A DNA stretch of 64,000 nt from Undibacterium sp. Lineage in GTDB: Bacteria > Pseudomonadota > Gammaproteobacteria > Burkholderiales > Burkholderiaceae_D. The notes beneath the pieces are model-generated. The model searched no databases. It was not told the DNA's origin and saw only the letters and a program-made list of their open reading frames with translations. The stretch covers positions 1-64,000 of the forward strand of contig NZ_JAUSFI010000066.1 in NCBI RefSeq assembly GCF_030651495.1, given 5' to 3'. Numbering within the stretch: position 1 is the stretch's first letter; every line of letters starts with the position of its first letter. The position numbers and the translations under genes were made by a program. This document shows, one piece after another, positions 1 through 64,000 of this stretch.

Positions 1-3000
1 GGCGCGGGTAATGGCCGAGCTGACGACCGCTTCTTTAAATGCCATGCCGCTGGCGATTTGCACATGAATAAAATCGACCAGCAAGATAGAGTTACGCACG
101 ATGATGCCGGCCAGCGCGATCATGCCGATCATGCTGGTGGCGGTGTATTGCGAACCCAGTAAAGCATGGCCAGGCATCACGCCGATGATGGTGAGCGGAA
201 TCGGCGCCATGATAATCAAAGGTGTCAGATACGAGCCGAACTGCGCCACCACCAAGAGATAAATCAACACCAGGCCGACCGCGTACGCGGCACCCATGTC
301 GCGGAAGGTCTCGTACGTGACCTGCCATTCGCCATCCCATTTCATGCTGTAGCCGCGATATGGGTCCAGCGGCGCATGGATGAAATATTCGCTCAGCTTG
401 CCACCTTCTGGCGTCACAATTTTAGCGATATCGCCGCGCATGGCGAACATGCCATACAGTGGGCTATCAATCGCACCGGCCATATCAGCGACGACAAAAT
501 TGACCCCCAGACCATCCTTGTGATACAGCGGCTGTTCACGCAGGGTATCGCTGACACTCACCAGCTCGCGGATAGGGACGATGCCGCCTTGCGCATTTTT
601 TACTCCCAGCGCCAGCAAGGTATCGAGATTGCCTTGATCGGCCACAGCCAAATGCAAATTTGTCGAGGCGGGGTATTTGCTTTCGTCATGCAGATAGGCA
701 CTGGCATCCCCCGCCAGACCAGCGCGCAGGGTATTCACGATGGCTGACTGTGACACGCCCAGCAATGAAGCTTTGCGTCTATCCACCATCAATATTTTGC
801 GCGGCGCATCCACAATGCTGCTGTCATCGACATCGACCACACCTTTGGTTTTTTCAAATACGGCACGCACCGCTTTAGCGACCTGGCGACGACCGTCATC
901 GCTGGGGCCATAGACTTCGGCGACGATCGGTGCCAGCACCGGCGGACCAGGCGGTACTTCGACAACCTTGAGATTGGCACCAAAACGCTTGGCAATCTCT
1001 TGCAAAGCTGGCCGCACGCGGCTGGCAATGGCATGGCTTTTCTCGCTACGCTGATGTTTATCGACCAAATTGACCTGAATGTCGCCGACCTCGCCGCCAG
1101 AACGTAAATAATACTGGCGCACTAAGCCATTGAAGTTAATCGGCGCGGCAGTACCCGCATAGGCTTGATAATCGGTGACTTCCGGCACCGTCGCCAGATA
1201 GGCACCGAGCTCGTGTAAAACGGCGGCGGTTTTCTCTAGCGGCGATCCCGCAGGCATATCAACGATGACTTGAAATTCCGATTTATTATCAAAAGGCAGC
1301 ATCTTTAACTGCACTAAACCCAGCACTGGCAAGGCGACCGAGAGCGCAATCAGGGCGGCCACACCGAGCCCGAGTTTTTGCCGATTGCGGCGACCTGATT
1401 TGTCATCCAAAAACGGGCGAAATACACGCCGGAACAAGGGCGATATTTTATCGGCCATACCGCCGCCGGCATGATGGCCTTCTTTCATCCAGATGCGTGC
1501 CAGCCATGGCGTGACGACAAACGCAATCGCCAGCGACAACAGCATCCCCATGCTGGCGTTGATCGGTATCGGGCTCATGTAGGGGCCCATCAAGCCGCTG
1601 ACAAAGGCCATCGGCAACAACGCGGCAATCACCGTCAGGGTGGCGAGTATGGTCGGCCCGCCGACTTCATCGACCGCACCGGGGATAATCTCTTTCAGGG
1701 TTTTATCGGGGAATAGTGCCTGATGCCGGTGAATATTTTCGACTACCACAATCGCGTCATCCACCAGGATACCGATAGAAAATATCAGCGCAAACAGCGA
1801 TACGCGGTTTAAGGTAAACCCCCACGCCCATGAGGCAAACAGGGTCACGGTAAGCGTTAAGATGACCGCGGTACCGACAATCGCCGCCTCGCGCCGCCCC
1901 AGTGCAAGAAACACCAGCGCCACCACCGAGGCCGTCGCGAAGAGCAATTTGGTGATGAGTTTTTTGGCCTTGTCGTCGGCCGTCTGACCATAGTTACGGG
2001 TGGTCGTGACTTCCACCTCGGCCGGAATCACGGTGTTTTTCAAGGTCTCGGCCCGCGCGACGACCGCATTGGCGACATCGACCGCATTCTGGCCCGGTTT
2101 TTTGGTGATCGCGATTGTCACGGCAGGGTATTCGCCCGCCGGCGAATTGGCTTTGGCCGCCGTACCATGCCAGACATAACGCGCCGCAGGCAAGGCACCA
2201 TCTTCAATTTTCGCCACGTCTTGCAAGAAAATCGGCTTACCTGCTTTCACCCCCACCACCAGCTCGCCTACCGCCTGGGCATCACGCAAGAAAGGGCCCG
2301 CATCGATCGCGACCGAACGGTTACCGGCAGTGAGTTCACCGGCCGGCAAACCTAAATTAGCTGATTGCAAGCTGCCTTGCAAATCCATCACCGTCAGGCC
2401 ACTCGCGGCGAGCCGGGTCGGATCAAGTTCAATATTCACGGCACGGCCAGGGCCGCCTATCGTGCTCACTTCACGCGTGCCATGAACCCGCTTCAGATCG
2501 GCTTCCACGCTATGGGCGACACGCTCTAAATCATAAGAGCCGGTAGTGGTATTTTTGCTCCATAAGGTCAGCGAGACGATAGGCACGTCATCAATGCCTT
2601 TTGGCTTGATCAATGGCTCCAGCGTGCCCAGATTGGCTGGCAACCAGTCGCGATTGCTATGCACGGTGTTATATAAACGCACCAGCGCTTCCGTCTGCGG
2701 CACACCGACTTCAAACTGCACCGTGATGATGGCAAGGCCAGGACGCGACACCGAGGTCACATGTTCAACGTTGGCGATCTGGCTCAGCACCTGTTCGGCC
2801 GGAACCGCCACCATCTGCTCGACATCCTTGACCGATGCGCCGGGAAAAGGGATCAGCACATTGGCCATCGTGACATTGATCTGCGGCTCTTCTTCACGCG
2901 GCGTTACGACGACGGCAAACAAGCCGAGCAAGAAAGCCACCAGCGCCAGCAAAGGGGTAATTTGCGCGCTCTGAAAAAAAGCGGCGATGCGGCCTGAGAC

Positions 3001-3018
3001 GCCCAAGTGTTGATTCAT
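1..3018 (-). CDS. RND efflux transporter permease subunit (C-terminus cut by window edge)
   Basis: Inner-membrane proton-driven RND pump subunit. The frame stays open for 1006 codons to the left edge, so about 50-70 C-terminal residues are missing. Visible features are an N-terminal membrane helix, two periplasmic porter regions, and a mid-protein helix reading GILVDDAIVVVEN, whose paired Asp residues are the proton-relay hallmark of the AcrB/MexB superfamily. A later motif reads IVRNSILLVDF near the edge. I chose the ATG at 3018 because GGAG lies 7 bases upstream. An ATG at 3030 overlaps the adaptor stop as TAATG and is the alternative. It is co-transcribed with the adaptor gene upstream. 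No TolC-type gene is visible, so it may lie beyond the left edge. The substrate cannot be read from the sequence. Confidence 0.93.
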   Translation of the reverse strand, partial: MNQHLGVSGRIAAFFQSAQITPLLALVAFLLGLFAVVVTPREEEPQINVTMANVLIPFPGASVKDVEQMVAVPAEQVLSQIANVEHVTSVSRPGLAIITVQFEVGVPQTEALVRLYNTVHSNRDWLPANLGTLEPLIKPKGIDDVPIVSLTLWSKNTTTGSYDLERVAHSVEADLKRVHGTREVSTIGGPGRAVNIELDPTRLAASGLTVMDLQGSLQSANLGLPAGELTAGNRSVAIDAGPFLRDAQAVGELVVGVKAGKPIFLQDVAKIEDGALPAARYVWHGTAAKANSPAGEYPAVTIAITKKPGQNAVDVANAVVARAETLKNTVIPAEVEVTTTRNYGQTADDKAKKLITKLLFATASVVALVFLALGRREAAIVGTAVILTLTVTLFASWAWGFTLNRVSLFALIFSIGILVDDAIVVVENIHRHQALFPDKTLKEIIPGAVDEVGGPTILATLTVIAALLPMAFVSGLMGPYMSPIPINASMGMLLSLAIAFVVTPWLARIWMKEGHHAGGGMADKISPLFRRVFRPFLDDKSGRRNRQKLGLGVAALIALSVALPVLGLVQLKMLPFDNKSEFQVIVDMPAGSPLEKTAAVLHELGAYLATVPEVTDYQAYAGTAAPINFNGLVRQYYLRSGGEVGDIQVNLVDKHQRSEKSHAIASRVRPALQEIAKRFGANLKVVEVPPGPPVLAPIVAEVYGPSDDGRRQVAKAVRAVFEKTKGVVDVDDSSIVDAPRKILMVDRRKASLLGVSQSAIVNTLRAGLAGDASAYLHDESKYPASTNLHLAVADQGNLDTLLALGVKNAQGGIVPIRELVSVSDTLREQPLYHKDGLGVNFVVADMAGAIDSPLYGMFAMRGDIAKIVTPEGGKLSEYFIHAPLDPYRGYSMKWDGEWQVTYETFRDMGAAYAVGLVLIYLLVVAQFGSYLTPLIIMAPIPLTIIGVMPGHALLGSQYTATSMIGMIALAGIIVRNSILLVDFIHVQIASGMAFKEAVVSSAITRA

Positions 3019-3029
3019 CTGCTTCTCCA

Positions 3030-4130
3030 TTATGGTGTGGAAAAACGCACTTGCGCAGCGGCGACGGGATCAAGGGCGACTTGCTCACCGACTGAAACGC
3101 CACTCAAGATTTCCTGTTCTGCGCCGACAATGCTGCCCGCTTTAATTTGCCTTAGCAAAGGCTTGCCTTGCGCATTGACGACGTACACGACACTCAATTC
3201 GGCACGACGAAATACTGCCTTGACCGGCACATATAAGCGCGCCGGGTCTGCCGTGCCAGCATGACTGCCGCCGCTCAGCGGCAGACTGGCACGGGCAAAC
3301 ATACCTGGGGTTAAACCCGTGCTGCCAGCCGGCAAATCCAGCCGCAGCTGCACCGTATGCGTAGTCGCATCCGCCAGCGGCAAGATCGTCACTTTACTGG
3401 CGCTGATCCAGCGTTGCGCTTCAGGCATATTCGGCAATTCTATTTTTATCGGCTGCCCGGCAACGAAAGCCGCGACACGCGCCTGCGGCACGCTGGCAGT
3501 CACCCGCAAGGCACTCGGGTCATACAGCGTCATCAAGGGGCGACCTGGGGTCGCCATGTCACCCAAGGTCACCGGCACCTCTGCCACGATACCGGCATAC
3601 GGCGCACTCAAAGAATAAAAACCCGATTGTGTCTGCACCGCACCCGCCTGGGCGATCTGCGCCTTCGCCTGCGCACTCGAGGTTTGATACACGGATTCAG
3701 CTCTATCCAGATTTGCCTGGCTAATATATTGCTTGGCAAACAGTTGTTTTTGCCGCTCGAAGTCTTTCGCCGCCACCACCAAGGCAGCACGTGCCGCCTC
3801 TACCTGGGCGTAGCTGGCACTGGCTTCCTGATTCGCGGCACGCGCATCGATACGAAGCAACGGTTGCCCCGCCGTGACGGTATCGCCTACCTTAACCGGC
3901 AAGGCGACGATCGCGCCCGACACTTGCGCCGAAATCACGGTCTGGCGCACGGCTTCCACTACGCCATCAGCCACATACAAAGACCCCGCATTACTAGAAC
4001 GCACCGGAGCTACCGCCAAAGAGGCTGCCTGTACAGCAACCGGTGTCGCCAGCATTGTGCCAACTAGGGAGGCAAGTACAATAAGCTGAGGACGGAAATT
4101 CATCACACGATGAAGCGGACTTTGCAGCAT
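3030..4130 (-). CDS. RND efflux periplasmic adaptor (membrane fusion protein)
   Basis: Periplasmic adaptor linking the RND pump to an outer-membrane channel. A signal-like hydrophobic segment covers about residues 15-35. It is followed by a biotinyl-lipoyl-like half-motif (VSGAIVALPVKVGDTV), a coiled-coil hairpin rich in Ala/Gln/Lys, the second lipoyl half (APYAGIVAEVPV), and a beta-barrel ending in GLTPGMFARASLPL. These are the HlyD/AcrA family landmarks. I placed the start at 4130 (MLQSPLH) because GGAG stands 9 bases upstream. A start at 4154 has no ribosome binding site. At about 366 residues the length is normal. The stop overlaps the pump gene's alternative ATG, so the two are translationally close and form one operon divergent from an ArsR regulator. 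Confidence 0.93.
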   Translation of the reverse strand: MLQSPLHRVMNFRPQLIVLASLVGTMLATPVAVQAASLAVAPVRSSNAGSLYVADGVVEAVRQTVISAQVSGAIVALPVKVGDTVTAGQPLLRIDARAANQEASASYAQVEAARAALVVAAKDFERQKQLFAKQYISQANLDRAESVYQTSSAQAKAQIAQAGAVQTQSGFYSLSAPYAGIVAEVPVTLGDMATPGRPLMTLYDPSALRVTASVPQARVAAFVAGQPIKIELPNMPEAQRWISASKVTILPLADATTHTVQLRLDLPAGSTGLTPGMFARASLPLSGGSHAGTADPARLYVPVKAVFRRAELSVVYVVNAQGKPLLRQIKAGSIVGAEQEILSGVSVGEQVALDPVAAAQVRFSTP

Positions 4131-4182
4131 GGTCGGATTCTCCAAAAGAGGCATTGCATTTAATATGAAATCATAATATTCT

Positions 4183-4204
4183 TATTTGCGCACACATGCA
4201 AATA
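4183..4204. promoter_or_regulatory. Inverted repeat, candidate operator between ArsR and RND genes
   Basis: TATTTGC and its exact complement GCAAATA are separated by 8 bases, inside the 141-bp divergent intergenic region. ArsR/SmtB repressors bind imperfect palindromes in this kind of place. Binding by the neighbouring regulator is inferred, not shown. Confidence 0.4.
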
Positions 4205-4271
4205 GTAATTGAAGTAAATAGGCAACTCATGTCGTCACTTAAGACACCACTTCTTTTCACAAGGTATCATC

Positions 4272-4640
4272 ATGCTTTTAACAGCGGAGCCCTGTCCCCT
4301 CATGGAAGGTTTGTCTGACCAAGCGTTGATCCAAGTCGCGCAATATTTTTCTGCACTGGCAGAACCAACCCGTTTACGCATTCTTAATTGTCTACGAGAT
4401 CGCGAACATAATGTTGGCGAATTAGCAGAACATTGCGTTTGCTCACAAGCGAACGTCTCGCGTCACCTATCGACGCTGGCAAAACATGGGCTGGTGGCAA
4501 GAGAAGGCCGCGGCACGTCGGTGTATTACCGTATCGCCGATCCGTCGATTTACGCCTTATGCGATTTGGTCTGCGGCAATGTCGCGCGCCAGCTGGAGAC
4601 GCAAGCGGCGGTGCTGACGGGGCGCAATAGCACTAGCTGA
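4272..4640 (+). CDS. ArsR/SmtB-family transcriptional regulator
   Basis: A 122-residue winged-helix repressor. The segment ALAEPTRLRIL is the family's first core helix. VGELAEHCVCSQANVSRHLSTL is the recognition helix-turn-helix, and the wing ends in SVYYRI. Cysteines at about residues 40, 55, 57, 97 and 101 are candidates for a thiol or metal sensing site; the C-x-C at 55-57 recalls, but is not at the same position as, the ArsR thiolate motif. AAGG lies 7 bases before the ATG. It is divergent from the RND adaptor and pump, so the simplest role is ligand-relieved repression of that operon. The inducer is unknown. Confidence 0.9.
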   Translation: MLLTAEPCPLMEGLSDQALIQVAQYFSALAEPTRLRILNCLRDREHNVGELAEHCVCSQANVSRHLSTLAKHGLVAREGRGTSVYYRIADPSIYALCDLVCGNVARQLETQAAVLTGRNSTS

Positions 4641-4688
4641 GTTTTGCATTATTCCTCGAAATTATCCGTAAAAATTTTAAAAGGGACC

Positions 4689-4768
4689 ATGCCCGGCACG
4701 CATATCCCATGCGGGTTTCAAGCCGTTCTGGCCTGCAGGGCGCATGGGATATGCGCCCTGGGCCTGCC
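4689..4768 (+). repeat. Dispersed palindromic repeat, copy 1
   Basis: Intergenic imperfect palindrome. The left arm carries CGCATATCCCATGCGG and the right arm CGCATGGGATATGCG. The arms extend outward into GCCC..GGGC and inward to an apex reading AGCC-GTTCT-GGCCTGCA. An AT-rich stretch flanks it on the left. It is one of seven copies in the window and lies between the arsR gene and a lipoprotein gene. The strand given follows the orientation of the apex. Confidence 0.85.
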
Positions 4769-4929
4769 ATTATTTCGCTTTAGAAAACAGCTGTTTTTTT
4801 AAACGGACACTCACATCGACTGGCGATGTAGCACAATCTACAACACTATTAGGCGAAAAGACAATATTGTCATCTCAATAATGGAAGGATGCCCTACAAT
4901 TCTCTTTTGCATATTTTAAGAAAAAGAAA

Positions 4930-5916
4930 ATGGGCTCCCTCCTGAAGACCTTCAGCACCTGCACCTTACTACTGACAATGACCGCCTGCGCTTCGTTTAC
5001 CCATGAAAGCGACCAGCAGATACACATCGCCACGTATGATCAGAACGGTGTCAAGGTAAAAGGCGCGAGCTGCAAATTAAGTAATGATTTCAGGCAAAGC
5101 ACGATAGATACGCTGGAACCGGTCAAGGTACATCGTTCTTACTCGGATTTGATGATTGAATGCAAAAAACCTGGCTATGCCGACGCCAATGCCCGCGTCG
5201 TTTCCAGTGTAAACGCGGGGATGTACGGCAATATTCTTACTGCCGGCATTGGCGCACTTTTTGATCACTCCACCGGCGCTGCCTATACTTACCCGCAGCA
5301 GATGAATCTGGTCTTTGGCAAGACGCTGAACTTTGATCGCCGCAGCGACAAGGTGGGGCAATTATCGGTCGCGACTGACATCCCGAAGAAAAAAGATATT
5401 CCAGCCGTAGCCAGTACCCCGCCTGCCAGCAATGCGGCAGCGACCGTACCGGCACAGGCCAAGCCCGAGACCACCAATGTGGCGCAGAACACCAGCGAAG
5501 CATTAAAAGTGTCAAGAACTGCCGCACTCACTGCCCTGGCAAAATGGCGCGCAGCATGGGTGAGCATGAATCCACCCGCTTATTTTGAGCTGTACGCTAA
5601 AAATTACACCTCAAATGCCCCTTGGAAAGCAGCACGTCAGGCGCGTCTTCTGGGTGCCGAAAAAATTTATTTGGACCTCACGGATATCAAAGTCAACCTG
5701 CAAGATGCCAAACACTTGACGATCAGTTTTCACCAAGAATACCGTTCCCCCTCGTATAAAGATGCCTTGGAAAAAATCTTATATTGGGAAGAAGTCGATG
5801 GTAGCTGGTTAATCGTCAATGAAGCGATTAATCCTGGCCAAAACAATCTACAAAACACGGTACAAAACGGCTCACAAAGCGGTTCACAACGCGGCTCACA
5901 AAACGCCAAGCTATAG
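4930..5916 (+). CDS. Putative lipoprotein with C-terminal NTF2-like domain
   Basis: A 328-residue protein with a signal peptide and the lipobox MTAC (Cys at about 21). Residues 25-140 form a beta-rich domain with a hydrophobic glycine-rich insert (YGNILTAGIGALFDH). A Pro/Ala/Thr linker of about 45 residues follows. The region of about residues 195-310 ends in a WEEVDGSWLIVNE pattern typical of NTF2/SnoaL-like folds used as non-catalytic periplasmic domains. The tail has short repeats of the form QxGSQ (about residues 310-326). I do not recognise a specific family. Location in the outer membrane or periplasm is inferred from the lipobox. The ribosome binding site is weak (purine run AAGAAAAAGAAA). 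The gene stands alone between repeat copy 1 and the convergent bigR. Confidence 0.75.
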   Translation: MGSLLKTFSTCTLLLTMTACASFTHESDQQIHIATYDQNGVKVKGASCKLSNDFRQSTIDTLEPVKVHRSYSDLMIECKKPGYADANARVVSSVNAGMYGNILTAGIGALFDHSTGAAYTYPQQMNLVFGKTLNFDRRSDKVGQLSVATDIPKKKDIPAVASTPPASNAAATVPAQAKPETTNVAQNTSEALKVSRTAALTALAKWRAAWVSMNPPAYFELYAKNYTSNAPWKAARQARLLGAEKIYLDLTDIKVNLQDAKHLTISFHQEYRSPSYKDALEKILYWEEVDGSWLIVNEAINPGQNNLQNTVQNGSQSGSQRGSQNAKL

Positions 5917-5994
5917 CAACACCACGCTTGCGCAGTATCATTCTGCACAAGCGTGGCTGAAATAGACGAGCCCTCGCCGTTGTTGCACGCCGCC

Positions 5995-6342
5995 TTAGAT
6001 TTGCGGGCAATACTCAATATGCATTGCCTTTAATAAACCCAGCACCCGCGCATCTGCTACCGAATAGTAAATGCGTTTGCCATCACGGCGGGTATGCACC
6101 AGGCCCTCGGTACGCAAGACACCTAATTGCTGCGATAACGTAGGCTGGCGAATATCGAGAAGCTGCTCCAGCTCGCTGACCGACTTTTCGCCCAGGCTCA
6201 GCTGACACAGCAACAGCAACCGATCTTCGTTGGCCATCGCGCGCAAAGAACCGACGGCGGTTTTTGCTGTCGCGCGCATTTGCGCCAGATCAAAAGGAGT
6301 AGGATGTTCCATGCTTAAATTATCGAATTCACTTGCGTTCAT
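5995..6342 (-). CDS. bigR: BigR/SqrR-type ArsR-family persulfide-sensing repressor
   Basis: A winged-helix repressor of 115 residues from the ATG at 6342. The frame extends further upstream, but that would run into the divergent gene. Cys46 (LLLLCQ) and Cys112 (IEYCPQ) are 66 residues apart, the same spacing as the redox pair C41/C107 known in SqrR and C42/C108 in BigR. In those proteins the pair forms a polysulfide bridge that releases DNA. The helix-turn-helix is QPTLSQQLGVLRTEGLV and the wing contains GKRIYYSV. It is divergent from a Blh-type persulfide dioxygenase, the standard BigR target. Sensing of reactive sulfur is inferred from the cysteine spacing and this context. Confidence 0.88.
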   Translation of the reverse strand: MNASEFDNLSMEHPTPFDLAQMRATAKTAVGSLRAMANEDRLLLLCQLSLGEKSVSELEQLLDIRQPTLSQQLGVLRTEGLVHTRRDGKRIYYSVADARVLGLLKAMHIEYCPQI

Positions 6343-6366
6343 TTTATTCTTTGATATTATGTAAGT

Positions 6367-6376
6367 CAATATATTG
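6367..6376. promoter_or_regulatory. Palindrome in the bigR-blh divergent promoter region
   Basis: CAATATATTG is a perfect 10-base palindrome in the 51-bp AT-rich gap between the divergent starts. It is a candidate operator or overlapping -10 region. The match to known BigR/SqrR boxes was not established. Confidence 0.3.
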
Positions 6377-6393
6377 TTATCGGCGAGTAAGGC

Positions 6394-7254
6394 ATGCATC
6401 CACAGATACAAAGTTTCTTCGATCTCATTACCGGCACCGCCAGTCACGTGATCTATGATGAGATCGGCGGGCATGCTGCGGTAGTCGATCCGGTGCTTGA
6501 TTACGATGCTAAATCGGGGCGCACCAGCACTGTCGCGGCCGACAAAATTTTACTTTTTTTACGCGAGCAGCGTCTCACATTGGCATGGATATTAGAAACC
6601 CACGCGCATGCCGATCACCTCTCGTCGGCAAAATATCTGCAACAGGCGTTAGGCGGAAAAATCGCCATCGGTGCGCATATCAACCAGGTGCAAACGACCT
6701 TCAAAAAACTGTTTAATCTAGAACCAGAGTTCGCAGTCGATGGCTCGCAATTTGATGTCCTGCTGCACGAAGATGAGATTTTCCAGATCGGCGCATTGCA
6801 GGCCAAAGCCTTGTTTGTCCCTGGCCATACACCTGCCGACATGGCGTATCAAGTCGGCGATGCGGTATTTATCGGCGACACCTTATTCATGCCAGATACC
6901 GGTACGGCACGCTGCGATTTCCCTGGTGGCGATGCGCATTTGCTGTATCAGTCGATACAAAAAATATTGGCATTGCCGGCTGAGACCAGACTATTTTTAT
7001 GCCACGACTATCCGCCCGCAGAGCGCGCGCCACAATGGCAGACGACAGTAGCGGCGCAACGTGCCGGCAATATCCATGTGCATGACGGGATCAGCGCGGC
7101 GGCGTTTGTCCACATGCGCAACGCCCGCGATGCGACGCTGGAAAAGCCGTTGCTTATTTTTCCATCGGTACAGGTGAATATCCGCGCCGGAGATTTTCCG
7201 CCAGCGGAAAATAATGGCATCAGTTATTTAAAAATCCCCCTGAACAGTCTGTGA
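6394..7254 (+). CDS. blh: Blh-type MBL-fold persulfide dioxygenase
   Basis: A 286-residue metallo-beta-lactamase-fold enzyme of the ETHE1/Blh group, which oxidises glutathione persulfide to sulfite. Metal ligands are visible: HAHADH (His70, His72, Asp74, His75), VPGHTP, the GDTLFMPDTGTARCDFPGGD segment (ligand Asp) and LCHDYPP. The DTG...RCDFPGG motif separates this group from glyoxalase II. Length agrees with the family. Its start lies 51 bp from divergent bigR, and the next genes on the strand encode a DUF2892 membrane protein and a phosphofructokinase. Derepression by sulfide or persulfide through BigR is inferred from homologous loci. Confidence 0.88.
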   Translation: MHPQIQSFFDLITGTASHVIYDEIGGHAAVVDPVLDYDAKSGRTSTVAADKILLFLREQRLTLAWILETHAHADHLSSAKYLQQALGGKIAIGAHINQVQTTFKKLFNLEPEFAVDGSQFDVLLHEDEIFQIGALQAKALFVPGHTPADMAYQVGDAVFIGDTLFMPDTGTARCDFPGGDAHLLYQSIQKILALPAETRLFLCHDYPPAERAPQWQTTVAAQRAGNIHVHDGISAAAFVHMRNARDATLEKPLLIFPSVQVNIRAGDFPPAENNGISYLKIPLNSL

Positions 7255-7275
7255 GGCTGGTGGATGAATTTTTTG

Positions 7276-7362
7276 CTGGAGCATTAATTAAATATTAACT
7301 AAGCATTAATTAAGCATGGAACCCAATTTAAGTTTCAACTGTAGTTTCAATTGTAGTTTTAC
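7276..7362. repeat. Short direct repeats upstream of the DUF2892 gene
   Basis: Within the 132-bp gap after blh, GCATTAATTAA occurs twice about 23 bp apart. Then GTTTCAACTGTA and GTTTCAATTGTA follow about 15 bp apart. The region is AT-rich and could hold a promoter or operator. No function is established. Confidence 0.35.
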
Positions 7363-7386
7363 GTATTTACCACCAAGGAGAGCAGC

Positions 7387-7578
7387 ATGAACGTCAACGT
7401 CGGCAGTGCAGATCGTATCATTCGTATTTTAGTAGGACTGGCCCTTATCGGTGCGACTTTGGGCGGCTATATCGGCGCATGGGGCTGGATCGGTATTGTA
7501 TTGATCTTGACTGGCACTTTCCGCTTTTGTCCGGCGTATCGCCTGTTAGGCATGTCAAGCTGCAGCATGAAAAAATAA
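7387..7578 (+). CDS. DUF2892 (YgaP-like) small membrane protein
   Basis: A 63-residue protein with two hydrophobic helices (IIRILVGLALIGATLGGYIG and WGWIGIVLILTGTFRF) and the family's cysteine-bearing end CPAYRLLGMSSC. It matches the DUF2892 membrane domain found alone or fused to the rhodanese YgaP, often beside persulfide dioxygenase and BigR genes. A strong ribosome binding site (AAGGAG) stands before the ATG. It probably lies in the inner membrane in the sulfur-response operon. A role in sulfur transfer or transport is inferred only from context. Confidence 0.85.
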   Translation: MNVNVGSADRIIRILVGLALIGATLGGYIGAWGWIGIVLILTGTFRFCPAYRLLGMSSCSMKK

Positions 7579-7589
7579 AAAGAATCACG

Positions 7590-8729
7590 ATGACAACGAT
7601 GTCCCAGCCAACGCAGCCGATCAGGCGTATCGCCATCAGCACCGGCGGCGGCGATGCTCCCGGTTTGAATGCGGTGATACGCGCGGTAGTGCTTGCTGCC
7701 GCGCAACGTGGCTGGGAATCCTACGGCATCCGTGAAGGCTTTAACGGCATCTTGTGCCCGGATCGTTATCCTGTCGATGGTGTGTTCCGGCTCAGTCTCA
7801 ATAGCGTGCGTGGCATCGGCCATCTCGGCGGCACGATTCTCGGCACCACCAACCATGGCAACCCATTACGCTTCGCCGTAAAAATGGCAGACGGCAGTAC
7901 GCAAGAAGTCGATCGTAGTGGTGAAATCATCGACTATCTCAGAAAAATGGACATCGATGCACTGATATGCGTGGGCGGCGACGGCACCCTGACCATCGCT
8001 CACGCGCTGCATCAGCAAGGGCTGGCGAAGGGTTTACGCGTCATTGGCGTACCAAAGACCATCGACAACGATCTGGATAAAACATTTACTACCTTTGGCT
8101 TCGACACCGCCGTGTCTTTTGCCACGGAGTGCGTGGACCGATTGCATAGCACCGCCGAAAGCCATCAGCGCGTGATGGTGGTCGAAGTGATGGGTCGCTA
8201 TGCCGGCTGGATAGCACTGCATGCGGGTATTGCCAGTAATTCGCATGCGATTTTGATTCCTGAAATTGCTTATGATCTGCAACAGGTGGCGGCAAAAATT
8301 CACGAACGCGATGTCGCCGGCCAGCACTACTCTATCGTGATGGTGGCAGAAGGTGCGGTAGCGAAAAGCGGTGCACATGCGCGACAAGAGAAGGCTGGAG
8401 TCGGTTATGTCGAAAGGCTAGGCGGTATCGGTGAACATGTAGCCCAGGAATTACAAGAAATTACCGGCAAAGACGCGCGCGCGGTAGTGCTTGGCCATTT
8501 ACTTCGCGGTGGCAGCCCGACCGCTTTTGATCGCCTCTCTGCGCTGCGCTTCGGTGCCGCAGCAGTCCGCGCACTGGATCAAGGATACTCCGGCATCATG
8601 GTCGCGCTGGCATTCCCGAACGTGAATTATGTGGCGCTGGAAGAAGTGGCGGGACGCATGAAAGGCGTAGCTTTAGATGGTGACACCTTGCAAACCGGAC
8701 GCGACCTCGGCATCTGTTTTGGCGATTAA
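7590..8729 (+). CDS. pfkA: 6-phosphofructokinase, ATP-type signature
   Basis: About 379 residues from the ATG at 7590. The frame runs further upstream into the preceding gene but has no credible start there. It phosphorylates fructose 6-phosphate. The N-terminal phosphate loop reads STGGGDAPGLNAV. GGDGT near residue 129 carries Gly where PPi enzymes have Asp, which marks ATP use. PKTIDND near residue 154 supplies the catalytic Asp but has Lys in the second specificity position, a mix seen in the group III PFK clade. MGRYAGW and GHLLRGGSPTAFDR follow. The start lies 11 bp after the DUF2892 stop, so it may be read with the persulfide-response genes. Donor specificity is predicted from residues only. 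Confidence 0.9.
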   Translation: MTTMSQPTQPIRRIAISTGGGDAPGLNAVIRAVVLAAAQRGWESYGIREGFNGILCPDRYPVDGVFRLSLNSVRGIGHLGGTILGTTNHGNPLRFAVKMADGSTQEVDRSGEIIDYLRKMDIDALICVGGDGTLTIAHALHQQGLAKGLRVIGVPKTIDNDLDKTFTTFGFDTAVSFATECVDRLHSTAESHQRVMVVEVMGRYAGWIALHAGIASNSHAILIPEIAYDLQQVAAKIHERDVAGQHYSIVMVAEGAVAKSGAHARQEKAGVGYVERLGGIGEHVAQELQEITGKDARAVVLGHLLRGGSPTAFDRLSALRFGAAAVRALDQGYSGIMVALAFPNVNYVALEEVAGRMKGVALDGDTLQTGRDLGICFGD

Positions 8730-8772
8730 ATAATACCAATCGCGCAGAGGCAGTCTACGAGAGTTTCGGCCC

Positions 8773-11700
8773 CTACGAGAGTGTTGTTGTTAATGAATGC
8801 GTATTTAAAAACGTTTCAAACTGGTCTGCCGGCAAAGGTTTGGAAAAATAGTAACCTTGTATTTCATCACAGCCTTGCTGGCGCAAAAATTCAAGTTGTT
8901 CTGCAGTCTCCACGCCTTCTGCGATCGTCTGCAAACCAAGACTCTTGGCGATACCGATGACCGCGCTGACGATGGCCTTGTCTTCCGGGTCACTGCTGAT
9001 GTCTCGCACAAACGATTGGTCTATCTTTAATTTATACACCTTAAATTTTTTCAGGTAGTTCAGCGATGAATAACCGGTGCCAAAATCATCAATCGACATG
9101 CGCACGCCACGCTCATGCAGATGATCCATCACGGCGATGGCCCCTTGCGGATCGTGCATCGCGACACCTTCGGTCAATTCCAGTTCAAGATACTCAGGCG
9201 ACAAGTCTGCTTCGATAAGTATGCGCGTCACCAGATCGGGTAAATCAAAGTGACGGAACTGCACTACCGATAAGTTAACCGCCATCACCAATGCAAGCCG
9301 TCCCTGATCATGCCATTGTTTCACTTGCTGCACTGCGGTGCGCAACACCCACTCACCGATAGGCAAAATAAGCCCGCTCTCTTCGGCAACCGGGATAAAT
9401 TCTGCCGGCGATACCGAACCCAATTCAGGATGCTGCCAGCGCAACAGTGCCTCAGCACCGATCACACGTCCGTCTGAGAGCGCCACCTGTGGCTGATACA
9501 CTACTTGCAACTGCTTGCGTTCCAAAGCGTAACGCAATGCATTGACCATCGCCAGATGTCGCCCTGAACGTACCTGCATCTCTTGGGTGAAGAAGCGATA
9601 AGCATTGCGCCCCCCCTGTTTGGCGCGATACATGGCGACATCGGCATTCTTGGACAACGTTTCTACATCATCTCCATCATCAGGATAAATGGCTATTCCC
9701 ATCGAAGCCGTGACATTCAAATCGTATTGCTCAATCTGATAAGGCTGACTAACCACATGCAGGAGTTTCTGCGCTACCTGTTCGGCACTCGCCCCGTCAG
9801 TACCGGGCAGCAATAAAATAAATTCATCACCGCCGAGGCGCGAGATGGTGTCGCCTTCACGCAGTGCCAGCCGCAGACGCTGCGCCAATTCGATCAGCAA
9901 AGCATCACCGAGACTATGCCCGAGTGAGTCATTAATATCTTTGAAGTTATCAAGATCAAGAAATATCATTGCCAACGGCTGTGGCGTCCGTTTCGCCAAG
10001 CTGAGGGCATATTTGGCGCGTTCCATGAGTAGCACACGATTGGGTAATCCGGTAAGCGCGTCAAAATGCGCCAGGTTTTGTATCCGTTCCTCGGTACGTT
10101 TTCTTTCTGTAATGTCTTCTTGAATTGATAAAAAGTTCGTGATGCAGCCATTGGCGTCACGTATCGGTGAGATATGAACAAAATCAATATGTTCTTTACC
10201 ATCTTGATACAGATTGATGAGTTCACCTTGCCAGTTTTCACCGCGCCCTAACTGTGACCACATTTCTTCATAAACGACATGGGAGGTTTTACCGGACTGC
10301 AATATAGAGGGTTTTTTTCCTATCACCTGTGCCAGGGTACGGCCGCTCTTATTGATAAAGGCGGCATTGACATATTCGATATGCGCTTCTGCATCCGTAA
10401 TAATAATGACGTTAGGACTTTGCTCAACCGCCAGCGACAACTTGCGCAAGCTCGCTTCTGATTGTTTGCGCTCAATCGCAATCGCGATAAAGTGCGCCGT
10501 CATCTCCAGCAACTGAAGCTGGAAGCTATCTGGTGTCGCCGGTACACCATGATAAATCGCAAATGCACCGAGTACTTTGTTCGTAGACGACAGTATCGGT
10601 TCGGACCAGCATGCCGCCAGTCCGGCCTGTTCTGCCAATACTTTAAATTCTGTCCAGTAAGGATGCGTGGCAATATTCTCAACGATGGTGCGCGCACCCG
10701 TTGCCATCGTATTCCCGCAAGAACCGACTCCCGCGCCGGTTGCCAAGCCATCGATCATGACGTTATAAAAATCGGGCAAACTAGGGGCGCTACTGATCCG
10801 TATATGCTGGCCATCCTGGTCAAGTAACAGGATGGAACAGGCACTACCGGGGATCAGCGTTTCGAGGTTTTGTGTTACCTGCAGAAAAATCTCTTTGAGC
10901 GGCATCGGACCAGTGACGCGCTCGAGCATGAAAACGCGTAACTCTTCCATTTGCTGTGAGCGTTGCCGCCCGGCCTCTAGCTCAAAACGATTCAACGCAT
11001 AACTGATATCCATCGCCATTTCTATCAGCAGTGTGCGGGCCTCATCATCAAAGGCGTTAACCAGGCCGGCATACAGATTAAAGGTGCCGATGACCAGCCC
11101 ATTTCTAAACAAAGGTAGTGCTGCTGAAGCCTTCCAGTTAAACTTTTTGCCCAAGTCATGCCATGCTGCGCTCACGGTGTCATTTTGAAAATCCTGACAC
11201 CAATAGGGCTGTTTTTCACGCACGGCAATGCCGCTAGGACCATGGCCGAGCGGGCTATCAGGATCCATCGAGACGATTTGATCTGTCAAATAATCCAAAC
11301 CCTCGCCAGCGGCAGCAACAGGCTTGATTTGCTTGGTTTTTTCATCGATCAGCCCTATCCATGCCATTTTCATGCCACCGAAGGTGACGGTATCACGACA
11401 AATCTGGTCAAATAATTCGGTCTCGTTGACGCTACGTACGATGGCTTGATTACATTGGCTCAGGGCATTGTAAAGCTGAGTCAGTCGTTTGTTTCTCTGT
11501 TCAGCACTCTTGCGCTCAGCATCGCTGTTAGCCAGCTTAGTTTGTGTCACCGACAACCACCCCATGACGCTGTTTTCCATCCCCTTAGAAATGGGGATAG
11601 GAGTAGCGAAATCGCCGCTACCCAAGCGTGCAAGGCGCGCATACAGATCGCTCACAGCGCCACCTAGCGTCGCATATAAAGCGTGATATAGACGCCACAA

Positions 11701-12438
11701 CATCAAGATCAATAGCAGGCCGGATAAGATAAATGCAATGCGTAACTGTAGCGCGGCAAGCTCAGCACTGCGCACCGCAATCAACGTACGCTTTTCCATG
11801 AGCTGATTAAATTCACTAATCGGCAGCATGATATCCGCCTTCGCCTGATGATAATTTGCGTCGAACAAACTGCCGCTCGCCTTATTCAGATTCGCTTCAG
11901 TAGGTGGCGTAGTTGACTCCACAATTTTCATGGCAGCGAATTCGATTTTGGTCAGGGCATCTGAATTGGCTTTGGCTAGCGCTAACTTCTCATATTCCTT
12001 ATCCGCAATCCCCGCTTCTCGCATCAGATCTAATAAGGCAATCGACCGCCCGCTACTAGGGCGAGGACGAGAATGCCGACTATCCGCCAATACCAAATCC
12101 CAGTAACTATCCTGGTAATCCAGTGGCCGGGCAATCTTGCCGTCACGGATATCAATTATTTCTTGATAATATTGTTTGTAAATGGGGTTGCCGGTATAAG
12201 CATAGGTACGCACCATGCGGGTAAGATCATCGGAGGATTGACGCAGCTCTGCCGCTAACTGATAAGACTGAAAACGCAAGTCATTGACACGATCAATCCG
12301 CTTTTCGGCGCGCACGTAAATCACAAAGAGGATAGAAAAAACCAAGAACAGGCCCAGAGTGAGCCAGAAGCTACGGGAGAATTTAGCTAAGTTGTTGTTA
12401 GAAATCATCGTGCGTTTTGCCTTCAGGTGGCTATCCAC
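8773..12438 (-). CDS. Membrane GAF-GAF-PAS-GGDEF-EAL cyclic-di-GMP protein
   Basis: A 1221-residue inner-membrane signalling protein. A first helix lies at about residues 24-44, an extracytoplasmic four-helix-like sensor region to about 225, and a second helix at about 226-248. Next come two GAF domains (about 330-475 and 510-660), a PAS domain (about 665-790), GGDEF (intact RLGGDEF near 866) and EAL (intact EALLRW near 994, DDFGTGYSS near 1117, and QGYYFSKPL). Both the diguanylate cyclase and the phosphodiesterase motifs are complete, so either activity is possible. The start is a GTG at 12438; an ATG ten codons on is the alternative. It has no operon partner; the CNNM-type gene upstream reads the same way 47 bp away. 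Confidence 0.93.
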   Translation of the reverse strand: MDSHLKAKRTMISNNNLAKFSRSFWLTLGLFLVFSILFVIYVRAEKRIDRVNDLRFQSYQLAAELRQSSDDLTRMVRTYAYTGNPIYKQYYQEIIDIRDGKIARPLDYQDSYWDLVLADSRHSRPRPSSGRSIALLDLMREAGIADKEYEKLALAKANSDALTKIEFAAMKIVESTTPPTEANLNKASGSLFDANYHQAKADIMLPISEFNQLMEKRTLIAVRSAELAALQLRIAFILSGLLLILMLWRLYHALYATLGGAVSDLYARLARLGSGDFATPIPISKGMENSVMGWLSVTQTKLANSDAERKSAEQRNKRLTQLYNALSQCNQAIVRSVNETELFDQICRDTVTFGGMKMAWIGLIDEKTKQIKPVAAAGEGLDYLTDQIVSMDPDSPLGHGPSGIAVREKQPYWCQDFQNDTVSAAWHDLGKKFNWKASAALPLFRNGLVIGTFNLYAGLVNAFDDEARTLLIEMAMDISYALNRFELEAGRQRSQQMEELRVFMLERVTGPMPLKEIFLQVTQNLETLIPGSACSILLLDQDGQHIRISSAPSLPDFYNVMIDGLATGAGVGSCGNTMATGARTIVENIATHPYWTEFKVLAEQAGLAACWSEPILSSTNKVLGAFAIYHGVPATPDSFQLQLLEMTAHFIAIAIERKQSEASLRKLSLAVEQSPNVIIITDAEAHIEYVNAAFINKSGRTLAQVIGKKPSILQSGKTSHVVYEEMWSQLGRGENWQGELINLYQDGKEHIDFVHISPIRDANGCITNFLSIQEDITERKRTEERIQNLAHFDALTGLPNRVLLMERAKYALSLAKRTPQPLAMIFLDLDNFKDINDSLGHSLGDALLIELAQRLRLALREGDTISRLGGDEFILLLPGTDGASAEQVAQKLLHVVSQPYQIEQYDLNVTASMGIAIYPDDGDDVETLSKNADVAMYRAKQGGRNAYRFFTQEMQVRSGRHLAMVNALRYALERKQLQVVYQPQVALSDGRVIGAEALLRWQHPELGSVSPAEFIPVAEESGLILPIGEWVLRTAVQQVKQWHDQGRLALVMAVNLSVVQFRHFDLPDLVTRILIEADLSPEYLELELTEGVAMHDPQGAIAVMDHLHERGVRMSIDDFGTGYSSLNYLKKFKVYKLKIDQSFVRDISSDPEDKAIVSAVIGIAKSLGLQTIAEGVETAEQLEFLRQQGCDEIQGYYFSKPLPADQFETFLNTHSLTTTLS

Positions 12439-12485
12439 TCTTACTCAAATAATAATATAAGCCCAAAATTACAAGGATACTTCGA

Positions 12486-13784
12486 TCAGACTTTCTTCGG
12501 ATGTATTCGCACTAACACAATACGTGGTCCATTCATTTTTTTGACGACCGCACTAAACTGCGGGAATTCCACTTTTTGCCCTTCTACCGGCATATCACCC
12601 AGAGTAAGCATGATCAGACCACCGATCGATTCTACTTCCTCACTATCGAGATCGATACCTAGCGCAATGCCTAAAGTAAACAGCGGCAGACTACCCTTGC
12701 CGATCAAGGTGCCATCGTCCAGCAGGGTCCAGTCATTTTCATTCTGCCGAAACTCATCACGGATCTGCCCCACCAGGGCGCTCAGCAAATTATCTAAGGT
12801 GAGAAATCCAACCGGTTTACTGCCCTTATAGCCAACCATAGCAAAATGCGGCGCGCCCTTACGGAAACGCCGGAACAACTCTAAAGCAGGCATATTTGGC
12901 GGCACATATTCGACCTGGCGCAGATGTTTACTCAGGTCATCCAGGGACTTGCCATTCTGCTGCGCCAGAAACAAGTCTTTCAGGTGCAGCATCCCCAGTA
13001 CAGTTTCGTCATCACTGTCAAAATACGGGTAACGGCTAAATCGATTACGCGAAGCGGTATCCATATTTTCTTGCAAGGATGCATTTTTATACATGCCGAC
13101 CACTTCGTTGATAGGGCGCATCAAATCAGAGATCTCCAAATCACCAAAGTCGAGCATCTGTGCCATGATGCCCCACTCATCCGGCGTCAGTTTTTTGCTA
13201 GAATGACTGCCGCGTAAAATGAGTTTAAGCTCTTCCGGTGAGTAATGCGCTTCACCACCATGGCCGGTATCTAACCCCAGCCATGTCAGGATTTTATTCG
13301 CACTGACATTGAGCACCCAGATGGCCGGATACATGGTCCAATAAAATACATACAATGCAGGCGCGGTCCACAGTGACACTTTTTCTGGCATGCGTATCGC
13401 CATCGATTTAGGTGCCAGCTCGCCGACTACAATATGCAAAAAAGAGATGACAAAAAAAGCGAAGAAGAATGAAATCCCGTGAATGAGCTCATGAGAAGTC
13501 ACCCCCAACAGCAGCAGAAATGGTTCCAGTAAGCGGGCAAAAGCTGGCTCGCCTATCCATCCCAACCCCAGCGACGCCAAGGTAATGCCAAGTTGGCAGG
13601 CCGACAGATAGGAATCGAGATGCTGATGTACCGTCGCCAGCAAACGGCCGCGCACGCCTCCCGATTTGGCAATGCTGCGTACCCGTGTCTGGCGCAATTT
13701 GACCAGCCCAAACTCCGCTGCCACAAAAAAACCATTCAATGCGACCAAAAACAAGGCAGCAATCACTAACAATAAATTATTCAA
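12486..13784 (-). CDS. CNNM/CorC-HlyC family membrane protein (hemolysin family)
   Basis: A 432-residue protein. The N-terminal DUF21/CNNM domain has four hydrophobic helices (about 1-180) and includes VVGELAPKS. A CBS pair follows at about 200-330, then a CorC_HlyC domain (about 345-428, with GLIMLTLGDMP). Family members take part in divalent cation (Mg2+ or Co2+) efflux or homeostasis. The older 'hemolysin' label is not supported by function. The start is a TTG at 13784 with AAGG 7 bases upstream. It stands 47 bp upstream of the GGDEF/EAL gene. Confidence 0.9.
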   Translation of the reverse strand: MNNLLLVIAALFLVALNGFFVAAEFGLVKLRQTRVRSIAKSGGVRGRLLATVHQHLDSYLSACQLGITLASLGLGWIGEPAFARLLEPFLLLLGVTSHELIHGISFFFAFFVISFLHIVVGELAPKSMAIRMPEKVSLWTAPALYVFYWTMYPAIWVLNVSANKILTWLGLDTGHGGEAHYSPEELKLILRGSHSSKKLTPDEWGIMAQMLDFGDLEISDLMRPINEVVGMYKNASLQENMDTASRNRFSRYPYFDSDDETVLGMLHLKDLFLAQQNGKSLDDLSKHLRQVEYVPPNMPALELFRRFRKGAPHFAMVGYKGSKPVGFLTLDNLLSALVGQIRDEFRQNENDWTLLDDGTLIGKGSLPLFTLGIALGIDLDSEEVESIGGLIMLTLGDMPVEGQKVEFPQFSAVVKKMNGPRIVLVRIHPKKV

Positions 13785-14169
13785 CGCCTAACCTTATGAA
13801 GATCAATAAATCGTTACTGTAGACTACATCTGTCCAAGTTGCAGCACAATTGCGGAACTAACAAAACATTCAGTGATCTACAATTGATGTATCCGTGCTA
13901 TCTGGCACAAATGATCATTGTCAAAAGCCTGGAAAAACCACTTCGAGGACTGCCGTCTTGGCGACCAGAGAAATTACTGAGCATTGATCTTGCCGGGTTT
14001 TAGCACCTGCACTTTTGAGAAAGAACTAAATTCAATCCAACGACGGCCATCATACAAGCGCTGAATATTATCGATTTGTTCAAGAGCAAATCTCGATGAT
14101 ATTTGATGGCATTGAGTAAAATTCGCCGCATTTTGCGAAAACAAGAAATCATTGGAGAAAACATTATCA
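13785..14169. other. Intergenic region with one weak minus-strand frame
   Basis: About 385 bp between divergent genes, likely holding both promoters. On the minus strand a frame from 14285 to 13974 translates as ordinary-looking protein in its last ~45 residues (ending VQVLKPGKINAQ). Its start would lie inside the recombinase-family gene, and I recognise no family. I see no repeat copy or strong hairpin here. Confidence 0.4.
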
Positions 14170-16179
14170 ATGGACAACATTCTTAAGCGTATCGCACAAG
14201 AAAACCAGCAGCAAACACCGCATCGCGACATCGGTTTGTTACACGAACTGGTCGCCGCACTGCGCCCCGGCAAAATAAACGACATCGCACAGGCGACCGA
14301 TAATATTCGCGCGCTTTGCTATGTACTCAACAAACAACCTGGCAGCAAACGTGCATTAAGCACCTATTTATTACAGATACTGGTCTCGCGCAAACTGGTG
14401 CATTTATTGACAGATACCGGTATCACACAAAACACCGGGTTTTGGGGTGCTGGCTGGCAGAGGATGTCTGAAAAATTTTTACCGCCATTGATCAACGATG
14501 ATTATGTGAAGGACATCTTTGGCCAGTTGTTCAATAACGTACAGGATCATCAATGGGTTAGCGGTGTGGCAGACCAGGTATGGTTCGATCTGATCACGAC
14601 ACTGTGCTTCAAAATACCTCGTCCACGTGCGGCGTATACGGCCTTGGTACAAGAAACGCTCAGTGCCATCCATGTCTTATCGTATCGGATTAGCGCGATA
14701 GGACTAGAGTCAGAACTGGTGAGAAACTATCCTGACATCGAACGCTTCGAATCTCCTTTTTTGCGCCAGAACGACGAGATCAACGATTACATCAGCTGCT
14801 ACAGTACATGGCTGGTGGATAAAACGGTGCAACGTGAAGACGCCCGCCCTATCATTGTCTTATTGATCCAATGCGAAGAAATAATCATCAAGATACGCCG
14901 TAACGCGGCGGTGCAAGGTGTCTCGATCAGCCTGACCCGCCTGTTATTGTGCCTGACCCAGAGCATAGCGCGCATGCGCAGCTTGCTCGATTTGCTCGAC
15001 ACGCGCTGCACCAAGGATGCCGCGGAGATTGGTGTGCGCTTATTCAAAGAATTGGTATTTGCGGATAACAAGCGTCACAGCCTGCGCGAGCTGATCCAAT
15101 CGAATACCGAATTACTGTCACTGCAAATGACAGAACGTGCCGGTAAAAGCGGGGAACACTATGTCACCGGCAACCGCGCCGAATGGCTGGCCATGATGAA
15201 CTCGGCGATGGGTGCCGGCTTCATTGTCGGCTTCATGGCGATGATCAAAATTTTGCTCAGCAAACTAGTGCTGGCACCGTTTGGCTACGCGGTCCTGTAT
15301 AGCCTTAACTATTCTTCCGGCTTCATGTTTGTCCACGTGCTGCACTTTACCATTGCCACCAAGCAGCCTGCGATGACGGCCGCGCTGATCGCCAAATCAA
15401 TTGATGAAGGCAAACAAAAGCTCGATGAGCTGGTGGAACTGATGGTGCGGGTATTGCGCTCGCAATTTATTGCCATCGTCGGCAATATAGCACTCGCTAT
15501 TCCGACCGCCTATGCCATTGCCTGGGCTTGGTATGGCATCTTTGGCAGCCATCTTGTGAGCCCTGAAAAAGCAGCCCATTTATTGCACGAGATTGATCCG
15601 CTGAAAAGCCTGGCCTTGCCTCATGCCGCCATTGCCGGGGTATGTCTGTTTTTGTCTGGCCTGATCTCGGGCTACTATGACAATACTGCCAGTTACGCCA
15701 ACATCCCGGCACGTTTACGGCAACTAGCCTGGCTCAAGCGTCTGTTAGGAGAATCCCGCCTGCAGCGCATGACTATCTACATTGGCGATAATCTAGGCGC
15801 CCTGGCCGGTAATTTCTTCTTTGGCATCATGCTCGGTAGTATTGGTCAGTTCGGTACATTTTTTGGATTGCCGATTGATATTCGCCACATTACTTTTTCC
15901 AGCGCCAATTTTGCTTTTGCCTTAGTGGGTGTAGATCATCACATGAGCTGGCAAGTGGCAGCAACGTCATTCGCAGGCATCATGCTGATAGGCTTGGTCA
16001 ATCTGGGCGTGAGTTTCAGTCTGGCCATGCTGGTGGCGCTGCGTTCACGGCGCATCAGCTTCCGGCAAGAAAGAACCTTATCCAAAACAATCTGGCAACG
16101 TTTTCGCTCTGGCCCGAGGGATTTTTTTCTACCGCCGAAAGAGCCATCAGAAAGCGAGCATCCATCAACGCCGGTTTAA
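14170..16179 (+). CDS. PF10136 'site-specific recombinase' family membrane protein
   Basis: About 669 residues. The N-terminal half is soluble and helical. The C-terminal half holds six or more hydrophobic segments (for example around residues 345-400, 430-460, 485-510, 545-570 and 605-640). This fits the Gcr-type family of beta- and gammaproteobacteria that databases call site-specific recombinase. I see no Ser or Tyr recombinase motif, so DNA recombination is doubtful and a membrane role is more natural. The start is the ATG at 14170 with GGAG 12 bases upstream; a TTG at 14152 is also possible. It is convergent with the NERD gene. Confidence 0.82.
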   Translation: MDNILKRIAQENQQQTPHRDIGLLHELVAALRPGKINDIAQATDNIRALCYVLNKQPGSKRALSTYLLQILVSRKLVHLLTDTGITQNTGFWGAGWQRMSEKFLPPLINDDYVKDIFGQLFNNVQDHQWVSGVADQVWFDLITTLCFKIPRPRAAYTALVQETLSAIHVLSYRISAIGLESELVRNYPDIERFESPFLRQNDEINDYISCYSTWLVDKTVQREDARPIIVLLIQCEEIIIKIRRNAAVQGVSISLTRLLLCLTQSIARMRSLLDLLDTRCTKDAAEIGVRLFKELVFADNKRHSLRELIQSNTELLSLQMTERAGKSGEHYVTGNRAEWLAMMNSAMGAGFIVGFMAMIKILLSKLVLAPFGYAVLYSLNYSSGFMFVHVLHFTIATKQPAMTAALIAKSIDEGKQKLDELVELMVRVLRSQFIAIVGNIALAIPTAYAIAWAWYGIFGSHLVSPEKAAHLLHEIDPLKSLALPHAAIAGVCLFLSGLISGYYDNTASYANIPARLRQLAWLKRLLGESRLQRMTIYIGDNLGALAGNFFFGIMLGSIGQFGTFFGLPIDIRHITFSSANFAFALVGVDHHMSWQVAATSFAGIMLIGLVNLGVSFSLAMLVALRSRRISFRQERTLSKTIWQRFRSGPRDFFLPPKEPSESEHPSTPV

Positions 16180-16260
16180 TTGCGGCCATCTGACGAAGCC
16201 TTCCTGTGTAAAACAAATACAGGGAGACTTACTCCGTCATGCGCCCGATCGCGACGAGGT

Positions 16261-17091
16261 TCAATGCACGGTGCTATCAAACGACGGGATGACAATGTGC
16301 CGGAATTTATTCGAGAACCGGATCTCCTTGGACACATGCAATTGCGCGATCTGGCGCGCAATTGCACGTAATGCGCCGGTCGACATTTTGTCAAAAAAAT
16401 GCAGGAAGGATTTTTTCTGCGCCTGCCGATCGATCAATGTAATTAATTGTTCAGGGCTGAGAAAATACTCATAGCCAGTACCCAGTTTGTTTGACAATAT
16501 TGCCTGCGAGTCGATCAACACAAAATTATGAAAAATAGGCGTCAAGGTACGGCCCAGGCGTGTCGGCAAATCCATGCCTCGCAGCACCCGCTTGAGTATG
16601 GCTTTGTTTAGTTTTAATTGATGAATCGGTGAAGGAATAGCGCATGCCTCAGCCTGCTCATCGGTACTGGTAAAGTGCCGATCAGAATTGAGGGTAATTT
16701 TTGTTGCGGCCGTTCTCGACTCTACAATAAAAACATGAAAATTATCCGTAATAAACAAATGGTCAATATGGAGTTTTCCCTCCGGAACTGAAAATCGCAA
16801 ATCATGCAGTACAGCGACATCTTGACGATGCTCAAAAATGCTATTGAAATCATCCGCAGTCACGTACGTCGCCTGGATCGCATCCTGCGTTTTTCTCTTA
16901 TCAAGCACGCGATTCTTGTTATGTGCATCAGCACTCGATTTCAAGCGAGAATCGGCATAGTCCAGGTGCGTTTGTAGCGGAATTAAGCGTTTGATCAGCA
17001 ATTTAATGATTCCTGTGCTTATAAAATGAATAGATAATTTGCTAATTATAATGCCATTACCCCGGTTTAAGGTGTATTCATAAAGCCACAT
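16261..17091 (-). CDS. NERD-domain protein, nuclease-related, with altered E-x-K
   Basis: About 276 residues from the ATG at 17091, chosen because GAGG lies 9 bases upstream; the frame continues upstream without a better start. An N-terminal hydrophobic stretch (about 13-38) could anchor it. The region of about 75-175 matches the NERD nuclease-related fold: AVLHDLRF, then LHIDHLFIT (Asp110), then VFIVESRT. In active PD-(D/E)xK folds the last motif is E-x-K; here it is Glu124-Ser-Arg126, so catalysis may be lost. The C-terminal part is not recognised. It is convergent with the recombinase-family gene. NERD proteins are thought to handle nucleic acids, but no substrate is known here. Confidence 0.72.
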   Translation of the reverse strand: MWLYEYTLNRGNGIIISKLSIHFISTGIIKLLIKRLIPLQTHLDYADSRLKSSADAHNKNRVLDKRKTQDAIQATYVTADDFNSIFEHRQDVAVLHDLRFSVPEGKLHIDHLFITDNFHVFIVESRTAATKITLNSDRHFTSTDEQAEACAIPSPIHQLKLNKAILKRVLRGMDLPTRLGRTLTPIFHNFVLIDSQAILSNKLGTGYEYFLSPEQLITLIDRQAQKKSFLHFFDKMSTGALRAIARQIAQLHVSKEIRFSNKFRHIVIPSFDSTVH

Positions 17092-17640
17092 ATCCACACA
17101 CCTCAGCGTCACGTTTGGCCGGGCGCCAGGGCATGTCACGCCGCGCCACCCTGATCGACGCCGGCCACAGGAGAGCCAACTCATCGCCAAGACGATTAAT
17201 CATCTGTTGCCGGTGGTGGCATTTACTTATAGGGATAATGCGGTGCTGACGTATATCAAAAAATCCCCGTCCACGCCAAATGACATCTGTAGCAGGAAAT
17301 TTCATCATAGCGGCACGCCCGGCGCGCATAGCCCATGCGGCTTGCAGGCCAGACCGGCTGGAAACCCGCATGGGATATGCGCGCTGGGCCTGGTCACTTT
17401 TGAATTCTTTTAACCCTACTTCGATGCGGCACAAAACATATAGTACTGAGCTGAAGTCTGATAATTCGCCCGTCTATTCAACTCAACTTATATGGAAACA
17501 CGTTGGGCTCTTTATCGGCCTGCCTGTCAAATTTTTTTTAGCATGACATAATATTAATTTTATGTCGAAATTTTTTACACTTTAGCGCATTATTCAATTT
17601 TACTTTCCGTAAGTCATTGTTTTAAATAAATATTTCTTAA
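17092..17640. other. Intergenic region holding repeat copy 2
   Basis: About 550 bp between the divergent NERD and PEP-CTERM genes. The first ~200 bp are GC-rich and have open frames on both strands (for example 17434 to 17078 on minus) with no recognisable family. Repeat copy 2 follows. The last ~200 bp are AT-rich and lead to the sigma-54 promoter. Confidence 0.5.
17312..17393 (-). repeat. Dispersed palindromic repeat, copy 2
   Basis: The left arm is GCGCGCATAGCCCATGCGG and the right arm CCGCATGGGATATGCGC, with outer arms GCCCGGC and GCTGGGC. The apex is inverted relative to copy 1; read on the minus strand it is TCCAGCC-GGTC-TGGCCTGCA. It is followed by AT-rich sequence on the right. Confidence 0.85.
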
Positions 17641-17655
17641 TGGCATGTTAATTGC
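17641..17655 (+). promoter_or_regulatory. Sigma-54 (-24/-12) promoter for the PEP-CTERM gene
   Basis: TGGCATGTTAATTGC carries GG and GC with exactly ten bases between them, as in the RpoN consensus TGGCAC-N5-TTGC. The predicted start of transcription is near 17667, leaving a leader of about 38 bases with GGAG before the ATG at 17705. PEP-CTERM genes in other betaproteobacteria are known to use RpoN with the PrsK/PrsR pair. Confidence 0.75.
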
Positions 17656-17704
17656 TTATATTAAACTTATTGTTCCTGATGACAATTACCCGGAGAAATT
17701 AACA

Positions 17705-18280
17705 ATGTACTCACTAAAAAAAATGACACTCGGCCTTGTTTTGGCTGGCGCTTTTGCCACGTCAGCATTCGCTTCTGTAGTTCAAACGACGGCACCTGCA
17801 AACGCCGACTCCTACGGCGGTTGGGCGTGGCAACAATTGGGAACCGTGACTCTCGCAACCGGGACAAATACCGTCCTCGATCTTACCAGCACGGCGACCC
17901 TTGTTGATCAAGGCTGGGGCGGCGAGGATCCTGGCAGCAATCAAATTTTTATCGGTCTGTTCGACAATGGCACTAACCTCTGGGGCCAACACGTTGCGGG
18001 CGCCTATCACTATACGACTACACAAAATTTTGCTATATCCGCGTACCCTACCGCGCTGAGCAGCCTCAACTTAGCACTCAGCAACATCGATTGGTCAAGT
18101 AATCCGACGGTCACGATGCAAATGATCGCAGCCCCTCTCGGTTATCCGGGCTGGCAACTCCACACCCAGAATGCCTCATTTAGCGTAACATCAAGTGTTG
18201 TGCCGGAGCCGGCTTCGCTGGCTTTGCTTGGGCTTGGATTAGCGGGATTAGCCTTGTCGCGCCGGAAGTTCTTGAAGTAA
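17705..18280 (+). CDS. PEP-CTERM sorting-signal exoprotein
   Basis: A 191-residue secreted protein. A signal peptide covers about residues 1-23 (ending ATSAFAS). The middle is a beta-rich, Thr/Asn/Gly-rich domain without cysteine. The C-terminus is a textbook PEP-CTERM tag: VPEPASLALLGLGLAGLALSRR plus a basic tail. Exosortase recognises this tag, processes the protein and passes it to the exopolysaccharide or biofilm pathway. The start at 17705 has GGAG 9 bases before it. An upstream in-frame ATG at 17645 lies inside the promoter and is rejected. No exosortase gene is in the window, so sorting must come from elsewhere. A strong terminator follows. Confidence 0.9.
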   Translation: MYSLKKMTLGLVLAGAFATSAFASVVQTTAPANADSYGGWAWQQLGTVTLATGTNTVLDLTSTATLVDQGWGGEDPGSNQIFIGLFDNGTNLWGQHVAGAYHYTTTQNFAISAYPTALSSLNLALSNIDWSSNPTVTMQMIAAPLGYPGWQLHTQNASFSVTSSVVPEPASLALLGLGLAGLALSRRKFLK

Positions 18281-18288
18281 TCACAAAA

Positions 18289-18324
18289 TAGCAAGAAGAG
18301 CAAAAAGAGCAAAAAGAGCAAAAA
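18289..18324. repeat. Short tandem repeat after the PEP-CTERM gene
   Basis: The nine-base unit GAGCAAAAA repeats about three times, preceded by a variant copy (AGCAAGAAG). It runs straight into the terminator hairpin. Confidence 0.6.
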
Positions 18325-18347
18325 GCCCGCAATGTGCGGGCTTTTTT
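18321..18347 (+). terminator. Rho-independent terminator
   Basis: GCCCGCA and TGCGGGC pair across the loop ATG, followed by TTTTTT and preceded by AAAA, so it can work in both directions. It ends the PEP-CTERM transcript. Confidence 0.9.
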
Positions 18348-18519
18348 ACGTCCATGCGATTCTTGATCGGTCGCCTTAGTTGCAGCGTAAAGTGAAACAA
18401 ATATATCTTTGGACTAAAGCGTCATTCGCCAGACGCCACGTCCAGAACATTGAGACACCTTGGGCTGGGTCAGCCTACCTGCCGAACAACAGGCGCAACC
18501 TGAATCAGACCCTGGTTCC

Positions 18520-19206
18520 TCATTTAAAAAAAGCTGTTTCGTGCCATTCGATTTCAGCCTGGTCAAAATGGTAGTCAGCGATGGTCGTCAATAGCCCGCC
18601 GATTTCAGCAGCTGCATAACTCATCAGGCTAATGCGATGAATTAGACAGCGTGATGTATCGCAACGCGGGAAGGTATCGAGCCGAATACTCACCGCCTCA
18701 CTTGGCCACGTACCGGAATAGAGGCCAACCGTAACGTGAGCAGTGTAGTCCGCCCCCCGGTCGTCCAGCTCAACTGAGGTGAGGCAAGCACGCAGAGCAG
18801 AGATGCCGTCGCTGGCATCGCTAATATGAAAAAATGGGGCAGAGGAAAAACTAGCCAAAGCGCCGATTTCGATTTCAAATGGCTTGAGACGAGCCCGGCG
18901 CAGTGCCTCTATCTGGGCCTCAAGATTTTCCACCCCGAAGTCGTCTGCGTGCTCCCGTATGTGACTCGGAAAACCGCAGAGAGTTAAGGTGAGATGGGGT
19001 TGACGGCGATACCCGTCAAGAAGCAGATCGGCGAGATGTTGCTCTGCAGTAGCGACCTGCAGACGTACCGCAGGGCAATCAAGGTCGATTGCCCACATTG
19101 CATAGCGTGCCCTGCCTAAGTGCCATTCTGGAAAATCTCGACGTACATTTTGTATGGTATGACGGCATTCAAGAAAGCCTCTGCGAACATCGGTATGGTC
19201 AGCCAT
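18520..19206 (-). CDS. 2H phosphoesterase / LigT-like protein
   Basis: A 228-residue protein with two H-x-[ST]-x motifs, HLTLT (His71) and HVTVG (His157), separated by about 86 residues as in the 2H phosphoesterase fold of 2',5'-RNA ligase and cyclic phosphodiesterases. Such enzymes open cyclic phosphates or act on 2'-5' bonds in RNA or nucleotides. The substrate here is unknown. AAGG lies just before the ATG. It lies alone, with the same orientation as the MATE gene upstream, which ends 84 bp away. Confidence 0.75.
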   Translation of the reverse strand: MADHTDVRRGFLECRHTIQNVRRDFPEWHLGRARYAMWAIDLDCPAVRLQVATAEQHLADLLLDGYRRQPHLTLTLCGFPSHIREHADDFGVENLEAQIEALRRARLKPFEIEIGALASFSSAPFFHISDASDGISALRACLTSVELDDRGADYTAHVTVGLYSGTWPSEAVSIRLDTFPRCDTSRCLIHRISLMSYAAAEIGGLLTTIADYHFDQAEIEWHETAFFK

Positions 19207-19290
19207 GCCTTACTTACTCCCTATTTGCATAGCAATGATAAATTTCCGCTTGTGCCCCGCCACACGCGCGGCGCAAGCGCTGCAGATAAC

Positions 19291-20655
19291 TTACTGCACC
19301 ATCGCCGATTCAGCAGTATCCCGCTCCAGCTTGCCCAGCACATGAAAACACAGCCAGGCACCTGCCACACCAAAAAACACCACTCCCAGGCCATAGCCTG
19401 CCAGCACGCCGATGGCACCATACCACTGGCTGCCAAGCCAGACGAAAGGAATCACTCCCAGCGTGGACCGGCCCCAGTTCAGCATGGTTGAATACAAAGG
19501 AAAGCCAAGATTATTAAAGGCGGCGTTTGCCACGAACAGGCAGCCGTTAAACAAAAAACTGCCGGCCATATACAGGCAAAAGAAGATGATGATGTCATGC
19601 CCCAGGCCGCGCGCACCGAAGGCATGGGCGATCTGCTGACTGCCCAATGCAAGTAAGGCCCAGACTACCAGTACATAGATCAGCGTAAACCGCAGGCTGT
19701 CGCGCATGGTGGAGCGCAGCCTGTCATATTGTTGCGCACCCAGATTCTGGCCGAGTATCGGCCCGACCGCACCGGACAGCGCAAACAGCCCGGCAAACGC
19801 AACCGGAATCAGGCGTCCGACCACGGCCCAGCCCGCCACGGCATCATCGCCATATTTGGCAATCGCCGCCGTCACCGCCGCATTCCCGACCGGGGTCGCG
19901 ACCTGCGTCAAAATCGCCGGCAGCCCTATCGCCATGAAGGGTTTCAATCCACGCAAAAAGACCTCGCGACTCGGCCGCGCATACAGGTGATGTATCCTCA
20001 ATACGCCATGCAAACCGATACCGATCAACACCACACGCGCGCAGATATTGGCATAGGCGGCACCGTCAAGGCGCAAGCCAAAGCCAAAAATAAACAGCGG
20101 ATCAAGCACTGCCGTGGCCGCCGCCGCACCCAGGGTGACGTACATGGCACGCTTGGCATCGCCCATTGCGCGCAACAAGCCACTGAGGCACATGCCCAGC
20201 GCCAGCAGCGGAATAGACGGCAAAATCATGGCGCAAAAGCGCTGCGCCAGCCGTGCCGTTTCGCCCCGTGCACCGAGCATTTCCAGCAGGCTTCCCAGCA
20301 GCGGATAAGTCGCTACGGCCAGCAGTGTACTGATGACTCCGATCAGGATCAGCGCCGTGGCAGCCCATTGCCTGGCCGCGACATAGCCACCCGAGCCGAT
20401 CGCGCGCGACACCAGTGCCGTGGCGGCAATCGACAGTCCGATGGCAATCGAGGTATGAAAAAACAGCAAGGTACTGGCATAACCGACCGCCGCCGCCAGT
20501 TCTTGCTGGCCCAGCCGCGAAATATAAAACAGGTTCAACACATCGACCAAAAACACGGCAATCAAGCCGATAGAGCTAGTTGCAGTCATGGTGACCACAT
20601 GACGCATGGTGGAGCCTTGGAGAAACTTACCGATGATCGCTTGATGGGTGGCCAT
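19291..20655 (-). CDS. MATE family multidrug and toxin efflux transporter
   Basis: About 454 residues with twelve predicted hydrophobic helices. It is an inner-membrane cation-coupled antiporter. Pattern points are the repeated halves, LFYISRLGQQELAAAVGYAS near the start, TALVSRAIGSG, and the central GLPAILTQVATPVGNA that begins the second half. The start at 20655 (MATHQ) has GAGAAGC directly before it; an ATG three codons upstream has no such site. No regulator is adjacent. The substrate is not readable from the sequence. Confidence 0.88.
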   Translation of the reverse strand: MATHQAIIGKFLQGSTMRHVVTMTATSSIGLIAVFLVDVLNLFYISRLGQQELAAAVGYASTLLFFHTSIAIGLSIAATALVSRAIGSGGYVAARQWAATALILIGVISTLLAVATYPLLGSLLEMLGARGETARLAQRFCAMILPSIPLLALGMCLSGLLRAMGDAKRAMYVTLGAAAATAVLDPLFIFGFGLRLDGAAYANICARVVLIGIGLHGVLRIHHLYARPSREVFLRGLKPFMAIGLPAILTQVATPVGNAAVTAAIAKYGDDAVAGWAVVGRLIPVAFAGLFALSGAVGPILGQNLGAQQYDRLRSTMRDSLRFTLIYVLVVWALLALGSQQIAHAFGARGLGHDIIIFFCLYMAGSFLFNGCLFVANAAFNNLGFPLYSTMLNWGRSTLGVIPFVWLGSQWYGAIGVLAGYGLGVVFFGVAGAWLCFHVLGKLERDTAESAMVQ

Positions 20656-20795
20656 GCTTCTCATTTCAGGGTGAGCCGCGCTACCGTTGCGCGGGATTGG
20701 ACAAAAGTGCAGCCGCTATTTTCACCGCATTTATCATTTCCCGCTGAAAATGATTTGGCACTGGGTTTGACGTTATACGAATTTTAAAATGACAT

Positions 20796-20866
20796 AGGCC
20801 CAGGACGCATAGCCCATGCGGCTTAGCGAGCAGGCAGGCTGGAAACCCGCAGGGGATATGCGTGAG
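20796..20866 (-). repeat. Dispersed palindromic repeat, copy 3 (degenerate outer arm)
   Basis: The left arm is ACGCATAGCCCATGCGGC and the right arm CCGCAGGGGATATGCGT. Read on the minus strand, the apex begins TCCAGCC, as in copies 2 and 5. It shares the CATAGCCC variant with copy 2. The outermost arm on the right no longer pairs. It lies in the 398-bp gap between the MATE gene and the yitT-like gene; nothing else was recognised in that gap. Confidence 0.8.
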
Positions 20867-21053
20867 CGAAGGGGCGATAGAAAATCTTAAAATAGTCCGA
20901 ATATTCTCTCGAAATCAGCCCGATTTGATACGCATCAACAAACCCAGCGCTAACTGTTCCCGCCACCGTTTTGCGTCAGCGCTCTGGCTTACAATTCGCG
21001 CATTGGTGCCGATTGCGCCAACGATATTCGCTCACCGATAGACTTACGCCACC

Positions 21054-21668
21054 ATGACCACTGCCACGCCCGCTAGCGCTCCCCACAGCTTGTTTGAAGA
21101 CATACTGGCAATTTTGACCGGCACCCTGTTTGTCTCGCTGGGAGTGGCGATGTTTAATCAGGTTGGCTTGCTGACGGGCGGTACGGCGGGTCTGGCTTTT
21201 CTGGTTCACTATCGCACCGGCTTGTCTTTTGGCCTGGTGTTCTTTTTGATCAATTTGCCGTTTTACTGGCTGGCATGGCGTCGTATGGGATGGCGGTTTA
21301 CGCTGAAAACCTTTTGCGCGGTAGCGCTGGTGTCGGTGATGTCTGGCTTGCATCCGAAACTCATACAGTTAAGCGCGCTGACGCCATTTTATGTTGCCAT
21401 CATCGGCGGCTTGCTGATGGGCGTGGGGTTTATCGTCCTGTTTCGCCATCAGGCCAGCCTGGGTGGCATCAATATTCTGGCGCTGTATCTGCAAGACAAG
21501 CACGGCATCCGCGCCGGCAAGCTGCAAATGGGCATGGATGTGTTGATCGTGATGATGTCGCTGCTGGTGGTCAGCCCTACCGCATTACTGGCATCGATAC
21601 TCGGTGCGGTGATGCTGAATCTGGCGATCGCGCTGAATCATCGGCCTGGCCGCTATATGGCGATGTAA
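21054..21668 (+). CDS. YitT family (DUF161) membrane protein
   Basis: A 204-residue protein with six hydrophobic segments. The glycine-rich stretch QVGLLTGGTAGLAFLVHY and the later RHQASLGGINILALYLQDK are the internally repeated YitT/DUF161 signatures. It has one membrane unit and lacks the cytoplasmic DUF2179 domain of Bacillus YitT. The function of the family is unsettled. It stands alone upstream of adhC, separated by about 114 bp. Confidence 0.85.
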   Translation: MTTATPASAPHSLFEDILAILTGTLFVSLGVAMFNQVGLLTGGTAGLAFLVHYRTGLSFGLVFFLINLPFYWLAWRRMGWRFTLKTFCAVALVSVMSGLHPKLIQLSALTPFYVAIIGGLLMGVGFIVLFRHQASLGGINILALYLQDKHGIRAGKLQMGMDVLIVMMSLLVVSPTALLASILGAVMLNLAIALNHRPGRYMAM

Positions 21669-21782
21669 AAGAAAATTCTGAGCGCGAATGTGGCCGGGGG
21701 TTTTCGCTTTTTATTTCCTCCGGCAATAAGTGCCCATATCAGAGATAATGCCTTTCTATTATTGACCAATGAAAAGGCTCCC

Positions 21783-22889
21783 ATGAAAACCAAAGCCGCA
21801 GTCGCCTGGAAAGCCGGCGCCCCACTGACGATAGAAGAAGTTGATCTGCAAGGCCCGCAGGCCGGTGAAGTGCTGATTGAGATCAAAGCTACTGGCATTT
21901 GCCATACCGATTATTACACTTTGTCGGGCGCTGATCCTGAAGGCTTGTTCCCGGCAATTTTAGGCCATGAAGGCGCAGGCATCGTGGTCGATACCGGCCC
22001 CGGCGTGACCAGCTTGCGTCAGGGCGATCATGTGATTCCGCTGTACACCCCAGAATGCCGCCAGTGCAAATACTGCCTGTCGCGCAAGACCAATCTGTGC
22101 CAGGCGATACGTTCTACCCAAGGGCGCGGCCTGATGCCCGATGCGACGTCACGCTTCTCCCTGGATGGCAAACCCTTATTCCATTACATGGGTACCTCGA
22201 CGTTTTCCAACTACATTGTGGTACCGGAAATCGCGGTCGCTAAAGTGCGTGATGATGCGCCTTTTGACAAAATTTGCTATATCGGCTGTGGCGTGACTAC
22301 CGGCGTCGGCGCCGTCGTCTTCAGCGCCAAGGTCGAAGCCGGCGCCAATGTGGTGGTGTTTGGTCTCGGTGGCATCGGCCTGAACGTGATCCAGGCCGCC
22401 AAAATGGTGGGGGCCGACAAGATTATCGGCGTCGATATCAACCCTCGGCGCGAAGCCATGGCACGCAAATTCGGCATGACGCATTTCATCAATCCGACGC
22501 AGGTAGAAAACGTGGTGGATCACATCGTCCAGCTGACCGATGGCGGCGCCGACTATTCGTTTGAATGCATAGGCAATACCAAGGTAATGCGCCAGGCACT
22601 GGAATGCTGCCATAAAGGCTGGGGCCAATCTTTCATCATCGGCGTGGCCGAAGCCGGTGCAGAAATCAGCACCCGCCCGTTCCAGCTGGTCACCGGACGC
22701 GAATGGAAAGGCTCTGCTTTCGGCGGCGCACGCGGGCGCACCGATGTACCCAAAATCGTCGACTGGTATATGGAAGGCAAACTCAATATCGACGATCTGA
22801 TTACGCATCGCTTGCCGCTGGAACGCATCAATGAAGGCTTTGATCTAATGAAGAGCGGCGAATCGATACGCTCGGTGGTGTTGTTCTGA
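21783..22889 (+). CDS. adhC: S-(hydroxymethyl)glutathione dehydrogenase (class III ADH)
   Basis: Oxidises S-hydroxymethylglutathione to S-formylglutathione with NAD+ in cytosolic formaldehyde detoxification. 368 residues, the usual length. Catalytic zinc ligands are in GICHTD and LGHEGAG plus the later GCGVTTG. The structural zinc cluster is [15 protein letters not shown]. The Rossmann loop is [10 protein letters not shown], with the acidic VGVDIN-type residue for NAD. AAAGG precedes the ATG. The stop overlaps the start of fghA (TGATG), so the two are translationally coupled. Confidence 0.96.
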
Positions 22890-23743
22890 TGTCGCCCCCC
22901 GAGCTACTCAGCGAGCATCGCTGCCACGGTGGCTCACAGCGTTTCTACCGCCATGCGTCCCAAGAAATCGGCCTGCCCATGCGTTTTTCGGTGTATCTGC
23001 CGCCGCAGGCGCTGGCCGGTACAGTTTGCCCCGCCATTCTGTATTTGGCTGGGCTGACCTGCACCGAAGAAACCTTCATGATCAAAGCCGGAGCGCAAGC
23101 GGTTGCCGCACGCGAAGGCTTGATTTTGATCGCGCCCGACACCAGCCCGCGCGGTGCCAACTTGCCCGGCGACAGCGACGCCTGGGATTTTGGCGTCGGT
23201 GCCGGCTTTTATCTGGATGCAACGCAGCAACCCTGGAGCCGCCACTATCGCATGCACAGTTATCTGGTTGATGAGCTGATACCCCTGCTGAAAGTTACAT
23301 TGCCGCTAGATGCACGGCGCATCGGCATCATGGGGCATTCTATGGGCGGGCATGGCGCGCTGGTGCTGGCGTTGCGCCATCCCAGCTTGTTTGCAAGCGT
23401 ATCTGCGTTTGCGCCTATCGCCGCACCGATGCAAAGTCCGTGGGGCCGCAAGGCATTTACCGGCTACCTTGGCGCCGATGAAAACAGCTGGCGCGACTAC
23501 GATGCCACGGCATTAATGCAGGCGCAAACCGAGGCACCGTATCCGCATGGCATCTTGATTGACCAGGGTTTGGCCGACCAGTTTTTGGCGGAACAATTGC
23601 ATCCGGCCTTGTTTGCCGCCGCTTGCTCCGGCGTCCAGCAAGTCTTAAATTTACGTCAACATGCGGGTTATGACCATGGTTATTATTTTATTACCAGTTT
23701 TATAGAAGACCATTTGATGCATCATAAAAATCAGCTGGTATGA
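22889..23743 (+). CDS. fghA: S-formylglutathione hydrolase
   Basis: Esterase-D-type alpha/beta hydrolase that releases formate and glutathione from S-formylglutathione, the next step after adhC. 284 residues. The nucleophile elbow is GHSMGGHG (Ser near 151). The late DQGLADQF holds the Asp and HAGYDHGYYFI the His. LAGLTCTEETF is the conserved oxyanion/cysteine segment of the family. The first base overlaps the adhC stop. It has no other partner; about 214 bp of AT-rich intergenic sequence follow. Confidence 0.95.
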   Translation: MSPPELLSEHRCHGGSQRFYRHASQEIGLPMRFSVYLPPQALAGTVCPAILYLAGLTCTEETFMIKAGAQAVAAREGLILIAPDTSPRGANLPGDSDAWDFGVGAGFYLDATQQPWSRHYRMHSYLVDELIPLLKVTLPLDARRIGIMGHSMGGHGALVLALRHPSLFASVSAFAPIAAPMQSPWGRKAFTGYLGADENSWRDYDATALMQAQTEAPYPHGILIDQGLADQFLAEQLHPALFAAACSGVQQVLNLRQHAGYDHGYYFITSFIEDHLMHHKNQLV

Positions 23744-23957
23744 CAGCTTAGATAACAACTTGTATTACAACTGAGATCTAGTATTTTTTTGATAAATATA
23801 CGGTATTTACAGGCACATCAAGCTGTGTAAGCGCCTACTTACAACATTCAAAAATGTACGCTAATTCAGCCCGGCACTGGCGCCAAGCCGGACAAAATTG
23901 TGTAAAATTGAGCGACAGGGTCGCGCCTCGCGCCCACCTCCATAAGAAAGTAATACG

Positions 23958-25082
23958 ATGAGCAAAGTAGTCATCAGCGGCACCGGTCTGTTTACCCCAC
24001 CCAACTCGATTTCGAACGAAGAGCTGATCGCCAGCTTTAACGCGTATGTCGCGCAATTTAATGTCCAAAACGCCGGCGCGATTGCCGACGGCAGCGTCAC
24101 CGCCCTGGAAGCATCGAGCGTCGAATTCATCGAAAAAGTCTCCGGCATCAAATCGCGCTTTGTGATGGAAAAGCAAGGCATCCTGGACATCAACCGCATG
24201 GTACCGCGCATCCCCGAGCGCAGCGATGATGAACCGTCGGTCATGTGTGAAATGGCCGTCGCCGCTTCTCTGCAGGCACTAGAACGCGCCGGCCGTACTG
24301 CGGCCGATGTGGATGCCGTGATCGTCGCCTGCAGCAACCTGCAACGCGCTTACCCGGCGATTGCGGTCGAAGTACAAAGTGCACTCGGCATCGACGGTTA
24401 TGGTTTTGATATGAACGTGGCCTGCTCCTCTGCCACCTTCGGCATTCAGGCGGCCGTCAGCGCCATCCTGAGCGGCCAAGCGCGCGCCGTGTTAGTCGTC
24501 AGCCCAGAAGTCACCAGCGGCCACCTGAACTGGCGCGACCGCGACAGCCACTTCATTTTTGGCGATGCCTGTACTGCGATATTATTAGAGCGCGCCGATC
24601 TGGCTACCTCCAAGCATCAGTTTGAAATCCTCAACGTCAAACTCAAAACCCAATTCTCCAACAACATCCGTAACAATTTCGGCTTCTTGAATCGCGCCGA
24701 TGAATCCGGCATAGGCAAGCCCGACAAGCTGTTCCGCCAGCAAGGTCGCAAAGTATTCAAAGACGTCTGCCCGATGGCTGCCGCGATGATCACGTCGACC
24801 GCACAAGCGGCCGACATCGCCATCCCCGACATCAAGCGTTTCTGGCTGCATCAGGCCAATCTGAACATGAACCTGCTGATTGCTCGCATGATACTGGGGC
24901 GCGATGCCACGCCAGAAGAATCGCCAACGATTTTAGATACGTATGCCAACACCTCATCGGCGGGCTCCATCATCGCTTTCCATAAAAATCAGGAAGACCT
25001 GGCCACAGGCGCAGTCGGCGTAATCTGCTCGTTTGGCGCGGGGTATTCGATTGGTTGCGTGGTGGTGAAAAAGCTGGGCTAG
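23958..25082 (+). CDS. FabH-like beta-ketoacyl-ACP synthase III
   Basis: 374-residue thiolase-fold synthase. The catalytic triad is visible as Cys156 ([10 protein letters not shown]), His298 (LHQANLNMN) and Asn331 (YANTSSAG), in the order and spacing of KAS III. It is longer than typical FabH (about 320) because of an N-terminal insert (residues 20-60) and a middle insert. In this it resembles the FabH2 type described in Pseudomonas (PA3286), which feeds medium-chain acyl-CoA into fatty acid synthesis; assignment to that subgroup is from memory and tentative. It stands alone, ending at a bidirectional terminator. Confidence 0.85.
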
Positions 25083-25141
25083 GATAAGCTTGCATTAGCC
25101 TTGGCCGGATTCGGCTGATGCTAATGCGCGGCAAGTTCGGC

Positions 25142-25171
25142 AAAAAAGGTCGCCTACAGCGACCTTTTTTT
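25142..25171. terminator. Bidirectional rho-independent terminator
   Basis: GGTCGC and GCGACC flank the loop CTACA, with AAAAAA on the left and TTTTTTT on the right. It lies between the convergent FabH-like gene and kup. Confidence 0.92.
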
Positions 25172-25204
25172 ATGCCTGGCTGCCGTGTCAAAAAATTTAA
25201 AACA

Positions 25205-25289
25205 CGGCAGGCCCGTCACGCATATCCCATGCGGCCTGCAGAGGTGAGTGGCTGAAGAACCGCATGGAATATGCGCACCCAGCCTGCCC
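25205..25289 (-). repeat. Dispersed palindromic repeat, copy 4
   Basis: The left arm is CACGCATATCCCATGCGG and the right arm CCGCATGGAATATGCGC, with outer arms GGCAGGC and GCCTGCC. The apex is on the minus strand (TTCAGCC). AT-rich runs flank both sides. It sits between the terminator and the 3' end of kup. Confidence 0.85.
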
Positions 25290-25307
25290 ATTTTCAAAAA
25301 ATAGATG

Positions 25308-27185
25308 TCAGATTTGTACCCGCGTACCCAGCTCTATCACGCAATTGTTTGGCAAGCGGAAGAAATCCACCACACTGCCGGAGTTGCGTGACATCAGGGC
25401 AAACAGGATTTCTCTCCAGTGCGTCATGCCGGTGCCTTTGGTCGGCACCACGATTTCGCGGCTCAGGAAGTACGAACTTTCAAACAGGTTCAGCGCCAGG
25501 CCATGCGCGGCACACAGCTCCAGCGCTTTCGGGATATCGGGGGTATTTTTGAAACCGTAATTCACTTTCACTTTCCAGAATCCCGGGGCCAGCGGCTCGA
25601 CTTGCACCCGCTCTTCAAACGGTACCCAAGGCACGTCGTGGAACACGACCGTCAAAATCAGATTGCGCTCATGCAGCACCTGGTTATGCTTGAGGTTATG
25701 CATCAGGGCCTGCGGCACGGTGTCCGGGTTGGCGACTGCATACACAGCAGTACGTGAAGCGCGCGGCATGCTGTCGGCGGACAAGGCTGTGATGAAAGGC
25801 AGCAGCTCCGGATCGTTGTGACGTATGCTGTCGATCAGCAGTTCACGGCCACGGCGCCAGGTTGCCATCACCAAAAAGATCGCGCCGCCCATCGCCAGCG
25901 GAAACCAGCCACCCTGAAAAAACTTCAGCGAGCAAGACAGCACCAGCAAGATGTCCAGCGTCAGGAAGACACCGGTAGCGCCCAGCGCCAGCGGCAGAGG
26001 GATTTTCCAGCCATGGCGGATCACGAAGAAAGTCAAAATCGTCGTGATCAGCATCGTCACCGTGACCGCGATCCCATACGCAGCCGCCATCGCAGAAGAA
26101 TTACCAAAACCGACTACCGCCAATAACACACCGGCAAGCAATATCCAGTTTACGCCGGGCATGTAGATCTGGCCCATTTCCTTGGCGGAGGTAAAGTGCA
26201 CTTGCATCCGTGGCAGCAAGCCCATTTGCATCGCTTGCTTGGTCATCGAATAGGCGCCGGAGATCACCGCCTGCGACGCGATCACGGTAGCCACCGTCGC
26301 TAGCATGACGGCAGGAATCAGCAAACTCTGCGGGAACAGATGAAAAAACGGGTTTTCGATGGCGGAAGGATCGCGCATCAGCAATGCGCCCTGCCCCATG
26401 TAGTTAATCGCCAGAGCGGGCAACACCATACCCGCCCAAGCGAGTTGTATCGGCCGTTTGCCAAAATGCCCCATATCGGCATACAGCGCTTCGGCACCGG
26501 TAAACGCCAGCACGATGGCACCCACCACGACAAAAATATGCCAGCCCTGTGAGGTTAAAAAACGTAGCGCATTGAGTGGATTGAGTGCCGCCAAGATCGC
26601 CGGCTGCCGGATAATTTCCATCATCCCCGTCACCGCCAGCACGCCAAACCACAGCACGATCACTGGCCCAAACAGTTTGCCGACCACGGCCGTGCCATAG
26701 CGCTGCATCGCAAACAGAGCGATCAAAACGGTGATCGAGATTGGCAACACATAAGGTTTAAACCCGAGCGAAACCACTTCCAGCCCCTCGACCGCACTGA
26801 GTACAGAAATCGCCGGAGTGATGATGCTATCGCCGTAAAACAAGGCGGCGCCAAACACGCCGGTCAGCAACAAGATCACGCGGCGCGGCCCGGTAGTGCC
26901 GGCCGCCTTGGCCGCCAGTGCGGTCAGCGCCATGATGCCGCCTTCGCCACGGTTATCGGCACGCAAGATCAGCAACACGTATTTGAGCGTGACTACCATC
27001 ATCAGGCCCCAGAAAATCACCGAGACCGCGCCGATCAGGTGGCTCGCATCCAGCGGTACGCCGATGGCCGGACTAAATACCTCTTTCATGGTGTACAAGG
27101 GGCTGGTACCGATGTCGCCATACACGACGCCCAACGCTCCCAGGGTCAGTGCGGCGACGCTTTCGCGACTAGAATTTTTACTCAT
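25308..27185 (-). CDS. kup: Low-affinity potassium transporter Kup
   Basis: 625-residue KUP/HAK/KT potassium-proton symporter of the inner membrane. The N-terminal [13 protein letters not shown] is the family signature, followed by about twelve hydrophobic helices and a cytoplasmic C-terminal domain of about 170 residues (ending LGTRVQI). [20 protein letters not shown] is also diagnostic. It lies 109 bp downstream of a kdpD-kdpE-like pair on the same strand, which suggests that this two-component system, rather than a KdpFABC pump, is its genetic partner. Copy 4 of the palindromic repeat lies just past the stop. Confidence 0.96.
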
Positions 27186-27293
27186 GATGATCTAAAAAGG
27201 TGGAACAGGTTGTCACTATCCTGCCCGGCGCATTAGGAAAGCATAAGGAAAAATGAAATTGCGTGAAAATCGTGCGAAATTTATCGTGCGTAA

Positions 27294-27980
27294 CTACGCC
27301 GCCGCCAAACGATAACCGACACCGGTCTCGGTCAGCAGATAGCGCGGCTCGGCCGGATTGTCTTCGATTTTTGCGCGCAATTGCGCCATATACAGGCGCA
27401 AATAATGGGTATGCTCAATGAATTCATCGCCCCAGACATCGGCCAGCAATTGCCGGTGCGTCACCACCTTGCCGCTGCTGCGTACCAGCCGTGCCAGCAA
27501 GTTGAATTCGGTCTTGGTCAGATGCAGCTGCGCGCCCTTGCGCTGTACCAAACGCGCATTCAGGTCGACGCGCAAATCATCCAGCGCATACTCGGTCACG
27601 GCCGCCGCCAGCGTGGTGCCACGGTGGCGCAAGGCGACGCGGATACGCGCCAGCAGTTCGCCTACGCTAAACGGCTTGGTCAGGTAATCGTCAGCCCCGG
27701 CGTCAAGCAACTGGATTTTTTGCGCCTCCTGGTGCCTGGCCGACACCACCAGAATCGGTAAACTGTGACGTTTGCGCACCTCGCGCACCAGATCGACGCC
27801 ATCGCCATCGGGCAAACCCAAGTCCAGCACCATGACATCCGGCAAATCATTTTTTAACAGCGCACTGGCTTCACTGAGCGACACCGCGGTCTGTACCGTA
27901 AAGCCTTCAACTGACAGCGAGGCGCGCATCAGCGCCCTGATCTCTTTGTCGTCTTCGACAATCAGCACACGCATGCTCAT
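27294..27980 (-). CDS. kdpE: KdpE-type response regulator
   Basis: About 228 residues. The receiver domain has the acidic pair in IVEDDKE, phospho-acceptor Asp in VMVLDLGLPDGDG and Lys in LTKPF. An OmpR/PhoB winged helix follows (VTHRQLLADVWGDEF, ending VGYRLAA). GGAG stands 7 bases before the ATG at 27980. The ATG overlaps the kinase stop as ATGA, so the pair is coupled. Candidate targets are kup just downstream, by context only. Confidence 0.9.
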   Translation of the reverse strand: MSMRVLIVEDDKEIRALMRASLSVEGFTVQTAVSLSEASALLKNDLPDVMVLDLGLPDGDGVDLVREVRKRHSLPILVVSARHQEAQKIQLLDAGADDYLTKPFSVGELLARIRVALRHRGTTLAAAVTEYALDDLRVDLNARLVQRKGAQLHLTKTEFNLLARLVRSSGKVVTHRQLLADVWGDEFIEHTHYLRLYMAQLRAKIEDNPAEPRYLLTETGVGYRLAAA

Positions 27981-29527
27981 GGCAATTCTCCGGCCTGTTC
28001 TTCTACGGTACTGGGTTGCTGGAGATCGACTGGTAAGCTCAACGTAAAGCTGCTGCCGCCGCCAGTGCGGCGGCGCAAGACCAAGCTGCCGCCATGCACC
28101 TCTGCAATCGCGCGGCATACCGCCAAGCCCAAACCAGAACCACGCTGGCTGGTGCGATCGGCATGATCGCCGCGGGCATACGGCTCAAAAATACCGCGCT
28201 GATCCGCCTCAGAAATACCCGCACCGCGGTCTTTGACGGATACCAGCATCTGCTGTGCGCCGGCGTGAGTACTCATGCTGACCACCAGATGAATCGGTTG
28301 ATCGGTATATTTCAGCGCATTGTCGAGCAGATTGGCGATCAATTGTGCGATCAGTACCGGATCGACCTTCACCAGCGGCAAGCTCTCCGGCACGGTAGAC
28401 CGAATGCGCCGGGCCGGATCGTACTGGCGCGTCCGTGCCAGCACGCTGCCGATGATCTCTTCCATCGATTCCCAGTCGCGTGCCAGCGTTTGTGTGGCAT
28501 TCGACAGGCGCACCAGTTGCAGCGTGTTCTCGGTAATGGTCGACAAATGCGTGGCTTCGCTGACGATGCTGGCCAGCAAGCGCTGCTGTTCTGCCGGGCT
28601 AAGTTTGTCGCGCTGGAGTTGCAAGGCGGAAGCGGCACCGACCACGACCGCCAGCGGCGTGCGCAAATCATGTGAAATCGCGGCTAAAAATATCCCCTGC
28701 AATTGTTGCCGCTGCGCCTCACGCTGGGCCACCAGCATCTCTGCGCTCAGACGCAGGCGCCACAGGGCCTGCGCCAGTATCGTGCATAAGGCGCTCGCAT
28801 GCTCGCGTCCCGCGTCGTCATCGGCACCAACCGCTTGTATGCAGACGGCACCGCTGATCTGCCCTCCCTGGCGCAGATCCCCCAGCGGCAGATACCAGGC
28901 ATCCAGGTCAGACCAACGGCCAGTCCCGGCCCCCAGTACGGCAGACTCTTTCATGCAACAGAGCAAACCATCGCGCACCGAGGCGGCCAGTTCAGGCCCG
29001 CTATCAAGTTCGCCGTCGGCCCCGATCAGGCACAGCAGATTAGTGCCGGGAAAAGCATCGTCCAGCGCACGCTGCCCGAGTGCCTGCACATCGGGCGCCG
29101 TACTCGCATCGGATAAATCGATCGCCAGGCGCTGTAATTGGCTGGCGCGCCGCTCATTAAGATGCGCGATCTCGGTCTCACGGCGCATGCCGGAAGCCAG
29201 CCTGTTAATCACCAGCGCGACCACCAGCATCGTCAACAGGGCGATAAAATTCTCAGATCGATCGACCTGAAAAGTCCAGCGCGGCGGGACAAAAAAGAAA
29301 TTCAGTGTGGCCACAGCAGCGAAAGCACCAACGACCGAGGCGATCCAGCCCAGACGATATGAGGCAATAGCGACAGCCAGGACAAACAACATGGCCTGAC
29401 TGGTCAGCGAGACATAATGGTCGAGCATGAAGGCACAGGCCGTTGCCGCACCCAATAGCAATACGAGAAAAATACTATCTCTGGCAGCCTGGCCCGGTGA
29501 GGTGAATAATCGCGCTATTTTTATCAT
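27977..29527 (-). CDS. Short KdpD-like sensor histidine kinase without the KdpD/USP domains
   Basis: 516 residues, against about 890-900 for full KdpD. It begins with the DUF4118 four-helix membrane domain (about 18-110; FFFVPPRWTF is the KdpD hallmark), then a GAF-like domain (about 130-265), the HisKA box SHDLRTPLAV (His near 285) and HATPase (LLDNALKYT, DRGAGI, GSGLGLAVC). The N-terminal KdpD and universal-stress domains, which in other bacteria sense turgor or bind c-di-AMP, are absent. No sign of a truncation scar is visible; such short versions are known. It heads a unit with kdpE and kup. Confidence 0.88.
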   Translation of the reverse strand: MIKIARLFTSPGQAARDSIFLVLLLGAATACAFMLDHYVSLTSQAMLFVLAVAIASYRLGWIASVVGAFAAVATLNFFFVPPRWTFQVDRSENFIALLTMLVVALVINRLASGMRRETEIAHLNERRASQLQRLAIDLSDASTAPDVQALGQRALDDAFPGTNLLCLIGADGELDSGPELAASVRDGLLCCMKESAVLGAGTGRWSDLDAWYLPLGDLRQGGQISGAVCIQAVGADDDAGREHASALCTILAQALWRLRLSAEMLVAQREAQRQQLQGIFLAAISHDLRTPLAVVVGAASALQLQRDKLSPAEQQRLLASIVSEATHLSTITENTLQLVRLSNATQTLARDWESMEEIIGSVLARTRQYDPARRIRSTVPESLPLVKVDPVLIAQLIANLLDNALKYTDQPIHLVVSMSTHAGAQQMLVSVKDRGAGISEADQRGIFEPYARGDHADRTSQRGSGLGLAVCRAIAEVHGGSLVLRRRTGGGSSFTLSLPVDLQQPSTVEEQAGELP

Positions 29528-29631
29528 CTGCTGAGCGTACCACAGGCGATATTAGTATGACATTAGGATTGATTCGGCAAATGCGTCGATATGCGCAAAA
29601 AAAGAGCGCCCAAGGCAAAGTTAAACGAAGA

Positions 29632-30252
29632 TCACTTTGCAGCTGCCGCTCTTTGAAAAGCTTCCAGTTGCTTCAATGCTTTCATGTCTTCATCCGTCAG
29701 TTGGTGCAACTTGCAGCGCGGATCGCTGTTCTGGATCGCGTGTATCATCGGACGGGTCAACGGAATGGCATCGCAACCGTGCCCGGTCTCGCAGACCGAA
29801 TCAAACTCAGGCTTGGCCTTGGCATGGCAGGCAAAGCAATTGCCGCCAAAACGATTGATGACATCGACAAAACCGCGTTTGCGAATCGAGGAGCCGTCTT
29901 TAGAAACATCCAACTCTACATACTCCCAGTCATGCGTCGCCGGATTGTACCCGGGGCCATGTTTCACCATCACTTCGCCAGGCACCAGTTGCACCACTGA
30001 ACCAGTCGGATAGATGCCCCCCTTTTCCGACTTTGCTACCGCTACGGTTTCCTTCAGATTGCCCTGTAAGTTGTCGACGTAAAAATGCTTTACCGGCGTC
30101 ATGTCCGTGATGCAATGGAAAGTGCTGTTGTCGACATTCATCTTTTTCCCATCACCGGCATTGCCGGCAATAGCATTGCCAAACAACAGCAAGGAGAGAA
30201 CTGCAACAACGCTGCATAACGGTAATGAGAGTTTGCTTTTTTTAGTCATCAT
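29632..30252 (-). CDS. Putative P460-like c-type cytochrome
   Basis: 206-residue exported heme protein. A signal peptide covers about residues 1-30. One CxxCH site (Cys139, Cys142, His143; NCFACHAKAKPEF) is placed near the C-terminal third after a beta-rich domain containing YPTGSVVQLVPGEVMVKHGPG. That order, beta domain before the heme site, is the cytochrome P460 / cytochrome c'-beta layout, whose members handle hydroxylamine or NO. Further cysteines (47, 154, 160, about 178) could form disulfides. It is co-directional with and downstream of the nir genes. P460 membership is a judgement from layout; the cross-linking Lys could not be assigned. Confidence 0.65.
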   Translation of the reverse strand: MMTKKSKLSLPLCSVVAVLSLLLFGNAIAGNAGDGKKMNVDNSTFHCITDMTPVKHFYVDNLQGNLKETVAVAKSEKGGIYPTGSVVQLVPGEVMVKHGPGYNPATHDWEYVELDVSKDGSSIRKRGFVDVINRFGGNCFACHAKAKPEFDSVCETGHGCDAIPLTRPMIHAIQNSDPRCKLHQLTDEDMKALKQLEAFQRAAAAK

Positions 30253-30580
30253 GATGTCAATCTTTAAAAATGGAGGAATCAGGCAGAAATAATAATCAAT
30301 AATATTGCTGGCAATTTAATTGCGAACAATTTGATTATACAACAAATTAATCGTACTGAATCCTGTCCAAATCTTTTGGGGGATGCCTGCGCATACAGAC
30401 TGACTTCATTTACTCTGCCTGGCCAGCGCTGACAATGGCTCATGCGGTTTAAACTTTTTAAAGCAGCAAAGTGAGTAGCCCTAGATTCGTAGCCCTAGAT
30501 TCGCAGCCAGAGCTTGGCGCTCAAGAGCTGCGTTCTCGACTATGGCGATCATCGCCAGTGGAATCGATCAGAGGAATATC
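30253..30580. other. Intergenic region with a short tandem duplication
   Basis: About 330 bp between the P460-like gene and the DUF3149 gene, holding the former's AT-rich promoter region. The 14-base unit TAGCCCTAGATTCG occurs twice in tandem at 30476-30503. No clear FNR box was found. Confidence 0.45.
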
Positions 30581-30736
30581 TTATTTCTTATTTTTTTGCT
30601 CTTCAGCGCGTGTCTCTTCTTCCATCTTACGCAAGAAAAATCGGATGAAAAATACCCCCATGCCCAGCATGAAGGCAATCCCGGCAATACTCGCACGACC
30701 AGAATCGGTAGAAAATAGATCGCTTAACAGTTTCAT
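30581..30736 (-). CDS. DUF3149-type small membrane protein
   Basis: 51 codons, read from the ATG at 30736 with GGAG 6 bases upstream. The N-terminus reads MKLLSDLFSTDSG, followed by one hydrophobic helix (IAGIAFMLGMGVFFIRFFL) and a charged tail KMEEETRAEEQKNKK. This matches the small betaproteobacterial DUF3149 family: a short amphipathic start, one helix and a basic/acidic tail. It is probably an inner-membrane accessory subunit; no function is known. It lies 105 bp past nirN on the same strand and could be the last gene of the nir transcript. Confidence 0.75.
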   Translation of the reverse strand: MKLLSDLFSTDSGRASIAGIAFMLGMGVFFIRFFLRKMEEETRAEEQKNKK

Positions 30737-30841
30737 TGAGTGCTCCTTAAAAATTGAATAAACTCAGTATGAGCCTGTTTAATTTTCAAACCGTTGATCT
30801 CTGTCAATGGTCTCTCTTTGATTTTTAATATCTGCTACGCT

Positions 30842-32368
30842 TTAATGACTGGTCCCGGCGGAACGTGAAATTTTATTGAAGACGTTATATTTTCCGCTAG
30901 GTTTTTTCATCGGGATGCGTTTGACTACCTGCAGGGTTTGCGCGTCGTAAATCACCAGTTCACCGTCATTTTCCCAGATGCTGACGACGGCATATTTACC
31001 GTCGCGGGTAAATTCAGTGTGGGCCGCGACTTTGCCCGGGCTCGGCCGCAGTTGCGCGATGACTTCCAGTTTTTGCTTGTCAATGATCTGGATCACGTCC
31101 CGGTCTTTCGTCCCGTTAAACACATCAACCCAGGCGTAGGGCGTGTTTTCGTGGCTACGCATGAAAAAACCTGGGCCTAAGGTAGGAATTTGTTTTTCTA
31201 TTTTCCAGCTCGTCATATCGACCACGGTGACCACGCCTTCTTTCAAGTTGGGCGTTGCCAGCACTGGCTTGCCCTGATAGTCCCAAGTGATGCCTGAACC
31301 CAGATGCGGCATGCCTGGCAAGGTAACACTGGTGATCTTTTTTCCCGCATCGAGATCAATGACCTGCCCGACTCCGCCGCGTGATGAACCGATCAAGTGC
31401 TTATAGCTGCCATCGAAGAAAAAATCGTCGAGATAATCCTCCAGACGCAGGCGGCGTGGCTGAAACGATGGCGTGCCGGTGCTGTTGGTCTGGGTAATCT
31501 GCTCGTCATAGCTAAATTCCCACACCTCAGGAATATCTTTGAGGGCAGCGATAAAACTCTTGCGCGGGGCGGCATCATACACGGCCGAAACGCGAGAGGA
31601 TTTGCCGCTGTCGTCTTTGACGTCGATGACTTTAATTGGCGTCAGATCCCGGGTGTCCAGCACCACCATGGTGTGCGGCAGATAATTGGCGATCATGGCG
31701 TAGCGCCCGTCGCTGGAGACTGCCATATTGCGGGTGTTAATGCCGACGCGTATTTCTGAGATCAGTTTCAGATTCCAGATGTCGTATTTGGCGACCCAGC
31801 CATCACGCGAGGCAAAATACACGTAGCGGCCATCCGGTGAAAACTTGGGGCCGCCATGCAATGCGTAGCGGGTAGCAAAGCGCGTGATGGGTTCAAACTT
31901 GTCGCCATCCAAAATCGTCGCGTGATGATCGCCCAGCTCGACCACGACAAACAAATTGAGCGGGTCGGCCTTGAACACGGGCTGATCCGGCAGTTTGCCA
32001 GCCTGATGCACGATGCGCGAGGTCTGCATCTCTTTGACGCCCCACTCCGGCGTGGTGGCTAGCGGGGTGTAGATCAGCTCGGTGAGTGCCTTGATTTGTT
32101 CTGTGCTGAGTTTGTCGCCAAAACCCGGCATCTGTGTCGCGATGCGCCCTTCGCTGATGGTTTTAACCGCCTCCGGACGGCGCAAGCGTTCCAGATTACC
32201 GGGCAATAAGGCAGGACCATTGCTGCCCAAACGGTCTGCGCCATGGCAAGAAGCGCAATTGGCCTGATACAGCGCATGACCGCCAATCTCCCCCCCCGCT
32301 GCCAACACCGACGCTGCATGCAAGCCCAGCAAAACCAATAACAGCTTATTCAAAGACGCCCCCATCAT
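30842..32368 (-). CDS. nirN: Dihydro-heme d1 dehydrogenase / cytochrome NirN
   Basis: 508 residues. A signal peptide covers about 1-23. A cytochrome c domain follows with CASCH (Cys38, Cys41, His42) and likely axial Met in ATQMPGF. Then comes an eight-bladed propeller that binds heme d1, with YALHGGPKFSPDGRY, MPHLGSGITW and the C-terminal KYNVFNK. NirN introduces the double bond of heme d1 in the last biosynthetic step and passes the cofactor on to NirS. It resembles NirS but is shorter and sits at the end of the biosynthetic operon, so I call it NirN. Its ATG overlaps the nirJ stop (ATGA). Confidence 0.9.
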   Translation of the reverse strand: MMGASLNKLLLVLLGLHAASVLAAGGEIGGHALYQANCASCHGADRLGSNGPALLPGNLERLRRPEAVKTISEGRIATQMPGFGDKLSTEQIKALTELIYTPLATTPEWGVKEMQTSRIVHQAGKLPDQPVFKADPLNLFVVVELGDHHATILDGDKFEPITRFATRYALHGGPKFSPDGRYVYFASRDGWVAKYDIWNLKLISEIRVGINTRNMAVSSDGRYAMIANYLPHTMVVLDTRDLTPIKVIDVKDDSGKSSRVSAVYDAAPRKSFIAALKDIPEVWEFSYDEQITQTNSTGTPSFQPRRLRLEDYLDDFFFDGSYKHLIGSSRGGVGQVIDLDAGKKITSVTLPGMPHLGSGITWDYQGKPVLATPNLKEGVVTVVDMTSWKIEKQIPTLGPGFFMRSHENTPYAWVDVFNGTKDRDVIQIIDKQKLEVIAQLRPSPGKVAAHTEFTRDGKYAVVSIWENDGELVIYDAQTLQVVKRIPMKKPSGKYNVFNKISRSAGTSH

Positions 32369-33567
32369 GCTACCTTTACGCCGCGAATCGGAATATACGG
32401 CGCCAGTTTGACGCGTTCACGGTCGCCGCTAACGCCAATTTCTTCGTCAGACAAGTAACAGGCAGGATCTTCTTGCCATGGGTCGTTAGTCAGTTGCAGT
32501 GCGCGCACCCGGGTGTTACCGCCGCAAACATCAAAATAGCGGCATTCGCCGCAACGGCCCTTGATCTGGCGCGGCACAGCTTTCAGGCCAGCCATCAGCG
32601 GATCAGAAACATCGGTCCAGATATCAGAAAATTGACGTTCGCGCACATTGCCCAGCGGGTAGTGCCACCAGAAAGTGTCGGGATGAACGACACCTAAATT
32701 ATCGATATTCGCGACATTCACACCTGACGAATTGCCGCCCCATTGCGCCAGCTTGGCGCGCAGTGCCGCTTCGCGTTCAGGGAAGCGCGCACGCACCCAT
32801 TGCAGCAGATAGACGCCATCGGCATCGTTATTACCGGTGACAAATTCTTTTTCCAAACCGCGCTGCAGGTAGTCCCAGCAAGTATCAAATAGCAAATCCA
32901 TCGCGTCGCGGGTAGTCTGCAAGAAAGCGTCGTGACCACGATTTTTATTCCCGCGCCCGGCGTAATTGAGGTGCGATAAATAGAATTTATCGATGCCTTC
33001 GTCTTCTACCAGTTTCAGCAAGGCGGGCAGATCGTGCGCATTATCTTGCGTCAGGGTGAAGCGCACGCCAATCTTGATCCCGGCATCGCGGCACAGACGC
33101 ACGCCGTGCAATGAGGCGTCAAACGCGCCTTCTTTGCGGCGGAATTGATCATGCGTTTCGCGCATCCCGTCGAGGCTGATACCGACATAATCAAAGCCGA
33201 TGGCAGCGATTTGCTCGATATTGCTTTCATCGATCAGGGTGCCATTGGTCGACAGGCCGACATAAAAACCCATCTGCTTGGCACGGCGCGCGATGTCGTA
33301 AATATCAGGACGCAATAATGGCTCGCCGCCAGACAAAATCAGCACCGGCACGCCGAAGCTCTTCAGATCGTCCATGGTGGCATTGACTTCATCCAGACTC
33401 AGTTCACCGGCAAAATCCTTGTCGGCAGAAATCGAATAACAGTGCTTGCAAGTGAGATTGCAACGGCGGATCAGATTCCAGATCACGACTGGGCCGGGCG
33501 GATTACGCTTGGGGCCGAGTGGCGTTGGGCTGGCGATTTCGCGCATGTATTGGCTGATACGAAACAT
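32365..33567 (-). CDS. nirJ: Heme d1 biosynthesis radical SAM protein NirJ
   Basis: 400 residues. The radical SAM cluster motif is CNLTCKHC (Cys36, Cys40, Cys43), with SGGEPLLR as the SAM-binding GGE motif. A C-terminal SPASM-like region supplies further cysteines (GRCGECRYFDVCGG ... DPAC) for a second cluster. NirJ replaces the two propionates on rings A and B of didecarboxysiroheme by oxo groups. GAGG stands before the ATG. The stop overlaps the nirN start. Confidence 0.95.
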   Translation of the reverse strand: MFRISQYMREIASPTPLGPKRNPPGPVVIWNLIRRCNLTCKHCYSISADKDFAGELSLDEVNATMDDLKSFGVPVLILSGGEPLLRPDIYDIARRAKQMGFYVGLSTNGTLIDESNIEQIAAIGFDYVGISLDGMRETHDQFRRKEGAFDASLHGVRLCRDAGIKIGVRFTLTQDNAHDLPALLKLVEDEGIDKFYLSHLNYAGRGNKNRGHDAFLQTTRDAMDLLFDTCWDYLQRGLEKEFVTGNNDADGVYLLQWVRARFPEREAALRAKLAQWGGNSSGVNVANIDNLGVVHPDTFWWHYPLGNVRERQFSDIWTDVSDPLMAGLKAVPRQIKGRCGECRYFDVCGGNTRVRALQLTNDPWQEDPACYLSDEEIGVSGDRERVKLAPYIPIRGVKVA

Positions 33568-33579
33568 GATTTTTTTCCT

Positions 33580-34116
33580 CTATGCTGTTGGCTGAGTTTG
33601 CTGAGTTGGCGCGGTTTTGGCGGACAACCTCAGGCCAGTTTTTTTCAGAATACGGGTGCTGTACAAGACTTGGTGGGCGCGTACCGGTTCGCCCTGTAAT
33701 TCTTCCAGTAGGGCGGCAATGCTGGCGACCTGGGTTTCGACTTCGTCACGGGTTTTGCCGTGCACCATGGCAAACAAGTTATACGGCCATTGCGGCAAAT
33801 GGCGCGGGCGACGGTAGCAATGACTGACGAAAGGCAAGTTACCGACACGTTCGCCCAACTGATCGATCATTTCATCGGGCACATCCCAGACCGACATGCC
33901 ATTGGCGCGATAGCCTAGCGCGTAGTGATTCGGCACCACGCCGATGCGGCGTATCACACCGCGGTCTTGCATATGGCGCATGCGCTGCATCAGCAGTTCG
34001 GGGCTGATCTGCAATTGCTCGGCCAGCACATGGTAAGGACGTGCCGCCAGCGGCAGGCCGCCTTGGGTGGCGACGATGATGGCGCGGTCAATAATGCTGT
34101 TTTCTATATTACTCAT
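33580..34116 (-). CDS. nirH: Siroheme decarboxylase subunit NirH
   Basis: 178 residues of the AsnC/Lrp-like Nir decarboxylase family: an N-terminal winged helix (LAEQLQISPELLMQRMRHM) and a C-terminal ferredoxin-like domain containing CYRRPRHLPQWPYNLFAMVHGK, the NirL/NirH-type signature. With NirD, L and G it removes the acetate carboxyls of siroheme. It is not expected to act as a DNA-binding regulator despite the fold. It is separated from nirG by 13 bp and from nirJ by 12 bp. Confidence 0.9.
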   Translation of the reverse strand: MSNIENSIIDRAIIVATQGGLPLAARPYHVLAEQLQISPELLMQRMRHMQDRGVIRRIGVVPNHYALGYRANGMSVWDVPDEMIDQLGERVGNLPFVSHCYRRPRHLPQWPYNLFAMVHGKTRDEVETQVASIAALLEELQGEPVRAHQVLYSTRILKKTGLRLSAKTAPTQQTQPTA

Positions 34117-34129
34117 AGTAATTTTTTGT

Positions 34130-34573
34130 TCATGCCCGTAGTTTCAGCTCAACAAAATATTCCTTCATTTTAGGAAAATTAAACACGGCACATCCGGTGT
34201 CTTGCTCTATCGCGCTGATGACTTCAACGATTTGCTGTGGCGTTTCAGTGGCAACGACAAACCACATATTGAGTTCATGCTCGCGCTCATAATTATGCGC
34301 CACCTCCGGCAAGGCGTTAACTTTGGCGGCGATGGTGTCGTAATGCTCGGCCGGCGCATGCAAGGCAGCCAGGGTAAATGCACCGCCCGCCCGTTCGATC
34401 TGAAACAAGGGCCCGATGCGGGTCAGTATGCCGCGCTCGAGCAGACTGGCCAAGCGCGTGATTAACGCATCTTCACTGATGCCGAGTTCATTGGCAGCGA
34501 CCAGATAAGGCCGCTCGCAGACCTGCAAGCCACCTTGTAAATGATTGATGATGGCGCGATCGAGTTCATCCAT
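34130..34573 (-). CDS. nirG: Siroheme decarboxylase subunit NirG
   Basis: 147 residues. A winged-helix N-terminus (LVAANELGISEDALITRLASL) is followed by the NirD/NirG-type signature HNYEREHELNMWFVV. The final PKMKEYFVEL is also typical. It partners NirH in siroheme decarboxylation to 12,18-didecarboxysiroheme. Its ATG overlaps the end of nirDL by 8 bases. Confidence 0.88.
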   Translation of the reverse strand: MDELDRAIINHLQGGLQVCERPYLVAANELGISEDALITRLASLLERGILTRIGPLFQIERAGGAFTLAALHAPAEHYDTIAAKVNALPEVAHNYEREHELNMWFVVATETPQQIVEVISAIEQDTGCAVFNFPKMKEYFVELKLRA

Positions 34574-35648
34574 GGTTTGTCTTTGTTAATTTGGCTAGAT
34601 GCGCAGTTGATACACCTGCCGCTGCCAAGTTCATATAATGTGCGCCGCGTTGCTTGAAGCGGCGCTGGCTAAACAAGGTCGTGTGCACATACTGATCTAA
34701 TCCGCACGCCTCGGCCAGCGCGGTGATCCGTGCTTCAACATCAGAGCGGTCTTTGCCGTGGATCATGCAAAACAGATTGTAAGGCCAGTGCGGCAATAGT
34801 CTTGGGCGGCGATAGCACAGCGTGACCCGGCCTGAAGCCGCGATGCACCGGCCCACTGCGCTGACCACAGCGTCGGGCACATCCCAGACCACCATGGCAT
34901 TGGCGTTAAAGCCCAGCTCATGATGCCGTACGATGACACCGAAACGCTTGATCACGCCCTGCTCACTCCAGCGCGTGATGGTGGCGATGGCGTCGTTTTC
35001 ATCGACACCAAGCTGGGCGAAGGGTTGCGGCACCAGCGCCAAGCCGTTTTGCAGCGCCACCAACAAACTTTTTTCGGCGCTGTCGAGTTGTGCAATACCA
35101 TCGCTACAGGTCCTTGCCTCCGGCACAATGGGTGCCGTCTGCTCACGATAATGTGGCCCTGCCGCGCTCAGATCAAAACCCAGATCAATATGAAAATCTT
35201 CCAGCATCGGCAGCACCAAAACCGCGCCGCAATCACAGGCCAGCTCTATCTCATGCAAGACGGCATGCAAATGTTCCAGCGTCGCTGCGGTGGCTACAAA
35301 CCAGAGGTTGTAGTGATGCTCGCGTTCATAATTATGATTGATTTCTGCCTGCGCACTGACATAGGCAGCCACTTCGGCCAGACGTTCCGCCGGCACCGCC
35401 AATGCAGCTAATGCGCTCGCGCCTACCGAGTTGGGCCGGAACACCGCGCCGACGCGGCTGATAGTTCCGCGCTGCTGCAAGTTACGCAAGCAAGCAAGCA
35501 CGCTCGCCTCGTCGGTGGCTAACTGGCTGGCGAGGTGCGCAAACGGCCGTGAGATCAAAGGAAAATCGCGCTGAAATGCATTGAGCAAATTAAATTCAAA
35601 TGCGGCCGATGGCTCAGGCGGGCGGATTAAGTCTAGCGGCGCATTCAT
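34566..35648 (-). CDS. nirDL: Fused siroheme decarboxylase NirDL
   Basis: 360 residues carrying two copies of the Nir AsnC-like unit. The first half (about 20-165) has HNYEREHHYNLWFVA, the NirD type. The second half (about 190-345) has CYRRPRLLPHWPYNLFCMIHGKD, the NirL type. Fusion of nirD and nirL is known in Paracoccus and other denitrifiers. The start is the ATG at 35648, one base after the nirF stop (TAAGATG); the frame extends upstream inside nirF but without a ribosome binding site. It overlaps nirG by 8 bases. Confidence 0.93.
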   Translation of the reverse strand: MNAPLDLIRPPEPSAAFEFNLLNAFQRDFPLISRPFAHLASQLATDEASVLACLRNLQQRGTISRVGAVFRPNSVGASALAALAVPAERLAEVAAYVSAQAEINHNYEREHHYNLWFVATAATLEHLHAVLHEIELACDCGAVLVLPMLEDFHIDLGFDLSAAGPHYREQTAPIVPEARTCSDGIAQLDSAEKSLLVALQNGLALVPQPFAQLGVDENDAIATITRWSEQGVIKRFGVIVRHHELGFNANAMVVWDVPDAVVSAVGRCIAASGRVTLCYRRPRLLPHWPYNLFCMIHGKDRSDVEARITALAEACGLDQYVHTTLFSQRRFKQRGAHYMNLAAAGVSTAHLAKLTKTNHG

Positions 35649-35649
35649 C

Positions 35650-36834
35650 TTAAAACCCGATGCGCGCAGCACGATTGGTAAAGAAGATGCCACTGGGCGC
35701 AGCGGCTGGCAATTCAATCCGTTTGGCAAAGCTGGTCGTGTCATACACCACCACGCGATTATCGTCGCGTGCCGAAATCCAGACGGCTTCGCCACGCGGG
35801 GTAAATTCCATGTGCAGCACCGCCTTGCCTGGCTCTAAATGCTGAACAACGCTGCGTGATTCGACATCAATCACCTGTACCTGAGCATTATCGGGGAAGG
35901 CGAAATTCACCCAGATCTGCCGGCCATCCGGACGCGCAATCACAAACACCGGCTGCCCGGCCACCGCCACACGAGCAACTTCTTGCCAATTTGCGGTATC
36001 CATGATTAACACTTCATGCCTGCCGATCGCCGGAACATAGGCAAAGCGCCCCGCTACCGCCCAACCGCGCAAATGCGGCATTTTGAACACCGGCAATTTT
36101 TCTGCGCCCTTGCCGTAGCCGTCGAGAATGCGGCGCACGCCCAGTTCTGGATGCCATAGATCAAGCAGGGCCATACCATCTTCACCAAACAAGCCTGCCA
36201 GATAATAGCGGCCATCCGGCGTGATTAGCCCATCATAGGGTTCACGGCCGATGTTTTTAAATTTTGTTACCCGTGGTGCACCCGGGTTACTCAGATCCGC
36301 GGTCCAGATTTCACCGGCATCAAACAGGCTCCAGACAAAACGATTCCCCGGCGCGTCAGCCAGCCCTACCACTTTAGAGAATTTGCCCTCGTTACCATAC
36401 GCTGCCGGAATATCGGCGACCAGTTCCAGCGTATCGGCCTTGAATATCTTGACCCCGCCCGGCACATAATTTTGTGCCGCGACCAGCGTCCCATCTTGCG
36501 AAATCGCGCCGCCAATGCTATTGCCAGCCTGCACAATCCGGCGCTCTATTACCCCGCGCAATAAGTCAACTTTACTTAACCCGCCATCACGCCCAAACAC
36601 ATAGGCATAGCGCGCATCACGCGAATACACCAGCGAGGCATGCGACAGGTCGCCCAAACCCTGCACCGTAGCAATTGAAACCAGCTTACTGGTATCGACA
36701 ATCTGCACGCTGCCTGAAGCACGCTCGATCACCACGCCCAAGTCACCCGTACCACGCAAGGTAGGGCTGGCGCAGCCGCTCAGTAACACAACGAAGGCTA
36801 CCAGCAATACGGCGGCCAAAGGTTTATTTTTCAA
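35650..36834 (-). CDS. nirF: Heme d1 biosynthesis lipoprotein NirF
   Basis: 394 residues. A signal peptide ends in the lipobox LLSGCAS (Cys near 21), so it is a periplasmic lipoprotein. The rest is a beta-propeller related to the d1 domain of NirS, with repeated blades such as SHASLVYSRDARYAYVFGRDGG and HMEFTPRGEAVW. NirF is required in the late periplasmic steps of heme d1 maturation. It overlaps nirC by 11 bases and is followed directly by nirDL. Confidence 0.93.
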   Translation of the reverse strand: MKNKPLAAVLLVAFVVLLSGCASPTLRGTGDLGVVIERASGSVQIVDTSKLVSIATVQGLGDLSHASLVYSRDARYAYVFGRDGGLSKVDLLRGVIERRIVQAGNSIGGAISQDGTLVAAQNYVPGGVKIFKADTLELVADIPAAYGNEGKFSKVVGLADAPGNRFVWSLFDAGEIWTADLSNPGAPRVTKFKNIGREPYDGLITPDGRYYLAGLFGEDGMALLDLWHPELGVRRILDGYGKGAEKLPVFKMPHLRGWAVAGRFAYVPAIGRHEVLIMDTANWQEVARVAVAGQPVFVIARPDGRQIWVNFAFPDNAQVQVIDVESRSVVQHLEPGKAVLHMEFTPRGEAVWISARDDNRVVVYDTTSFAKRIELPAAAPSGIFFTNRAARIGF

Positions 36835-37216
36835 GAGGAAATCCTTTTTGTAACTGTGACACTATCCATTCAGCTTCTGCCTCAGTTAAGAAGCGCTGCC
36901 AGGGCGGCATCGCGGTTCCGTTACGGCCATACAAGATGGTGGCTTTCAAACTATCGGCGGGCGTATCCTTGAGGGTGGCTGGCAATAAGGCGGGACCTAA
37001 GCCCCCCTTCAATGTCAAGCCATGACAAGAACCGCAATCTTGCCGAACTAAGCTGATCAACTCTGAGCGGCGAGTCGCCGCTGGCGATTCGGCCGGCAAC
37101 TCGGCTGCGGCTGATAGGTTCCATAGAAACAAGGCCATCAGCGGCGCCTTGTATCCCCTCTTGCATTTGAACTTATATCGGATCTTATATCTGATTTCGC
37201 CTATCAATTTAACCAC
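36824..37216 (-). CDS. nirC: Cytochrome c55X NirC
   Basis: 130 residues from a GTG start at 37216, with GGAG 5 bases upstream. The N-terminus is unusually long and basic (MVKLIGEIRYKIRYKFKCKRG), encoded in part by a 12-base direct repeat, before a short hydrophobic signal region (about 24-38). The heme site is CGSCH (Cys61, Cys64, His65) followed by GLTLKGGLGPALLP, and the axial Met is probably in GTAMPPW. NirC can donate electrons to cytochrome cd1 and assists heme d1 steps. It is the first gene of the minus-strand nir operon, behind an FNR-type box. Confidence 0.88.
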   Translation of the reverse strand: MVKLIGEIRYKIRYKFKCKRGYKAPLMALFLWNLSAAAELPAESPAATRRSELISLVRQDCGSCHGLTLKGGLGPALLPATLKDTPADSLKATILYGRNGTAMPPWQRFLTEAEAEWIVSQLQKGFPLEK

Positions 37217-37338
37217 ACGCTCTCCGCATAAGATGAATCACTACACCGATGATTACACTGACATTTTCACAACAGAAAGCGACTGACGTCATCTATTTTC
37301 GATTCTCACCAGATTACCCCACACGAAATTCTTGTTCA

Positions 37339-37352
37339 TTGATAAGTATCAA
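37339..37352. promoter_or_regulatory. Perfect FNR/Anr/Dnr box between nirC and nirE
   Basis: TTGATAAGTATCAA is an exact TTGAT-N4-ATCAA palindrome. For nirE, a -10-like GATAAAAT at 37372-37379 puts the centre of the box near -41.5 of a start near 37387, the class II activator position. For nirC, a weaker TAATCT at 37316-37311 on the minus strand has the same spacing. Low-oxygen or NO control of both arms is inferred. Confidence 0.85.
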
Positions 37353-37414
37353 GATTTTTCGCTGTATGCCGCGATAAAATCAATTCATTCTGAACAGCTA
37401 GCAGAGAACACACC

Positions 37415-38239
37415 ATGAGCAAGCCAGCGGCAATCGGGCCTAAAGAGAGTTTCAACAAAAATCACAACGGCAAGGTGTACTTGGTCGGTGCTGGCCCAGG
37501 CGATCCGGAGTTACTCACCGTGCGCGCCGCCAAATTAATCGCGCTGGCAGATGCCGTGGTATACGACCATTTGGTCAGCGCCGGCATACTCGACCTTGTG
37601 CGCTGCGATGCTGAACTGATCTACGTCGGAAAGCAAGAAAGTTTGCATACCCTGCCACAAGAGGATATTAACAGCCTGCTGGTGCGACTGGCACAACAAG
37701 GAAAAAACGTGGTGCGCCTGAAGGGTGGCGACCCTTTCATTTTTGGCCGTGGCGGCGAAGAAGCCGAAGTCCTGGTCGCCGCAGGGATACACTTTGAAAT
37801 CGTGCCTGGCATTACCAGCGCCAGCGGTGCCTCTGCCTACGCCGGAATACCGCTCACCCATAGGGATTACGCGCAAACCTGTGTCATCACAACGGGTCAT
37901 TTAAAAGACGGCAGCTTACATCTGGCATGGGAAAACTTAGTACAGCCACGCCAGACCGTAGTCATTTACATGGGCTTGGGTGCACTGCCTGAAATCAGCC
38001 GCCAACTCATCGCCCACGGACAAAGCGCAAGCATGCCGGTAGCGGTGATAGAAAACGGCACGACCAGTCATCAAAGGGTGCTGGTCGGCACACTGGCCAA
38101 CATCGCCAGCATGGTCAGCGCGCAAGGATTTAAATCACCCTGTTTAATTATCGTCGGCGAGGTAGTCACGCTGCGTGAAAAATTGCACTGGTTTGAGAAT
38201 GAGAAAATGCTTGAACAAAGTAAGCTTGCATTTGCTTAG
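37415..38239 (+). CDS. nirE: Uroporphyrinogen-III C-methyltransferase NirE
   Basis: 274 residues of the SUMT family, making precorrin-2 from uroporphyrinogen III with SAM. Motifs are [18 protein letters not shown] (SAM site), [18 protein letters not shown] and [21 protein letters not shown]. It has no fused CysG dehydrogenase part, as expected for NirE or CobA. Its divergent position next to nirC with a shared FNR-type box indicates that it feeds siroheme into the heme d1 branch. Palindromic repeat copy 5 lies just downstream. Confidence 0.93.
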
Positions 38240-38286
38240 CCACATACAAGCTTGACCTCGATTTAACGATAAGAAAACTGAAATAA

Positions 38287-38372
38287 TGGCAGGCTCAAGG
38301 CGCATATTCCATGCGCCTTTCCAGCCACCCCGGCCTGCAACCCGCATGGGGATTGCGCGGTGGGCCTGCTCA
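38287..38372 (+). repeat. Dispersed palindromic repeat, copy 5
   Basis: The left arm is GGCGCATATTCCATGCGCC and the right arm CCCGCATGGGGATTGCGC, with outer arms GGCAGGC and GGGCCTGC. The apex is TCCAGCC-ACCCC-GGCCTGCA. AT-rich TTTTTGAATTTTAAAA follows on the right. It lies between nirE and the P-type ATPase start. Confidence 0.85.
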
Positions 38373-38402
38373 TTTTTGAATTTTAAAAATTAACATGACG
38401 CC

Positions 38403-41006
38403 ATGAGTCCCGATAGCGCGACAGGATTGAGCCAGCAAGCCGCCGCGGAACGCTTGCGCAGTGATGGCTACAACGAATTGCCATCATCCAAACCACGGCA
38501 CGTCTGGGCCATCGCCTGGAGCGTACTCACTGAGCCGATGTTACTGCTGCTGATCGCTTGCGGCGCTATTTATCTGCTGCTGGGCGACATACATGAGGCA
38601 CTGGTTTTACTCGGCTTTGTGTTCGTCATCATCGCGATTACGTTTTTCCAGGAACACAAAACCGAGCGCGCCTTAGAAGCCCTGCGTGACCTATCCAGCC
38701 CACGTGCGCTAGTCATCAGGGAGGGTGTGCAGCAACGCATCGCCGGACGCGAAGTGGTGCGCGGCGACCTGATCATGCTCTCCGAAGGCGACCGCATTCC
38801 GGCCGATGCCATTCTCTTGTCTTGCCTAAATATGACCGTGGATGAATCCTTGCTGACCGGCGAATCGGTGCCCGTCAGTAAGGCGATCGTTCAGCCGGCA
38901 CCGCTCGTCATGGGGCAAGCCGGGGGAGATGATTTGCCCTTTGTCTTTTCCGGTTCACTCGTGGTACAGGGCAAAGGCGTCGCGCAAGTCGTCGCTATCG
39001 GCATGCACAGCGCCATCGGGCAAATTGGTAAAGCGCTGTTTTCTGTCCTGGAGGAGCCCACCCGCGTCCAGCGCGAAACCACTCGGGTGGTACGCTATGT
39101 CGCGGTGATCAGTATCGCATTCGCCGCCTTTCTGGCGCTCTGGTATGGCATCACTCGTGGTGACTGGCTCAATGGCTTACTAGTCGGCATCACTTTTGCA
39201 ATGGCGCTGATACCGGAAGAATTGCCGGTGGTGCTAACCTTGTTTCTGGGTATCGGCGCATGGCGCATCGCCAAGCAACAGGTGTTAACCAGACGCATCC
39301 CGGCGATAGAAACCCTGGGTGCCGCGACGGTCTTGTGTGTCGATAAAACGGGCACCTTGACGCAAAATAAAATGGCAGTTGCGCAACTTTTTTCTGCCGG
39401 AAAACTCGCCGACTGCAATGATGCGAGCCCAGGCTTGCCGGAAGAATTTCATGAGGTATTGGAGTACGCCATACTCGCCAGCCACCGTGAACCATTTGAT
39501 CCGATGGAAATAGCGATTCAGGCGGCCGGACTGGCCAAGCTAGGCAAGACCGAACATTTGCATGACAGCTGGGGGTTGGTGGATGAATATCCGCTCTCCA
39601 AAGAATTGCTCGCCATGTCGCGCGTATGGCAATCCGCTGACCACACACACTATGTCATCGCCACCAAAGGTGCGCCAGAAGCCATCGCCGATTTATGCCA
39701 TCTGAAACCAGAGCAAATCAGCGACCTCACTGCGCAAGTCAATCTCATGGCAGGAATGGGGTTGAGAGTGCTGGGTGTTGCCAAGGCCATTTTTACACCG
39801 GTCAACCTGTCAGTACACAATTTATCAGCAGATTTAGCGCCAAACTTATTACTCAATTCGCCCGAAGGCTTACCCCAAATTCAGCATGACTTTGATTTTG
39901 AATTACTCGGGCTGATTGCCCTGGCCGATCCGCTCCGTCCCACCGTCCCGGCCGCCATCAAAGAATGCCAAAGCGCCGGGATTCGCGTCATCATGATCAC
40001 CGGAGATTATCCGGCTACCGCCCACAGCATTGCCCGGCAATGTGGCTTATCCTCCCCCGGCGGCATCATGACTGGCGCAGACCTGACGGCATTGAGCGAT
40101 CAGCAATTACAGCAACGACTAAGCAACGTAAATATTTTTTGCCGCGTGCTTCCCGAGCAAAAACTGCGCCTCGTCAATGTACTCAAGAGTAATAAGGAAA
40201 TCGTCGCCATGACTGGCGACGGTGTCAACGATGCCCCCGCCCTGAAATCAGCAAACATAGGGATAGCGATGGGTAAACGCGGCAGCGATGTGGCACGCGA
40301 ATCGGCCGCGCTGGTGTTGCTGGACGACGATTTTTCTTCGATCGTGGCGGCGGTAAAATTGGGCCGGAGGATTTTTGACAATCTGGGAAAAACCGTGTCA
40401 TTTATCGTTGCCGTGCATATACCCGTCATGGGCATGTCGGTTGTTCCCGTCATGATGGGATGGCCTATCATTTTGATGCCGGTACATATCCTGGTACTGC
40501 AACTGATTATCGACCCGACTTGCTCGCTCGTGTTTGAAGCGGAACCTGAAGAGCCTGACGTGATGCAACGCGGCCCGCGTCCTACCGACGCCAGTATTTT
40601 TGACCGTCGTACGCTACTCAGAGGCGCATCGCAGGGCGTCGCATTACTGGCAACCGTACTCGCCATTTTCTCTATCGCACTGCAACGAGGGGTCGCTACC
40701 GAACAAGCCAGAGCGCTGGCATTTACCGCGATGGTGGTAGGGAATATCGGCTTAATTTTCATTAACCGCTCGCTGTCACGCAATCTATTTAAGAGCATCT
40801 CCTTGCCTAATCCCGCCTTGTGGTGGGTCGTTGGTAGCGCGCTACTGATATTGGCGGCGAGCTTGTTTATGCCATCGATCAGTCGTTTATTTTATTTCGG
40901 CCATCCCAACCCCATCCATATCGCCATCAGCGCCGCCGCCACCTTGCTCTGTATTGTGCTGATCGCCGTTGTGAAGTCGCGCGGGCATTTGCAATTTTCT
41001 TCCTAG
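38403..41006 (+). CDS. Cation-translocating P-type ATPase (P2-like, HAD-IC)
   Basis: 867-residue inner-membrane pump. The actuator motif TGES is at 152-155, the transmembrane M4 motif PEELP at about 271-275, the phosphorylation site DKTGTLT at Asp314, and the hinge MTGDGVNDAPALK near 603-615. Ten hydrophobic helices are expected, six of them in the last 250 residues. The N-terminal cation-ATPase domain is short. It lacks heavy-metal CxxC domains and CPC, so it is not a Cu/Cd pump; Ca2+, Mg2+ or Mn2+ are open possibilities. The start has little ribosome binding site. It follows nirE in the same direction but after a repeat, so co-transcription is doubtful. Confidence 0.9.
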   Translation: MSPDSATGLSQQAAAERLRSDGYNELPSSKPRHVWAIAWSVLTEPMLLLLIACGAIYLLLGDIHEALVLLGFVFVIIAITFFQEHKTERALEALRDLSSPRALVIREGVQQRIAGREVVRGDLIMLSEGDRIPADAILLSCLNMTVDESLLTGESVPVSKAIVQPAPLVMGQAGGDDLPFVFSGSLVVQGKGVAQVVAIGMHSAIGQIGKALFSVLEEPTRVQRETTRVVRYVAVISIAFAAFLALWYGITRGDWLNGLLVGITFAMALIPEELPVVLTLFLGIGAWRIAKQQVLTRRIPAIETLGAATVLCVDKTGTLTQNKMAVAQLFSAGKLADCNDASPGLPEEFHEVLEYAILASHREPFDPMEIAIQAAGLAKLGKTEHLHDSWGLVDEYPLSKELLAMSRVWQSADHTHYVIATKGAPEAIADLCHLKPEQISDLTAQVNLMAGMGLRVLGVAKAIFTPVNLSVHNLSADLAPNLLLNSPEGLPQIQHDFDFELLGLIALADPLRPTVPAAIKECQSAGIRVIMITGDYPATAHSIARQCGLSSPGGIMTGADLTALSDQQLQQRLSNVNIFCRVLPEQKLRLVNVLKSNKEIVAMTGDGVNDAPALKSANIGIAMGKRGSDVARESAALVLLDDDFSSIVAAVKLGRRIFDNLGKTVSFIVAVHIPVMGMSVVPVMMGWPIILMPVHILVLQLIIDPTCSLVFEAEPEEPDVMQRGPRPTDASIFDRRTLLRGASQGVALLATVLAIFSIALQRGVATEQARALAFTAMVVGNIGLIFINRSLSRNLFKSISLPNPALWWVVGSALLILAASLFMPSISRLFYFGHPNPIHIAISAAATLLCIVLIAVVKSRGHLQFSS

Positions 41007-41078
41007 ATGGACTGGTGACATCTTCCGCGATTGCCAAATCAAATTTATTCGGCTCATACCTTTGATTCAGCAAAAAAA

Positions 41079-41723
41079 TCAGCCTTTTTTTATTTCCTCG
41101 ACATGACTCGCTGTGGTTTTTTTAAGGAGTTTTGCTTGCTCCCGACGGAGTCGCGCCATCCGGTGACGGATTTCATCTGAATCCATCCAAAGCTCAGTAC
41201 CCTTCAGAATCGCCTTGATTTCACTGGCAGATAAAAAAGGCTGACAAATGCGTGTCATGAACTTCTCAAACCAGGTACTCAGTGCCAAGCCTTGCGCTTG
41301 TTGCTCATTGCCTTTACCGGCAAACACGCCGGAATAGATATGAAACAACAACTGGCAATTATCATGGACGACCAGTTCATCACCGGCCAAAAAAATGAAC
41401 GCCCCCATCGAATAGGCGCGCGCTTCCAGCACCGTGACCACATGGGCATTTGAGGCCAGCATATTATTAATAATCTGAAGGCCGGTATCGAAATCGCCAC
41501 CGGCAGAGTTCAGATGCAGGTAGATAAGATCTGTCTCGCTGGCAGTGCGCAACGTATAAAAAAGCTCAGTGTAGTAGTGTGACTGCTCAATATTGCCAGA
41601 GATATAGTAAGAAATTTGGCGAATCTCGGTGCGCCGCTCATAGCGCGTCAAGCCTTGAAATAGCTCGATATAGGGCTCGGTCGGCGCCACATCATCATCG
41701 GCATTCGCAATTTTGATCGACAT
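41079..41723 (-). CDS. ClpP-like serine protease paralogue
   Basis: 214 residues with the ClpP/crotonase fold. LHLNSAGGDFDTGLQIINNM matches the ClpP segment before the active site. ARAYSMGAFIFLAG holds the likely nucleophile Ser105, and LLFHIYSG the catalytic His128. The third residue (Asp of ClpP) is not clear in the region LKGTELWMDSDEI. The C-terminus is a charged helix rather than the usual ClpP end, and no Clp ATPase is nearby. It could be a stand-alone or phage-like ClpP homologue. AGGAG precedes the ATG. It is convergent with the P-type ATPase. Confidence 0.78.
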   Translation of the reverse strand: MSIKIANADDDVAPTEPYIELFQGLTRYERRTEIRQISYYISGNIEQSHYYTELFYTLRTASETDLIYLHLNSAGGDFDTGLQIINNMLASNAHVVTVLEARAYSMGAFIFLAGDELVVHDNCQLLFHIYSGVFAGKGNEQQAQGLALSTWFEKFMTRICQPFLSASEIKAILKGTELWMDSDEIRHRMARLRREQAKLLKKTTASHVEEIKKG

Positions 41724-42099
41724 CCTATTCTCCTATCTACAGTCGGTTATTTCAATTCAGGCACACGGCCAGCGAAATACGGATGCAATTCAATATTTTT
41801 TTCTTCTGAGATCAAGTATTATCTAATACTGTCATTTTTACAAGCAATGATCATAAACACCATTTTATCGATTCACGCTAAACAAGCAGCGCGGTTCTGC
41901 GACAACAAGATTAGGTTGCGCTAATCCGAGAGACGAGCAAATGTGCGCTAACGTACGGACGGGTTCTATTTACAGGTAGAAAGTAACAAAACGACATCAA
42001 AAGAATGCAAGATTGCCGCGCTAGCGACCCAAGACAATCGAGCTTACTCAAGGTACTCGTGTTCACATGATGCTTCATCTGACCACCCAAGGAAAATCT
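41724..42099. other. Intergenic region with a short inverted repeat
   Basis: About 375 bp between divergent genes. AGTATTA and TAATACT form a 16-base inverted repeat at 41815-41830, about 92 bp upstream of the ClpP-like start, a possible operator. Nothing else was recognised. Confidence 0.4.
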
Positions 42100-43068
42100 A
42101 TGAAAACCGACATATCTGCTGTAAACGCCATTGCCCAAAGCCGTCATCTGCTGAGGAGCAAGTCATGTGAGGCGACGACCTTAACCTTACTCGACCCAAC
42201 GACGATCGCAAGCAACTTAAGATATCCGCTGGCAGCACTAGGCGTTGCGTTGATAGGACTGTTAAGCGCTTGCGGTGGTGGCAGTAGCACCGGAGCCAGC
42301 ACGCAACCCGTGGTGGTGGCGGCACCGCCGGTTGCCACTTTTAGCGAAAAAGGAAGCGTCGTTGACAGTACGTCAGCGGGTGTTGCCAACGCATTGATTG
42401 TCGCTTCGATAGGATCGCAAAACTACAGCACGACCTCAAAAAGTGACGGATCTTTTGAGCTTCTACTTCCGAAAGACGCACCTTATCCAAAATTTTTCGA
42501 AGCGACTGTGACCAAAGAGGGCAATCTACCCGGAGCGATTTTTTTCAGTTATGTCGAAAGCCAAATTACGATGATCAGCTCGAGTAATGTTGTTAGCGCG
42601 GTCAAAACAAGTGCAGATGTGATCTTGCCAAATCTGACCAACATTTTCCACATCGGTGACGGCGCTTTTAGCGGAACGGCAAACAGCCAGCTGCAAGTAG
42701 CGTTGACGGGGACTTCGCATGAAAGCCAGTTTGATCTGAATGCGGATCAGCTAAGCAAATATACGGCACTGCGCATCTCCTATTATGGCCGTGGCATCCA
42801 GACCGGAACGGACTTGAATTGCAAGGATTATGTGGCACTTATCGATCTCGATGTAAATGGTGCGGTCACCTCTAGTAGTCATAGTGTCCATGTCGTACCG
42901 CCGGCATCGCCAACTGACGGAAGTTTTTCAAAATCCTATGTTGATTTTCCGCTTACCGGATTCGCGGCCGGGAAATTTAAAGTGGGCTTTTTTTCCGGGT
43001 CTTGCGATGGTGATGCAAGTGATCTTGACGACCTTGAGGTTGTCGCAAGCGCAGGATTATTGATGTGA
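42100..43068 (+). CDS. Putative exported lipoprotein
   Basis: 322 residues from the ATG at 42100, with AAGGA 6 bases upstream. The hydrophobic segment and lipobox (GLLSACGGGS) begin only at about residue 44, so the n-region is unusually long. A Ser/Thr/Pro/Val linker follows, then a carboxypeptidase-regulatory-like beta domain (VANALIVAS ... SDGSFELLLPKDAPYP). The C-terminal half is unrecognised. The GGGSS after the lipid Cys is common in betaproteobacterial surface lipoproteins. Function is unknown. It ends just before the transposase remnant. Confidence 0.72.
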   Translation: MKTDISAVNAIAQSRHLLRSKSCEATTLTLLDPTTIASNLRYPLAALGVALIGLLSACGGGSSTGASTQPVVVAAPPVATFSEKGSVVDSTSAGVANALIVASIGSQNYSTTSKSDGSFELLLPKDAPYPKFFEATVTKEGNLPGAIFFSYVESQITMISSSNVVSAVKTSADVILPNLTNIFHIGDGAFSGTANSQLQVALTGTSHESQFDLNADQLSKYTALRISYYGRGIQTGTDLNCKDYVALIDLDVNGAVTSSSHSVHVVPPASPTDGSFSKSYVDFPLTGFAAGKFKVGFFSGSCDGDASDLDDLEVVASAGLLM

Positions 43069-43086
43069 TCATGTTTTAACCGTGAT

Positions 43087-43976
43087 TTAACAATGCACTT
43101 TTAAAGACCTTAAATGCCAGTATAGGTCAGTATAGATACCGCTACCTTTAAGGTAGTTAAATTTGGCGAATGAAGTAGAGGCAGGCGGCAAAAAGTCCTG
43201 CCCTATTTTTTTATCCGGCTTCTTGATAGTTTCAGTCGTCAGCTTTGCTGGTCTTCCTGGTCTGGTTGGTGTTCGCCGCGCACCACTGGCCGCACTCATG
43301 GCTTCTTTAAATTGCTCACTTCCTAGCGCTTGCGCTTGCTGCAAGACGAGCCGTAAATCATCAATTGCCATCTGCTCGAATACAGTCCTAAATAAATCCC
43401 GGTGAACGGCTTGCCGTACTTCTGGCTCTGTTCCTAATGCCAGATACTGCGGGTGCGGATGCCATCTCGTATCGCTCTGTCCTAAAGCGTGATGCCGGTA
43501 ACTGGACCATCTGTATTGCGCCGGATCATCCACCATATTGGCTCTGACAGGAGTGAGTTTGATGTAACGCTGGCACAGTAAAAATAGCCTTCTGTCTGCA
43601 CCAGGCTTGATTTAAAACGTCCGTCCCATCAGGTGCCGCTGCGTTTATAAAATCGATTTACATAGTGCGCGTAACGCCGCCCCACCGATTGCATGAGTTT
43701 GGCGGAGCCATCCGGTGTTTGAGGTGTTACCAGTCGATGAACATGATTTATCATCAAGACATAAGCATGTACCTGACAACACCAATCGGCAGCCGCCTTA
43801 AATAAGCAATGTGGACAACACTGACAATCTTCACCGGCAAAAAAGCAGGGCTCTCGATTGACGCCTCTTTGCACAAGATGCTGTGGAATACCCGCTAAGC
43901 AAATGCGTGGACGATGCCGGGATAGCTTAGGCTTGCGTTGGAAAATAATGTGATGCTGACCCGCTTTGGTTGCCAA
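43087..43976 (-). pseudogene. REP-associated tyrosine transposase (RAYT, Y1_Tnp), broken
   Basis: Conceptual reading from 43976 gives a Y1 transposase: PQHLVQRGVNREPCFFAGED, then HAYVLMINHVHRLVTPQTPDG (HUH motif HVH), then SVGRRYAHYVNRFYKRSGT with the catalytic Tyr. A TGA at 43631-43629 replaces the Leu codon of RSGTLW. The same frame goes on as WDGRFKSSLVQTEGYF, then shifts at an A-run near 43580-43584. Reading resumes in another frame as RYIKLTPVRANMVDDPAQYRWSSYRHHALG to the end. One nonsense change plus one frameshift make it inactive. RAYTs move REP palindromes; no copy of the window's repeat touches this gene. Confidence 0.85.
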
Positions 43977-44007
43977 CTACAGCATTCATTTTAGAATTTC
44001 CTAAAAA

Positions 44008-44514
44008 TTAAAATTGGGGTTGGCCTGGATAAATCGTGATGACCTTACGATGTCCGTAACTTGCAGGGCCATTTTTTGCTTCATTTTCTTTACGTCGCTC
44101 AGGTGTAATAAGATAGATAAATAACTGGGTATTTCTAACGATAAAATGGATTTTATGATCTCGGATATTTGCCGGTAGCCTATGCCTTAGATCTACTGTG
44201 TCCTGATATTCCACACCGGTCGCCTTGACGCGCCATTTCACAAACAGACTTCCACCTCTTGGCATAGCTCCGGTAATGCCACCTCCTTGTTTCACGGTTC
44301 CGTTTTCTTTTTGCCAATCTGGTGCACGGGTCATGGCATATTCATTACCGTAGGCATAGTCCAAAATCTCAATATCTGGGCTATCCCTAATGGCATCATA
44401 ACTAAACCCATGGCTCACATATTCTGGCCCACTGGCGCATGCTGTCATCAGCGCTATCATCATTGCTAAGATCACAGATTCTAGTGTTTTCTTGCTTAAG
44501 TAAAGGTATGTCAT
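44008..44514 (-). CDS. Putative lipoprotein
   Basis: 168 residues with a signal peptide and lipobox ALMTACAS (Cys near 26). The mature part contains VKWRVKATGVEYQDTVDLRHRLP and HFIVRNTQLFIYLITPE, a beta-rich domain of a type seen in small betaproteobacterial lipoproteins, but I do not recognise the family. It lies in tandem with another lipoprotein gene upstream, 155 bp away, on the same strand. Confidence 0.72.
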   Translation of the reverse strand: MTYLYLSKKTLESVILAMMIALMTACASGPEYVSHGFSYDAIRDSPDIEILDYAYGNEYAMTRAPDWQKENGTVKQGGGITGAMPRGGSLFVKWRVKATGVEYQDTVDLRHRLPANIRDHKIHFIVRNTQLFIYLITPERRKENEAKNGPASYGHRKVITIYPGQPQF

Positions 44515-44669
44515 TTTTGCCCCAATTTTTATTAAAAAATTTACTGTGGTGTTGTATTAGCAATGTTAGCAATCGCTGCGAACACCATGAGCTACCGGCA
44601 ATCAAGAGCGATGCACGCAGCGTATTAAACTCATAGCTCTCTCCAGCTTAGTGTTTTTTGTAGTCAGGC

Positions 44670-45158
44670 TTATTTCCGCAGGACCCGAGGGCCGAGTTTT
44701 GCTTTCACCTCTTTCGCCGTATACACCACGTCTTTTTGAAAAATCCCGACTTCCATCAGGCTAGTCTTAGGCATTTTTGCGGACTGAGTTTGTGCTTGCG
44801 CCAGTTCTTCCGGGCTACGATTAAGTAAAAATATTTTAGCGCTGGCAGAAGAGCTGTAAGCGACACTCCCTGCAGAAGAAAACCCGCTCATATCGACGAG
44901 TTTAAATGCTTCATATCCACGCTCTAGTGCGATCTCGGCACTGCGGTACATAACATACGAAGAGAGACCGTTGGATGACGCACTGCCACTCAGATAGTCC
45001 ACTTGTACCGTATTCCGATCCAGGTCTTTACTCGAATAGCCACTAGCCCCCCAAGTTGGTGCGGCCCGATAAGACACCGCGCAGGCACTGAGTAAGCTGA
45101 CCGCTACCAGTAAGCTTACTAGCTGCACTCGTTTTGTAAGTGCTATTTTCTTTATCAT
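44670..45158 (-). CDS. CC0125/CC1285-like lipoprotein
   Basis: 162 residues. The signal peptide ends in LLSACAVSY (lipid Cys near 26). The mature part has NTVQVDYLSGSASS, then YRSAEIALERGYEAFKLVD, the pattern of small lipoproteins with a 'rAAEla...Gy..F.v' core called the CC0125/CC1285 family. The role is unknown. AGGACC stands before the ATG. Upstream lies repeat copy 6. Confidence 0.7.
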   Translation of the reverse strand: MIKKIALTKRVQLVSLLVAVSLLSACAVSYRAAPTWGASGYSSKDLDRNTVQVDYLSGSASSNGLSSYVMYRSAEIALERGYEAFKLVDMSGFSSAGSVAYSSSASAKIFLLNRSPEELAQAQTQSAKMPKTSLMEVGIFQKDVVYTAKEVKAKLGPRVLRK

Positions 45159-45303
45159 ATTGATGGTCCTAGTGTGGTTTTGATTAAAAAAGTTCTCATT
45201 ATGCTGATCTGCTTAAATTGATGTAACTTAAAACTATCTGCGCTTGAACCTCTTACTTGTGCCGACTACTGATGGTCGCGATTCCGTTTATGTCCTCAAT
45301 AGT

Positions 45304-45388
45304 GACCTAGCCCGGCGCGCATATTCCATGCGATTCTCCAGCCTATCTGGCCTGCAAGGCGCATGGGATATGCGCGCTGGGCTAGGTG
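45304..45388 (+). repeat. Dispersed palindromic repeat, copy 6 (best paired)
   Basis: Arms of about 27 bases, from CCTAGCCC outward to CCATGCG inward, pair with only two exceptions. One of these would be a G-U pair if transcribed on the plus strand. The apex is TCCAGCC-TATC-TGGCCTGCA. A T-run (TTTTTTT) starts three bases past the right arm, so it could also act as a terminator. The rest of the 413-bp gap around it shows no gene. Confidence 0.88.
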
Positions 45389-45571
45389 TTTTTTTATTTT
45401 CATCCAGCACCGAACGTTGACCCTGATTGATTTCTGCCACCACTTGCGATAGAAAAAATCATCGTTTTATTGCGCCCCATTGCGGCTAGCCACAATAGCG
45501 ACACTCAGGCCTATGACATAATCCACGCTAGCACTTTCGCCCCACATCCTACGTCCTCAACATACACGCAC

Positions 45572-46099
45572 ATGAAAATTCTCGCACTCTCTGGCAGCCT
45601 GCGCGCCGCTTCTGTCAATACGGCATTGCTCCGCGCGGCGGCGCGTCTTGCCGCGCCGGATAGCACGATACGGCTGTTTCAGGGTATCGGCGCATTGCCC
45701 TTGTTTAATCCGGATCTTGAGGCGAGCGATCCGGCGCCGGTGGCGGCACTTCGGGCGCAAATTATGGCGGCCGATGCCTTGCTGATCGCCAGCCCGGAGT
45801 ATGCCCACGGCATCACCGGGGTGCTGAAAAATGCGCTGGATTGGATGGTGGCTTGTGAGGCGTTTGTGAATAAGCCGGTGGCGATTCTCAACGCATCGCC
45901 GCGGGCGACGCATGCCGATGCTTCACTGCGCGAGATTCTGACGATGATGTCGGCGCAGATCATTGAGCCGGCTTCGGTGACGCTGGCGCTGGTCGGTGCC
46001 GGCCTGGATGAAGACGGGATCGTTGCGCATCCAGAAATTTCTAGCGCTTTGCATGCCGCACTAGAGGCGATGAGAGCACATCTGCACGCGCCAAGATAG
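45572..46099 (+). CDS. NADPH-dependent FMN reductase family protein
   Basis: About 175 residues from the ATG at 45572; the frame is open 34 codons further upstream without a better start. Flavodoxin-like fold: LALSGSLRAASVNTALLRAA is the FMN phosphate loop, and ASPEYAHGITGVLKNALDWM is the classic second flavin-binding motif of the ChrR/YieF/SsuE group. These enzymes reduce FMN, quinones or chromate with NAD(P)H. The substrate is unknown. It is convergent with the TlpA-like gene, 12 bp apart. Confidence 0.9.
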   Translation: MKILALSGSLRAASVNTALLRAAARLAAPDSTIRLFQGIGALPLFNPDLEASDPAPVAALRAQIMAADALLIASPEYAHGITGVLKNALDWMVACEAFVNKPVAILNASPRATHADASLREILTMMSAQIIEPASVTLALVGAGLDEDGIVAHPEISSALHAALEAMRAHLHAPR

Positions 46100-46111
46100 A
46101 ATAGACGCGCC

Positions 46112-46633
46112 TTACACTGCCAGCGCCTGCTCTAACAAGGCATGCAATTCCTTGAAGGAAGGCTGACCGACATAGCGTTTGATAATTTTGCCTTGTTTAT
46201 CGATGACATAGGTCGTTGGCGTGAGTTTAACGTCGCCAAACGACTGCGCCAATTGTCCCTGTACATCGAGCGCGACATGAAACGGTAACTGGCGGGTTTC
46301 GGCGTAGTTCAACACATAATTCGGCGGGTCGTAGCTCATCGCTACGGCGACAAATTCCAGGCCTTTCGGATGAAATTTATTATAGGTTTCTATCATCTGC
46401 GGCATCTCGGCCACGCAGGTGGAGCATGAAGTTGCCCAGAAATTGACCATCACGACCTTGCCACGCAGGCTTTGGCTGCTGATTTTTTCGCCCTTCAGAT
46501 TGACGTAAGTGACATCGGGCGCGGCTTGTTTGCCCGCAAGAGATTGATAAAACAAGACGGCCAGCACAATCAGAAAACTGCCCGCCAGAAGCGAAAACAG
46601 TAAAAACTTGCGCGGTGCGGTGGGTGCGAGCAT
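46112..46633 (-). CDS. TlpA/ResA-like membrane-anchored thioredoxin
   Basis: 173 residues. An N-terminal uncleaved-type helix (about 9-32) anchors a periplasmic thioredoxin fold with the active site CSTC (NFWATSCSTCVAEMPQM) and the cis-Pro region LTPTTYVID. Such proteins reduce disulfides in apocytochromes or other periplasmic targets. A link to the c-type cytochromes of the nir locus is possible but unproven; no ccm genes are near. Confidence 0.9.
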   Translation of the reverse strand: MLAPTAPRKFLLFSLLAGSFLIVLAVLFYQSLAGKQAAPDVTYVNLKGEKISSQSLRGKVVMVNFWATSCSTCVAEMPQMIETYNKFHPKGLEFVAVAMSYDPPNYVLNYAETRQLPFHVALDVQGQLAQSFGDVKLTPTTYVIDKQGKIIKRYVGQPSFKELHALLEQALAV

Positions 46634-46757
46634 GGGAGATCCGATACAGATGAAAAATAACTTGATCTCGCATTATACGGTGCCTGCTGGGTTATAGTCA
46701 GGACGGGTTCTATGACAAACCCGTTATTTAATCCCTAGCTTAATCGACGGCAAACTG

Positions 46758-47954
46758 ATGAATTATAAAATGAGCGATGGCATAAAAAAAATCCCGCAGG
46801 GAATCTGGATGCTGGGCTTTGTCAGCATGCTCATGGATATCTCGTCCGAGATGGTCCATAGCCTGTTACCGCTGTTCATGGTGGGCACGCTGGGTGCCAG
46901 CGCCTTTACCGTGGGACTGATCGAGGGATTGGCAGAATCGCTGGCACTGATCGTCAAGGTGTTTTCCGGCACGCTCAGCGATTATCCTGGCAGGCGTAAA
47001 GGGCTGGCGCTGTTTGGTTATGGGCTGAGCGCGCTGACCAAACCACTCTTTGCCATCGCGGCCAGCGCCGACATGGTGCTCACGGCTAGACTACTCGACC
47101 GCATCGGCAAGGGCATACGTGGCGCGCCGCGCGACGCCCTGGTGGCCGATATTGCCCCGGCCGAATTACGCGGTGCCGCGTTTGGCCTGCGCCAGTCACT
47201 CGATACCGTCGGCGCGTTTACCGGCCCCTTGCTGGCGGTGGGCCTGATGCTGCTCTGGGCCAACGATTTCCGCAGTATTTTTTGGTTATCGGTCATCCCC
47301 GGCCTGCTGGCCCTGGCTTTATTGCTATTTGGCGTACACGAACCGGCCAACGCGCATGCCGGCAAGGCGCGCAACCCGATTAGCAGGGCGAATTTGCAGA
47401 GACTGAATCGCCGTTACTGGTGGGTGGTGGCGATAGGCGGCATCTTCACCTTGGCGCGCTTTAGCGAGGCTTTTTTAGTCTTGCAGGCACAGCAAGTTGG
47501 CATTCCGCTGGCACTGGTGCCGCTGGTAATGGTGGCGATGAATCTGGTCTACGCGGCGGCGGCCTATCCGTTTGGCAAACTGTCGGATCGCATCAGCCAC
47601 AGCAGTTTGCTGATGCTGGGTTTGCTGTGTCTAATCGCCGCCGACCTGATTCTCGCCAATAGCAGCGGCTGGGCCGGCGTGCTGGCTGGCGTGAGCTTAT
47701 GGGGGCTGCACATGGGCATGACACAGGGTTTGCTGGCCAGCATGGTCGCGGCCAGCGCGCCCTTTGATTTACGCGGCACCGCGTATGGCCTGTTCAACCT
47801 GATCAGCGGCATCGCCATGCTGATCGCCAGCGTGGTGGCTGGCCTGTTATGGGATCACTACGGCGCGGCTTTCACGTTTTATGCCGGTGCCGGGTTTTGC
47901 GTCGTGACCATGCTGGCTTTGCTCACTTTTACGGCCAAGCCGGCATTACCATAA
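46758..47954 (+). CDS. MFS transporter
   Basis: 398 residues with about twelve hydrophobic helices. The loop 2-3 motif is present as GTLSDYPGRRKGLALFGY, and RIGKGIRGAPRDALVADIAP is a conserved segment of a DHA-like bacterial subgroup. It is an inner-membrane major facilitator of unknown substrate. No good ribosome binding site is seen; an ATG four codons in is an alternative start. Its stop overlaps the 3' end of the convergent outer-membrane gene by 9 bases. Confidence 0.88.
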   Translation: MNYKMSDGIKKIPQGIWMLGFVSMLMDISSEMVHSLLPLFMVGTLGASAFTVGLIEGLAESLALIVKVFSGTLSDYPGRRKGLALFGYGLSALTKPLFAIAASADMVLTARLLDRIGKGIRGAPRDALVADIAPAELRGAAFGLRQSLDTVGAFTGPLLAVGLMLLWANDFRSIFWLSVIPGLLALALLLFGVHEPANAHAGKARNPISRANLQRLNRRYWWVVAIGGIFTLARFSEAFLVLQAQQVGIPLALVPLVMVAMNLVYAAAAYPFGKLSDRISHSSLLMLGLLCLIAADLILANSSGWAGVLAGVSLWGLHMGMTQGLLASMVAASAPFDLRGTAYGLFNLISGIAMLIASVVAGLLWDHYGAAFTFYAGAGFCVVTMLALLTFTAKPALP

Positions 47955-48722
47955 GCGCGCCAGCGGCAGCACCAGCCCGGCGAACAGGGCGCAATCCGGT
48001 GATGCCGTCGTCAAGCCCTTGGCGACACCAAAATCCATCGTCAGGCGCTTGCTGGGGCTGTAACTCAAGGCTAACAGCGCCTGCCCTTGCGCCTTGGTGC
48101 CGCTGCGGCGTGACCCGGCCCATTCGGCAGTGGCGCCCCAGTGCTCATTGATGGGTAGTGAGAACGAGGATGACAAGCCACTCTGCATGTGCGAACTATC
48201 CTGTTCGGCCACGCCTAGCCGGGTCAGATTCAGGTTCAGGTCCATATGCAGCGCGCCGATGTCTTTGCTGAAAATGCCATTCATTTCATAATCGGCACGG
48301 CCGGAGCCTATCGCCTTGGCGGCAGTCGGCAATTTGCTCGACAATTCCAAGCCGAAGGCTGTGTCTTCACTGACGATGAAAGCGCGCTTGAGTACCAAGC
48401 TGGTATCGCCAAAACCGCGATCAAGCTGGCCGGCACCGTCGTTTGCCAGCACCAGCAATTCGCCGCCGACCAGCAGGCCCCACTCTTGGGAAAACGCCAG
48501 CTTCAGTTGATACGGCATGCTATGCCGGCGCGCCTGATCGCTGTGCGTGCTCAAGCCGCCCAATTCGAGTTCCAGTTGCCCTGCCAGCGGCAATTGCGCC
48601 GGGCTCGACACCGATGGCCGGTAAGGCGTAATCGCGCCATCGCTGTCATCCGGCCCGGCATGGGCCGACGCTGTCAGCATCAGGCTCATCGCGATAGCAG
48701 AAATAGAGAATACAGAGCGCAT
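47946..48722 (-). CDS. Putative outer-membrane beta-barrel protein
   Basis: 258 residues with a signal peptide (about 1-22, ending ASAHA). Alternating amphipathic strands follow (QLELELGGLST, MPYQLKLAFSQEWGLLVGGELL), and the C-terminus ends in a terminal aromatic (LARLW), as expected for a barrel. It resembles the PF13557 'MetA-pathway phenol degradation' barrel group, whose role is unclear. It is the downstream neighbour of the Lrp gene on the same strand. It overlaps the MFS gene tail to tail. Confidence 0.72.
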   Translation of the reverse strand: MRSVFSISAIAMSLMLTASAHAGPDDSDGAITPYRPSVSSPAQLPLAGQLELELGGLSTHSDQARRHSMPYQLKLAFSQEWGLLVGGELLVLANDGAGQLDRGFGDTSLVLKRAFIVSEDTAFGLELSSKLPTAAKAIGSGRADYEMNGIFSKDIGALHMDLNLNLTRLGVAEQDSSHMQSGLSSSFSLPINEHWGATAEWAGSRRSGTKAQGQALLALSYSPSKRLTMDFGVAKGLTTASPDCALFAGLVLPLARLW

Positions 48723-48757
48723 GATTTTCCTTGAATTTTCGTTGAATTTTCGTTGAA

Positions 48758-49213
48758 TTATGAGGCGCTGACGGTCGGTACCGAGATCGGCTTACCGGCC
48801 ACGTGCGTCGTCAGTACGATCGCGGTCGAGGTCGAGCCAAAGACATTGAGTTCATCGATGACGCGCTGGAGATGCTCGACATCGGTGGCCAGCACGCGCA
48901 TCACCGCGCCGTCTTCGCCGGTAACGGTATAGCAATCGATAATTTCGGGGCAGCGGGCGACATACTCAGCGTAAGGCCGGCCCTGCTGGGTGGACAGGCG
49001 TATCATCGCCGTAATCTGGTAGCCGAGCGCTTTGGGGCTGATATCGGCGCGGTAGCCGCGGATAACGCCGGCTGCTTCCAGCCGTTTAATCCGCTCCGAG
49101 ACGGCGGGCTGGCTCAGGTGCACCTGCCGGCCGATTTCGGCATGGGACATACGGGCATCCTGTTGCAATAATTGCAGGATTTTCTGGTCGAAATTATCCA
49201 CTTTTTGATTCAT
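48758..49213 (-). CDS. Lrp/AsnC family transcriptional regulator
   Basis: 151 residues. The N-terminal helix-turn-helix is RMSHAEIGRQVHLSQPAVSERIKRLEAAGVI. The C-terminal RAM/ferredoxin-like effector domain contains VTGEDGAVMRVLATDVEHLQRVID. The ATG at 49213 is preferred (AAGGG about 10 bases upstream); a TTG at 49219 is possible. It is divergent from lysA across 121 bp, so control of lysA in response to an amino acid is the natural guess. Confidence 0.92.
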   Translation of the reverse strand: MNQKVDNFDQKILQLLQQDARMSHAEIGRQVHLSQPAVSERIKRLEAAGVIRGYRADISPKALGYQITAMIRLSTQQGRPYAEYVARCPEIIDCYTVTGEDGAVMRVLATDVEHLQRVIDELNVFGSTSTAIVLTTHVAGKPISVPTVSAS

Positions 49214-49334
49214 AAGCAAGCACCCTTAATTTCAATTCAAATCATGGAAAAAGCATTTAATTGCTTATGAGTTCCCATTCATTTCCTGTCTTTACCTTGT
49301 TATATTATAGGTCAACTTAAACGAGATTCCTATC

Positions 49335-50576
49335 ATGCCAAATGCTATCACGCCGACCCAGATCGCCCACATTGCCGCGCAATTTAACACGCCTTGCTGG
49401 GTGTATGACGCGCAAGTCATCCGCCAGCAAATAGCCCGTTTGCGCCAGTTTGACGTGATCCGTTTTGCGCAAAAGGCATCGAGCAATATTCATTTGCTCA
49501 AACTCATGCGCGAACAGGGCGTGATGGTGGATTCGGTCTCGCTCGGCGAGGTCGAGCGTGCGCTGGCCGCGGGCTATGTCCCCGATGCCAATGCCAAGCA
49601 CGCGCCCATCGTGTTTACCGCCGATTTGCTGGATAAAAACGCCTTGCAGCGCGTTATTGAACTCAATATTCCGGTCAATTGTGGCTCGCCACAAATGCTG
49701 GAACAACTCGGCCAGGCCCATCCCGGCCACCCGGTCTGGCTGCGCATTAATCCCGGTTTTGGCCATGGCCACAGCCGCAAGACCAATACCGGCGGCGAGC
49801 AAAGCAAGCACGGTATCTGGTTTGAGCATTTACAGCACTCCTTGGCCATCATCGAACAGTATGGCTTGACACTCATCGGCTTACACATGCATATCGGTTC
49901 AGGCGTCGATTACGACCATTTGCAAAGCGTCTGCGACGCCATGATTACGCAAGTCAAAAACTGCGGCCGCGACCTTCAGGCGATCTCGATCGGCGGCGGC
50001 CTGTCGATCCCGTATTACGGCGACGAAGCCGTGGTCGATACCGACCACTATTTTCAAATCTGGGACAAGGCGCGCAAACAGATCGAAGCCCACCTTGGTC
50101 ATGCCATCAGTATGGAAATCGAGCCGGGACGTTTTCTGGTGGCGCAATCGGGTTTGCTGATCTCGGAATTGCGCGCGCAAAAACAAGTCGGCAATAATTT
50201 CTTTGCGCTGGTCGATGCCGGCTTCAATGACCTGGCCCGCCCGGCCATGTATGGCAGCTATCACCGCATCAGCACCCATGCGCCGGATGGCACGCCGCGC
50301 AGCGGTGCCACGCGCCCTACCGTGGTCGCCGGCCCCTTATGCGAATCGGGCGATGTGTTTACCCAGGAAGAGGGTGGCGTCGTCACCACGCAAGATTTAC
50401 CGGCCTGCGAGATCGGCGATTTGTTTGTATTTCACGATACCGGCGCTTACGGTGCCAGCATGTCGTCGAATTACAACTCGCGCCCATTGATACCGGAAAT
50501 CCTGGTTGACGGTGAGCAAATCAGGCAAATTCGCCGACGCCAGACGGTGCAGGAACTGATCGCGCTGGAACTGTAA
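49335..50576 (+). CDS. lysA: Diaminopimelate decarboxylase, E. coli LysA type
   Basis: 413 residues, a fold-type III PLP enzyme turning meso-diaminopimelate into L-lysine. The PLP lysine is Lys47 in FAQKASSNIHLLKLMREQG, close to the E. coli LysA motif rather than the common YAVKAN. HMHIGSGVD, SIGGGLSIPY and the active-site Cys region GPLCESGD follow. The E. coli-like version is usually controlled by LysR; here a divergent Lrp-type gene takes that place. A strong hairpin follows the stop. Confidence 0.93.
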   Translation: MPNAITPTQIAHIAAQFNTPCWVYDAQVIRQQIARLRQFDVIRFAQKASSNIHLLKLMREQGVMVDSVSLGEVERALAAGYVPDANAKHAPIVFTADLLDKNALQRVIELNIPVNCGSPQMLEQLGQAHPGHPVWLRINPGFGHGHSRKTNTGGEQSKHGIWFEHLQHSLAIIEQYGLTLIGLHMHIGSGVDYDHLQSVCDAMITQVKNCGRDLQAISIGGGLSIPYYGDEAVVDTDHYFQIWDKARKQIEAHLGHAISMEIEPGRFLVAQSGLLISELRAQKQVGNNFFALVDAGFNDLARPAMYGSYHRISTHAPDGTPRSGATRPTVVAGPLCESGDVFTQEEGGVVTTQDLPACEIGDLFVFHDTGAYGASMSSNYNSRPLIPEILVDGEQIRQIRRRQTVQELIALEL

Positions 50577-50602
50577 ATCTAGCGTCAAATTCCGCTTCAA
50601 CG

Positions 50603-50638
50603 CCCAGAGAAAACGCGCCAGCCGCCGTTTTCTCTGGG
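50603..50638 (+). terminator. Strong hairpin after lysA
   Basis: CCCAGAGAAAACG and its exact complement CGTTTTCTCTGGG flank a 10-base loop, 26 bases past the lysA stop. No T-run follows, so termination is likely only in a broad sense; RNA stabilisation is the alternative. Confidence 0.6.
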
Positions 50639-50848
50639 AACCTGATTCAGCACCATTCCCCTTTTCAAGGGATTGACGCGGCACCAGAGATCCCCTAAAA
50701 TCTGCCGCACAGGTGTGAAGGGACGCCTGCCCGCACAAGAGGCTCTCACCCTAGTCTTCTCATTTATCATCATGCAGATTTGATGTGATAAGAACTTAAT
50801 TCGTTTGGCATCAGCGGGATTGCCACCATAACGAACAGGAGCCTTATC

Positions 50849-51367
50849 ATGCTATCCCCCGTCACCGAACTCAAGACCCGCGCCCGTTTATTGTTAAACG
50901 CCATGCACGCCAACACGCCTGCAAGCATCGCGCGCAGCACCCGCATCAGCAAACAACAAGCCTGGCCTATCCCGCAACTATGGACCTTACGCCACGCGTT
51001 AAACATCGTCGCCAGCGAAGCCGGATTTAGCCATTGGGAGCAGGCGCGTCATGTCTTGAGTGGCGCAGCACAGGCCAGCGAAGACATGGGCACGTTCTGG
51101 TACGACAAGCGGGCGCATGGCTTTACCAATCACTGGTTTGCCCATTACCATGAAGCCAAAGCGCAATTGCAACTGCATCCGGACAGTTATCTGCTGCCGT
51201 ACAAAAATCAGTTTTTTGTCGCCGAACTGGCGTGCATTACGCCACTAGGTTTAGCGGAGAATGTATCCCTTTGGCTAGCCCTATCGCATGATCTGGTGGC
51301 AGGTTACGGCAGTGCAGCCTGGACAGGTCTATGCGCACTGCGACTCAAAGCAACTCGCCTTGAATAG
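50849..51367 (+). CDS. Conserved hypothetical protein
   Basis: 172 residues with an excellent ribosome binding site (AGGAGC). The N-terminal LKTRARLLLNAMHA and HALNIVASEAGFSHWEQARHVL resemble the short helical 'glyoxalase-like superfamily' leader domain found in small Burkholderiales proteins. The rest (DMGTFWYDKRAHGFTNHWFAHYHEAKAQLQ) is rich in Trp, His and Tyr and unrecognised. No signal peptide or membrane segment. Function is unknown. Confidence 0.72.
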   Translation: MLSPVTELKTRARLLLNAMHANTPASIARSTRISKQQAWPIPQLWTLRHALNIVASEAGFSHWEQARHVLSGAAQASEDMGTFWYDKRAHGFTNHWFAHYHEAKAQLQLHPDSYLLPYKNQFFVAELACITPLGLAENVSLWLALSHDLVAGYGSAAWTGLCALRLKATRLE

Positions 51368-51452
51368 CCAAAAACACCCGCCGGCATTGAAGTCAAACTC
51401 GAACTTAAAGAAGAGTAATTGACGCAGTGTGTGATGAACACGTTGAGCGAAA

Positions 51453-51523
51453 ATGGACACGCATATTCCATGTGCCTTTCGAGCCCATAATGGCCTGGGA
51501 GGCGCATGGATACTGCGCGTCCG
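51453..51523 (+). repeat. Dispersed palindromic repeat, copy 7 (short)
   Basis: The left arm is GGACACGCATATTCCATG and the right arm GCATGGATACTGCGCGTCC, with outer GGAC/GTCC still pairing. The apex is AGCCC-ATAAT-GGCCTG. It is the most diverged copy, between the hypothetical gene and the convergent PhyH-like gene. Confidence 0.75.
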
Positions 51524-51541
51524 CTTTTAGAAGTCCTCTTG

Positions 51542-52294
51542 TTAAATGACGATCTCAACCACACTGGCGGAGCGTGAATTGGGCAAGGGCAGATTATCTG
51601 CAGCGCGATAGGTAAACACCATCGAAAACTTGGTCTGCGCGGTCTGGTTACGGCCGGCGGCGTGAAACAGATTGCTATGAAACAGCAAGACATCCCCTTG
51701 CTGTAACGGGACAGCGAGTGCCTGCGCCAGCAAGCCCTGATTCTGCGGCAAATCGGCGCGTAAAAACTGCGCCGCGTCGAGTTGCTCGGACGCAATCGAC
51801 CACAGGTGAGAGCCGGGCAATACCAGCAGGCAGCCATTTTCCGGCGTCTCGTTGCGCAAGGCCAGCCATGCCGATACCAGCTCAGCGCGTTGAAATTGCC
51901 AGTAACGGCTATCGCGGTGCCAGCCAGTAATGCTGGAAAAGCGCGGCTGCTTGGTCATGATGCAATTGTGGTGCACCTGCGATAGCCGTACGCCCTCGCC
52001 CAGCAATTGATGCAACGCTTGTGATAAGCGCTCGCCCTTGGCCCAATCCGCTAACAAAGGACTGCGCGCCACCGCCTGCAATAAGCGCCTTGCGGTGCGC
52101 CCGCCCTCCGCTTCGCGCGAAGCGGGTGCGCCGGGGTAACTGGTATCGGCTTCGTACTCTATGGGTGCGGCATCTGCCAGCAATGCTTGCCGGGCAAAGG
52201 CGATCACGGCGTCGCAATAGGCGGCGTCTGCCAGCGCAGGCAAAACCAGATAACCATTGAGCTTAAATTGATGCAATTGTGTAGAAGTAAGCAT
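51542..52294 (-). CDS. Phytanoyl-CoA dioxygenase (PhyH) family protein
   Basis: 250 residues from the ATG at 52294; the frame is open upstream but that part overlaps the divergent pfk start. Fe(II)/2-oxoglutarate oxygenase fold: TGWHRDSRYW supplies the HxD iron ligands, and DVLLFHSNLFHAAGRN the distal His with the Arg for 2-oxoglutarate. PhyH members hydroxylate varied small molecules; the substrate here is unknown. It is divergent from the PPi-type phosphofructokinase, about 160 bp apart. Confidence 0.87.
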   Translation of the reverse strand: MLTSTQLHQFKLNGYLVLPALADAAYCDAVIAFARQALLADAAPIEYEADTSYPGAPASREAEGGRTARRLLQAVARSPLLADWAKGERLSQALHQLLGEGVRLSQVHHNCIMTKQPRFSSITGWHRDSRYWQFQRAELVSAWLALRNETPENGCLLVLPGSHLWSIASEQLDAAQFLRADLPQNQGLLAQALAVPLQQGDVLLFHSNLFHAAGRNQTAQTKFSMVFTYRAADNLPLPNSRSASVVEIVI

Positions 52295-52457
52295 GGAAAA
52301 ACTTTGAAAATGTTTATTCTGTATTGTGCCACGACGTGCGCGGCATAACAGATACAGTTGCAGGAAATTAACGGCAGCAATACCGGCAAGAAAAGCCCTT
52401 GCCCCATAGCGCCTGAGGTGGCAAGATACACCGACATCCACACCAACGGAGAACGGC

Positions 52458-53678
52458 ATGGCATCTGGCAAGATACTGGTAGCGCAAGGCGGTGGTCCGA
52501 CTGCGGTCATCAATCAATCCCTGGTCGGTGTGGCGTTGGAAGCGCGGCGTTTCCAAGAGGTCAACAGGATTTACGGTGCCAGGCATGGTGTGCGCGGTAT
52601 CGTCGATGAAGACTTCGTCGATCTGACGCAAGAAACCAGCCACAATCTGGAGCTGGTAGCGAATACCCCGTCGTCAGCCTTAGGCTCGACCCGCGATAAA
52701 CCGGATGAAAAATATTGCCAGGAAATATTCAAGGTCTTGCGCGCGCATGAGATCGAGCATTTCTTTTATATCGGCGGCAATGACTCCTCTGACACGGTGC
52801 GCATCGTCAGCCTGGAGGCGCAAAAAGCCGGCTATCCGCTACGTTGCATCCACATTCCGAAAACCATCGATAACGATCTGGTCGGCAATGACCATACGCC
52901 GGGTTTCCCGTCGGCGGCGCGTTTTGTAGCGCAAGCCTTTGCCGGTGCGAATCTGGATAATGCGGCCCTGCCCGGCGTATATGTCGGGGTGGTGATGGGG
53001 CGCCATGCCGGTTTTTTGACCGCCGCGTCCGCGCTCGGCAAAAAATTCCCGGATGATGGCCCGCACTTGATTTACTTGCCAGAGCGCACTTTTGTTTTAG
53101 AGAAATTTCTGACTGATGTGAAAGATACCTATCAACGCTATGGCCGCTGTGTGATAGCGGTATCGGAAGGTATCCACGATGCCGCCGGTACGCCTATTCT
53201 CAGTCTGCTTGCCAAAGACCTGGAACAGGATGCGCATGGCAATGTGCAACTCTCCGGCACGGGTGCCTTAGCCGATTTATTGTGTGAAGAAATTAAATCT
53301 AAACTTGGCATCAAGCGCGTGCGTGGCGATACCTTTGGCTACTTGCAGCGCTCGTTCATCGGCTGCGTATCGGATGTCGATCAGCGCGAAGCGCGCGAAG
53401 TGGCCGAGAAAGCCGTGCAGTTTGCTATGTGGGGGTCGCAAAATGGCTCGGTCGCGATCCGTCGCACCGGCTTTTACTCGGTTGATTACGATTTACTGCC
53501 CTTAGAAGCGGTGGCGGGTAAAACCCGCACCATGGAAGATGAATTTATCAGCGCCAGCGGCACCGACATCACCGATGCTTTCCGCCTCTATCTGCGTCCC
53601 CTGCTCGGCTCCGGTATGCCGGATGCATTTCGCCTGCGCTTTAGCCCGGTAAAAAAAGTACTGAAAAACACGAATTGA
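52458..53678 (+). CDS. pfp: 6-phosphofructokinase, PPi-type signature
   Basis: 406 residues. It interconverts fructose 6-phosphate and fructose 1,6-bisphosphate. The donor-site motif is GGNDSSDT (residues 106-113), with the Asp at 109 that excludes ATP in pyrophosphate enzymes, and PKTIDNDL carries the matching Lys. The GGGPTAVIN start and GVVMGRHAGFLTAA also fit the PPi-PFK group seen in methylotrophs and other proteobacteria. If so, the enzyme is reversible and could serve glycolysis or gluconeogenesis. It is a second PFK in the same 64 kb. Specificity is predicted, not measured. Confidence 0.88.
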   Translation: MASGKILVAQGGGPTAVINQSLVGVALEARRFQEVNRIYGARHGVRGIVDEDFVDLTQETSHNLELVANTPSSALGSTRDKPDEKYCQEIFKVLRAHEIEHFFYIGGNDSSDTVRIVSLEAQKAGYPLRCIHIPKTIDNDLVGNDHTPGFPSAARFVAQAFAGANLDNAALPGVYVGVVMGRHAGFLTAASALGKKFPDDGPHLIYLPERTFVLEKFLTDVKDTYQRYGRCVIAVSEGIHDAAGTPILSLLAKDLEQDAHGNVQLSGTGALADLLCEEIKSKLGIKRVRGDTFGYLQRSFIGCVSDVDQREAREVAEKAVQFAMWGSQNGSVAIRRTGFYSVDYDLLPLEAVAGKTRTMEDEFISASGTDITDAFRLYLRPLLGSGMPDAFRLRFSPVKKVLKNTN

Positions 53679-53737
53679 GAGTTCAGCAGATAAGTCAAAT
53701 GTTATGTAAAATCCAGACTTAACATAAGGTCAATCCC

Positions 53738-54382
53738 ATGCCATCACGCCGTCACGTCCTGAAAAAATCCCTGTTGCTGACCGCCGCCGGCCTGTTCACT
53801 GGCTTACGCGCGCCCACTGTGCTGGCGCAAGACAGCCCAGTGGGCCACGGCAACCTGACACCACCGCCGGACTTGTTCGACTCACAGGCACTGGATCTGG
53901 ATTTTTGGATCAAACCGCGCAGCCTGGATTTAATTCGCCCCGCCAGCGGTGAACGGGTACAGCTTTTGTACTGGAAAGATGGTGACATCCTCGATTCTGC
54001 CTACCAGCAAGTCTGCCACTTACTACGCGATGTCAATGGCAAAAAATCGGCCCCCATTGATCCAAAATTACTCGAAACCTTGTGGGCGACACAAGCCTTT
54101 ATCGCGCGCTTCGGCATGACCAAGCCGTTAGAGATTTTGTCAGGATATCGCACGCCGGAGTCGAACCAGCGCTTGATAGAAGAAGGTATACCGGCAGCGC
54201 GTAAATCGCTGCATCTGGAAGGCCGTGCCGCCGACATCCGCATTGCCCATTTGCACGAAGAAGTGCTGGGCGAATTGATCAAAAGCTTCCGGCAAGGCGG
54301 CGTCGGCTTTTACTACCGGCCCAGCGCCAGGGGCGGCTGGATCCATACCGATACCGGCTTACAGCGGATGTGGAAAGGCTAA
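53738..54382 (+). CDS. YcbK-like M15 murein endopeptidase (DUF882)
   Basis: 214 residues. A twin-Arg-like start (SRRHVLKKSLLLTAAGLF) leads into a signal peptide ending near residue 30. The C-terminal peptidase_M15 domain shows LSGYRTPESNQ, then SLHLEGRAADIRI (zinc His and Asp) and GGWIHTDTG (second zinc His). The E. coli homologue MepK cuts peptidoglycan cross-links in the periplasm. It follows the PPi-PFK gene by 59 bp but is not obviously linked to it. Confidence 0.9.
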   Translation: MPSRRHVLKKSLLLTAAGLFTGLRAPTVLAQDSPVGHGNLTPPPDLFDSQALDLDFWIKPRSLDLIRPASGERVQLLYWKDGDILDSAYQQVCHLLRDVNGKKSAPIDPKLLETLWATQAFIARFGMTKPLEILSGYRTPESNQRLIEEGIPAARKSLHLEGRAADIRIAHLHEEVLGELIKSFRQGGVGFYYRPSARGGWIHTDTGLQRMWKG

Positions 54383-54399
54383 GGCAAAATCACGCAGCA

Positions 54400-54678
54400 C
54401 TAGCGCTTGTGCTGGCGGCCACGATCGGCCGACTCGCGCAAGATCGTGTAATTCCAGTCGTGCTGATTCGTGCTGCCGTTGACCGATACGGTAATGCGGA
54501 ACATGTCATCCGGCTCCTTCAGCCTTTGCCCCTTGGCTTCCAGCTTAAGATTCACATCTTTGCGATCATAGACATCAAGCTCGACCTCAGCGCCGGAAAC
54601 GGCCGCCGGAGAGACTAGCGCGGCAATCGTCTTAGGCGTGAAATCCACCATATACACCGGCATTGCGTAGGCACCCAT
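54400..54678 (-). CDS. Small conserved hypothetical protein
   Basis: 92 residues with a GGGGGAA run before the ATG. Cytosolic composition, no membrane segment. The middle and end (VELDVYDRKDVNLKLEAKG, then FRITVSVNGSTNQHDWNYTIL) look like a beta-rich domain of a real protein, with a basic tail. I do not recognise the family. It is convergent with the YcbK-like gene. Confidence 0.6.
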   Translation of the reverse strand: MGAYAMPVYMVDFTPKTIAALVSPAAVSGAEVELDVYDRKDVNLKLEAKGQRLKEPDDMFRITVSVNGSTNQHDWNYTILRESADRGRQHKR

Positions 54679-54740
54679 ATTTATTCCCCCAAGGTAATTA
54701 ATTCGATTGATTCTACTCGTCTATCAGGCTCAACTGGCAC

Positions 54741-54777
54741 AAAAAAACAGCAACCCCGGCAAAAATCTGCAGGGGTT
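54741..54777 (-). terminator. Rho-independent terminator of the DUF885 gene
   Basis: Read on the minus strand, AACCCC and GGGGTT pair across a 14-base loop, followed four bases later by TTTTTTT. It sits 36 bases after the DUF885 stop. Confidence 0.7.
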
Positions 54778-54812
54778 CGCCAACACGACATCAGCCTGGC
54801 CTGTTTTTAGCG

Positions 54813-56606
54813 CTATTGCACCTTGACCCAGGCATGTATGCGTTGTTCCAGCACATCCAAAGGCAGGGCACCGGCACCGAGCACTTCATCATGAAAAGCG
54901 CGCAGGTCAAATTTTTTGCCTAGCTTTTTGCTGGCATACTGGCGTAACTCAACGATCTTGAGCTGGCCGATCTTGTAACCCAAGGCTTGCCCGGGCCAGA
55001 CGATGTAGCGGTCGGTTTCGCTCTGGACGTCGACTTCTTCGATGCCGGAATGATCATGAAAAAAATCCACCACTTGCTGACGATTCCACTTTTTATAGTG
55101 CAAGCCGGTATCCACCACTAAACGGATCGCGCGCAACATTTCATCTTGCAGATGGCCGTAGTAACTGTACGGGTCTTGATAAAACCCCAGTTCTTCGCCC
55201 AGGCGTTCTGCATACAAAGCCCAGCCTTCGACATAGGCGTTATAGCCGCCTTGCTGGCGAAACGCGGGTAAGCCCTGCAACTCTTGCGCAATCGAAATTT
55301 GCATATGATGGCCCGGTACACCTTCATGCAAGGCAGTGGTTTCGATCGACATGGTCTGGCGCTCGGCAAAGTCGCCGGTATTGACCATCACATGACCAGG
55401 GCGAGAGCCATCTGGCGTGCCATGATTATACGAGGCGCCGGCGGCTTCTTTTTCACGAAACTCCTCCACCGCCATCACGCTCACTTTAGCCTTAGGCATA
55501 CGGCCAAATAGTTGCGGTAACTGGGTGTACATTTGATCCGTGTACTTGGTGTAGAGATCGAGAATTTCCTGGCGCGATTTTGGATGTAAATCTGGATTTT
55601 TCAATACCATGGCATTGAAACTTTTCAGGTCGGCATAACCCAACTTTTGCGCCACACCCAACATTTTATCTTCGATCCGCTTGACTTCACGCAGGCCAAG
55701 CTGATGAATCTCTTCTGGCGCCAATTCGGTGGTGGTGGAGTGCTTTACCTGATACTTATAACGCTCAGTACCATCCGGCAATGACCATAGGCCAACGTCT
55801 TGCCGGCCATGCGGCGCATAGTCAGTGCGCACGAAGCCGGAAAATTTTTGATATGCCGGCACTACCTGCTGAGTCACTGCGGCCAGGATGGCGGTGCGCA
55901 GACGCAGCTTATCGGCATCTGAAAAATCGGCCGGAAATTTATTCAGCGGCTGAGTAAACGGCGAAGCATCCAGCGGCAACGCGGCGATATCGTCACACTG
56001 GCGGGCGATTTTTTCTAGCAAAAATTGCGGCGGCATCAGCTTATTTTTGATGCCATTTTGCATTTGCAGTATGGTCTGATCAAACGCACGCGGTAAAGCA
56101 TTCAGTCTAGCGAGATAATCTTCATAATCCTTTACGGTCGCAAAGGACAGCATCGCCACCATTTCTGGCACATCAAGGTGGATACCCGAATTTTGCAACA
56201 CCGGCATTTGCCAGTCTTTAAAGCGGGCGCCCTCCAATTGCGAGGTAAGCTGGCGCAGCATCAGTTCTTTGTTCAGACTATCTTGAACTGGAAAGCCCTT
56301 GCTGTTGATCGCCTGAAAACGTTTTAAAAAATCCGCCTCGGCCCGATACTCCGCATCAACGGCCGCTTGCGAATAATCACTGAGCTGATCGTTGTAGCGC
56401 TTGTCGCCTAACATCGAAGCAAACTCTGGATTGGTGCGCAGCTTGTACTCCCATTGTTCACCGAGTAAAGCATCTAGCGCTTGACGGCGCGTCTCAAGAC
56501 TGGAAGAGGCGCTGTTGACAGCGGGATTTTTTGCTTGGGCTTCGGCATGCATCAAGCCCAGCATAAGCAACAGCAAGGCGGTGCTGACGGATTTTTTTAA
56601 CATCAT
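54813..56606 (-). CDS. DUF885 family exported metalloprotein
   Basis: 597 residues with a signal peptide (about 1-25, ending AEAQA). The late motif TALHEGVPGHHMQ, with a distant Glu in AYVEGWALYAE, is the HExxxGH-type zinc site typical of DUF885 proteins, which are distant relatives of M3-like peptidases. Length matches the family. A periplasmic peptidase role is likely but unproven. It stands alone with its own terminator. Confidence 0.88.
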   Translation of the reverse strand: MMLKKSVSTALLLLMLGLMHAEAQAKNPAVNSASSSLETRRQALDALLGEQWEYKLRTNPEFASMLGDKRYNDQLSDYSQAAVDAEYRAEADFLKRFQAINSKGFPVQDSLNKELMLRQLTSQLEGARFKDWQMPVLQNSGIHLDVPEMVAMLSFATVKDYEDYLARLNALPRAFDQTILQMQNGIKNKLMPPQFLLEKIARQCDDIAALPLDASPFTQPLNKFPADFSDADKLRLRTAILAAVTQQVVPAYQKFSGFVRTDYAPHGRQDVGLWSLPDGTERYKYQVKHSTTTELAPEEIHQLGLREVKRIEDKMLGVAQKLGYADLKSFNAMVLKNPDLHPKSRQEILDLYTKYTDQMYTQLPQLFGRMPKAKVSVMAVEEFREKEAAGASYNHGTPDGSRPGHVMVNTGDFAERQTMSIETTALHEGVPGHHMQISIAQELQGLPAFRQQGGYNAYVEGWALYAERLGEELGFYQDPYSYYGHLQDEMLRAIRLVVDTGLHYKKWNRQQVVDFFHDHSGIEEVDVQSETDRYIVWPGQALGYKIGQLKIVELRQYASKKLGKKFDLRAFHDEVLGAGALPLDVLEQRIHAWVKVQ

Positions 56607-56761
56607 ATTGTTGTCTCGTGGAGTAAGTGATGGGTAACACTAAAAATCGTTCGCAATAAAAACAAAAGGTAAGCTGGCCACTATTTGACGTTCGCAGCAA
56701 GCAGCTCAATCGACCTCATTTTTCTTAAGCCGTAATAGAGCCATTTTTTTGCCATTAGTTC

Positions 56762-57850
56762 CTATTGCACTCTTTTAGGCACCGCTTGTTGCCTGGCGCT
56801 ATAGCTGCTGATGGCGGCTGGATCTTCAACGTAGCGTTCTTTAATTTTCAACATGTCGGGCAGCACGGCAAGGAAAGGGGCGATCAATCCGGGGTCAAAA
56901 TGACTGCCGCCGGCTTGCACGACGGTGGCCACTGCCTGCTCGACAGGCCAGGCTTTTTTATAGGGGCGCGCCGAACTCAGTGCATCGAATACATCGGCTA
57001 GCGCCACGATCCGGCCAACCAGGGGAATGTCTTCGCCCTTGAGGCCCAAAGGGTAACCGCTGCCATCCCATTTTTCGTGATGCGAAAGCGCCACCACGCG
57101 CGCCATCGCCAGCAAGGGATCGATGTGTTCGCCGATGATATCGCCACCCATGATGACGTGGGTCTGCATGATGCGCCATTCCTCTTCGTTAAGCTTGCCG
57201 GGTTTGAGTAAAATGTAATCGGGGATACCGATTTTACCGATGTCATGCATGGGCGCGGCCAGAAACAGGGTTTCCACAGTGACCTTACCCATACCGGCCG
57301 CGTCGGCAATCAGCCGCGAATAATGGGACATGCGCAGCACGTGATAGCCGGTCTCATTGTCCCGGTACTCTGCGGCCCGCCCCAGACGCTGGATGATTTG
57401 CAGGCGCGTGTTTTGCAGCTCGCGGGTACGTAACTCAACGCGCCGCTCCAGTTCGCGGGTTTGGTCGTACAAGGCGAGATGGGTCTTGACGCGCGCCAGC
57501 ACGATGGCCGGATTATAGGGCTTGGTAATATAATCTTCTGCGCCCAGTGCGAGCCCAAACTCTTCATCTTTTTGCTCTTCCATCGAGGTGACGAACATCA
57601 CAGGGATATTGTGCCGTTCCGGGTCAGCCTTGATCCGTCGACAGACTTCGTAACCGTCGATGCCGGGCATCACGACATCGAGCAAGATTAAATCTGGCGG
57701 ATGGTCTGACATGATGATATTAAGTGCTTTTTCGCCGCCAGTGGCTACCTTGACGTTATACAACGGGGCCAAAATCGCATACAAAATATCAATATTCTCT
57801 GGCGCATCGTCAACGACCAGCATGGTGTGGATGTGCGGTAAAGTCGTCAT
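56762..57850 (-). CDS. Response regulator with HD-GYP phosphodiesterase domain
   Basis: 362 residues. The receiver domain (about 8-125) has VVDDAPEN, acceptor Asp in [13 protein letters not shown] and Lys in ITKPYNP. A short coiled linker follows, then HD-GYP (about 150-340) with [15 protein letters not shown] and [11 protein letters not shown], the complete metal and GYP motifs, so it should cleave c-di-GMP. Its ATG overlaps the stop of the hybrid kinase (ATGA), which makes that kinase the likely phosphodonor. Confidence 0.95.
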
Positions 57851-60800
57851 GTTGTCCTCCCCCCTGGACTGTGCGGTTGTGCCGCATCGGGTATTGTCGT
57901 GAGTGCGATATCCAGATCTTGCGCCACTTTAGCCAAAGCGGCCAGCGCGGCGTCAAACTCGTAACGTTCAATCAAATTAATCACCTGGGCAAATGCCAAT
58001 GCTGAGGCGTGACCGGTGAGCAAGTCGGCGACAGGCTGAACCATGTTAACGGCCGCCGCGTCATTCTCAGTCAAACGTTGCGCCAGCAGATTGAACAAGG
58101 GCGTCAGGGCGTGCTTATCCACTTCCCGTGTTTGTGCTGTCGTCGCTGTCGTGTCAGGCAACTTATTTTGCCGGGATGGCAGCGCCGCAATCGCCTGCAG
58201 CAATGCTTGCAAGGGAGGTGCCAAACCATCGAGTAAGGCATCGACACGGGCGTCTTCATGGTGCTTGATGGCGTGCTCCAGCACTTGCGCAGCACGCATC
58301 AGCGCATCGGCACCGATATTCGCGGCCAAGCCTTTTAGCGTATGCACCTGACGTTGCGCGGCATCTCGCTCGCCAGCGCCAAACTGGGCACGCATCTGCG
58401 CGATCACATCGGGATAATTTTGCGCGAACAGCGCCAGCAGCTTGTGGTATTGCGCCAGATTGCCGCGCAAACGTTGCAGCGCTGCAGCCACATCGACACC
58501 GGCCAGCACCGGCACATATTCTGCTGCCAGCGGGGCTGCTGAATCGGGCGCGGGCGCTATCGCTGGCTGAACTGGCACAGAGGCGTCAGGTCGACGCTTG
58601 ATCCAGTGCGTCAGCACGGTCAGCAATTGCTCCACGTCGATGGGTTTGGCAATATGGTCGTTCATCCCGACGGCCAGGCACTTTTCACGGTCGCCCGCCA
58701 TCGCATTGGCGGTCATGGCCAGAATCGGCAACTGGGCAAAGCGCGGCTGCGCGCGTATCAGCCGGGTGGCCTCAAAACCATCCATTACCGGCATCTGCCA
58801 ATCCATCAGCACGGCGTCATAGGTGCTGATCGCTACTTTGGCGACGGCTTGTGCGCCATTGCTGGCCAGGTCGACTTTCAGGCCTGCCTCGGTCAGAATA
58901 TCCGATGCCAGTTCTTGGTTGATTTCGTTATCTTCGACCAGCAGCACATGGGCGCCGCGCAGTTGCGCCGTCAAGTCTTGGTACGAGGCGCGCCGGTAAG
59001 GCGTGCTCGAAACATGCAGGGTGCTGCCCAGTGCAGCCGAAATCGCGTTCAGCACGCTGGACGGGCTGACTGGTTTTTCCAGAATGCCATCGATTCTTAC
59101 CCCGCGGGCTTGTTCTATCAGCTCATCGCGGCTGTAGGCGGTCACCATGACAGCCGCCAGCGTCTCAGAGATGCCCTCGCGGGCGCGGATGCGGCGGATC
59201 GCCTCAAGTCCGTCGGTCGATGGCATGTGCCAGTCCATTAACACCATGTGGTAAGGTTGTCCGCGCTGTTGTGCCGCTTCCAGTTCAGCAATGCCCAGCT
59301 CAGCACTTTCCAGCGCTTTGACTTCCAATTGCAGGGATTCGATGATGTCAGACATGATTTCGCGCGCGCTGTGATTGTCATCCACGACCAGCACCCGCAA
59401 ATGGTGCAGTTTCGGATCGGCCGCCACCATCGAAACACGCTGATCAGCCTGTAACCCTAAGCGTGCCGTAAAGATAAAACGGCTACCCACGCCGGGCTCG
59501 CTTTCCACCCAGACTTTACCGCCCATCATCTCAACCAGACGCCGGGTGATGGTTAAACCCAAGCCGGTGCCACCGTATTGCCGCGTGGTGGAGGAATCGG
59601 CCTGGACAAAGGCGCTGAATAGCTTATCGCATTGTTCTGGCGCCAGGCCAATGCCGGTGTCCTGCACCTCAAAACGCAGCACGACATCCTGCGCTGTTTG
59701 CTCCAGACAGGTCACGCGCAGACGGATTTCGCCTTGCTGGGTAAACTTGATGGCGTTATTGACCAGATTGAGTAACACCTGGCCCAAGCGCATCTCGTCC
59801 CCGATCAGTGCGGTGGGCACCGTTGGATCGAGGTCAAACAAGAGCTCCAGGCCCTTGTCTTGCGCCTTCAGCACAGACATGGCGGCCAGATGGTCCAGCG
59901 CGTGCACCAAAAAGAAGTCGCGCTGTTCAAAGTTGAGCTTGCCGGCCTCAATTTTAGAAAAATCGAGAATATCGTTGATGATCCCCAGCAGCCCTTGGCC
60001 GGCGGCACTCACCTTTTCCAGGTAGTTGCGTTGCTTGGCGCTGAGTTCGGTACGCAAGACCAGGCCTGTCATGCCTATGATGGCATTCATCGGGGTGCGA
60101 ATTTCATGGCTCATGTTGGCGAGAAAATCGCTCTTGCTCTGATTTGCCGCCTCGGCAGCCTGTTTGGCATCGCGCGAGGCCGCTTCCGATTGCGCCTTCG
60201 CCTCCATGATGTTGCGTAAGCTCTCGCTCATCTCACGCAACGCAAGCAATAGCTGACCCGCTTCATCCGGATAATATTTGCTGGTTTGCACCGCCAGATC
60301 ACCCGCCGCGACTTTTTTAGCGATCGCAAGCGCAACCCCCAACGGGCGGGTAATACTGAACCGTATCAAGATCGACAAAGCCACAGCCAGCAATAGCCCC
60401 AGCACAAAAATGCTCAACTGAAGCGAGGTAGCGGACCGCGCATACGCCATGGCCGAACTTTTATCGATCCGGGCACGTTGATTGGCGCGGATCACGATTT
60501 TATTGATGGCTGCACGATGCGCTTCATAGCTGCGCGTCATCTTCAGCAGCGCACTATCCATTGCCGCGCGGTTATTCACATGAGAGGCGGGCAGAAATTC
60601 CTTGAACGCAATATCATAAAAAGCCATCGCCGGAACGTCAACCTGCGTGAGCAGGGCTTCACCCAACTCCTTCTCCAGCCCTGCCGCGCGCCAGAAGGCT
60701 AGCCGACTTTGATACTCCTTTTGCAACACCCGCAGACGATCAATCAAGGCGTTTTTCTGCAAATTACTCATGGCGTTGGCCATTTGCTGGCACACCAGAT

Positions 60801-60999
60801 ACGACTCGATGATGTACAAGGGAGGCGGCAATACATCCGACACCAGATTCTGGCTTAGCTCAATACGGCTATACACCGGACCGCCGACTTTGATTTCATT
60901 GAGTGTTTTGAACGACCACAAGCCATAGACGAGAAAGCCGGCAGAGCAAATCGCAATCAGCAAGCCCAGTCGTTGGCCAATGTTGAGATAACGTAGCAT
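57847..60999 (-). CDS. Hybrid sensor histidine kinase (HAMP-HisKA-HATPase-REC-REC-Hpt)
   Basis: 1050 residues. Two membrane helices (about 10-30 and 192-212) flank a periplasmic sensor of about 160 residues. Then come HAMP, a coiled stretch, HisKA with [11 protein letters not shown] (His near 300), HATPase ([24 protein letters not shown]), a first receiver ([11 protein letters not shown]), a second receiver ([11 protein letters not shown]) and a C-terminal Hpt domain with [13 protein letters not shown] full phosphorelay is thus present in one chain. It is coupled to the HD-GYP regulator through an ATGA overlap. The signal is unknown. Confidence 0.94.
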
Positions 61000-61461
61000 G
61001 TGGTCTCCATAACAATTTATCTAGGGCACTTCTGATCTGTGCTGACAAACTAAACACCACCTGAAGAGACGTTGATCAATGAGAAAACTGGCATTGTTTG
61101 CTTATTAATTGCCTATTGTGTGCCTATTATTTGTCATGCCAGGAACGAAAATGTTATCACGGAAAAATTGTTTCACTTTTAACTATTTTCGATCTTTGTG
61201 AAAATAGCCGACATCCTCCATGCTAGGCTTGCGTCAATCATTTTATTTAACAACATAACAATATAATGATTCGTTCAAGCATAATTTAATTATAGGCAGC
61301 GCTTGGCTAAGGTCAAAAAAATCGCGCCACAAAAGCAAAACGCAAAAATGACACGCGTATACACGGCGGCATGCCGATTTGTACGCCGCACAAAACATGG
61401 GCGATAATAGCGTCACCTTCGGTCCAACTCTCCACACTCCACACTCCACTAATTAGCCCTC
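61000..61461. other. Intergenic region upstream of aroG
   Basis: About 460 bp between divergent genes, AT-rich in the middle, presumably holding both promoters. A short tandem repeat of the 7-base unit CTCCACA lies just before the aroG leader (about 61428-61447). No gene, repeat copy or riboswitch was recognised. Confidence 0.45.
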
Positions 61462-62517
61462 ATGAACCGCCAAGATCTAGAAAACATTAACATTACTTCT
61501 TTCGACGCCATGCCCTCACCGGAAGAATTGCATGCCCGTTTGCCTCTGTCCGAGCTGGCCGCCAACGCGGTCAACGATGGCCGTGTCGCCTTGCGCAACA
61601 TTCTGGAACGCAAAGACCGGCGCCTGTTTGTGGTGGTGGGGCCATGCTCGATTCATGATCCGGTCGCGGGTCTGGATTACGCCCGTCGCCTGAAAGGGCT
61701 GCAAGAACAGGTGAAAGACACGATGCTGCTGGTGATGCGCGTGTACTTTGAAAAGCCGCGCACGACGACCGGCTGGAAAGGCTATATCAATGATCCGGAC
61801 ATGGACGATTCTTTCCACGTTGACCGCGGCATGGAGCAGGCGCGCCAGTTTTTACTCGATGTCTGCGAACTCGGCTTGCCGACCGGCACCGAAGCGCTGG
61901 ACCCGATCTCGCCGCAATATCTGGGCGACCTGATCGCCTGGACCGCGATCGGCGCACGCACCACCGAATCGCAAACCCATAGGGAAATGTCATCCGGCTT
62001 ATCGACCCCGGTAGGGTTTAAAAATGGCACCGATGGTGACATCAGCATCGCGATTAACGCGATCTTGTCGGCATCGCATCCGCATTCGTTTTTGGGCTTG
62101 AATGGCCAGGGCCGCGTCGCTATCGTGCGCACCCGCGGCAACCAGCATGGTCACGTGGTCTTGCGCGGTGGCGATGGCCGGCCGAACTACGATACGGTGT
62201 CGGTCGCGATGGCAGAGCAGGCGCTGACCAAGGCAAAACTGCCGGCCAATATCGTGGTCGATTGCTCGCATGCGAACAGCTACAAGAAGCCTGAGCTGCA
62301 ACCGCTGGTGATGGCCGATGTGATCAACCAGGTCGTCAACGGCAACACCTCGCTAGTGGGGCTGATGATCGAATCGAATATCGTTGCGGGCAACCAGAAA
62401 ATTCCGGAAGACCTGACGCAACTAATCTACGGCTGCTCGGTGACCGACGCCTGCGTCGATTGGGCCACCACCGAAAAAATGTTACTGGAAGCCCATGCAC
62501 GCTTGCTGAGCCGTTAA
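61462..62517 (+). CDS. aroG: 3-deoxy-7-phosphoheptulonate synthase (DAHP synthase, type I)
   Basis: 351 residues. It condenses phosphoenolpyruvate and erythrose 4-phosphate, the first step of aromatic amino acid synthesis. Motifs are VVVGPCSIHDP (PEP/metal Cys), RVYFEKPRTTTGWKG, GARTTESQTHREMSSGLS, and VVDCSHANSYKK with the metal His. It is of the AroF/G/H feedback-regulated class; which amino acid inhibits it cannot be told reliably by eye, so the gene symbol is by closest type only. Convergent with the pirin gene. Confidence 0.93.
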   Translation: MNRQDLENINITSFDAMPSPEELHARLPLSELAANAVNDGRVALRNILERKDRRLFVVVGPCSIHDPVAGLDYARRLKGLQEQVKDTMLLVMRVYFEKPRTTTGWKGYINDPDMDDSFHVDRGMEQARQFLLDVCELGLPTGTEALDPISPQYLGDLIAWTAIGARTTESQTHREMSSGLSTPVGFKNGTDGDISIAINAILSASHPHSFLGLNGQGRVAIVRTRGNQHGHVVLRGGDGRPNYDTVSVAMAEQALTKAKLPANIVVDCSHANSYKKPELQPLVMADVINQVVNGNTSLVGLMIESNIVAGNQKIPEDLTQLIYGCSVTDACVDWATTEKMLLEAHARLLSR

Positions 62518-62542
62518 TCAAGCGTTAATCAGGCATCAATGA

Positions 62543-63445
62543 CTAGCCGGCCAATTTGCCGGCGCGGTAGTCATTGATCGCCTGAAAAATCTCGGCCTGC
62601 GTATTCATCACAAACGGGCCGTATTGCACGATAGGCTCATGCAACGGCTGGCCGGCGATCAGCAAGGCCCGGCTGGCACCGTTGGCGCGTAAGGTGACGC
62701 CGTCGCTGTCGGGCTCGTTGCGCAAGATCGCCATGCGCTGCTGCGGCACCGCTTTCTCGCCGATCTGCAACTCACCGCGGTACACGTAGACAAAGGCATT
62801 CATCGATGCCGCCATCGCCTGCGAAAATTCGGCACCGTCTGCCAGATGCAGATCCAGATACAGCGGCGCGGTCACATCGCGCTGCATGGCACCGCTTACG
62901 CCGTGGCTGGCACCGGCAATCACGCGCACCTTGGCACCTTGCGGCGTAGTGAATTCCGGTATCGCTTCGCTCTGGATATCCCGATACCAGGGCGCGCTCA
63001 TCTTGTCTTTGGCCGCCAGATTGAGCCACAGCTGAAAGCCTTCCATGCGTCCCTGTTCCTGCTCCGGCAATTCAGAATGGATCACGCCGCGCCCGGCCGT
63101 CATCCACTGCACCCCGCCGTTTTGCAGCAAGCCCGAATTCCCGGCGCTATCGTGATGACGCATGCGCCCGGTCAGCATATAAGTGATGGTTTCAAAGCCA
63201 CGGTGCGGGTGATCCGGGAAGCCGCCGATATAGTCTTGCGGATCGTCGGCACCAAAAGCGTCGAGCATCAGGAAAGGATCAAGCCGGTATTGCAGGGGCT
63301 GGGTCAGCACCCGCGTCAGCTTCACGCCATCGCCATCCGAGGTGGCCTGGCCTGCGATGATCTGCTCGACGCTGCGTGGCTGCGTGACGGTTTCCGCCTC
63401 TGCGCGAATGACTTGCCGCGGTACTACCGTGTTGTTATCTTGCAT
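62543..63445 (-). CDS. Pirin family protein
   Basis: 300 residues from the ATG at 63445 with GGAGGGG 5 bases upstream; the frame extends into azoR without a better site. Bicupin fold. The metal site is in the N-terminal cupin: FPDHPHRGFETITYML with two His, then GRGVIHSELPEQ with His and Glu. YhhW-type bacterial pirins show quercetinase activity; the natural substrate is uncertain. It lies 28 bp downstream of azoR on the same strand, probably one operon. Confidence 0.92.
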   Translation of the reverse strand: MQDNNTVVPRQVIRAEAETVTQPRSVEQIIAGQATSDGDGVKLTRVLTQPLQYRLDPFLMLDAFGADDPQDYIGGFPDHPHRGFETITYMLTGRMRHHDSAGNSGLLQNGGVQWMTAGRGVIHSELPEQEQGRMEGFQLWLNLAAKDKMSAPWYRDIQSEAIPEFTTPQGAKVRVIAGASHGVSGAMQRDVTAPLYLDLHLADGAEFSQAMAASMNAFVYVYRGELQIGEKAVPQQRMAILRNEPDSDGVTLRANGASRALLIAGQPLHEPIVQYGPFVMNTQAEIFQAINDYRAGKLAG

Positions 63446-63473
63446 GATGCCCCTCCTCTTGTTGGACCAATCT

Positions 63474-64000
63474 TTATGCTGCAATCAACTGTTGTATCTG
63501 CTGCGTCGCTGCGCTAAAAGCGGCTTGCTCGGCATCCGGCCCCATCGCCAAGCCTTCAGCGTAGACGAATTCGACATCACTGATGCCTAAAAATCCCAAA
63601 AAAGTCTGCAAATACGGCGTCTGGGTATCGCTGGGCATATTCCGGTGCACGCCACCGCGCGTCAACACGACATACGCTTTTTTGCCGGTCAACAAGCCTT
63701 CAGGGCCATTCGCCGTGTAGCGGAAAGTGACCTGGGCGCGCGAGATCGCATCGATCCAGTTTTTCAGTTGCGCCGGGATGGCAAAGTTATACATCGGGGC
63801 AGCCAGAACCAGCGTATCGGCAGCTTGAATCTCGGCGATCAGGGCGTCATCCAGCGCCACCCGCGCCGCCTGCCCGGCTGTGCGTTGTTCTGCAGGGGTA
63901 AACAGCGCCTGCAAGGCCGCTTCATCAAGCATAGGCTGTGGCGTGCGGCCCAAATCGCGTACCCTCAGGCTGGCAGCAGGCGTAGCGGCTAGCAAGCGCT
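63474..64000 (-). CDS. azoR: FMN-dependent NADH-azoreductase AzoR (N-terminus cut by window edge)
   Basis: About 175 codons are visible; the frame is open to the right edge, and about 30 N-terminal residues with the FMN phosphate loop are missing. Visible family motifs are [46 protein letters not shown] and [28 protein letters not shown], quoted here only as key blocks of the flavodoxin-like fold. It reduces quinones and azo compounds with NADH in the cytosol. Followed 28 bp later by the pirin gene. Confidence 0.92.

What the first reader, a model, noticed from the sequence alone, without database searches (positions are those of the whole stretch)
4689..51523. Seven dispersed intergenic palindromes with a shared stem and apex
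Near 4.7, 17.3, 20.8, 25.2, 38.3, 45.3 and 51.5 kb the same 70-85 bp structure recurs. Arms are built on GCGCATATCCCATGCGG and its complement, outer GCCC/GGGC extensions, and an apex TCCAGCC-N4/5-GGCCTGCA that gives each copy a direction. Copies 1, 5, 6 and 7 point one way and 2, 3 and 4 the other. All are intergenic and most have AT-rich flanks. This is too long and too structured for a chance or simple terminator family. It behaves like a REP/BIME- or MITE-type element, and about one per 9 kb implies hundreds per genome. I know no named family with this core.
Basis: seen in the sequence. Interest (0 to 1): 0.74.

Follow-up and report, generated by a model that had tools for sequence, protein, structure and literature searches.

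The report
Lineage-amplified palindromic repeat of Undibacterium
Short near-palindromic DNA repeats of about 110 bases lie between genes in one group of bacteria, in dozens to hundreds of copies in some species and almost none in their sisters; they look like a stripped-down mobile element of a known general kind, but of a family for which I found no name.

Summary
The seven palindromes are real and one family. Unit: about 110 bp; AAATTYAAAA box, GC-rich stem, arm CGCA-N7-TGCG, conserved asymmetric apex, mirror arm and stem, TTTTTGAATTT box. Arms covary; conservation ends sharply. The genus is inferred to be Undibacterium. A strict inner-hairpin pattern counts 240, 168 (own), 153 and 67 in four of 43 genus genomes, 0-8 in the other 39. 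One of 199 other order-level genomes matched. Arms in G025 differ systematically from G000, so copies spread or were homogenised after the lineages split. Of 102 own copies, 39 lie between convergent and 13 between divergent genes, without orientation bias. Not a GTAG REP: the tag is absent and the genus has a separate GTAG REP family, differently distributed. Relatives sit beside five small RAYT genes, and a RAYT-leader hairpin is linked to them through an intermediate. Best reading: a non-autonomous REPIN/MITE-like hairpin element, probably mobilised by a RAYT-type HUH transposase. Dispersal is shown, the enzyme inferred. No empty site or target duplication was found.

The parts
4673..4782 (+). 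element copy 1 (core 4698-4756), between an ArsR-family gene (4272-4640) and the gene at 4930
   Evidence: R1 88.8 bits; ArsR HTH; same slot occupied in G015 and G025
17298..17407 (-). element copy 2 (core 17324-17382)
   Evidence: R1 94.4 bits
20779..20888 (-). element copy 3 (core 20805-20863), one apex half of another type
   Evidence: R1 60.7 bits; same slot occupied in G015
25192..25301 (-). element copy 4 (core 25218-25276), between convergent genes (ACP synthase III-like; kup)
   Evidence: R1 83 bits; context; neighbours
38275..38384 (+). element copy 5 (core 38300-38358), after a tetrapyrrole methylase gene, before a P-type ATPase gene
   Evidence: R1 82.9 bits; neighbours; slot occupied in G015
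45292..45401 (+). element copy 6 (core 45317-45375), the most regular copy
   Evidence: R1 100.7 bits, best of the genome; DNA fold z -7.79
51434..51541 (+). element copy 7 (core 51459-51517), degenerate outer stem, between convergent genes
   Evidence: R1 72.9 bits; slot occupied in G025

Best explanation
The palindromes are copies of a non-autonomous, hairpin-forming mobile repeat of Undibacterium, REPIN/MITE-like, about 110 bp: two inverted half-units, usually of different apex type, AT-rich ends, no gene inside. Shown: one family, high copy number, structural covariation, sharp boundaries, intergenic 3'-end bias, lineage-specific amplification, and arm sequences that differ between lineages. 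Inferred: spread is by transposition in trans, most likely as a single-stranded hairpin handled by a RAYT-type (Y1/HUH) transposase, because relatives of the element sit beside small RAYT genes. Inferred too: copies persist mainly where they do least harm (downstream of genes, away from promoters), where the long hairpin may act as a terminator or 3'-end stabiliser. Most copies look old; some slots are occupied in several species while sequence and orientation turn over.
For: Dispersed family. Strict copy counts 240/168/153/67 against 0-8 in the other 39 of 43 genus genomes. Of 199 other genomes of the order sample, 1 matched at E<=1e-4. Boundaries: information is near background outside about -11 and +12, a weak T at -14 apart. 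Structure: 156 double-change cells against 76.7 +/- 7.0 in shuffles, 0 of 500 reach it. Lineage difference: arm positions 6-7 = TA in 133 of 166 in-register arms of G000 and 1 of 50 of G025, Fisher p 3e-25. Location: 39 convergent, 27 tandem, 13 divergent of 79 classified (convergent against divergent p 4e-4); in tandem gaps 19 nearer the upstream stop and 8 nearer the start, p 0.052; orientation with/against tandem genes 13/14. The doublet is the unit: no solitary arm in the window at 2 or 3 mismatches. RAYT link: the sequence-only model R3 hits five small-RAYT loci out of 58 RAYT-type loci searched: L053 5e-19, L062 1e-15, L261 5e-11, L057 1.5e-8, L054 4e-7 and 1e-6; the hairpin about 250 bp upstream of the G000 C159 RAYT (in L054/L243) aligns over 62 bases without gaps to the G010 RAYT leader hairpin, score 39, best of 500 shuffles 22.
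Against: No empty/filled site pair clean enough to show an insertion and no target-site duplication. No near-identical pair: best 78 of 87 identical among 65 equal-length copies, and that pair lies within one locus, so no sign of recent movement. RAYT presence does not track copy number: G017 (5 strict copies; 89% complete) has no small RAYT found, while G034, G064 and G019 have 3, 3 and 4 but only 1, 1 and 2 strict matches. RAYT proximity is weak as a statistic: in the four rich genomes 5 of 7 held small-RAYT loci (orthologues once; two more loci not fetched) and 0 of 5 other RAYT-like loci have a relative, while by the density of copies I estimate that about 40% of such stretches would have one anyway. 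The G010, G014, G035 and G029 leader hairpins were not found by the element profile, and three typical elements compared directly with them were reached by 1 to 298 of 500 shuffles. Arms outside R1 elements do occur in relatives: 7 of 59 arm hits in the G015, G013 and G025 stretches, some of them parts of unscored elements. One covariation measure, the number of pairs with a double change, was 19 against 17.0 and reached by 44 of 500 shuffles.
Confidence: 0.55

Rival explanations
1. A MITE in the strict sense: a deletion derivative of a DDE-transposase insertion sequence, with the AT boxes plus outer stem as terminal inverted repeats, moved by that IS.
For: Size, inverted ends, symmetrical AT boxes AAATTYAAAA/TTTTTGAATTT, sharp boundaries; no gene inside; lineage bursts.
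Against: No target-site duplication; among 361 ORFs near copies, 17 clusters recur at 3 or more sites and by eye none is a transposase; conservation is highest in the inner arms and apex, not at the ends.
Confidence: 0.2
2. A selected regulatory element: a bidirectional transcription terminator or mRNA 3'-end stabiliser module, spread by recombination and kept by function rather than by transposition.
For: Convergent bias and closeness to stop codons, median 19 bp to the nearest stop in 39 convergent gaps. At least 5 T in the 8 bases after the stem in 32 of 102 copies, at least 5 A before it in 23, against 4 and 2 at a control offset. Slots of c1, c3, c5 and c7 hold a copy in another species too.
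Against: Nearly absent from most congeners; only 50 of 102 copies have a T or A tract on either side; orientation opposite at the shared slots. The terminator-like scan gave no clear excess: 24, 30 and 27 against 23.5, 24.0 and 24.6, but it allows loops of 3-8 only and so cannot see the whole element.
Confidence: 0.15
3. A protein-binding site array (nucleoid protein, gyrase or IHF-like) multiplied for chromosome architecture.
For: Each arm is itself a short palindrome CGCA-N7-TGCG, strongly conserved.
Against: Patchy presence within one genus; no arm alone in the window; bases inside the arm change in step with the opposite arm, which a duplex binding site does not need.
Confidence: 0.05

Closest known systems
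REPIN (REP doublet forming a hairpin), Bertels and Rainey 2011, PMC3116915
   Same: Two inverted half-units with a spacer, long hairpin in one strand, compensatory changes, extragenic, high copy, no gene inside; partial kinship to hairpins beside RAYT genes.
   Different: No GTAG-type tag; inner arms and apex are the conserved parts, whereas in that paper the ends are conserved and the spacer less so; no solitary arm in the window, whereas 18% singlets are reported there; the genus has its own GTAG REPs.
GTAG- and CGTC-tagged REPs; TIRs of TIRYT genes (Di Nocera 2013, PMC3733652)
   Same: Palindromic, mostly downstream of genes, often in opposed pairs; that paper reports RAYT-like genes flanked by inverted repeats unrelated to GTAG REPs, some self-complementary and some forming dispersed families.
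   Different: Neither tag; not shown to flank the RAYT symmetrically; the paper's main text has no hit for Oxalobacter, Janthinobacterium, Herminiimonas or Burkholderia.
ERIC/IRU/RU-1 of enterobacteria (Delihas 2007, PMC2229807)
   Same: Small (100-200 bp) structured repeat, mostly intergenic, scattered, with a stable RNA fold.
   Different: Sequences not compared here. ERIC is listed there with TA at its ends and a target duplication; no duplication was found here, and TA ends were not tested.

Membership tests
REP (GTAG or CGTC superfamily) | unpaired GTAG or CGTC tag at one end of the palindrome | tested here: not met
   The 102-copy profile shows no such tag at the arms or element ends; the genus' GTAG REP is GTAGGGTGCGCCNTGCGCACC.
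REP/REPIN of a RAYT | same repeat flanks the RAYT gene | tested here: inconclusive
   58 RAYT-type loci: sequence-only hits at E<=1e-5 in 5, all small-RAYT loci; no symmetrical flanking seen; GTAGGGTGCGCC-type repeats lie inverted on both sides in 8 of 30 small-RAYT loci.
REPIN | inverted doublet forming one hairpin, with compensatory changes | tested here: met
   Folds (the best DNA fold of copy 5 is a different one), covariation, doublets only in the window.
MITE | terminal inverted repeats | tested here: met
   Symmetrical AT boxes and outer stem, although the AT boxes do not covary copy by copy.
MITE | target-site duplication | tested here: not met
   No direct-repeat excess beside 102 copies; best z 3.7 among about 2000 window pairs. 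Copies look old, so loss by decay is possible.
MITE | parent element with matching ends | not tested
   Only neighbours within 1.5 kb were examined; a full search needs annotated whole genomes.
intrinsic terminator family | stem followed by a T tract in most copies | tested here: not met
   32 of 102 copies have it on the 3' side, 50 of 102 on either side.
known RNA family | match to an Rfam model | tested here: not met
   0 matches in the window at gathering thresholds.

The most novel reading that the evidence does not exclude
A new class of untagged, asymmetric REPIN born from the leader hairpin of a RAYT gene: the hairpin upstream of a small RAYT was captured as a substrate, lost its dependence on the GTAG REPs, and was amplified independently in at least two Undibacterium lineages, with intermediate half-element/half-leader sequences still visible at the G000 C159 and G015 RAYT loci.
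Probability: 0.25. Interest if true: 0.7.

Novelty: new variant of a known kind. Interest (0 to 1): 0.45.

Why it matters
Where new REP/MITE-like families come from, and which enzyme moves those without a tag, is open as far as I know. Here one genus offers species with 67-240 strict copies beside sisters with none, a separate canonical GTAG REP family in the same genomes as an internal control, and candidate intermediates at RAYT loci, so RAYT specificity and the birth of a repeat family could be tested directly. It may also serve as a strain marker.

Tried and rejected
GTAG-REP membership: rejected (no tag; different genomic distribution). Gene-cassette idea, from pairs of copies ~0.6-0.9 kb apart in G015: rejected, the three stretches looked at hold ordinary or no clear genes and the pairs have no fixed orientation. 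Recurrent partner gene beside copies: none seen. Target duplications: none. Empty sites between G013, G015, G025 and the window: intergenic DNA too diverged, or whole stretches differ. R2 with filters off gives 20-24 bits to any strong hairpin, GTAG REPINs included, so hits at that level were not used as evidence. A weak R1 hit in L246 turned out by eye to be a GTAG REPIN. The best R1 hits in low-copy genomes G014, G035 and G033 (L037, L038, L039) gave no hit with the sequence-only model. Plasmids, phages, viral contigs: no match to one copy, one copy and one pattern. First genome contigs pattern scan: 0, though records near the own genome may be left out there. The window protein used to name the host is widely shared in Burkholderiales and did not name the genus by itself.

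Limits of counts: the genome search scored at most 150 or 74 candidates per genome, both strands of a copy counting separately, so those are lower bounds; whole counts come from patterns. At least some of the single strict matches in copy-poor genomes sit in GTAG REPINs (G030, G004, G023 by their letters). 102 copies of G000 were profiled, picked by R1 score; weak copies are under-represented, and apex-type counts lean towards the model's own A/B type. In one search arms out of register were dropped (38 of 204 in G000, 8 of 58 in G025, 21 of 48 in G013, 13 of 38 in G015). In one search, 14 copies at edges and 9 that overlap a called ORF (7 at its start side; L206 and L020 at its end) were left out of the gene-context tests. 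My gene caller is crude: it missed the ArsR gene, so copy 1, counted as divergent, is really tandem. G000 has 8.5% reported contamination. The 85-locus comparison set is mostly coding DNA round one gene and so a mild control.
Full report
Observation. The arm GCGCATATCCCATGCGG occurs 12 times in the window at up to three mismatches, against 0.50 expected and 0 of 100 shuffles reaching 12. These are both arms of six elements; the seventh is more diverged. The six best copies align over about 100 bp. As single-stranded DNA the seven fold better than the shuffle mean (z -2.2 to -7.8; for copy 3, 7 of 200 shuffles do as well; the best fold of copy 5 is not the long hairpin). Six folds as RNA (three copies, both strands) give z -4.0 to -9.4.

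Genome and relatives. The window is G000:C98:1-64000 of a 4.79-Mb, 179-contig assembly. A covariance model from the seven copies (R1) gave 150 scored matches there, which is the cap, all at E 0.00201 or better, both strands of a copy counting apart. Of 60 genomes including the own one, 18 matched at E<=0.01: 17 of the 36 of the genus, 7 of them with a single match at E 0.0018-0.0097, and one elsewhere in the order at 4.1e-4. Of 200 order-level genomes two matched at E<=1e-4, the own one and G209 (51 bits, 3.5e-10; its locus L303 gives 5.4e-6 by sequence alone); the five listed genomes of other genera of the same family had none. The genus is inferred to be Undibacterium: the genome in which an Undibacterium crateris locus lies (L104) shows the same rounded size and the same best R1 E-value, 0.00765, as same-genus genome G011.

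Copy number. The strict inner pattern CCATGCGS-N20-30-SCGCATGG, counted whole, gives 240 in G015, 168 in G000, 153 in G025, 67 in G013, 8 in G010, 6 in G020, 5 in G017, 2 in G019 and 0-1 in the other 35 of 43 genus genomes; the reversed control gives 0-1. A looser pattern gives 274 in G000 and 426 in G015, against 19-109 in the genomes outside the seven richest in R1 matches.

Anatomy. A profile of 102 G000 copies, left to right: RAAATTYAAAAR box; variable GC-rich outer stem (often GGCCCAGC, also GCCCGCTCA or CGCCAGC); arm CGCA-N4-CCA-TGCG; apex GGTTTCCAGCC-N4/5-GGCCTGCAAGC; mirror arm; mirror stem; TTTTTGAATTT box. Information is near background outside about -11 and +12, a weak T at -14 apart. 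The two stems complement each other copy by copy from model position 3 inward (tested to 13); the AT boxes are symmetrical in consensus but not copy by copy. In an alignment of 44 copies from four species, 156 cells change on both sides of a pair, against 76.7 +/- 7.0 in shuffles (0 of 500), and sliding the partners destroys the signal; the number of pairs with any double change, 19 against 17.0, is reached by 44 of 500 shuffles. Such covariation can come from selection on a hairpin or from arm-to-arm copying in DNA; these data do not separate the two. The apex halves are of two types and usually differ: with crude motif rules, 59 of the 70 G000 copies classifiable on both sides are mixed, 5 AA and 6 BB; 32 of 102 are unclassified on at least one side. 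The model was built from mostly A/B copies, so this count leans that way.

Turnover. In G000, 133 of 166 in-register arms carry TA at arm positions 6-7; in G025 1 of 50; in G013 25 of 27; in G015 21 of 25 (G000 against G025 Fisher p 3e-25). So the difference sets G025 apart from the other three. G025 copies were chosen by a model trained on G000, which works against this difference. Nearest neighbours within G000 are 71 of 87 identical at the median and 78 at most (65 equal-length copies), so most copies look old. Yet some intergenic slots hold a copy in several species: after the ArsR gene (c1: G015 and G025; in G013 a copy 350 bp beyond the gene corresponds to a second G015 copy), upstream of the genes at 21054-22889 (c3: G015), after the tetrapyrrole methylase gene (c5: G015; in G025 a copy lies about 190 bp before the ATPase gene only), and beside the PhyH-like gene (c7: G025). 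The best-scoring orientation is opposite between G000 and the relative at c1, c3, c5 (G015) and c7; the G025 copy near c5 has the same orientation. For c2, c4 and c6 I saw no counterpart (synteny broken or no R1 match), and some G013 and G015 copies lie in gaps that are empty in the other. Either slots are re-filled, or palindromes flip and are homogenised.

Context. With a home-made gene caller, of 102 copies 39 lie between convergent, 27 between tandem and 13 between divergent genes; 14 are at edges and 9 overlap a called ORF, 7 at its start side and 2 at its end. The caller missed the ArsR gene, so copy 1, counted as divergent, is really tandem. Convergent against divergent p 4e-4; median 19 bp to the nearest stop in convergent gaps; tandem copies nearer the upstream stop 19 to 8 (p 0.052); orientation relative to tandem genes 13 with, 14 against. 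A downstream, convergent and unidirectional preference is what PMC3733652 (abstract) reports for REPs, and is also what a promoter-avoiding element or a terminator would show.

Mobiliser. Of 361 ORFs within 1.5 kb of copies, 17 clusters recur at three or more sites; by eye none is a transposase. PF01797 proteins occur in 38 of 39 genus genomes searched. Small REP-type RAYTs are found in 28 of 43. In 8 of 30 small-RAYT loci a GTAG REP, GTAGGGTGCGCCNTGCGCACC or close to it, lies inverted on both sides; other loci have other GTAG-tagged repeats, such as GTAGGCTGGGA at one G015 RAYT. Summed over strands, at up to one mismatch, that GTAG REP counts 60-74 in G030, G023, G026 and G064, which have 0-1 strict matches of the element, and 17-35 in the four rich genomes. 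So the element is not that REP. However, a sequence-only model (R3) over 58 RAYT-type loci hits L053, L062, L261, L057 and L054 (two places) at E<=1e-5; L053 and L062 hold broken RAYTs. A comparison set of 85 loci (80 of them genome-contig loci, 2 of these Undibacterium) gave two hit loci, L303 and L172, both brought in by R1. A hairpin ACGCAATGTCTGTGCGGCTTGTGGCGTGTTTTGGTGCCACGAGGCGCGTCTTTGTTGCGG or a close variant starts about 137 bp upstream of the RAYT match in G010, G014 and G035, and lies beside the G029 one. The G000 C159 hairpin, itself an R3 hit, aligns to the G010 one without gaps (score 39; best of 500 shuffles 22); it scores 22, 28 and 19 with those of G014, G035 and G029 (0, 0 and 24 of 500 shuffles reach these). 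By eye its left half reads like the element and its right half like the leader hairpin. Direct comparisons of three typical elements with the four leader hairpins are weak: 1 to 298 of 500 shuffles reach the score. The kinship is therefore transitive and partial.

Literature. Library searches (open-access PubMed Central only) for Undibacterium with palindromic, MITE, or repeats and genome returned 4, 3 and 8 papers; judged from the listings only, none describes this family. I read the abstract, one section and a term search of PMC3733652, the abstract and two sections of PMC2229807, and the abstract and part of one section of PMC3116915.

Verdict. A real, lineage-amplified palindromic repeat family for which I found no name; a non-autonomous mobile element of REPIN/MITE kind is the best reading (0.55 including the RAYT route; near 0.85 for 'dispersed non-autonomous mobile repeat' alone). 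Movement itself has not been seen.

Noticed in passing
window 43087-43976 (-): Degraded Y1 (PF01797) transposase gene, apparently not of the small RAYT type, broken by a stop; the nearest element, copy 6, lies more than 1 kb away.
   Followed up: partly
L242, L248, L249, L261, L243: Canonical GTAG REPIN family (GTAGGGTGCGCCNTGCGCACC pairs) around small RAYT genes; up to 74 strand-summed matches per genome.
   Followed up: partly
L056 1789-1841 and 2441-2492: Another RAYT with its own flanking palindromes ATCCCAGCCTAC...GTAGGCTGGGAT.
   Followed up: no
G013:C1:2140001-2300000 against G015:C1:1417001-1577000: Two species about 81% identical in aligned DNA share tracts of 99-100% identity, pointing to recent recombination.
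   Followed up: no
L072 16200-17680 (G015): Repeated long stretches without clear genes, with three element copies among them, that give similar, probably spurious ORF translations.
   Followed up: no
L303 (G209, another family of the order): One element-like palindrome with sequence-only support (5.4e-6) in a 680-contig assembly; could be transfer or a mis-binned contig.
   Followed up: no
L172 (Undibacterium crateris): A short hairpin with a similar inner stem (ATGCGGCTTTTCAGGC...CTAAGCCGCAT); possible sister family.
   Followed up: no
G000:C98:64205-64291 and 68943-69029: Two more element copies just beyond the window's right end on the same contig.
   Followed up: no
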